A program made the translations under genes and the position numbers. A DNA stretch of 28,146 nt from a virus: positions 1-28,146 of IMG/VR virus record IMGVR_UViG_3300009425_000071, one strand, 5' to 3'. Below, in pieces: positions 1-28,146 of this stretch (its first letter is position 1; each line of letters starts with the position of its first letter). The notes under the pieces are model-generated. The model ran no database searches and was not told where the DNA came from. It worked only from the letters and a program-made list of their open reading frames with translations.

Positions 1-2
1 AC

Positions 3-170
3 ATGCCTCACGATGATGAGGGTTGTCAAGATTGTGCGAAATGTGACGCATGTGAAGAGCACTGCGAACAGACATATGATGCACCTAACGGTGACTCATG
101 GTGTAAAGAATGTATGGAAGCGAAGCATGATGCAGACGACCTCATGCGAGAATACAACGAGAACCGATGA
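3..170 (+). CDS. Small Cys-rich zinc-ribbon-like protein (may be 5' partial)
   Basis: Encodes 55 residues if it starts at the ATG at position 3. The frame is open to the window edge, so a longer protein cannot be excluded. Cysteines at residues 8, 11, 14, 17 and 21, then a second CxxC (WCKEC) about residues 34-37, suggest one or two zinc-binding knuckles. The C-terminus is acidic and helical. I do not recognise a family. It ends 10 bases before promoter copy 1, so it is the last gene of an upstream operon. It belongs to a set of small CxxC proteins scattered through this window. The cysteines are seen; zinc binding is inferred. Confidence 0.6.
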   Translation: MPHDDEGCQDCAKCDACEEHCEQTYDAPNGDSWCKECMEAKHDADDLMREYNENR

Positions 171-179
171 ACTGAACTT

Positions 180-206
180 AGTTGATATATAAAGCAGCAG
201 TTAAAC
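180..206 (+). promoter_or_regulatory. Viral promoter element, copy 1
   Basis: Contains TTGATATATAAAGCAGCAGT followed by TAAAC. The TATA box (TATAAAG from position 188) lies 44 nt before the ATG at 232. That leaves a leader of roughly 18 nt containing AAGGAG if transcription starts about 25 nt downstream of the box. Five other near-identical copies precede other genes on the same strand. Confidence 0.8.
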
Positions 207-231
207 AACAAACAACAAGGAGAGAGAAAGA

Positions 232-843
232 ATGACAGATGATAATGATGTAGAATTAGCAGGTGACCTGCCTTACATTGGTAGAAGCACTACCAAGATA
301 CCCGATAATATGACAAAGGAGCATATAATGAAGAAGTTTACTTATGCTACTACACAAACATGGAGTGGGCATAAGTGTTACTATAGTATATACGAATCAC
401 GAGGCTTTATGAATTACTTGGGTTTCAAACACAATGCAACTGGAGTTATATTCAGTCTCTATAACACATACAGCGGCAAAGTTGGCACTACAACGGTACA
501 TCTTGATGGTACTAAATCAGAGGCTTATAACTGGCACGCACATTATGATGATGATGATGAGTGGGAAAGCATGATGAGTGAGATTAACGCTATTGACTCG
601 AAATTATCTAACTGGAATGTAATCCGTATGGAAGTACGAGAAGAAGTTAAGGACTATTTTCATGACCTGAATATAGTCTATCATTCTAACCCCTCACGAA
701 TGACAAAAGGTGACCTAAGCATGATATTCAAGCAGACAGATATACTACAGAAGGGCATGGCAGATGTCAAAGACGACTACGAACTCATTAAGAAAAATGG
801 ACCGATAGAAATAGTGAATGAGATGAAGGAGATGATTGTATGA
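232..843 (+). CDS. Hypothetical protein with Asp-rich stretch
   Basis: A 203-residue protein, first gene of the operon driven by promoter copy 1. An AAGGAG ribosome binding site lies about 9 bases before the ATG. I recognise no family. It has an aromatic, beta-rich middle (about residues 35-100), a DDDDEW run at about 106-111 encoded by four GAT repeats, and a helical charged C-terminal half. No signal peptide or membrane segment is visible. The last codons overlap the next gene (ATGA), indicating translational coupling. Position at the head of an operon of orphans suggests an early viral function, which is inference only. Confidence 0.75.
   Translation: MTDDNDVELAGDLPYIGRSTTKIPDNMTKEHIMKKFTYATTQTWSGHKCYYSIYESRGFMNYLGFKHNATGVIFSLYNTYSGKVGTTTVHLDGTKSEAYNWHAHYDDDDEWESMMSEINAIDSKLSNWNVIRMEVREEVKDYFHDLNIVYHSNPSRMTKGDLSMIFKQTDILQKGMADVKDDYELIKKNGPIEIVNEMKEMIV
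547..558 (+). repeat. (GAT)4 tract
   Basis: Four in-frame GAT codons followed by GAGTGG, giving DDDDEW. The same GAT-tract/GAGTGG arrangement occurs at 3246-3266 in another gene of the same operon. Confidence 0.85.
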
Positions 844-2399
844 GTGGAGAATGGGCCGGATGGCAAAATTGGCAACGCTTCTTAGAAGCGGGTATCGTAG
901 AGAACGCAGTGGACTTTAGCGAAGAGGCAATTATCGTAGACCACGCTGTAGGTAGAACGAAGAACGCTATTGGTAAGTGCTGGCCTATGGATGCAGCAGT
1001 TGCTTATACTCTCATGAAGGCTGGGCCGGACAAGAGTATGAACTGGGCAGACATGGTGAACACCCACACTCGTGGTGCTGCTGTTATGATGTCAGGGAAG
1101 GTAGGCTACGGCGAAGTACCAACCCCCAGCATTAAGTCATGTGGACATGATGAAGTGAATGCCTATAGCCTAACTCTCGGCGAGCCGATGTCGCAAGGCG
1201 AGGTCTTGTATTTCAAAACAAATTGGGGTTCGTCTAACTTAGAGGCTTGGTTGAAAGAGAACACAGAGGAGTTGAAGAAGGCAGGTCATAATGTGACAGA
1301 ACTGCTTGATACTTACGGGGAGATTCGTGTAGGAGTGAAACACCAACAAATAAGTATTTCTGCGATTATGTTATGTCAAGATATCTTCTTTGACCCCTTA
1401 ATGGCTGCACTCAAAACGATTTACCCAACCGCAACAGATTTCTCTACAGACTGTAACACTGATGTAGTCAAGTCAAAGACGCTTACTTACGGGGCCTGTA
1501 CTTGGGGAACCGATGATGATAAGGTCTGTCGGCATCACGACAGACCTACTTCTCGTATATGGTCTATGATTCGTAAAGATGATGGCTTCTTAGTGGCATG
1601 GGTAAGGAGTCCATGTGGTAGTGGTAGTAATAATCAACAATGGGATTATCAACCCACAAACATAGTACCAAAGAATGTAGTTAGTTGGGATGAGGCACGA
1701 AGAGGCATGAGTGAAAAGATTCCTGAAGATGAAGTAATCAAATATATCAGAGAGTCACTTGCTCGTATGCTCAAGAGGAATGACAACATCGTATCTAAGG
1801 AGGGTCGTGGTAAGAACTCTCAACACAGATGGTCTGACTGGGGCTGGCTCGCTGAGATGAGTTCCTATGTCAAGAACACCAGCAGCAAGAACCGTAAGGA
1901 AGGCGACACTGAGAACGGTTGGAAATACTGTAAGGTTCGTAGCCGCAAGTCATTCGGTCACGAGATTGCTGACTTCGTTTGGACACCTATTGAAGAAATC
2001 AAGGATTACATCGCAGGTCGTAAAGAACCAAGTGATTGGTCTGCCTCAAGTGTCATGGGTACGATGAGATTCTCTACGAAGCAACAGTGTGTTGATTTCA
2101 TGGAGGCAGTCACTCAAGCACATCTTGACAATGGTGGACACTACTCCAACAGAACCCACGATGGCCTTGAAAAGTCAGACAACTCTGAGTGGAGTATTCG
2201 CTCTGTGACTCACACCGTAGTTATGCATGGTCGTATAGACCCTGACGATTACCTAACCCCTCAAGCGGTTATTGCTATGTGGAGACAAGGAGCACCTGCT
2301 GTTCTCAAGGAGCACAGGGAGAACTTTGAGAAGCGACCTGCATACACCGTAAACCAAGCCCCACCACCGAAGGAGGGGCCAAGTGATGGAGACCAATGA
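840..2399 (+). CDS. Large orphan protein (519 aa)
   Basis: The start overlaps the previous stop as ATGA. The protein is soluble-looking and rich in Trp and charged residues, with no membrane segment. Cysteines are scattered (for example a CxxD/CRHHD region about residues 216-235). Its C-terminal tail is Pro-rich and probably disordered (PPPKEGPSDG). I find no Walker, nuclease or nucleotidyltransferase motif I can defend. It is the largest unrecognised protein of the early region and is translationally coupled to its neighbours on both sides. The 3' end overlaps the start of the next gene by about 14 bases. It is a real gene by length, overlaps and spacing; the function is unknown. Confidence 0.8.
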   Translation: MSGEWAGWQNWQRFLEAGIVENAVDFSEEAIIVDHAVGRTKNAIGKCWPMDAAVAYTLMKAGPDKSMNWADMVNTHTRGAAVMMSGKVGYGEVPTPSIKSCGHDEVNAYSLTLGEPMSQGEVLYFKTNWGSSNLEAWLKENTEELKKAGHNVTELLDTYGEIRVGVKHQQISISAIMLCQDIFFDPLMAALKTIYPTATDFSTDCNTDVVKSKTLTYGACTWGTDDDKVCRHHDRPTSRIWSMIRKDDGFLVAWVRSPCGSGSNNQQWDYQPTNIVPKNVVSWDEARRGMSEKIPEDEVIKYIRESLARMLKRNDNIVSKEGRGKNSQHRWSDWGWLAEMSSYVKNTSSKNRKEGDTENGWKYCKVRSRKSFGHEIADFVWTPIEEIKDYIAGRKEPSDWSASSVMGTMRFSTKQQCVDFMEAVTQAHLDNGGHYSNRTHDGLEKSDNSEWSIRSVTHTVVMHGRIDPDDYLTPQAVIAMWRQGAPAVLKEHRENFEKRPAYTVNQAPPPKEGPSDGDQ

Positions 2400-2706
2400 T
2401 AACTACAGGAACGCTGGACTAAAGGCGAGTGACATCACTCCTGATGGTATGTGGATGCTACCCGATGGTCACATGTGTGACCTCCGGCATGTTCAATTAC
2501 AACTTCCCAATGGGAGGGGTGAGGAGTGGGTCTTAGGTGTCGTGCTATCTGCCGAGGGAATATACAAAGTATGTCCTGAGTGCGAAGCAGACATCAAAGA
2601 GGGCATGATAATTATTATGGAAAAACATCACTACTTGGTAGTGAGATGTTGTGACAAATTATTCCTTTACGAAAACCAAAAAATAAATCTGGAGATATGG
2701 ACATGA
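2386..2706 (+). CDS. Small zinc-ribbon-like hypothetical protein
   Basis: Encodes 106 residues. The ATG at 2386 is preferred over the GTG at 2383 because AGGAGGGG ends 7 bases upstream. The middle is beta-rich and contains CPEC at residues 63-66, followed by a CC pair at 88-89, a plausible four-cysteine zinc site. No family is recognised. It overlaps the 3' end of the 519-residue orphan and the start of the next gene, so the three are probably co-translated. Confidence 0.7.
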   Translation: METNDNYRNAGLKASDITPDGMWMLPDGHMCDLRHVQLQLPNGRGEEWVLGVVLSAEGIYKVCPECEADIKEGMIIIMEKHHYLVVRCCDKLFLYENQKINLEIWT

Positions 2707-3452
2707 GCGAAGAAGATTTTAGTAATGAATTGAAAGTATGGGCGTTAGAACACTTTGGTACTATGGCTACCAATGCAGTGTGGCGACCCGAATCAACTGG
2801 CTGTCGTTATCGTAAGTTAGATGATGAGACATTAGAACTTGAACACAGGGTAGACCACCCTGATTCTGAGAGTCACCACGAGCGTATCACTGGGCTGTTT
2901 GCCTCTGTCAATATCAACATGGTAGATAGTGATGTCATGGTTACCAGTGTTGCTTTATCAGCAGAAGAAAGTTACCGCATGGAGATGCAAGAGCGACAAG
3001 CAATTGCTGCATCTTGGACTCATGATTGTGGACAACCCTTAGCCAACATGCCTCTCTCTTTAGGCGTACCTATCTTTGTAGGAGAAAGAGAAGTCTTGCT
3101 TGATGATGGGCAGACTCGTAGTGTTGAAGATTGGGCTGTGTCTGTACAGTGTGATAACTGCGACTCTCCTCCTGTTCTTATGAATCCCGACGACTACAAT
3201 TTACTGGCCGGTGATGGTCTATTCATGCGCTACAAAAAGTGTGTTGATGATGATGATGATGATGATGAGTGGATGGTTGCTATGACTCGTGAACAGATGT
3301 ATGCTACTGCCGAAGCAGGTGAACTCGGTGTCCTCGTTGGCTCAAGATGTCCTGATACTGGAGAGAAAGTCCCCCCTTGGATGTGGGGTACATACTGTAA
3401 GCAAGTACCTCACGAGGTATTCGCTATAGCCTCTCTTGGTGAAGAAGAGTGA
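2703..3452 (+). CDS. Hypothetical protein with poly-Asp run and Cys pairs
   Basis: Encodes 249 residues from the ATG at 2703, which sits 8 bases after GGAG; the ATG at 2697 is too close to that site. An N-terminal helical acidic part is followed by DCGQPL and, later, QCDNCDSPP, which could together bind a metal. A run of seven Asp (about residues 182-188), encoded by seven GAT codons, ends in EW, matching the DDDDEW of the protein at 232-843. The C-terminus has GSRCPDTGE and an aromatic PPWMWG segment. I do not recognise a family. The stop overlaps the GTG start of the next gene. Confidence 0.75.
   Translation: MSEEDFSNELKVWALEHFGTMATNAVWRPESTGCRYRKLDDETLELEHRVDHPDSESHHERITGLFASVNINMVDSDVMVTSVALSAEESYRMEMQERQAIAASWTHDCGQPLANMPLSLGVPIFVGEREVLLDDGQTRSVEDWAVSVQCDNCDSPPVLMNPDDYNLLAGDGLFMRYKKCVDDDDDDDEWMVAMTREQMYATAEAGELGVLVGSRCPDTGEKVPPWMWGTYCKQVPHEVFAIASLGEEE
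3246..3266 (+). repeat. (GAT)7 tract
   Basis: Seven consecutive GAT codons followed by GAGTGG. It is a short microsatellite in frame within a coding sequence. Gain or loss of whole units would keep the frame and change the length of the Asp run. Confidence 0.9.
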
Positions 3453-3589
3453 TTACAGAAGTAGTAGTAATTGCACTATACTTAGCAGCCGCTTATGTTT
3501 TCTCTAAGAAAGCACTTGCTCAACTGAAAGAAATAAACCGTGTCATGTTAGAGATATTAGTAAGAGAAGTAACGGGTGAAGAAGAGTGA
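3449..3589 (+). CDS. Small membrane-anchored microprotein
   Basis: Encodes 46 residues. The GTG start overlaps the previous stop (GTGA), with GGTGA 6 bases upstream. Residues about 3-18 form an uninterrupted hydrophobic stretch (EVVVIALYLAAAYVF), followed by a basic KK and an amphipathic helix ending in EEE. This predicts a single transmembrane helix with the charged tail in the cytoplasm. It is the only clearly membrane-spanning product I see in the plus-strand block. A membrane recruitment or lysis/accessory role is possible, but nothing in the sequence decides it. Confidence 0.6.
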   Translation: MITEVVVIALYLAAAYVFSKKALAQLKEINRVMLEILVREVTGEEE

Positions 3590-3771
3590 AAGGTTACTGG
3601 ACAAATAAGCACATGAATCATGTGGCGGAGATAATATCAGAGCCTATCGTTGGTGTATACGAACTACGCTATCTTAATGATACCAATAAGAAAAAAAGAA
3701 GATGGTGTAGAAGAGATTTACTTGAGCATTGGGAACCCTTAGATGATGATTCTATAGATGAGGAGGAGTGA
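3586..3771 (+). CDS. Small basic/acidic hypothetical protein
   Basis: Encodes 61 residues from a GTG that overlaps the preceding stop (GTGA), with a GGTGA site upstream. The body is compact and probably beta-rich, like a small SH3-like fold (VGVYELRYLND). It is followed by a basic KKKRRW patch and a very acidic tail (DDDSIDEEE). The fold suggestion is weak. The tight overlap with neighbours supports it as a gene. Confidence 0.6.
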   Translation: MKGYWTNKHMNHVAEIISEPIVGVYELRYLNDTNKKKRRWCRRDLLEHWEPLDDDSIDEEE

Positions 3772-3773
3772 GC

Positions 3774-4034
3774 ATGACAGAAAATACAGTATGGCAATCA
3801 AGTAGTCTTGAGGCTAAGTGGAAAGATGGTAGAGGTGATGTACGCCTTGCAGTTGTAGACTTCTTTGGTAAGAAATGGATTGACCTACGCATACTTCGTG
3901 ATGGCAAACAACACACAAGACATGGTGTACGGTTATCTATAGAACAGGCTACTGAACTCTTACCAAGACTCATAGAAGCACTTGAACAAGCGAAGGCTGA
4001 TGCAGAGAAAGAAGAACGGAAAGATGAATCTTGA
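3774..4034 (+). CDS. PC4/p15-like ssDNA-binding transcription coactivator
   Basis: Encodes 86 residues. ATG 3774 is chosen over GTG 3768 because AGGAGG ends 7 bases upstream. Residues about 23-70 match the PC4 (p15/Sub1) fold: four beta strands (VRLAVVDFFGKKWIDLRIL), a turn, a short strand (GVRLSIEQ) and a closing helix (ATELLPRLIEALEQA). PC4-family proteins bind single-stranded DNA as dimers and act in transcription and genome maintenance. The viral protein has the usual minimal length plus a charged tail. It is the last gene of the first operon; promoter copy 2 starts at its stop codon. The match is by eye, and the strand-turn-helix pattern is strong. Whether it acts on viral transcription or covers replication intermediates is not shown. 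Confidence 0.7.
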   Translation: MTENTVWQSSSLEAKWKDGRGDVRLAVVDFFGKKWIDLRILRDGKQHTRHGVRLSIEQATELLPRLIEALEQAKADAEKEERKDES

Positions 4035-4061
4035 AGTTGATATATAAAGCAGCAGTTAAAC
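4035..4061 (+). promoter_or_regulatory. Viral promoter element, copy 2
   Basis: Contains TTGATATATAAAGCAGCAGT followed by TAAAC, starting right after the stop of the PC4-like gene. TATAAAG begins at 4043, only 26 nt before the ATG at 4069. There is no purine-rich ribosome binding site between them, so the transcript is probably leaderless. Confidence 0.8.
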
Positions 4062-4068
4062 ATTAAAC

Positions 4069-4299
4069 ATGGAAAGGGCAGCAAGTGTCAGTCATGTTGA
4101 GTACGAAGTCCTATCTCTACTGAGAGATAACATAGACTTAACATCGTTGAAAGAAACTATGGCTACTGATGATGTAGCAGAGAAGCGTTGGGCTACAGGT
4201 ATAGCCAATGTCTGTACACTACTGGATAACATGTGTGACAGACGAACACATAAGTTACCGAAAGACCATGACGAATACAAAGAGAAGGTGACGGCATGA
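4069..4299 (+). CDS. Small helical hypothetical protein, probably leaderless
   Basis: Encodes 76 residues, predicted mostly helical, with two cysteines and no recognised family. There is no Shine-Dalgarno sequence before the ATG, and the start lies 26 nt from the TATA box of promoter copy 2. That is about where archaeal transcription begins. It is first in an operon of small zinc proteins, and its stop overlaps the next start (ATGA). Confidence 0.65.
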   Translation: MERAASVSHVEYEVLSLLRDNIDLTSLKETMATDDVAEKRWATGIANVCTLLDNMCDRRTHKLPKDHDEYKEKVTA

Positions 4300-4409
4300 C
4301 ACTTGAAATAACAGGGTGCGAAAACTGTAAGCGGTTTTGGTTGAAGGGTGAGGACTTTTGTCACGATTGCGGGCATGAGTTTGAAGAAAGCGTGGAGGTG
4401 AAGGCGTGA
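4296..4409 (+). CDS. Mini zinc-ribbon protein (37 aa)
   Basis: Encodes 37 residues with CENC at 8-11 and CHDC at 22-25, a textbook CxxC-x10-CxxC zinc ribbon, followed by an acidic tail. It overlaps the preceding stop as ATGA and the following GTG start as GTGA. It is too short to hold an enzymatic domain. It could be a stand-alone nucleic-acid- or RNA-polymerase-binding ribbon; that role is inference. Confidence 0.65.
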   Translation: MTLEITGCENCKRFWLKGEDFCHDCGHEFEESVEVKA

Positions 4410-4702
4410 GCAGAAATTACACACCGACGGTTCTACACACAAGTAGAGATGGTGTGACTTATCTTTGTGGTCCTAAGCCTGAAGGAAGTTGGCATGACCG
4501 CTGCATGGCTAACAGATTCATAGAAACACTACCTCTATGCGAGGCGTGCGAAACGATAAGTGAAGAGAGTAAAGCAAGGACCGCACTCGCTGTAACATTA
4601 CCAACCGGCATCTTATCCGGCAATTCAATTATTGATTTTGATGATGATGTACCAGTCCTTAAAAATGAGCGCATCTATGTATGCGATTACCGGAGAGAAT
4701 AA
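4406..4702 (+). CDS. Cys-containing hypothetical protein
   Basis: Encodes 98 residues from a GTG overlapping the previous stop; GGAGGTGA lies just upstream. Cysteines occur at residues 21, 34, 45 and 48 (LCEAC) and near the C-terminus, with HTS, GVTYLCG and WHDRC segments in the N-terminal half. This resembles the small phage zinc proteins with a beta-strand/C-H-C-C pattern. No specific family is assigned. The end falls 2 bases before the ATG of the next gene. Confidence 0.65.
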   Translation: MSRNYTPTVLHTSRDGVTYLCGPKPEGSWHDRCMANRFIETLPLCEACETISEESKARTALAVTLPTGILSGNSIIDFDDDVPVLKNERIYVCDYRRE

Positions 4703-4704
4703 TT

Positions 4705-5268
4705 ATGTCGTATAGTATAGAATGTAAAGCCTGTAAGAAACTGTTTACCAAAGCGACTAACGGTTCTACGGAAACGAGATGTCCTGATTGTATCTACAAG
4801 AATCATTGGCTCAAGAGTAGAAATCTCAGAGCAGCAATTGGTAACGATGAGTTGACTAAGAAACAAATCCTCAAGAAGATAGGCGAGATTGATGAGCGAC
4901 TTGAATCATTTGATGATGTAGCGTTGAAGGAATCAATCACCACTTTAGTGGCTAAGGAAATTAAGACACAGACCGAATCCTTTGAAATTACAATTCAAGA
5001 ACTCGCAGAAAAGTCAGGTATGTCCTACAGCAAACAGTTCAAGGAACTAAAGGTTGCACTTGAAGCATCACAAAAGGAGCACGAGGCTCGTATGAAAACG
5101 CTGCTCGCTACTGTCAACAGCAATTTCATAGCCACGCAAAAGAAAGTAAATGATAGGCTTGAGTTACTTGGTAAACGAGTCACGAACTTGAGAGCAATCG
5201 CTAAGAACAAAGGGTGGGGAATCTCACCTACAAAGGACACCAGCAGCAATCCTTTGAAAGATGATTGA
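4705..5268 (+). CDS. Zinc-ribbon plus coiled-coil protein
   Basis: Encodes 187 residues from ATG 4705, with GGAG 9 bases upstream; upstream in-frame ATG 4681 lies inside the previous gene and lacks a site. An N-terminal zinc ribbon has CKAC at 7-10 and CPDC at 26-29. About residues 45-165 are long, charged helices with heptad-like Leu/Ile spacing, predicted coiled coil. The tail is polar. The layout (ribbon head, coiled-coil stalk) suggests an oligomeric adaptor or DNA-binding scaffold. I do not recognise a named family. Its stop codon TGA is part of promoter copy 3 (the TGA in TTGATATA). Confidence 0.65.
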   Translation: MSYSIECKACKKLFTKATNGSTETRCPDCIYKNHWLKSRNLRAAIGNDELTKKQILKKIGEIDERLESFDDVALKESITTLVAKEIKTQTESFEITIQELAEKSGMSYSKQFKELKVALEASQKEHEARMKTLLATVNSNFIATQKKVNDRLELLGKRVTNLRAIAKNKGWGISPTKDTSSNPLKDD

Positions 5269-5288
5269 TATATAAAGCAGCAGTAAAC
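5264..5288 (+). promoter_or_regulatory. Viral promoter element, copy 3
   Basis: TTGATATATAAAGCAGCAGT followed by AAAC. It overlaps the stop codon of the preceding gene. TATAAAG starts at 5271, 43 nt before the ATG at 5314, leaving space for a leader with AAGGAG. Confidence 0.8.
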
Positions 5289-5313
5289 AAACAAACAGAA
5301 GGAGATGAATGAT

Positions 5314-5877
5314 ATGGAATGGACTGATGGTGTTGCTAAGGCTTTGCGTAAGTTAGCGACAGAGATTGACAAGGTAGAGAAGGGTAGGCATGAGCCTACT
5401 GAAGATTATTATTCCGACCCTCGTGTGTATGTCATGGACATGGACACCGGGGCAGCAGTCCTAATTGAGACTGAACTGCACGAAGGTGGTAAGACACATG
5501 GCAGAGGTTATCGTAGATGTCCTCAAGTCACTCAGCGTATTGCTTCCAAGTTCCCTCAGAAGAAAGTAATGAGTCGCTTACTTAGTATGTGTATTCGTAA
5601 CTTCGTTCCTGAAGATACTGACCCTGCTATCTACAGCCGAGTTGTCAATAAAGCAATTGCTGACATCGCTGAGATGCTAACCAACGAATCACAATGGACA
5701 GCAGAGGATGATAAGTTCAGTGCTGCTTTAGATAGTGCAATCAAATCTCTGATGGACTTAACACTCAGCACTCGTGCTGGTGACACGCTAATCAATGTGA
5801 GTATCACTCCTATTGAGACAGCGATGATGGACACATCGGCTATCGTTGAGAACAAGCAAGAGGTAGTGATTGAATGA
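5314..5877 (+). CDS. Hypothetical protein
   Basis: Encodes 187 residues from ATG 5314, which has GGAG 9 bases upstream; ATG 5305 directly abuts that site and is unlikely. It has an N-terminal helix, then a beta segment (VYVMDMDTGAAVLIETEL), a Gly/Arg-rich turn (GGKTHGRGYRR) and a helical C-terminal half. I do not recognise it. It is first in the operon after promoter copy 3 and overlaps the next gene as ATGA. Confidence 0.7.
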   Translation: MEWTDGVAKALRKLATEIDKVEKGRHEPTEDYYSDPRVYVMDMDTGAAVLIETELHEGGKTHGRGYRRCPQVTQRIASKFPQKKVMSRLLSMCIRNFVPEDTDPAIYSRVVNKAIADIAEMLTNESQWTAEDDKFSAALDSAIKSLMDLTLSTRAGDTLINVSITPIETAMMDTSAIVENKQEVVIE

Positions 5878-6116
5878 ACGACCATCAAGACAGCGAGAAC
5901 TTCTCTTACGAGAGGTCATGGGAAGAGATTCAAGAGATGCTTGACAACGCAGAGCGCAAGCAAAACATACACTACATGAAGATGAAGAAGGGCAAGAAGT
6001 CTGAACGCATCTATCACATGAGGAACTACAAGGGTCTTGAAGGTGTAGTCAATGGACTCCGATGGGTCTTAGGTGACCTAAAGGTATCAGCAAAGAAAGT
6101 ATTAGGAGATGAATGA
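5874..6116 (+). CDS. Small charged hypothetical protein
   Basis: Encodes 80 residues, helical and strongly charged, with a basic centre (KMKKGKKSERIYHMRNYKG) that could contact nucleic acid. The start overlaps the preceding stop as ATGA. No family is recognised. Confidence 0.6.
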   Translation: MNDHQDSENFSYERSWEEIQEMLDNAERKQNIHYMKMKKGKKSERIYHMRNYKGLEGVVNGLRWVLGDLKVSAKKVLGDE

Positions 6117-6117
6117 A

Positions 6118-6438
6118 ATGTTATATCGAGAACCAATAGTATGCGCTGATGGATATTCTGTCAGCATTCAAGCGAATGAATACACATACTGTATGCCACG
6201 AGTTACAGGTGCTAAACATTACACAGCAGTAGAGTTAGGCTTCCCAAGTGAACCCGATGAACTCATCAACGAGTACGCTGAAGAAGATGGACACTTAGAT
6301 GAGTATACTGGTACAGTATACCCATACACACCTGCTTGTATAGTACAGCAATTGATTGACAAGCATGGTGGTATAGTATCAGGTGAATGTCCTCCGTTAC
6401 TTATCCACGAGTTACAGGTTGGGGGCGAAGAAGAATGA
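6118..6438 (+). CDS. Hypothetical protein
   Basis: Encodes 106 residues. ATG 6118 is preferred to ATG 6109 because AGGAG ends 9 bases before it. The N-terminal part is beta-rich (GYSVSIQANEYTYCMPR), the middle is acidic, and CIVQQLIDKHGG is helical. This layout resembles small conserved phage proteins of unknown function with a single alpha/beta domain. I cannot name it. Confidence 0.65.
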   Translation: MLYREPIVCADGYSVSIQANEYTYCMPRVTGAKHYTAVELGFPSEPDELINEYAEEDGHLDEYTGTVYPYTPACIVQQLIDKHGGIVSGECPPLLIHELQVGGEEE

Positions 6439-6457
6439 TTGACGATGAGGTGATTGA

Positions 6458-6796
6458 ATGAGCGAGAAAGCAGAAACCTTGGCTCGTGTTGTAGAAGCAC
6501 ACAAAGGTGTAGACAGAGGGATGGAGTTAGCCATAGCGATAGGTTTGAAAGGAGGAGACTACGCCTCAGCAAAGTCTCTCGCTATCAAAATATCAGGTAG
6601 CGAAGGTTGGGTGAATCAGCGTAGCCCTCACGGATTGATGATTGATTGCCTCTACCTTTGTGCAAAGCGTAAAGGATTCAAAACAAGTGCTCTAAAGATA
6701 AGAGAATTGACACTGAAGATATTTGGTGTGGGTACACAGCCACGACCTAACACATGGCAAAATGGTTATGTAGATTTAATTGAGGCTTCGCTATGA
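6458..6796 (+). CDS. TFB-cyclin-like protein (single cyclin-fold repeat)
   Basis: Encodes 112 residues, with GAGGTGA 4 bases before the ATG. Residues about 38-111 follow the pattern of the second cyclin repeat of archaeal TFB. A helix leads into QRSPHGLMIDCLYLCAK (TFB: G+SP.GL.AAALY.A). Then come a short helix, IRELTL (TFB: .RE.AE) and a closing YVDLIE (TFB: Y.EL.E). TFB recruits RNA polymerase to TATA-bound TBP. This protein has no zinc ribbon and only one repeat, so it could be a competitor or adaptor rather than a full factor. Recognition is by eye and moderate; an unrelated helical protein remains possible. It overlaps the next gene as ATGA. Confidence 0.45.
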   Translation: MSEKAETLARVVEAHKGVDRGMELAIAIGLKGGDYASAKSLAIKISGSEGWVNQRSPHGLMIDCLYLCAKRKGFKTSALKIRELTLKIFGVGTQPRPNTWQNGYVDLIEASL

Positions 6797-8040
6797 CGAA
6801 GTTTGCACTACTCGCTGACATTCATGAGCAACTAAGGTTTGGTAAAAGCACGAGACGACTTCGTATGGAGGCGCAGTTCGCACGATTAAAAACTGCTGAT
6901 GATGCTATCCTTCTCTACCAGTTCTTCTACCCTATACGGAAGAGTGCCGACCCAACTCAGATGATTGCTTATGAAGCAGCATTGTATTATGATGTTGTTA
7001 AGGATATATTACCTGATGAAGAGCCTTGGATGGCGTTAGCATCAGAGAGTAGTAACAGTGGGTCACGAGATTATGACTGCGGTTATGTTCGTGCTTTGCT
7101 CAATGTAGAGAAGTCCTTCACTGAAATAGCGAAGCAGTTCAATGAGAAAGAGGCACGCTTGCTTTGGCGGTGGGCTACGAAAGCGAAGCCGGTGATGTCA
7201 AAGAGAACATTCTTTGGTGTACTCGCACGCTTACATGGTTTACCCATTCATTTGTTACAGGCTAACATGAACATTACTATGATTGCTAAAATCTACAGTG
7301 CTAAGGATAGCATACTCGGATTGGAAAGGTGGTGGGAGTATGACAATGCCCCAGCACCTATGCGTTGGAAAGCGTATACAGCACTCGCCCCTCCTGAAGA
7401 GAAGCACTTTGCAGTAGTAGTCCCTGAAGGTCAAATTGTTTATGCCTACAAAGGACACTTGAGAAATAGAGCAGGTGTCAGGTTACCAACAGCGTATAAT
7501 CCTTACAAGGATGATTCGGATTCATACTATGAATTATCACTCAATGGTGAAGAAGTTACTGTACTTGACTATGTATACTGTGACTCCCCGACGCAAACAT
7601 TTCTTACTCGCTCACAGAAAAAACGACTCAGTATGAATACAGACGACCACTGGAATGACATCGTGGCTGAGTTGGATAACCCCGATGTCAGATGTGTACG
7701 CCTTATCAAATCTTCACAGGAGTTCAAGCCTGATGCTATCGGTGGGTATGTGATACATGCTGACCGAACCAAAGTATTCCTTAGAGCAGAGGCTACACAG
7801 ACGAAGGGTATAGTGGGACTGAATGCTATTGATGGAGTAGATGAGTTCATACGAGTAGCAAATACCACAGAGACTATGCAGAAGATTCCTGATGAATCAT
7901 GTGTAGTCGTAGAGGTAGCAGCAGTGCGAGTAAGTGCCAAAGGGCAACTCATTAACTTCACAGTCGTTGGTGTAAGAGAGGACTTGGGCATAAGTGATGT
8001 CACACAATTCACAGAATTAGTAGAGAGGGGGATGGTATAA
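6793..8040 (+). CDS. Divergent, possibly inactive ATP-dependent DNA ligase-like protein
   Basis: Encodes 415 residues. The order of segments follows archaeal DNA ligases. A helical N-terminal DNA-binding-like region spans about 100-180. A nucleotidyltransferase-like region spans about 185-330. An OB-like C-terminus spans about 330-410 and ends in VVVEV...FTVVGVREDLGISDV, like the ligase signature VEV...F.R.REDK. Key catalytic motifs look altered. Motif I (E-x-K-x-D-G-x-R) would align with EEKHFAV at 202-208, keeping K but losing DG and R. Motif III aligns with VLDYVYCD (257-264). Motif IV (EG-VK) would be GGYVIH (317-322). If the alignment is right, the fold is kept without normal adenylation. 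The alignment is by eye; other families are possible. Neighbours are the TFB-like gene and an orphan. Confidence 0.45.
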   Translation: MTKFALLADIHEQLRFGKSTRRLRMEAQFARLKTADDAILLYQFFYPIRKSADPTQMIAYEAALYYDVVKDILPDEEPWMALASESSNSGSRDYDCGYVRALLNVEKSFTEIAKQFNEKEARLLWRWATKAKPVMSKRTFFGVLARLHGLPIHLLQANMNITMIAKIYSAKDSILGLERWWEYDNAPAPMRWKAYTALAPPEEKHFAVVVPEGQIVYAYKGHLRNRAGVRLPTAYNPYKDDSDSYYELSLNGEEVTVLDYVYCDSPTQTFLTRSQKKRLSMNTDDHWNDIVAELDNPDVRCVRLIKSSQEFKPDAIGGYVIHADRTKVFLRAEATQTKGIVGLNAIDGVDEFIRVANTTETMQKIPDESCVVVEVAAVRVSAKGQLINFTVVGVREDLGISDVTQFTELVERGMV

Positions 8041-8471
8041 TGCATATAGATGATAGAACAACTTTAGGAATAGGTATAGGTTACATATTAGGGAAACTCA
8101 AGTTCAATACTTATGTGAGTAAAGACTCACAGGCAAAGGTAGGTTACAGGGTTAGACGCTCTATCGCATGGAGTAACGGCGAGCCAGCAATACACATGAC
8201 TGGTTATCTTCAATCAGTATTAGATATAGGCGGCTTAGACTACTCAAGTGCTTGGGAAAGTAAAGAGCACTTAGATAGATTTAGATTACTCATAGATAGA
8301 CTTGATAGAGAATACAAAATTGTAAATGCATTTTCAGATGCAGTGGGCTTCCACATGTTTATGTGGACATACGATAATCCCCCACCTTCGGATTACGAGT
8401 TGTTTGCGAGTTGGGCTAAGGAATACGATTACGAACACCATAGTATCAAAGAAGAAGAATCAATGAACTGA
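8040..8471 (+). CDS. Hypothetical protein, faintly LAGLIDADG-like
   Basis: Encodes 143 residues; the start shares a base with the preceding stop (TAATG). The N-terminus (LGIGIGYILGKLKF) followed by GYRVRRSIAW and a helix-strand alternation recalls the layout of one LAGLIDADG repeat. The acidic metal-binding residue of that motif is absent, so an active homing endonuclease is unlikely. The similarity is weak and I give no function. It is the last gene before promoter copy 4. Confidence 0.6.
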   Translation: MHIDDRTTLGIGIGYILGKLKFNTYVSKDSQAKVGYRVRRSIAWSNGEPAIHMTGYLQSVLDIGGLDYSSAWESKEHLDRFRLLIDRLDREYKIVNAFSDAVGFHMFMWTYDNPPPSDYELFASWAKEYDYEHHSIKEEESMN

Positions 8472-8474
8472 GTT

Positions 8475-8499
8475 AGTTGATATATAAAGCAGTAGTAAA
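8475..8499 (+). promoter_or_regulatory. Viral promoter element, copy 4
   Basis: TTGATATATAAAGCAGTAGT followed by AAAG. TATAAAG starts at 8483, 26 nt before the ATG at 8509. As with copy 2 there is no ribosome binding site in between, so the clamp-loader mRNA is probably leaderless. Confidence 0.8.
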
Positions 8500-8508
8500 G
8501 TGAGAGTC

Positions 8509-9423
8509 ATGGAGAACAGCACTGAACCACTGGTACTGGAGGACATAGCAGGGCAACCTGCCTTTGTCTCAGATGCTATGGGGTGGCGGAAAACTGGTAA
8601 GTGGCCTCGTGCTGTTCTCCTCCATGGTCCAGCGGGTACTGGTAAGACAACTGCTTCTAAAGTTCTCCTTCGTGAAATGATGGGCGACTACTATGACCCC
8701 ATGAATTACATTATCATCAATGCATCTGACGATAGAGGTATTGATTTCATTCGTAACGAACTCAAGATATGGAGTAGTATCAAACCTGTGGGTACTGACC
8801 GTAGAGGCATCGTGGCTGATGAGGCTGATGGTCTTACTACTGCTGCACAGGATGCACTCAAGGCTATTGTTGAGGACAATGCTGAGAACACATTTTACAT
8901 ATTCACTGCTAACGACTTGAGCAAGATTCGCCCTGCTATCCAAAGCAGGTGTCTTGTGTATGAGTTCAAGCCTATCAGTCCCGAAGATGGGGCTAAGAGA
9001 CTCAAGACTATTTGGCCTGAGTCAGATTGGGATGCGTCATTCATGAAACTTATGAAGCACACTGGTGGTGACCTGCGTAGTGCTATTGCTATCGTTCATA
9101 ACCACTCCAACGAAGAGTCATTGTTAGCGACTCTATCCGATGGGGGTAACCCATCACAGGCTGTACTCGCTGCTATTAGTGGTGAGTATGGTAACATGCG
9201 AAAGCAATTCTATTCAATGCTTGACAGAGGTTTACCACTAACCTTCATCATGAGAACATTCCATGAGAACTTAACCGAGTTCTTTGAGATGGATGAAGAT
9301 ACAACATGGACAGTCATGAGTGTGCTGGGTGAGATGATACCCCACATGTATGAGTGGCCTATCGGTTCCTATTCCTTTGTTGATTGCCTTGTGGCAAGAC
9401 TACGAAAGGAGGTGAAATCTTGA
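8509..9423 (+). CDS. Clamp loader small subunit-like AAA+ ATPase (RFC-S-like)
   Basis: Encodes 304 residues from ATG 8509, 26 nt after the TATA box; GTG 8500 in frame is an alternative. It is an AAA+ ATPase with Walker A GPAGTGKT (about 40-47), Walker B VADEAD (about 102-107), sensor 1 (IFTAND, about 131-136) and the RFC-box SRC arginine-finger motif (QSRC, about 145-148). A helical C-terminal collar follows. RFC small subunits load PCNA at primer ends. The length is close to cellular RfcS (about 320). No large subunit is seen here, so it may form a homomeric loader or work with the host RfcL; that is inference. It opens the replication operon that also holds the clamp and polymerase, and it ends with overlap into the next gene. 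Confidence 0.9.
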   Translation: MENSTEPLVLEDIAGQPAFVSDAMGWRKTGKWPRAVLLHGPAGTGKTTASKVLLREMMGDYYDPMNYIIINASDDRGIDFIRNELKIWSSIKPVGTDRRGIVADEADGLTTAAQDALKAIVEDNAENTFYIFTANDLSKIRPAIQSRCLVYEFKPISPEDGAKRLKTIWPESDWDASFMKLMKHTGGDLRSAIAIVHNHSNEESLLATLSDGGNPSQAVLAAISGEYGNMRKQFYSMLDRGLPLTFIMRTFHENLTEFFEMDEDTTWTVMSVLGEMIPHMYEWPIGSYSFVDCLVARLRKEVKS

Positions 9424-10745
9424 CAGATGAATACGATGAAACACACGAAAAAGAAACTGGCGAAGAGGCAACCGCAGGTGTACTACCTGATGGTGTCATA
9501 GAGAGACTAACGCAATATGCGAGTCGCACAAAACAAGAATTGAAAGATGTGGTTGCACAGTACCTGAAGCAAATTGCTAAGGAACACCAATGTACAAACC
9601 CAACAGAAGAAGATGAGGACTTACTCATTGATTGGGCTGAACAGATGTTCATTGATACTCGTAACGCTGGTAGCGGTGGTTCAGTTATGGCTGGCTCTGT
9701 TGCCTTTGTCGGACATTTCGTTGGAGTAGATGAGAAGAGGCGTGACCGCCGAGCCAACCTTGTTGCTCGTGCAAAGCGTGACTTCACACTCGACCCTAAT
9801 GCTGCTATCAGTAGTGGTATGGTTGGGCACTACACCAAGGAAAGTGGTTACTGGAAACTGGGTGACACTGTAACAGAAACACTCGCCGATGAGATTCCTG
9901 AACATTCATTCGTTGCTGATGGTGAGCGCATTTGTTTGCTCGCCAAGAGTGGCAGACCAAAGGGTATGAGCATGATGGGTCGCAACTACAACTTCTTGGG
10001 AGCAGCAGAATCTGACTTCACCAATGACGGTGCTATTCAACTATGGCGTTTGGACATGCAAGGCGAAGATGCCGATGCAGAAATACTCATTGGTGAACCA
10101 TGTCGTATCATGGCACGACCTCCGGGTGAGAATGCTAAGGCTGACTGGAAAGATGTTTTGAATACAAGCATGGGTATGTCTAAGACGATTGAGTACACTG
10201 ACGACTTTGTAAATGATGCTCATAAGCCTCTACTCCAACCGTTCAAGTTTTGGACTGACATAGAGACACACTCTCACTTCGTTCCTCTTGAGGACTTGGC
10301 TGATGCGTTTGAGGCTGGTAGCCGAACCTTCACTATCAACGGTGAGCAGGGTCGCAGTGGCCCGATTGTCCTTACCAAAGGAACCGTCAATCGTATGTCT
10401 ACTGAATCTCGTGAGAACCAATACGACGAAGATAAGCGTGGTTACTCAATCACTCTAACTTCGACTGCCCTTCAAAGCCAACATGGTAAGAAGGATTCAG
10501 CAGATGTTATGGGTTGGGTCAGTAGTGCTTGTCACGACCTAACAAATCCATTCAGTGCTCGTACTGATGATGAACTCATCCCTTATGCAGAACGCTCCAC
10601 AGTATTAGTCTGTGGTCGTATTTCTGTAAAGCGTAAGGATGGGATTGAGATTCCGAGCATCAAGGTAATGGGTGTCTTTGCAGACTCACGCCGTATTCGC
10701 CGCCGACAAACTGGTGGAGATACTGGAGAGGGACAATTTAACTGA
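9420..10745 (+). CDS. Putative OB-fold ssDNA-binding (RPA-like) protein
   Basis: Encodes 441 residues from a TTG start (TTGA overlap with the preceding stop), supported by a near-perfect AAAGGAGGTGA. A helical acidic N-terminus (1-75) is followed by long beta-rich regions. The last about 30 residues (VLVCGRISVKRKDGIEIPSIKVMGVFADSRR) look like the closing strands of an OB fold. No Walker or nuclease motifs are present. Its place between a clamp loader and a RecA-like ATPase, plus the beta-rich make-up, suggests an ssDNA-binding protein. No CxxC zinc finger typical of some archaeal RPAs is visible, and the assignment is tentative. Confidence 0.45.
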   Translation: MTDEYDETHEKETGEEATAGVLPDGVIERLTQYASRTKQELKDVVAQYLKQIAKEHQCTNPTEEDEDLLIDWAEQMFIDTRNAGSGGSVMAGSVAFVGHFVGVDEKRRDRRANLVARAKRDFTLDPNAAISSGMVGHYTKESGYWKLGDTVTETLADEIPEHSFVADGERICLLAKSGRPKGMSMMGRNYNFLGAAESDFTNDGAIQLWRLDMQGEDADAEILIGEPCRIMARPPGENAKADWKDVLNTSMGMSKTIEYTDDFVNDAHKPLLQPFKFWTDIETHSHFVPLEDLADAFEAGSRTFTINGEQGRSGPIVLTKGTVNRMSTESRENQYDEDKRGYSITLTSTALQSQHGKKDSADVMGWVSSACHDLTNPFSARTDDELIPYAERSTVLVCGRISVKRKDGIEIPSIKVMGVFADSRRIRRRQTGGDTGEGQFN

Positions 10746-10756
10746 GGTGATTTATG

Positions 10757-11758
10757 ATGGCAGGTTTTGGAAAGACAAAAGAAGCAGACGCAGAAGTAAA
10801 GGCGGAGAAAGAACTGTTGGCAACACCAGCGGTCAAGCGTACAAACGACGACCCCTTCGCTGATTTACGAAAGGAACTCGACTTGATGGACAACGCACCA
10901 CAGACTCACTTGTTTATGGGTATTGCAGGGCATGACAACACTGGTAAGACGGCGATTGTTACCGATGCATTCGCTCGTTGGCTGGCTATGCCTGAGCGAA
11001 CTGAACAAGAGAAGGAGATGCAGTTATGGATTATGGACTTTGAAGGTGGCGGTGCTGCTAACAAGTCAGCATTCCATCGTGACAATGATAACATTAAATG
11101 TTTTGAGCCATGGGTCATGATGAAGAATGACACCACAGCATACAACTATCCCGAGACACATCTTCGTGTAATGAGTCTAACACAGTTCGCTAACGACATC
11201 GCTAAGAAACAGCGTGACCCTGAATACGATGGGCCACGACTGTGGGGATTCCATGTTACTGGTGTTGATTTGTGGGACAGCGTGTGCATCAACTGTATGC
11301 GTATCGTAGACTTGAACATCGCTAAGGATGGAATTGAGGCTGCTGACTGGAACAAGAAGGTAGGGCATCAGTGGGACTGGGCGATTCGTAAGACTCGTTT
11401 CCATCAACTCACAGGGCTTTGCCGGGGGCTTGTCAAGTCGGGAGTGCGTGTCTTTTGGGAGACTCACTTGCGACTCACTAACTACTCTTGGGGTAAGAAT
11501 GAAGAAGGTTCATCTACTTGGCGACCTGATTGGGAGAAGGCAAGTAACAACTTTGTCTATCAAATCTTAATCTGTGAGCGTACTGATATTCTTGATGATG
11601 ATACAGGTGAAGTTGTAAAGTCCGAATACACTGTTCGATTTGACAAGAGTAAAACCAATGCTCGTCTACAAGGACAGAAAAGAACCACACTCGTCACCGA
11701 GACAGGTAAAGAGCCACAATGGTATGGTCTACCTGAACTCTATGACGGGACACTTTGA
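10757..11758 (+). CDS. RecA/Sak4-like P-loop ATPase (recombination)
   Basis: Encodes 333 residues from ATG 10757 (GAGGTGA 6 bases upstream; ATG 10754 is an alternative). Walker A is GHDNTGKT (about 58-65). A beta strand ending in Asp (WGFHVTGVDLWDS) is the likely Walker B. EGGG after a strand (IMDFEGGG) resembles the RecA-type catalytic Glu position. The N-terminal 45 residues are charged and disordered. Single-domain RecA-like ATPases of tailed viruses, such as Sak4, promote annealing and recombination with an SSB. The neighbouring putative ssDNA-binding protein fits this. It lacks the HhH N-domain of cellular RadA, so I do not call it RadA. It is the last gene before a 114-base gap. Confidence 0.65.
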   Translation: MAGFGKTKEADAEVKAEKELLATPAVKRTNDDPFADLRKELDLMDNAPQTHLFMGIAGHDNTGKTAIVTDAFARWLAMPERTEQEKEMQLWIMDFEGGGAANKSAFHRDNDNIKCFEPWVMMKNDTTAYNYPETHLRVMSLTQFANDIAKKQRDPEYDGPRLWGFHVTGVDLWDSVCINCMRIVDLNIAKDGIEAADWNKKVGHQWDWAIRKTRFHQLTGLCRGLVKSGVRVFWETHLRLTNYSWGKNEEGSSTWRPDWEKASNNFVYQILICERTDILDDDTGEVVKSEYTVRFDKSKTNARLQGQKRTTLVTETGKEPQWYGLPELYDGTL

Positions 11759-11872
11759 TTCACACATGGGGGTTTCTGTAGGATAAAAAACCGGGCACTT
11801 TCTCAACTCTCAGCGAAGGGGTTTCATCATACTCCCTCTTCCGGTTTCCCCCTCCTACTCTAAGGTGATACT
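11759..11872 (+). other. Non-coding gap with pyrimidine-rich tract
   Basis: No gene is seen. The gap holds GGATAAAAAACC (11781-11792), which could be a weak TATA-like element. It also holds a long pyrimidine-rich stretch (about 11827-11861) and 7-base inverted arms AAACCGG (11788-11794) and CCGGTTT (11841-11847) 46 bases apart. Pyrimidine/T-rich tracts are compatible with archaeal termination. It lacks the promoter family seen elsewhere. It ends with GGTGATACT before the ATG at 11873. Confidence 0.4.
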
Positions 11873-12004
11873 ATGACTAAACATATTAACAGAAGCAAAG
11901 CCATAGTGGGTGGTAAACTATTCCCTAAAGGTATATTCAGGGTTGTTTCAAGCGACGAGGAATTAAAGAAGGAATTAAAGAAGGCATTAACTGAAGAAGA
12001 GTGA
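11873..12004 (+). CDS. Short basic hypothetical protein (43 aa)
   Basis: Encodes 43 residues with a strong GGTGA site before the ATG; the same GGTGATACT/GTGATACT leader recurs before the next gene. An N-terminal basic part (TKHINRSKAIVGGKLFPKG) is followed by a strand and a helix with two ELKK repeats (GAATTAAAGAAG repeated in DNA). No family is recognised. It lies directly before the sliding clamp gene, 4 bases apart. Confidence 0.5.
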   Translation: MTKHINRSKAIVGGKLFPKGIFRVVSSDEELKKELKKALTEEE

Positions 12005-12008
12005 TACT

Positions 12009-12776
12009 ATGACAAAAATTAACATTAACAGAAAACAACTACTCAGTTTCCTGAGTGACTTCGGTAAGAACGCTGAGGACTTGCACATCAAGTTCACAGT
12101 AGAAGATGATGTAAATTGGATGCAAACAACTGTTGCATTCATCTCGCACTATCTCAAGAAGAAGCAAAAGGTGCAGGGCGAAGTAATTGAAACTGGCTCT
12201 CTTGACATCAGTGAACTGGTGAAGGTTCGTCAGTTCTTGAAAGCAGGTAAGGCTGATACTGTTAGGGTAGTTCAACTCGGCTCGGCTAAGACTCTTTCAA
12301 TAACTTGTGGTGGTTCAAAGGTTACAATGCCTACGAGTTCTACAACGGTCAGTCATTCAAAAGCAGTGTTGTTTAATAAACTGATAGACGCTGCTGTAGA
12401 ATCTAAGTGGACTAAGTTTCACGACTGCAACCTTACTGTGTCAGGAGTTATTACTCTCGATGAACTCACGACTGTATCTAAGATGAGAGGCATACTAAAC
12501 AGTAGTCCAGTATTCAAAGTAACAGCGCACGCAAGTGAGAATGAGTTCCTCATCTCTTCAGGTAAGAGGCATGAAACTAAGTTGTTTACCACACTTGAAC
12601 TACGAGATTCTACTGGCCCTGCTGAGGGAAGTGTAGTCTCAACCTTCGGCCCTTGGTTAATGGATAACATAGCACTGCTCGGTAACGGTGATGCTACTAT
12701 ACACATGGGTGAAGGTACAATTCTCGCTATTGAAAAAGAAGATGATTTACTTGTGATTGTAGACCAAAGGGTGTGA
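12009..12776 (+). CDS. PCNA-like sliding clamp, divergent
   Basis: Encodes 255 residues, close to PCNA (about 245-250). The overall pattern is two similar beta/alpha halves. The last about 45 residues match the PCNA C-terminal layout: a helix with a hydrophobic face (GPWLMDNIALLG), strands (DATIHMGEGTILAIEKEDD) and a final strand ending in VDQRV, where cellular PCNA has the APR(I/V) end. PCNA rings tether polymerase and other enzymes to DNA through PIP boxes. The N-terminal half is very divergent. It is placed between the recombination ATPase and PolB, downstream of the clamp loader, which strongly supports the call. Confidence 0.7.
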   Translation: MTKININRKQLLSFLSDFGKNAEDLHIKFTVEDDVNWMQTTVAFISHYLKKKQKVQGEVIETGSLDISELVKVRQFLKAGKADTVRVVQLGSAKTLSITCGGSKVTMPTSSTTVSHSKAVLFNKLIDAAVESKWTKFHDCNLTVSGVITLDELTTVSKMRGILNSSPVFKVTAHASENEFLISSGKRHETKLFTTLELRDSTGPAEGSVVSTFGPWLMDNIALLGNGDATIHMGEGTILAIEKEDDLLVIVDQRV

Positions 12777-12780
12777 TGAT

Positions 12781-15195
12781 ATGATTGTAGATTGGTATTA
12801 CCCAACGGAGTCTGATAACTTCACTGCTCCTTGGTTGTATCTTCGCACTCGTGATAAGAACGGGACACTGCAAGAGGAACACATCAGCCCTTATGATGAG
12901 AAGTATGTAAAGCCGCATTGTTGGATTCCTGTTGATACACCCGATTGGAAAATCAATCGTATGTTTGCTCGCCATGCCAGTGCAACTTTGCACAGAGACA
13001 TTCGTTCTACTGGTATTGATAAGAAGGCGTTGATGAAGGTTGAGGTAGATAGACCTACAGACTTGTGGGACATCAAGGATGAAATGGAGACTTATGAAGC
13101 AGACTTGAATTACTTAGACCAAGTATTACTACAACTCTATCCCAAGAAACTACCTGAGTTCAAACCTCGTAAGTGGTATTTTGATTTGGAGTGGGACACT
13201 AAGAACGACTCTACTACTGTGATGGCTGTAGTGGATAGTGACCTTGAGACCCCTGTAGTGTTTGCATGGGCTGACGAGACAACCAACTGTCCTTATGATG
13301 ATGCTCACTTGAATGATAATTTAGCAGTTCACAGAGATGTTCGTGACGAGACATACAAGTTGAATCTATACTCAAGTGAAGAAGCCATGCACGATGGCTT
13401 CCTTAATTTCTTAGAGGAGCGTAACCCTGACATACTCATAGCCCACGCTATAATGTGGGCTGACCTACCACACTTGATGCGTAGGCTTCGTAACCCTGAT
13501 GCACTCTCACCACTCGGACAAGTTATCAGACCCTTCAAAGGTAAAGACTCCTACAAGACTACACAACAACCTATCAAGGGTAGACTATGCTGGGACTCTG
13601 CTGGTGATTGGAAATCAGGTAGCGGGTTTGAGACGATATGGCAGAAGTCAGGTCGTGGACAACTACCTAACCGTAAGTTGAATACCATAGCGGAGTCACT
13701 TGGTCTCGGTAGTAAACTCACTGAAGAGATAGAAGGTATGACTGTCCACAATGGATGGCGTGAATACTGGAGTGACTTCGTGGATTACTGTCTACTTGAT
13801 ACTACTCTACTCCGTGACATAGATAAGAAGTTACACGCTACTGATTTCTTCGTTGCTACACAACAGTTGTGTGGTGTCTCTTGGGCAAGCACTCACAAGG
13901 TTACCCGATACTTCAGAGGGATGATTGGTAGAAGGACTCAACTGAAAGCGAGAAGTGCTCGTAATGTTATGCGAGATATTCTCACTGCTGCTCACATTCC
14001 TAACCCCATACCGGGTAGACATGAGGGTGTAGCCATTCTGGACTATGCATCTCTCTATCCTAACATTATTCTCTCCGATAACCTCTCTTACGAGACAAAG
14101 CGATTAGCCCCTACTGAAACGACAAAGACATTGGGGGATGGCTCTCACTGGTGTCAGAAAGAGAAGGGCTTACTCCCCTCTGTAGTGGAGGAGATGTTGG
14201 TCTTGCGTGCTGAATACAAACGCTTGATGGCTGAGGCCACAGACCCTGATGAGAGGTTGGGGTATGACATGATGCAGACCGCAGTAAAGGTACTTGTCAA
14301 TGCTTTGTATGGTATGACGGGGATGAAGATGTTGCAGGGTATGTGGGTAGACAATGACATCGCTGCTGCTATTACACACCGAGGTCGTGAATGTATTCAT
14401 CACTTACTTCAGGAAAGTGAAGAGCAGGGATTCAAGTCACTGTATGGTCACACTGATTCAGCCTTCATACAAGTTCCCTTTGATAAAGCAGAATCGCTTG
14501 CAGAGCATCTCACTAAGACTGCTAAGGAGAAGTTGAATCTACCTACAATGGATGTTGAACTCGAAGCATACTTTGACTACTGGACCACTGCTCCAGTGAA
14601 GAACCGTTACTTCGGTATCAAGGTGTGGCCTGAGAAGAACAAGGGTGAGATGAAGATTGCTGGGTATGAAATCAAATCATCCAGTTCTGCACGCATCACA
14701 AAACAGATTCAAGACAAAGCCATGCAGTTGATTGCTACTGGTGCAGATGAAACTACAGTCACTGATGTGCTAAGAGAGGTGAGTCTATCTGTACGGAACG
14801 GAGATATACCTATTGAGGATGTATCTTGTTCCTCACGACTAACTAAACCACTCAAAGAATATGACAAACCTACTCCAGCAGCAAGGGCTGCTATGTATTA
14901 CAACGAACATGTGGCTGAAACACCTGAGCAAAAATGGGGACAAGGTGACAGTGTAGCATGGACTTATGTGAAGGGATTCAAAGATGGCATCCCTGACTAT
15001 TACACTCTCAAGGGTGAGCGAACTAAGGTAACTTACATCGCTTATCGGGATAAGGCTGAGTTGAGTAACTATGCCATTGACTGGGACAAGGTTCTCAGCG
15101 TGATGGTCAAATCTAAACTCATGCGTATCTATGAGAGTTTGGACTGGGGCTTGAGTGCCGCCGCTGGTGACACTATGCCCAAATCCTATATCTAA
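12781..15195 (+). CDS. polB: Family B DNA polymerase with 3'-5' exonuclease domain
   Basis: Encodes 804 residues. Exo I is FDLEWDT (134-140; D135, E137), Exo II has D228 in MWADLPHL, and Exo III is DYCLLD (Y336, D340). Polymerase motif A is DYASLYPNII (421-430), motif B is KVLVNALYG (503-511), and motif C is YGHTDS (555-560). The KxRY motif is KNRYFG (607-612). All domains of a replicative PolB are present and proofreading should work. Motif C reads HTD in place of the usual DTD. Exo II lacks the usual Asn (AHAIMWAD). The protein has no PIP box at its own C-terminus, but an in-frame small ORF 12 bases downstream carries one. The gene follows the clamp by 4 bases. Confidence 0.95.
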   Translation: MIVDWYYPTESDNFTAPWLYLRTRDKNGTLQEEHISPYDEKYVKPHCWIPVDTPDWKINRMFARHASATLHRDIRSTGIDKKALMKVEVDRPTDLWDIKDEMETYEADLNYLDQVLLQLYPKKLPEFKPRKWYFDLEWDTKNDSTTVMAVVDSDLETPVVFAWADETTNCPYDDAHLNDNLAVHRDVRDETYKLNLYSSEEAMHDGFLNFLEERNPDILIAHAIMWADLPHLMRRLRNPDALSPLGQVIRPFKGKDSYKTTQQPIKGRLCWDSAGDWKSGSGFETIWQKSGRGQLPNRKLNTIAESLGLGSKLTEEIEGMTVHNGWREYWSDFVDYCLLDTTLLRDIDKKLHATDFFVATQQLCGVSWASTHKVTRYFRGMIGRRTQLKARSARNVMRDILTAAHIPNPIPGRHEGVAILDYASLYPNIILSDNLSYETKRLAPTETTKTLGDGSHWCQKEKGLLPSVVEEMLVLRAEYKRLMAEATDPDERLGYDMMQTAVKVLVNALYGMTGMKMLQGMWVDNDIAAAITHRGRECIHHLLQESEEQGFKSLYGHTDSAFIQVPFDKAESLAEHLTKTAKEKLNLPTMDVELEAYFDYWTTAPVKNRYFGIKVWPEKNKGEMKIAGYEIKSSSSARITKQIQDKAMQLIATGADETTVTDVLREVSLSVRNGDIPIEDVSCSSRLTKPLKEYDKPTPAARAAMYYNEHVAETPEQKWGQGDSVAWTYVKGFKDGIPDYYTLKGERTKVTYIAYRDKAELSNYAIDWDKVLSVMVKSKLMRIYESLDWGLSAAAGDTMPKSYI

Positions 15196-15207
15196 CGAGG
15201 TGATGAA

Positions 15208-15372
15208 ATGAAGAAAACGAGACAAACAAAACTGACTGAATACGGAATGACATTTGAAAGTGATGCTAAGAAAGAGAGTATCATAAGTAGACTACAGAAG
15301 ATGATGAACCCTAAGAAATCTAAAGTTGATATAAAAAGCAGCAGTCAAAAAACAGTTGGTGAAGAGGAATGA
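15208..15372 (+). CDS. Small basic protein with PIP-box-like motif, in frame with PolB
   Basis: Encodes 54 residues, with GAGGTGA just before the ATG. The N-terminus MKKTRQTKLTEYG holds Q-x-x-L-x-x-Y, close to the PCNA-interaction (PIP) box Q-x-x-L/I/M-x-x-F/Y-F/Y. The second aromatic is Gly here. The frame is the same as PolB, separated by a single TAA and four codons. Reading through that stop would place the motif at the end of PolB, where archaeal PolB normally carries its PIP box. The 3' third (VDIKSSSQK) is the coding reading of promoter copy 5, so the last residues may be constrained by DNA rather than protein. It overlaps the next gene as ATGA. A stand-alone clamp-binding peptide is the simplest reading. 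Confidence 0.55.
   Translation: MKKTRQTKLTEYGMTFESDAKKESIISRLQKMMNPKKSKVDIKSSSQKTVGEEE
15324..15353 (+). promoter_or_regulatory. Viral promoter element, copy 5 (inside a small ORF)
   Basis: GTTGATATAAAAAGCAGCAG followed by TCAAAA. It differs from the other copies by one base in the TATA box. It sits about 40 nt before the ATG at 15369, which has GGTGA 6 bases upstream. The element lies within the coding sequence of the small ORF at 15208-15372. Confidence 0.7.
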
Positions 15373-15797
15373 ATGAGTTTAGAACAGAGTGTGCGAAGAT
15401 TGCAGCGAAGGTAGTGAACCTACTCGCTGATAAGAACGAACAGTATGGCGATAGTGCGTTTGACCCTATCCGTATGTTCAGTCAACTTGGGCCTGATGCT
15501 GGTTTAAGAGTGAGGATTGACGACAAGTTAAGCAGACTCCTTCGTGGTAATGCTGACATGGAAAGTGATACAGATGTCATTGACGACCTGATAGGTTACT
15601 TCATGCTCCTCCGTATGAGTATGGATGAACAACCCGATGAATATACACCTGTTGTTAAAATCACTAAGAACAAGTTTGGGTTGTCTCCAGCAGCACAAGA
15701 AGAAATGGAGTCTCTTAGAAACAAGAATTACTGTCAAGGTGGATTCGGAGCAGACAAATCCTATTCCCGTTACCCCTATAGGGGGAGGCAAATATGA
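15369..15797 (+). CDS. DUF1599/Nmad1-like protein (nucleotide-modification-associated domain)
   Basis: Encodes 142 residues; the start overlaps the previous stop as ATGA. It shows the pattern of the DUF1599 family (nucleotide modification associated domain 1). KNEQYGDSAF (22-31) is followed by GLRVRIDDKLSRLLRG (45-60) and ESDTDVIDDLIGYFMLLRM (65-83). The all-helical fold carries acidic residues resembling MazG/dUTPase-like metal sites. Family members occur in phages and are linked by context to nucleotide metabolism or modified bases; the reaction is not established. The C-terminal 40 residues are Tyr/Arg-rich and likely flexible. First gene after promoter copy 5. Confidence 0.7.
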   Translation: MNEFRTECAKIAAKVVNLLADKNEQYGDSAFDPIRMFSQLGPDAGLRVRIDDKLSRLLRGNADMESDTDVIDDLIGYFMLLRMSMDEQPDEYTPVVKITKNKFGLSPAAQEEMESLRNKNYCQGGFGADKSYSRYPYRGRQI

Positions 15798-16882
15798 GGT
15801 TCAATCCTAATGAACTTATAATTCGCTTGTGTGAGATATGCGAAGTACAAGTTGCTGATGCCGACGAAGGTAAGGCTTGCCCTTTCTGTCATGACTTTGA
15901 TGGGTTAGTCCAAAAGGTTGTACCGATAGATGAAGAAGTACCATACCCGCACGAGGATATGATAGTCTCGTACAATAAGTCCTGTTACAACTGGATGCCT
16001 GACATGGAGAACAAGATTCTTCGTATCACTAAATCATCAGTAGGTACTTTTGATTTCTGCCCTAAGCAGTATTACTTTCAAAATATACTCGGCTTGCGTG
16101 GAGAAGAGAGGGACTACCATGTGCGTGGTTCAAATGTACACGACGCAGTAGAGTGGTTTTGGAAACAAGCCCCTGAATACATACCACAAGTTGTAGATTT
16201 ACTTAACAAAGGTGCAAATGAAACGGCTAAAAAAGTATTACGAAAGGCCATGCCTAAACCTCCTACACCATACATCTACGGTGAAGAGCCACAGATGAAT
16301 CAATACAGCGATTGGCAATTGGAAAGACTCATGCACATGCGTGACAATATAGCAGACTGGTTACCAGTGGGTAATGAAGTTGAAGTGCATGGTTCTCGTA
16401 TCGTCGTGGCAAGTGACGGCACAGAAGTACCTATCCACATGAAGGGTTTTATTGACCGCATCTTCATTGATGATGAACACACCGGAATTATACTCATGGA
16501 GTTAAAGACTGGTAAGTGGGTTGAGAAGGGTGGTCGTAAGCGTGCTTCAATGCGTGCGGAAATGCAATTCTATCGTATGATGCTTGAGCATAGTCCTCAC
16601 ATTGAATACCTCCCTGTTGTCGGTTGGGGCTGGCAATATCCGGGTGGTGGTATCAACGGTGGTGATGGCCCGATGTGGGACTACGAGAATGTTAAGGGTC
16701 CGAGTGGGCGATATGCTCCTAAGACTGTAGAGAAGAGACTCACCCGTATAGTTGATGCTCATTTGAATGACGACTTTCCAGCACAGGCTCACGAGGCTAA
16801 GTGTGCTTACTGTGACTTCATGGAAATGTGTCCAGCATGGATGGGCGAGTTGGCTTTAACAGCAGATGAGATGGGGGTTTGA
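15794..16882 (+). CDS. Cas4/RecB-like PD-(D/E)XK nuclease with Fe-S cysteines
   Basis: Encodes 362 residues. An extra N-terminal zinc-knuckle has CEIC (13-16) and CPFC (29-32). The nuclease core starts with SSVGTFDFCPKQYYF (81-95; first cluster Cys C89). It has HDAVEWFW (His116), the D...ExK motif (GFID, D221; MELKTGK, E236/K238) and the Gln motif (MQFY, Q258). Three C-terminal cysteines (CAYCDFMEMC: C337, C340, C346) would complete a 4Fe-4S cluster with C89, as in Cas4/AddB-type nucleases. Such enzymes process DNA ends. It is encoded with the primase and ERCC4 nuclease, suggesting replication/recombination intermediates as substrate, not CRISPR adaptation (no cas1/cas2 or array seen). Adds about 70 residues before the core. 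Confidence 0.85.
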   Translation: MRFNPNELIIRLCEICEVQVADADEGKACPFCHDFDGLVQKVVPIDEEVPYPHEDMIVSYNKSCYNWMPDMENKILRITKSSVGTFDFCPKQYYFQNILGLRGEERDYHVRGSNVHDAVEWFWKQAPEYIPQVVDLLNKGANETAKKVLRKAMPKPPTPYIYGEEPQMNQYSDWQLERLMHMRDNIADWLPVGNEVEVHGSRIVVASDGTEVPIHMKGFIDRIFIDDEHTGIILMELKTGKWVEKGGRKRASMRAEMQFYRMMLEHSPHIEYLPVVGWGWQYPGGGINGGDGPMWDYENVKGPSGRYAPKTVEKRLTRIVDAHLNDDFPAQAHEAKCAYCDFMEMCPAWMGELALTADEMGV

Positions 16883-16883
16883 A

Positions 16884-17201
16884 ATGGATAAAGAAGGGTT
16901 AGATACAATCATAAGTTTGCTGAAACTTTCCTTAGAGCGTCTGTGGCCTAAGTTTGAGTTCGAGGTAAAGACTGCTTTACTGAGTAGTAAGAAGAGAATT
17001 GACATCAAGGTGACATCACAATTAACATTAGACGAATACTGGCTTGGGAGTTATGATACAGTTCAAAAAGAAAGACCATATCCTTGCTTCTACATATTCA
17101 TCCACCCTTCTAAACTGACTAAGGATAAAATCTCAGATACTTTCTATAGCATAATAAGTAGCGTACTAAAACAAGATGTTATATTCCATTTAGCGGAGTG
17201 A
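16884..17201 (+). CDS. Hypothetical protein
   Basis: Encodes 105 residues from ATG 16884 (1 base after the preceding stop; a G-rich stretch lies upstream). It shows alternating helix-strand segments (TIISLLKLSLERLW, FEFEVKTALL, IDIKVTS, CFYIFIHPS). This suggests a compact alpha/beta domain. No family is recognised. The stop overlaps the region before the primase start. Confidence 0.6.
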   Translation: MDKEGLDTIISLLKLSLERLWPKFEFEVKTALLSSKKRIDIKVTSQLTLDEYWLGSYDTVQKERPYPCFYIFIHPSKLTKDKISDTFYSIISSVLKQDVIFHLAE

Positions 17202-17206
17202 TTTAC

Positions 17207-18319
17207 ATGGGCTTCATATCATTGGACTTCCCTCGTGAAGTCCTTGAAATAGCCTCTGATGGTAAGCAAGGCGGAAGATGGTGTGTAAAGAACTGGGCCG
17301 AATTAGAGAAATACTGGAGAGGGAAAAATGGTAGTGGGAATGTATATTTTACGGCGTATGGTTATCGTGCTACTACGCCGCCGAGAAATCACAGAGTAGA
17401 CTATGACACTCCCATCATCCGTCATTTTGTAATGGACTTTGACTGTAAAGATTTCAAACAGCGTGGTGCTGATGTTGACTTCCCCTTCATGCACGAGCAG
17501 GTTAAAAGGCTACATCGTTTTCTAAAGTATGAGAACATTCGACACTTCGTTTGGTTTAGTGGTGGGGGGTTTCACTTTTGGATTCCGCTTCGTGATATGT
17601 ACACCCCTTCTAATGAATCACACAAAAGAAGAATAAGAGAAGGTGGTCGTAACCTCATCACAGCATGGCATAAGAAATTGAATCTGTCTTGTAATGACCC
17701 ATCGGTTGCGTTTGATACATCAGGTATGATTCGTATTCCTAACTCCTACAATAGTAAGAGGGGTTGTTGGAGTATTCCGATGAGTAGTGATGAGATACTC
17801 AATCTAACTCATGATGAGATTATGGAGAAGGCTCAAACCCCAGCGAGAGGGTACATAGAAATTGAAGGAGAGGACATTAACATCACTGTACCTGAGAGTA
17901 AAAACTCTTTCAAGAAATCAGTTGAGAAGGTAGAGGGTCTACCCGACATCACATTAGGTGACATCATCGTTCTACCGTGTCTTGCACAGGCTGCTCTTGG
18001 TGAGGGTAACCCCACTCACAAAGCAAGATTTCACTTCGTATCTTATCTCGCCGCTCGGTTCCGTTGGTTCTTTCCACCCGAAGCCGTAGACAACGAGACT
18101 AAGACTACTCATGTAGACCGCATATGCTCAGTGATTGAAGCACAGGGTTGGGTTGACTACAACGAAAATATAACAAGGACTCAAGTAGAAAATATCGTAT
18201 TCGGGGGGTCGGGTAACAAGGGTTACTCAGCAGCATCTTGCGCTACACTTGAATACGATGGCCTGTGTATTGGAAAATGTCGCTATTTTGACGGCAGTAT
18301 AGGTGATGAAAATGATTAA
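17207..18319 (+). CDS. Archaeo-eukaryotic primase, PriS core fused to PriL-like Fe-S domain
   Basis: Encodes 370 residues from ATG 17207 (GGAG 8 bases upstream). The catalytic core has FVMDFDCKD with the metal-binding D77 and D79. It also has the SGGGFHFW motif (118-125, His123) and the downstream RIPNSYNSKRG motif (176-186). The C-terminal part (about 245-365) carries LPC (C258), ASC (C345) and LCIGKC (C354, C358). That is the four-cysteine pattern of the PriL C-terminal Fe-S domain. Primases make the RNA/DNA primers extended by PolB. Cellular archaea use separate PriS and PriL, so one polypeptide with both is a compact viral version, comparable with fused primases known in other archaeal elements. 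It lacks the small zinc knuckle of PriS in an obvious form. Confidence 0.8.
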   Translation: MGFISLDFPREVLEIASDGKQGGRWCVKNWAELEKYWRGKNGSGNVYFTAYGYRATTPPRNHRVDYDTPIIRHFVMDFDCKDFKQRGADVDFPFMHEQVKRLHRFLKYENIRHFVWFSGGGFHFWIPLRDMYTPSNESHKRRIREGGRNLITAWHKKLNLSCNDPSVAFDTSGMIRIPNSYNSKRGCWSIPMSSDEILNLTHDEIMEKAQTPARGYIEIEGEDINITVPESKNSFKKSVEKVEGLPDITLGDIIVLPCLAQAALGEGNPTHKARFHFVSYLAARFRWFFPPEAVDNETKTTHVDRICSVIEAQGWVDYNENITRTQVENIVFGGSGNKGYSAASCATLEYDGLCIGKCRYFDGSIGDEND

Positions 18320-18707
18320 GAGAAAGGACTGGAGTTCAAGAAGGGTGAAATATAAAGCAGCATTGATTCAATTATTTATGTCAGTAAGTAGACCACTCAC
18401 AACTTGTGAAATTAAAGACCATACTAACACATGGAGACATGGTATGACTTCAAACGAATTAAGTAATTTACTCGCCAAAGACCAAGCATTCGCTCAATCA
18501 GGTACTGTTATGTCTGCTGGTTTTGGTGGTAGATACCCCGTAGCATTATGGGTTTTGAATCAAAGCGAGGTGGAAAATATGAAAATATCACCACTAAAAA
18601 CATGTAATGATTGTGGGGTGTCTATTCAGGCCACAGGTAGACCCACATGCGGAAAATGCTACCTCTCTAAGAAACAAAAGGAGAGAAGGAAAAATGGTAA
18701 AGCCTGA
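18312..18707 (+). CDS. Winged-helix plus zinc-ribbon DNA-binding protein
   Basis: Encodes 131 residues from ATG 18312 (AGGTGA 5 bases upstream). Residues about 12-82 have the pattern of a winged helix-turn-helix: helix KAALIQLFMS, PLTTCEIKDHTN, recognition helix TSNELSNLLA and a wing VMSAGFGGRYPVALWVL. A zinc ribbon follows, with CNDC (98-101) and CGKC (113-116), then a basic tail. This is the make-up of a transcription regulator or replication adaptor. A promoter-like element (TATAAAGCAGCA) lies inside its 5' end, with an in-frame ATG (M23) 27 nt downstream. A shorter form from a leaderless internal transcript is therefore possible. The final 14 bases overlap the ERCC4 gene. Confidence 0.6.
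   Translation: MIKRKDWSSRRVKYKAALIQLFMSVSRPLTTCEIKDHTNTWRHGMTSNELSNLLAKDQAFAQSGTVMSAGFGGRYPVALWVLNQSEVENMKISPLKTCNDCGVSIQATGRPTCGKCYLSKKQKERRKNGKA
18345..18369 (+). promoter_or_regulatory. Degenerate internal copy of the viral promoter element
   Basis: GTGAAATATAAAGCAGCATT shares TATAAAGCAGCA exactly with the main copies and most of the flanking bases. It lies within the winged-helix gene. The in-frame ATG at 18378 is 27 nt after TATAAAG (26 nt in copies 2 and 4). It may be a weaker promoter or a coincidental coding match (VKYKAALIQ). Confidence 0.4.
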
Positions 18708-19404
18708 TTTGATTATTGACTCAAATGAAAGAGGTTCACTTTGCGAATCAATTGAGCGTAGAGCAAAGAAAGAAGGTTTGACAATAACAAGACAACCACT
18801 TGTAGTAGGTGACTACCTTCTGGGTGCTGCTTGTGTAGAAGCAAAAAGTGTTACAGACTTATTCCAATCAAGTTATAGTGGTCACTTGTGGCGACAGTTA
18901 GACAACATGGATGCTAACTACGAGAGATTCTTTCTCGTGGTGCATGGTTCTATAGCAAAGTATGTCACCTTCGCTAAGAAGCAGAACAGACACCTAACAC
19001 ACAGTCGGGTTCAGAATGAACTCACAGGAACTCTCGCTCGTATCATGGCCGACTTTGACTGCCAAGTATTCTTCACCTCTAACATCAGCGAGGCTGCTAT
19101 GTTCATCACAAAGTTACATAACAAGTTGCACAAACCAGCGAGTAAGCATGGTGCTCAGGCTATCAGGCGTGTCTCTACCAATGATGTAAGAGTGGATATG
19201 TTGCTATCAGTTCCGGGTGTTGGTGCTGAGTTAGCAGAGCGTTTACTTGACAAGTGTGGTAGCATAGAAGAGATGTGCTTCCCTGAATCGCTGAAGCAAG
19301 TTAAGGGGCTTGGGGATAAGAAAAGGCAACTCATTATCGAGGTTTTGACCAGTGAAGCCCCTGTACATATCCAGCGCACAGTAAAACGGAAGCGGGGTAT
19401 TTAA
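18694..19404 (+). CDS. ERCC4/XPF-Hef-type structure-specific nuclease with HhH2
   Basis: Encodes 236 residues from ATG 18694, preceded by AAAGGAG/GAAGGA. The ERCC4 nuclease domain starts with LIIDSNERG (D9, E12, R13), then VVGDYLL (37-43) and VEAKSVTDL (48-56). The canonical motif is V-E-R-K-x3-D; here Arg is replaced by Ala while E49, K51 and D55 remain. HhH hairpins lie at about 168-195 (SVPGVGAELAERLL) and 200-220 (KQVKGLGDKK). XPF/Hef nucleases cut branched DNA such as flaps and stalled forks. The protein lacks the helicase part of Hef, like the short XPF of some archaea. It ends the primase operon, before the 144-base gap. Confidence 0.85.
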   Translation: MVKPDLIIDSNERGSLCESIERRAKKEGLTITRQPLVVGDYLLGAACVEAKSVTDLFQSSYSGHLWRQLDNMDANYERFFLVVHGSIAKYVTFAKKQNRHLTHSRVQNELTGTLARIMADFDCQVFFTSNISEAAMFITKLHNKLHKPASKHGAQAIRRVSTNDVRVDMLLSVPGVGAELAERLLDKCGSIEEMCFPESLKQVKGLGDKKRQLIIEVLTSEAPVHIQRTVKRKRGI

Positions 19405-19548
19405 GGCAGCATCGTGATATGACTTGTACGACTTGTACGATGTCTTGTCTATACTTGTACAATGTTTAATAGACAGGTGCTTGTGCGATATATTTCTGTA
19501 TAATGTATAGATAACCCATCGGACAGTTCGGACAACCATCAGATTTGA
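19405..19548 (+). other. Non-coding repeat-rich gap (candidate origin or operator)
   Basis: No gene is seen. It contains three ACTTGTAC units (19422-19429, 19431-19438, 19453-19460), the first two in tandem at 9-base spacing. It also contains the palindrome TTGTACAA (19455-19462), inverted arms TGTCTAT/ATAGACA (19446-19452 and 19469-19475) and an AT-rich stretch (about 19487-19511). A direct repeat GGACA/CCATC follows around 19516-19540. Promoter copy 6 begins at its end. These features suit protein-binding sites, for example a replication origin or operator. Confidence 0.5.
19421..19475 (+). repeat. ACTTGTAC direct repeats nested with an inverted repeat
   Basis: The tandem pair CTTGTACGA occupies 19423-19431 and 19432-19440. 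A third ACTTGTAC sits inside the loop of TGTCTAT/ATAGACA (16-base loop). GTAC within each unit is itself palindromic. Confidence 0.7.
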
Positions 19549-19574
19549 GTTGATATATAAAGCAGTAATAAACA
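19548..19574 (+). promoter_or_regulatory. Viral promoter element, copy 6
   Basis: TTGATATATAAAGCAGTAAT followed by AAAC. TATAAAG starts at 19556, 36 nt before the ATG at 19592; AAAGGA lies in the short leader. It follows the repeat-rich gap. Confidence 0.8.
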
Positions 19575-19591
19575 AAAGGACCAGTGATAAG

Positions 19592-20998
19592 ATGAGAGAG
19601 GCAGCAGATTACGCAGTAGTACAAAAATACCCCTTCTTTGAAGGGTATGTAGAAAGGTTCGGTAGAACCAGTATTGATAATGACATACCCGGAATGCTAT
19701 CATTCTTTTACATTCAAGGGCAGATAGCGGCTAAGTATGTTCGTATACCTTGGGATGCCAGTCACCTTGACCCTCGTGTACATGTGTTTTGGATTCAACC
19801 ATCACGAACTGGTAAGTCAGTAGCATGGGAGTTCGTAGGTGATGTACTCAAGGACTGTGGACTTGAACAAGACATGTATACTTCGGGGTCAGACGCTGGA
19901 CTCATCGGTGGTGTCACCAATGAAACAGTGATAGATGAGAACGGAAAGAAAGAACAAGTGCAAGTGGTAACAGAAGGTATGCTGGCTGGACAGAAAGCAT
20001 TGAACTTTGATGAAGGTAGTATCATTCTGAATCCGGGTAAGCACTCGCAAGAGACAGTTCTCTATCTTCAATCAGCGTGCAACCCTATCGGTAGCAATTC
20101 AAATATCCTCGTTAAGCACTTGAGTGGTAAGCGTATTGAGACTGAATCTCTTGTCTCACTGTGGATTACGACATACCCACCGGCTGGTGTCAAAGAGTAT
20201 GTTCTTACAAAGGGTATCTTCCAGCGTGTTCTATTGTATTGGTCTGACTGGGATATGAACAGGCGCATGGGTGTAAGTATGAAGCGTATGGAAAGAGCAT
20301 TCACCAGTGGTAGTAAGCAGAAGGTTTCCTATGAGGAAATCGTAGACCACTTCACTGGACTTGAGAAGCGCCTTCGTGACAGAGTTCTCAACCTTACTGA
20401 AGTCTCATTCGCCGAGTGGACTGGTATGGCTCGTGATGAACAAGAAGCCGCCGTTCAATCAGTCATGCACGAAATGTTTACCGCTGATGAATCATTCTAT
20501 GTGGCTACATATGATTTGGTTGAAGATTTGTATTCATTACTTGACGACCTGAACTTCGCTATAGCAAATGTTGTAGCGTCATTCGTACCTGCTATGGAGA
20601 ATTACTCAGTGGTACTTGCTACTCACATCGCTATGATGGATGAGGTTTGGGTGGTTACTGGTGAGCATCTTGACATGGCTAAACAAATCATCTACGACTT
20701 ATTCAAGAACCTGATTCTATGGCTTGAGGGTGAAGTAGAAGTTGGTGCTAAGCAGACAGAGAAGGCTAACCATGCAAAGAACTGGGTGAATGCATACAAC
20801 CTTATTGCCCCTGTGGAGTTAGACAAGAAGGGTGAGGGATGGCGCAAGAAGGCAGCAGTCCTCAAGCAGTATTGTCTCAAGGAACAGGTCACTCGTGGAA
20901 CTGCCTTTAACCGATTCTCTAAGTGGGGTGCTCACTTGTTTGATGCAGCGAAGGATATGTCTACTGTATACATTCGCTTGAAGGAGGTGGATGCATGA
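19592..20998 (+). CDS. P-loop ATPase, probable replicative helicase-like protein
   Basis: Encodes 468 residues from ATG 19592; the frame is open upstream but that part is the promoter. Walker A is PSRTGKS (70-76), and Walker B is ALNFDEG (about 136-142) with the catalytic Glu. A later GIFQRVLLYWSDW (about 209-221) resembles the arginine-containing motif (GFLxRFL) of DUF3987/D5-type viral helicases. The C-terminal 250 residues are helical and may include a DNA-binding domain. With no MCM gene in the window and a primase/PolB set nearby, a replicative helicase role is the best guess. A packaging or other AAA+ role is less likely here. It is the first gene after promoter copy 6. Confidence 0.6.
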   Translation: MREAADYAVVQKYPFFEGYVERFGRTSIDNDIPGMLSFFYIQGQIAAKYVRIPWDASHLDPRVHVFWIQPSRTGKSVAWEFVGDVLKDCGLEQDMYTSGSDAGLIGGVTNETVIDENGKKEQVQVVTEGMLAGQKALNFDEGSIILNPGKHSQETVLYLQSACNPIGSNSNILVKHLSGKRIETESLVSLWITTYPPAGVKEYVLTKGIFQRVLLYWSDWDMNRRMGVSMKRMERAFTSGSKQKVSYEEIVDHFTGLEKRLRDRVLNLTEVSFAEWTGMARDEQEAAVQSVMHEMFTADESFYVATYDLVEDLYSLLDDLNFAIANVVASFVPAMENYSVVLATHIAMMDEVWVVTGEHLDMAKQIIYDLFKNLILWLEGEVEVGAKQTEKANHAKNWVNAYNLIAPVELDKKGEGWRKKAAVLKQYCLKEQVTRGTAFNRFSKWGAHLFDAAKDMSTVYIRLKEVDA

Positions 20999-21258
20999 TG
21001 CAGTGGTTCTATCGTATCTGTATCTCTGTGATGGAGAAAGTGTATGTCCGTATGGATGCACGCTTAGTCAGAGGTGTAGATACTAAATTACTCGGTGTCA
21101 AAATTGACACGGACTTTGGTTCTATGAGTCGGCGTGAACTATGTCGCCACGCAGATAAGCGATTTGGATTTGAGGAAGATGCTCTATGGAGGCTTCCGTC
21201 TACCAGTAAGATTCGTCTTGCCTGTCAGTTAGCACGAAACATGAGGGATAAAAAATGA
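20995..21258 (+). CDS. Small basic hypothetical protein
   Basis: Encodes 87 residues; the start overlaps the previous stop as ATGA, with AAGGAGG upstream (ATG 20998 is an alternative). It is helical and basic, with two cysteines and a hydrophobic N-terminus too short and charged for a confident membrane segment. No family is recognised. It is translationally coupled to the helicase-like gene. Confidence 0.6.
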   Translation: MMQWFYRICISVMEKVYVRMDARLVRGVDTKLLGVKIDTDFGSMSRRELCRHADKRFGFEEDALWRLPSTSKIRLACQLARNMRDKK

Positions 21259-21434
21259 GTGAAAAAACATATGCTTGCGAGATGTGTAGTGAACAATCTA
21301 AGTTCTCTGATATGACCGCTATTGGGCTGAGACATTTTTGTAGTGAGAAGCACTGGGCCGAATATACCGGCGTAGAAGTCAAACCCGAAGGTCACTACGG
21401 GTTGATTGAAAAGACAGTAGGATGGTGGGCATGA
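21255..21434 (+). CDS. Small zinc-finger-like protein (59 aa)
   Basis: Encodes 59 residues, overlapping both neighbours as ATGA. CEMC at 8-11 and H27-C29-H33 (HFCSEKH) form a plausible C-C-H/C-H zinc site. The C-terminal 25 residues contain aromatic GHYGLIEKTVGWW. No named family is recognised. Confidence 0.6.
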   Translation: MSEKTYACEMCSEQSKFSDMTAIGLRHFCSEKHWAEYTGVEVKPEGHYGLIEKTVGWWA

Positions 21435-21538
21435 TGTCTAAACCTTTGATGGTGATTGAAAGCGAGGACCATGGTAGTGAATGCCTATGTGGTGACTGCG
21501 GCTGGGTACTTGAGATATACGAGGAGGCACAAGAATGA
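21431..21538 (+). CDS. Micro zinc protein (35 aa)
   Basis: Encodes 35 residues, overlapping both neighbours as ATGA. The CLCGDCGW motif (18-24) provides three closely spaced cysteines. Too short for a complete ribbon by itself, so it may dimerise or bind a partner. Overlap with neighbours supports expression. Confidence 0.5.
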   Translation: MMSKPLMVIESEDHGSECLCGDCGWVLEIYEEAQE

Positions 21539-22149
21539 GTGACATAATGGCATTAGATATTGAGACTGGTAACTTCTCTTGGGAGATAGGCGGCTGGGAT
21601 AAGCATAGCCTGTTTGAACCTACAGTGGTTTGCACATGGGATGGAACCGACGGTCACGCTTTCTCTAAGGAGGACATTGAAATGACTAACGCAACTGTTC
21701 ACGACCTACACCCTCGCACTCTTGGCGACCATCTACAGAAGCATGTAGATAATGGCGGTAAGATTCTCGGACATAACATTCGCAAGTTTGACCTACCAGT
21801 GCTGAACGCTGCACTGGACTGTTGGACTGCTGGTGATTTGATGGCTAAAAGTGAAAGCATCATTGATACCAAATTGCTGGTTGATAAAGCAGCATTAGGT
21901 GTGGGTAAGGTCCACACCACTCTTGATACTCTCGCTCGTACTACTCTTGATTTATCAAAGAGTATGCAGAGCAGTGATGCCCCCGTCGCATGGCGTGAGG
22001 GTAGATTCCTTGAGGTAGCCGACTACTGCCTCAAAGATTGCCAACTGACCTATGACCTGTACATGTACGGCGTAGAGAATGGTATAGTAAAGAGCCGGAA
22101 CATGGAGGATGGCTCTATAGTTGAAATTGAGGTAGATTGGAATGAGTGA
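21535..22149 (+). CDS. Stand-alone DnaQ/PolB-type 3'-5' exonuclease
   Basis: Encodes 204 residues. It has an RNase H-like DEDD exonuclease fold: Exo I MALDIETGN (D8, E10), Exo II LGHNIRKFDLPVL (N81, D86) and Exo III ADYCLKDCQLTYDL (Y164, D168). Unlike the PolB exo domain here, it keeps the Asn before the Exo II Asp. The protein could proofread, trim ends or remove 3' flaps. It starts by overlapping the preceding gene and overlaps the chaperonin gene by 8 bases, so it is co-translated with both. Confidence 0.85.
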   Translation: MSDIMALDIETGNFSWEIGGWDKHSLFEPTVVCTWDGTDGHAFSKEDIEMTNATVHDLHPRTLGDHLQKHVDNGGKILGHNIRKFDLPVLNAALDCWTAGDLMAKSESIIDTKLLVDKAALGVGKVHTTLDTLARTTLDLSKSMQSSDAPVAWREGRFLEVADYCLKDCQLTYDLYMYGVENGIVKSRNMEDGSIVEIEVDWNE

Positions 22150-23643
22150 CAATAACACGACACAGAGGCTAAACATAGAAGCAGTCAAGCGAATCGCTGA
22201 GACTGTAAGAACGACACTTGGGCCATTAGGCATGGACAAGATGATGGTAGACGGTGGTGGTAATGTCATTGTAACAAACGATGGCGCTACTATCCTACGA
22301 GAAGTAGACACCGCACACCCTGCTGCTAAAATGGTGGTTGAGGTATCAAAGATGCAAGAAACAAATGCATACGATGGAACTACGAGCACAGTTGTTCTTG
22401 CCAGCCAATTACTATCCAATTCTGAGAGTCTATTCGCTAAAGGGTTACACCCGAATGTGATTAACAAAGGATATGCAGCAGCACGAAATATGGCTATTGA
22501 ATGCTTAGAAGGTATGGAGGATGCAGATGGTGATTTGTTATCTTTAGCGAAAACCGCTATCACTGGTAAGTCACTTGAAACATCGGAGGAAAAGGTGGCT
22601 CAGTTGTGTGTTGAAACCATTGAAGCAGTCGGTGACGCTCGTGAAGTCAAAACACTCGCTGCTCCCGGTGGAGCGTTGTCCGACTCTTACCTGTTCCGTG
22701 GTGTAGTTCTCAATAAGGACTTCATCGGTGGTGGAGATGAGTTCGACAACTGGACTGACGAAGATGGGGTAGAGGTTCTACTCATCAACGGTGGGCTGAC
22801 GGAAATTAAAGGGAATGAGAATGTCTCAGTTCAAGTTCAAGACGCTAACTCATACAGCCAAGTTCAGGCTATGGGGCGAGACAAACTACTCTCTTCGGCT
22901 AAGGCTGTAGTCAGCAGTGGTGCTAAGGTTGTAGTGTGTCGTGACGGAGTTCATGATACGGCTATCTCTTATCTACGCAAACAAGGTATCTCTGTTGTAC
23001 AGCGTGTTCCTGAGAGCACTATGCGCCGACTCTCTAATGAGATAGGTGCTCCTATACACATGTTCCCCGATGCTACATCAACAACTGGGGCTGGGTTCAT
23101 CGAGAGGGAAACATACAACAATGTCTCCTATCTATTCATACACTCACAGAACAAAGAGGCGACACTGGTCCTCTTCGGTGCTACTCAATCCACACTTGAC
23201 GAAATCCAGCGTGGTTTTGATGATGCACTCGGAGTTGTATCACTCGTTAAGAATGGAGACTCAATGAGATACGGCGGGGGTTCTACCTACCTTGCTATTG
23301 CTATGCACTTGCGTGCGAATGCGAGCGAGATAGGTGGTCGTGCTCAAATGGCTATTGAAGCCTTTGCTGATGCACTTGAAATTATCCCCGCTACCATCGC
23401 TGAGAATGCTGGCTTTGACCCACTTGACACTATCTTAGAGATGAGGCATAGGAGAGTCAATCATCAAACTGATGAGACCTCCCAATCTTTTACGGCCCTG
23501 ATATAGAGAACGGAGGAGTCAAGGAGATGGTCGGGATATATGAACCAACATCACTTATCCGTAGCGCCATCAGTGGTGCTACCGAAGTTGCTAACGCTAT
23601 CCTACGCATTGATGATGTCATTGGTCGTAGGGGTTCTGAGTGA
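22142..23643 (+). CDS. Group II chaperonin (thermosome subunit), interrupted by a -1 frameshift
   Basis: Thermosome-family chaperonin that folds proteins in double-ring complexes with ATP. The 0 frame runs from ATG 22142 to TAG 23506 (454 residues). It has TNDGATIL (45-52), DGTTS (78-82, D of GDGTT), the intermediate and apical domains, and IEAFADALEIIPATIAENAGFD of the equatorial domain. The frame then stops, but the missing C-terminal piece continues in the -1 frame from TAC 23491. It has YGPDIENGGVKEM, IYEP, SGATEVANAILRIDDVI and a stop at 23641-23643. Joined at TTTT (23488-23491), the product is 500 residues, against about 540 for cellular thermosomes. The N-terminus lacks the usual about 25 residues. 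Either programmed slippage, a split product, or a lost T in the run explains it. Confidence 0.85.
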
Positions 23644-23644
23644 T

Positions 23645-24175
23645 ATGGTATCGCAAAGCGAAGCACATTTGAATGATGAAGTCATGGAATATATTTGGGA
23701 TAGAATTGACAAGAATGTTAATTTCCCTTGCCATCAATGGATAGGGCCACTATCAGGTTCAAAAAGCACTCAGGGGAAACATGGTAAATGGCCCACGCCA
23801 AGGGCTAAGAAACAAATAGATGGGGAAAGACACTCCTTTATGCCCCATATAGTAATCTATAATTATCATCATTACCCTGATGAAGAAAGCCCCCTTGATT
23901 GGAATAAAGGTAGAGGGGATGAGATTAGAAGAACATGTGATAATTCACTATGTATGAATATAGAACATCTCATATTAGGAACAAGAAAGGACACAATTCA
24001 ATCAAGTATTGATAGAGGTACAACTGCTATTGGAAATACATATGGTGTAAAGTATGACGCTGAGGATGTTAGGTCTGCTCATGAAAGTGGAATGTCCTAT
24101 AAACAAATAATGCGAGAGTTCAATATCCCAAGTAAAGGAACTATTTCCTACATAATTAACAAAGCAAAAAGGTGA
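23645..24175 (+). CDS. HNH-type homing endonuclease-like protein, catalytic His replaced
   Basis: Encodes 176 residues from ATG 23645, the first in frame after the chaperonin's shifted stop; the open frame extends further upstream but only inside chaperonin coding. It matches the HNH_3 pattern: FPCHQWIG (27-34), IRRTCDNSLCMNIEHLILGT (94-113) and a C-terminal helix-turn-helix (SYKQIMREFNIPSKGTISYI, 151-170). In this family the residue two before CDN is usually the catalytic His; here it is Arg (R96), while N105 and H108 are kept. It could be an inactive or altered free-standing element. Sequence is AT-richer than its neighbours, suggesting transfer. It sits directly after the chaperonin frameshift. 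Confidence 0.75.
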   Translation: MVSQSEAHLNDEVMEYIWDRIDKNVNFPCHQWIGPLSGSKSTQGKHGKWPTPRAKKQIDGERHSFMPHIVIYNYHHYPDEESPLDWNKGRGDEIRRTCDNSLCMNIEHLILGTRKDTIQSSIDRGTTAIGNTYGVKYDAEDVRSAHESGMSYKQIMREFNIPSKGTISYIINKAKR

Positions 24176-24180
24176 ATGAT

Positions 24181-24351
24181 ATGGGCCGTCTATTAGACAA
24201 AATGACAGTCAAGTGTAGGGCTTGCACACATGAGCATATACCAAGACGGCTACAAGCACGATACCTTGATGGTGAGCGTGAGCGAGTAAGCCTATGGTGC
24301 TGCAAAGAGTGCGGTCACATTTGGCAAGACTCAGCCTTTACTAAGCCTTAG
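24181..24351 (+). CDS. Small zinc-ribbon protein (56 aa)
   Basis: Encodes 56 residues, with AAAAGGTGA before the ATG. CRAC at 12-15 and CCKEC at 40-44 form a zinc ribbon with a GHIW tail (C-x2-C-G-H), reminiscent of DksA/TFIIS-like ribbons in size. It is the last plus-strand gene, with its TAG only 4 bases from the stop of the convergent tail gene. Confidence 0.65.
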   Translation: MGRLLDKMTVKCRACTHEHIPRRLQARYLDGERERVSLWCCKECGHIWQDSAFTKP

Positions 24352-24355
24352 AGCA

Positions 24356-26569
24356 TCAAGCGACAGGTCCACTGTGTCCACCAACGACAGCAGCGGCTAA
24401 TCTTTCAATTGCTATTGTTAAGGTGGGTGGCGGTGGTGCTACCCAAAGAGCAGCGTTAGCCGGTACGAAAGGAATAGGGTTACCAGCCATTACTGCACCA
24501 GCAGATGCCACATTAGTTGCATCGGTTACATCTGCATTGTCCTCAACATTGATGAGAGTGAGAACCTCCGCTTTTGTTATACCACTTGTAAAAGCGGGTG
24601 TTCCGCTGTTATCATAAATAGCAGGTGTTGTTGGTATTTGACTCGTTAGAGCAACAGTACCAGTAAGATTTGGTAAAGTAATGGTTCTATCAGCATCAGG
24701 GTTTGTGACAGTTAATGTTGTTTCATGAACATTGGCAGCAGACCCCTCGAATACAATATCTACATCTACACCAAGATTGACATTGGTATCAATAACAACT
24801 CTTTCAACACCTACTGTGTGCATGACAATAGTATCAGCATCAGCACTAACTTCAACATCCACTTTAGTATCAGCGTCTCCATCGACGATAGCGGTTGTGC
24901 TACCGCCACCCCCACCTAAGCCACCAATTGAACTTGCACTTACGGTCTTAACATTATTAGAATCATCAACATCTCTAACGAATACTAAGTCACCTGCTGC
25001 TACCGTAGCAGTAGAGATAGCACTCAATGTTCCTGATAAAGCAGCCTTGATATTAGCCTCGTCAGTTACATCTGCTGATGCCTCTATAGCGTTAAGTTTA
25101 GTCCTCTCAGCACCACTGATGATAGACCCTGAACCTGCTGCTGTTACATCACTCAAGTCAGCAACGCTTGATGCTGAGTTAAGAACTGTATTTGCTCCAT
25201 GCTTCAAAGCGTTAGATGCACCAGTGTCCATCCAAAGCGTATTAGCGGCAGTTCCACCGGGATTAGCACCCACTGGTGTGAGTTCAAGCCCAGTAGGGTC
25301 AATTAGACCAGTGACTGTGAGTTTACCATTGACTGTGAAGGTAGAACTACCAGCAGTCCAAAACAACTTAGCGTCACTTGTGAATCCTCCTGAGCCATCT
25401 GATAACTGAACTAACCCAGTAGCCCCATGAGATGTAGTAGATACACTACTACTCACCATGAGCCTCTTCCAATTCGTACCATCGTATGTGAACATAACAG
25501 CAGTAGAAGCAGCCACCGCTGAGTTTAATCCAGCAGTGTCAAAAGTTACAGCGTTGGTAGTAGCACTCACAATAACTGTATGTCCGGGTGGGAATGTCCC
25601 AGTAGGGTTTAGGTTAATTGCACCCGAAGGGGTGTAGATGAATACTTGTGCTTCATCAAAGGTAAAAAGTTGATGTGCAGCACCTGTATATGCCTGAATC
25701 CGATTAGGACCAAGCAAGTGAGTATGACGATTTGAACCATCCTTAGCACTGAAGTAGAGGTTTGGGAGGTTATCAACTTCATTATACGACAGCCACATAA
25801 CACCGTTAGCACCGAAGTCACCCTCTTGACCTGCTCCTCCAGCAACATGTACATCTTCTAATATCGTGTGAGAGTTTACATGTGTAGTTGCACCGATTGC
25901 TCCTGTAGTTACGGGAGATAGATAGAAAGGCGACGGGCGAATAAAAACTCGTTTGTCATTAAACTCAGAAAGAGTCAAATCAAGGTCGTTAGCCGCTGCT
26001 GCTGAACCATTAAAAACAGCCCTAACAACCCCTAAGACTAATGATTGTTTATTTGAAGCAGCACTGACTACATGCATCTTCAAATATGAGTCTGCTATGC
26101 TACCTGCAATATCTGCATAATTCCCAGTACCCGCTGTAACGGGGGTGGTCTGAACCCACTTTGCTCCAAGAGATGTAGCGAGAATAACGAACAAACACTC
26201 TTTGGTGGTGAGTAGAGGAGTCGCTGTAGTCCCTGCTAAGAATGCCGAGCCAGCAGTTAATTCGTCTGTCAAATCAATGGTCAAATCTCCTCCAGCACCG
26301 TTGTCTATGGTGTAAGGTATACCATCCAGTACCACACTACAAGCCTTGATGAGAACTTGATGTGCCGCCGCACCAGCGGAAATAGCACCCGGTAACACGG
26401 CGGGGTTATTTCTATTAGTATCACCATAGGCTGTGTCGTGTGCTAAGAGCACCCCGTTACCATGTAGTCCTTCATATATATTTGTTAGTGAGGGCGAGAG
26501 GATATGGTCACCATCTCGTAGTCCATCGTTTGTACCTGCTGTGTGTCCTGAAATTGGATTGTCTACCAT
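24356..26569 (-). CDS. Tail fibre-like protein (737 aa)
   Basis: Low-complexity Ala/Thr/Val/Asp/Gly composition with many short beta repeats, as in tailed-virus fibres. It contains a WMDTG segment (about 445-450), a poly-Gly hinge GLGGGGG (550-556) and a DRTITLPNLTGTV strand pair (about 627-639). Two related modules end in ADVTD (about 484-511 and 663-692). The DGDADTKVDVEVSADADTI motif (563-581) is typical of marine phage fibres. The N-terminal 300 residues are more globular (VTTGAIGATTHVNSHTILEDVHV) and probably attach to the baseplate; the distal part would bind the host surface. The C-terminus is Pro/Ala-rich and short. No chaperone gene follows. The start ATG lies next to the stop of the neighbouring small gene. 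Recognition is by composition and motifs. Confidence 0.7.
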   Translation of the reverse strand: MVDNPISGHTAGTNDGLRDGDHILSPSLTNIYEGLHGNGVLLAHDTAYGDTNRNNPAVLPGAISAGAAAHQVLIKACSVVLDGIPYTIDNGAGGDLTIDLTDELTAGSAFLAGTTATPLLTTKECLFVILATSLGAKWVQTTPVTAGTGNYADIAGSIADSYLKMHVVSAASNKQSLVLGVVRAVFNGSAAAANDLDLTLSEFNDKRVFIRPSPFYLSPVTTGAIGATTHVNSHTILEDVHVAGGAGQEGDFGANGVMWLSYNEVDNLPNLYFSAKDGSNRHTHLLGPNRIQAYTGAAHQLFTFDEAQVFIYTPSGAINLNPTGTFPPGHTVIVSATTNAVTFDTAGLNSAVAASTAVMFTYDGTNWKRLMVSSSVSTTSHGATGLVQLSDGSGGFTSDAKLFWTAGSSTFTVNGKLTVTGLIDPTGLELTPVGANPGGTAANTLWMDTGASNALKHGANTVLNSASSVADLSDVTAAGSGSIISGAERTKLNAIEASADVTDEANIKAALSGTLSAISTATVAAGDLVFVRDVDDSNNVKTVSASSIGGLGGGGGSTTAIVDGDADTKVDVEVSADADTIVMHTVGVERVVIDTNVNLGVDVDIVFEGSAANVHETTLTVTNPDADRTITLPNLTGTVALTSQIPTTPAIYDNSGTPAFTSGITKAEVLTLINVEDNADVTDATNVASAGAVMAGNPIPFVPANAALWVAPPPPTLTIAIERLAAAVVGGHSGPVA

Positions 26570-26570
26570 T

Positions 26571-26915
26571 TTACTTCACCTCAATTACTATCTGTATTCT
26601 TACCTCGTTTGATGCTGTCTTATTAAACGATGCAATTGTATGCCGAGCAATTGGAATAGAACTTAGAGCGCCTCTAAACTGTATGAAAACCTCTTGTAGA
26701 TTTTCATTAAAAGCCTCTGTCGCTGGTAAGAACCCCTCCACCAAAAGAGAAGTATCACTTATGATTCGTACTGTAGGATTGATAATTTTAGCAGGTCTAC
26801 CAGCAGCACCATCGCTCTTAGTAGCAGGGCTACCATCGTAACCCACTACCATTTCATTGATATTAGCGGCGAGTGTATCTATCAATAGTCGTCTCATATG
26901 ATTTGATACTGGCAT
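26571..26915 (-). CDS. Small tail/baseplate-associated hypothetical protein
   Basis: Encodes 114 residues from ATG (complement of 26913-26915), 7 bases after GAGGTGA. The ATG at 26921 overlaps the upstream stop as ATGA but abuts the site and would add two residues. N-terminal helix MRRLLIDTLAANINEMVVG, then beta-rich segments ending in VRIQIVIEVK. The size and position between a hub-like gene and the fibre suggest a tail connector or fibre-attachment protein (inferred from order only). Confidence 0.55.
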   Translation of the reverse strand: MPVSNHMRRLLIDTLAANINEMVVGYDGSPATKSDGAAGRPAKIINPTVRIISDTSLLVEGFLPATEAFNENLQEVFIQFRGALSSIPIARHTIASFNKTASNEVRIQIVIEVK

Positions 26916-26917
26916 AT

Positions 26918-28146
26918 TCATTCACCTCTAAGTGTTATCACTTGCGTTTTGCTGCCACCGATGGACTCTTTTGTACCGCTCTTACCCACTACACCCCGAC
27001 CCATGCCTCTACCTATGATGAAACCATCGCCTTCTATACCATGTCCTCGTATGTGCGTGACAATAACTGATACAATTTCAACATCACCGAATAGAGCCAT
27101 ATTCTTTTCAACCACCTGTTGGATAGTATCTTGTTGTCTCCCTGTGTTTTTAGTACCTTGAAGAATGCCTTGAAGAATACCTTCTACTCCCCTTTCAATA
27201 CTCAAAAATATAAGGTCTGCTGTATTCTCAGCAAGTTTATGTCGTACTTCAATGAGCATCTTCTTCTCACCGTTATATTCAATCGTCATACCGGGGCGTA
27301 AGTCCCAAGCATTCGGGTGACCAGCACTCGTGAGATTACCCAGCATGACAGAGTTAGCCTTCAAGACATTACGAGCGACCTCTCTCGCTTGCTCGTTACT
27401 ACGAACAGTGAAGTCACCGATAACTTGAGGCTCTTCTACAATATCTGCATTAGATTGTTTTTCAGAATTGTTGACTTCAGCAAATGCTGAATCATTTACA
27501 GCCGTTTCTACTCCTTCAACAATGACTCTGTTAGAAATATAATCAACAGTGTTTGTCTGGGCTGGTCCTGTGCGTGCCATGTGGTCTACGAAACGACTAC
27601 CTTCTTCAAATTGGAATGGAACATAAAGGAGATTCCCGAATCTATCAAAATGGATAACTCGGCTATCGTGTCTGCTTATGAAACGCAAAGCATCTACGAG
27701 GGTAATGCCATGGAAATCTACACCAACGAATGAGTCGCTATGTCTCCTCCTATCAATCTCAGAATTGTTAGCAGCCATAGGGAGTGCTATATTTACCGAT
27801 GTAAGGGTATCAGCAATATCCCTACTGAGACGAATCGCTAAATCAGTTGTTCTCAATCCTACATCAATCGGTTGAGCGAAGTGTCCTTGAGTTTGTGTGA
27901 ACCCAAGACCTTTGAAATCTTTCCCTTTCATATTCTTCACTGCAAATGTAGTACCCGTTCCACTGTTCATCAAAGAAGATGGTCGCAAGCGTTCATCTGT
28001 AAACTCCTTACCGTAAATCAGCACTGGCTTATTTGAAGCAGCATCGCTGGTAACCGCCGACCCCATATAAACGATTGAACCCTGATAATTTCTACCATGA
28101 GTCTGTGGTTGTTTGAGTATCATTGAATCTTGTAACTCAGTAATGT
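26918..28146 (-). CDS. Baseplate/tail hub-like protein, 5' partial
   Basis: The frame is open to the right edge; the first in-frame ATG is at 28123, but eight further open codons (ITELQDS before the ATG) precede it, so the gene probably starts outside the window. At least 401 residues. Beta-rich segments include DALRFISRHDSRVIHFDRFGN and VPFQFEEGSRF. The EQAREVARNVLK helix followed by PNAWDLRPGMTIEYNG recalls the gpD/T4 gp27-type hub and late-control proteins, which have two similar barrels and join tail tube to spike. The C-terminal 60 residues are Gly-rich (GHGIEGDGFIIGRGMG). The call is based on pattern and neighbours, and other tail structural roles are possible. Confidence 0.5.
   Translation of the reverse strand, partial: ITELQDSMILKQPQTHGRNYQGSIVYMGSAVTSDAASNKPVLIYGKEFTDERLRPSSLMNSGTGTTFAVKNMKGKDFKGLGFTQTQGHFAQPIDVGLRTTDLAIRLSRDIADTLTSVNIALPMAANNSEIDRRRHSDSFVGVDFHGITLVDALRFISRHDSRVIHFDRFGNLLYVPFQFEEGSRFVDHMARTGPAQTNTVDYISNRVIVEGVETAVNDSAFAEVNNSEKQSNADIVEEPQVIGDFTVRSNEQAREVARNVLKANSVMLGNLTSAGHPNAWDLRPGMTIEYNGEKKMLIEVRHKLAENTADLIFLSIERGVEGILQGILQGTKNTGRQQDTIQQVVEKNMALFGDVEIVSVIVTHIRGHGIEGDGFIIGRGMGRGVVGKSGTKESIGGSKTQVITLRGE

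Follow-up and report, generated by a model that had tools for sequence, protein, structure and literature searches.

A putative promoter code shared by magrovirus replication genes and its concerted change between virus clades

Results

Genes and motif copies of the replication module

The window (the whole stretch of DNA analyzed here) is a virus record of 28,146 bases, a magrovirus (Poseidoniales virus) fragment with a replication module, and it is placed with the magroviruses because of its gene content and layout. These viruses and their Poseidoniales hosts abound in the surface ocean but are uncultured, and the timing of viral gene expression is little understood. Pfam assigns the window genes to a family B DNA polymerase, an RFC-like ATPase, PD-(D/E)XK and ERCC4 nucleases and a TCP-1 chaperonin, and of the cellular chaperonins found the closest, at 40% identity, belongs to a Poseidoniaceae MAG. 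Neither the DNA of the window nor its TFB-like and RFC proteins had a match in searches of phage collections. Magroviruses are tailed viruses of Poseidoniales archaea in which the replication and morphogenesis clusters are oppositely oriented (PMC10768690). The features to which we refer below are as follows.

182..201, + strand: motif copy 1, TTGATATATAAAGCAGCAGT, ahead of a 203-aa gene at 232 and kept before its ortholog (OG4) in clades A, B and C
3768..4034, + strand: PC4-like protein, 88 aa, with a transcriptional coactivator/ssDNA-binding fold, ending 2 nt before copy 2
4037..4056, + strand: motif copy 2, exact, 32 nt from the ATG at 4069 (OG6; 32-33 nt in all nine genomes)
5265..5284, + strand: motif copy 3, exact, overlapping the preceding gene's stop codon and heading the block of the TFB-like protein
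6458..6796, + strand: TFB-like protein, 112 aa, predicted single cyclin fold, in the copy-3 block two genes before the RFC block
8477..8496, + strand: motif copy 4, GCAGTA sub-form, 32 nt from the ATG at 8509 of the RFC-like clamp loader
8509..9423, + strand: RFC-small-subunit-like clamp loader, first gene after copy 4 (Pfam AAA, DNA_pol3_delta2)
12781..15195, + strand: family B DNA polymerase, within the copy-4 block (Pfam DNA_pol_B, E 4.9e-44)
15326..15345, + strand: motif copy 5, TATAAAAA sub-form, before the gene at 15369 (OG7) and the PD-(D/E)XK nuclease block
18345..18364, + strand: weak seventh match with 3 mismatches, within an ORF and 33 nt before an in-frame ATG
19550..19569, + strand: motif copy 6, GCAGTA sub-form, before the gene of a 468-aa protein with its ATG at 19592 (OG5)
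24356..28123, - strand: structural-side genes in the opposite orientation, motif-free in the motif scan

The motif TTGATATATAAAGCAGCAGT occurs in six copies with 0-2 mismatches, on the + strand only and upstream of six replication-module genes, confirming a sequence-only reading that had reported six near-identical copies at coordinates that prove correct within 2 nt. The copies at 182, 4037 and 5265 are exact, those at 8477 and 15326 have 1 mismatch and that at 19550 has 2. Each precedes the ATG of the gene that opens a block, at a distance, measured from motif position 1, of 50, 32, 40, 32, 43 and 42 nt for copies 1-6. Their description as lying before each plus-strand operon is a fair one, the operons being putative. 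The 468-aa protein that follows copy 6 is, as a guess, a helicase. Allowing up to 3 mismatches to TTGATATATAAAGCAGCAGT gives 7 matches; the expectation is 0.00, with none in 100 dinucleotide shuffles. The seventh, at 18345, is inside an ORF and is missing from the sole ortholog found (G011), and it is therefore probably coincidental. The apparent gaps at 3452-3768, 11758-12009 and 21258-21535 contain small ORFs and no motif copy. Matches resembling GCAGCATT at 3 to 5 mismatches, such as that at 21877, were rejected as coding sequence (LVDKAALG), and those at 13922 in G001 and 36823 in G005 are coding sequence by their likeness to it. The claim that conservation extends past the TATA box holds through motif position 18; position 19 is free and position 20 is mostly T, while the trailing AAAC of the earlier description reduces to an A-rich tendency at positions 21-23 (0.6-1.6 bits in the window's clade).

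The motif in related viruses

Relatives were gathered by searches of IMG/VR with the PolB and RFC proteins (41-88% identity, several of 100-107 kb), and a mismatch search finds the motif in 12 of 19 records, with 2-14 copies in a genome, always confined to one of its strands. Further loci gathered through the TFB-like protein carry the same motif or another form of it. Altogether there are 142 sites in 17 genomes or loci, namely the six of the window and 136 in 16 others, and they fall into six clade-specific forms. All share one layout, in which TTGA, TTAG, TCAG, TCAC or TTCC is followed by TATATAAAG (or TACTTAAAG) and then by GCARCA, GGAACA or GAAACA.

Clade A (window, G001, G004): TTGATATATAAAGCAGCA
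Clade B: TTGATATATAAAGSAACA
Clade C: TTAGTATATAAAGCAGCA
Clade D: TCAGTATWTAAAGAAACA
Clade E: TCACTACTTAAAGCRRYA
Clade F: TTCCTATATAAAGCARCA

Two approaches independent of these patterns are in agreement, as a scan for TATA[TA]AA alone shows that nearly every TATATAAA in clades A-C has the same flanks, and a pattern-free count of 8-mers upstream of ORFs recovers the motif. The same count reveals a different motif, TTCACTACTTAAAGCAGCATCAA, in 13 copies in G011. Only 4 of 2.9 million viral contigs contain an exact match to the clade E form, and all four have the TFB-like gene; multi-copy matches to the TTGA form are confined to these viruses. Single matches in that scan (L385, L396, L404 and L412) are probably due to chance, and relatives of these proteins are not found there.

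The motif is thus present before orthologous genes in relatives, where the sequence-only reading had proposed that it should be sought, in six virus clades and always on the replication-gene strand, with zero sites on the structural strand in the 17 genomes or loci. The promoter of the RFC gene (copy 4, OG1) is kept in all six clades and that of the gene at 5305 (copy 3, OG0) in five (A, B, C, E and F), in 15 genomes or loci each. No shared 7-mer convincingly marks the late genes. As in a virus-wide shared promoter repeat, the copies are near-identical, conserved in relatives and limited to a single gene class, and as in an archaeal promoter they lie directly upstream of genes in the transcribed orientation.

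The sub-forms have a distribution of their own. In clades A and C, GCAGTA is found only at the RFC gene, at the 468-aa protein of copy 6 and at the copy-5 position, where relatives also retain the TATAAAAA sub-form; in clade B these three places have GGAACA except for RFC in G005, as do some other clade B promoters. Since GCAGTA and GGAACA recur at the same orthologous operons, promoter sub-classes persist. This bears on the reading that gene conversion or a mobile promoter element spread the unit among blocks with no selection by a shared reader. Near-identical intergenic repeats can indeed spread by recombination, as with the promoter-carrying repeats of some phages, but homogenization would erase sub-forms that persist at orthologous places across clades, the identity of the copies ends sharply at the 20-bp unit with flanks no more alike than chance, and the spacing from motif to ATG is maintained. 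We find copying of this kind hardly credible.

Concerted change between clades

Across the 142 sites the four upstream bases are 0.97 identical among unrelated promoters of one genome, a value inflated by the collection of sites with clade patterns, and the TATA-only scan and 8-mer count, which do not depend on those patterns, give the same picture. The corresponding values are 0.55 for orthologous promoters of different clades and 0.50 for unrelated genes of different clades. Sequence that flanks the motif is at background in all three classes of comparison (0.28-0.39 identity). Judged from these alignments, the motif changes in concert between clades, and since all promoters of a genome change jointly, the change points to a trans-acting reader rather than to local copying. 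A dedicated, virus-specific trans-acting reader of the motif is therefore likely.

Spacing, start sites and host genomes

In clades A-C the distance from motif position 1 to the ATG has a sharp peak, with 41 of 102 ATGs at 32-34 nt and 8 closer. Longer leaders in these clades have an SD-like sequence in 46 of 50 cases, and for 27 of 52 short-spaced genes an SD-like GGTG or GGAG lies in the stretch that would fall outside an mRNA beginning at position 33, so that a start further upstream or read-through transcripts are possible for them. From the peak of ATG distances we infer a start site near motif position 33, and if transcripts start at the 32-34 nt peak, TATATAAA spans -28 to -21. The center of an archaeal TATA box is about 24-27 nt upstream of the start. 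Promoter function of the motif is, on its position and conservation, likely.

That the unit might instead act as a leader element in the RNA, as an iteron for replication, or as a site for packaging or recombination, is a reading to which we give next to no weight. The sites do lie among replication genes in a fixed orientation, but they extend over ~35 kb at fixed ATG spacing, unlike clustered iterons, and the motif has as its core a TATA box whose register matches that of host TATA boxes. RNA leader structure was rejected, as none of the copies folds better than its shuffles (z -0.9 to +1.5).

The host genomes speak to a further alternative, that host factors suffice and the unit is a strong composite promoter, perhaps that of one TFB paralog, with flanks tuned to the host of each clade. 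Two TFBs are present in some marine euryarchaeal MAGs (G023, G024), hosts could differ between clades, and the TATA core is in the register of the host profile, which has a weak AT-rich TTTAAA signal at -29 to -24. The same host profile shows no conservation at -20 to -13, however, and host genes are without the element, as the motif at up to 1 mismatch is found in only 4 of 146 Poseidoniales genomes, at one site each. Two of these sites belong to a single orthologous locus next to carboxylase genes, one is within a long ORF and the fourth, L363, has a virus-like leader. A shorter motif pattern is found at up to 1 mismatch in 3 of 38 Poseidoniaceae genomes, and the TTCACTACTTAAAG form is likewise missing from hosts beyond single 3-mismatch matches. 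We rejected the reading as a host-type promoter because the motif is missing, as such a class, from the 146 host genomes and the host profile differs; as a promoter class it is not one that the host uses, and sufficiency of host factors seems to us quite improbable. The sequence-only reading had suggested an extra recognized element beyond the TATA box, and this is borne out in that the element is virus-specific, missing from host genomes and switched jointly at all promoters of one genome.

Candidate readers

For the viral factor suggested in that reading a candidate exists, the TFB-like protein at 6458-6796, the link of which to the motif is inferred. Of 17 records, 14 encode an ortholog, and those without one are three fragments of 13-18 kb. 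Pfam TFIIB matches 9 of the 14 orthologs at E<=1, the best at ~14 bits against a cut-off of 23.6, and it alone touches most of them, as no other Pfam family matches more than one. The AlphaFold model has six helices (pLDDT 89.4) in what is predicted to be a cyclin-type fold, and its best Foldseek match is Pyrococcus TFB in the TBP-TATA complex (1ais_B; E 0.08, probability 0.97), with further PDB matches almost entirely to TFIIB, Brf and cyclins. An hhalign comparison gives a weak match in the same register, and direct sequence comparison to PDB chains gives none. We refer to the protein as TFB-like and not as a TFB because the zinc ribbon and second repeat are missing: its 112 residues hold one cyclin repeat, and the alignment of 14 sequences has neither cysteine pairs nor room for an N-terminal zinc ribbon or B-reader. 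No virus-encoded TBP was found. Residue 92 (G or S) was compared with the upstream bases and rejected, as there is no consistent code and no residue matched. TFB-type folds touch the DNA immediately to either side of the TATA box, which is where the virus-specific bases lie, and for this reason we propose the TFB-like protein as the reader. On the predicted structure it is the best candidate, and whether it is the reader is a question we regard as nearly balanced.

The second candidate is the PC4-like protein at 3768-4034, which matches Pfam PC4 at E 1.3e-4, just under the cut-off, and above the cut-off in G011 and G012; orthologs 54-87% identical are present in 12 other genomes. It enters an alternative in which the promoters are shared and early but are read by another viral protein (PC4-like or zinc-finger/HTH), or in which the motif is the operator of a viral repressor for later shut-off. 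PC4 folds usually bind single-stranded DNA with little sequence preference, which argues against a PC4-like reader in spite of its conservation in 13 genomes, and the other Zn/HTH candidates of the window are not conserved in all clades. The motif is without the inverted repeat that a dimeric repressor usually needs. There are precedents, as the common early-gene motif of SIRV2-type viruses is paired with the small regulator Aca8 (PMC11065993) and the sites of archaeal viral repressors are often over the BRE or TATA box (PMC5569661). Taken together, we consider a different viral reader or a repressor unlikely.

Discussion

We propose that the copies are shared promoters of the replication (early) blocks, the flanks of which are read by one trans-acting factor, and we regard this as probable; that the motif-bearing genes are expressed early is suggested by their gene content. 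The TATATAAA core at about -28 to -21 would be bound by host TBP, and the BRE-position tetranucleotide (about -32 to -29) together with GCARCA (about -20 to -15) would form a virus-specific code, carried by viral replication genes and by neither host nor viral structural genes. One trans-acting factor would read these flanks, most likely the TFB-like protein of the virus, acting alongside host TFB or replacing it. The fuller proposal, in which a magrovirus one-repeat mini-TFB and host TBP read a private TATA-flanking code and the code of the regulon has been switched repeatedly together with factor specificity, is tentative, and if pressed we would lean slightly against it.

Virus-wide shared promoter motifs are already known in archaeal viruses, as the GTC element of SIRV and the repeats of HF2 show. 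The early-gene motifs of SIRV are alike in that virus-specific bases beside the TATA box are common to many genes of one virus; the virus-specific element is downstream of the TATA box, and the flanks vary between viruses, which has been read as different regulators. In SIRV the TATA/BRE cores occur at strong host genes as well and the viral genes concerned are mostly anti-defense, whereas the magrovirus unit is at replication genes and its hosts are without it. The class I/II intergenic repeats of halovirus HF2 are also virus-wide, in short gaps and conserved in relatives, and the available part of that report describes them as promoters by reporter assay and primer extension, with a TATA box at about -26 and one class at early-middle genes, and proposes virus-encoded sequence-specific factors (PMC8707807). 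HF2 differs in its repeat sequences and in being of a haloarchaeal virus group, and in that its initiation region mattered most and changes adjacent to the TATA box were without effect; the same part of the report describes no concerted clade switching and no TFB-like candidate (PMC8707807).

Among relatives of the window, the ICTV map of the Poseidoniales virus YSH_150918 (Aoguangviridae) labels a TFB, an RFC-S, PCNA and PolB, alongside a replication and a morphogenesis cluster that run in opposite directions (PMC10768690). The likeness of its TFB to the 6458-6796 protein is by annotation name, and no promoter motif is described (PMC10768690). An analogy of logic only is poxvirus VITF-3, which the available part of the source gives as a viral TBP/TFIIB-like factor on virus-specific promoters, and which differs in belonging to animal viruses and in having a viral RNA polymerase as partner (PMC12917281). 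The literature search yielded no publication that deals with magrovirus promoters.

Compared with the archaeal systems above, the present case adds a further virus order, a 20-bp code, the concerted switching of that code between clades and a TFB-like candidate reader. A code of this kind, legible from sequence, marks the replication regulon in metagenomic data. Were the TFB-like protein its reader, it would rank as a viral basal factor of very small size, one that could be tested in vitro with few purified proteins, and the switching from clade to clade would then offer a natural experiment in the co-evolution of promoters and the factors that recognize them.

Promoter matches in host genomes

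Among the 146 Poseidoniales genomes scanned, the only exact match to the 20-bp viral promoter lies in a host MAG slice (L363, G086:C157, near 940-1010, minus strand), and its leader and that of the virus at G001:49452 (a clade A relative of the window) are nearly identical across ~50 nt. This locus perhaps represents a virus-derived promoter and gene inside a host, or else a mis-binned contig. A small unknown gene adjoins the match and an ftsZ-like fragment is found nearby.

One further site, TTGATATAAAAAGCAGCA, is common to two Poseidoniaceae MAGs (L364, G059:C140, and L365, G027:C28) and appears to be a virus-type promoter at a single host gene. In both MAGs a 138-aa unknown gene is located downstream of the site, and carboxylase genes adjoin.

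Additional features of the window

11759-11872, GC-rich gap of ~114 nt, flanked by the ATPase gene and by a tiny ORF that precedes the gene at 12009
11865-11881 and 12001-12017, copies of the direct repeat GTGATACTATGACTAAA, one in each of two successive start regions
18303-18707, DUF3860 protein (Pfam score 27.7 bits against a cut-off of 27)

No promoter copy is present in the 11759-11872 gap, and the direct repeat is an SD-plus-start sequence common to both start regions. Inverted-repeat-like stretches (AAAACCGG / CCGGTTTCC) also occur within the gap. The DUF3860 protein, found among the relatives in G011 only, has a zinc-ribbon-like C-terminal end with CxxC, and is a possible DNA-binding protein.

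Promoter sub-forms

At promoter positions 14-17, the downstream element exists in clades A, B, and C as two sub-forms, GCAGCA/GCAACA versus GCAGTA/GGAACA. Because each stays at the same orthologous operons across these clades, the sub-forms hint at two classes of timing or strength.
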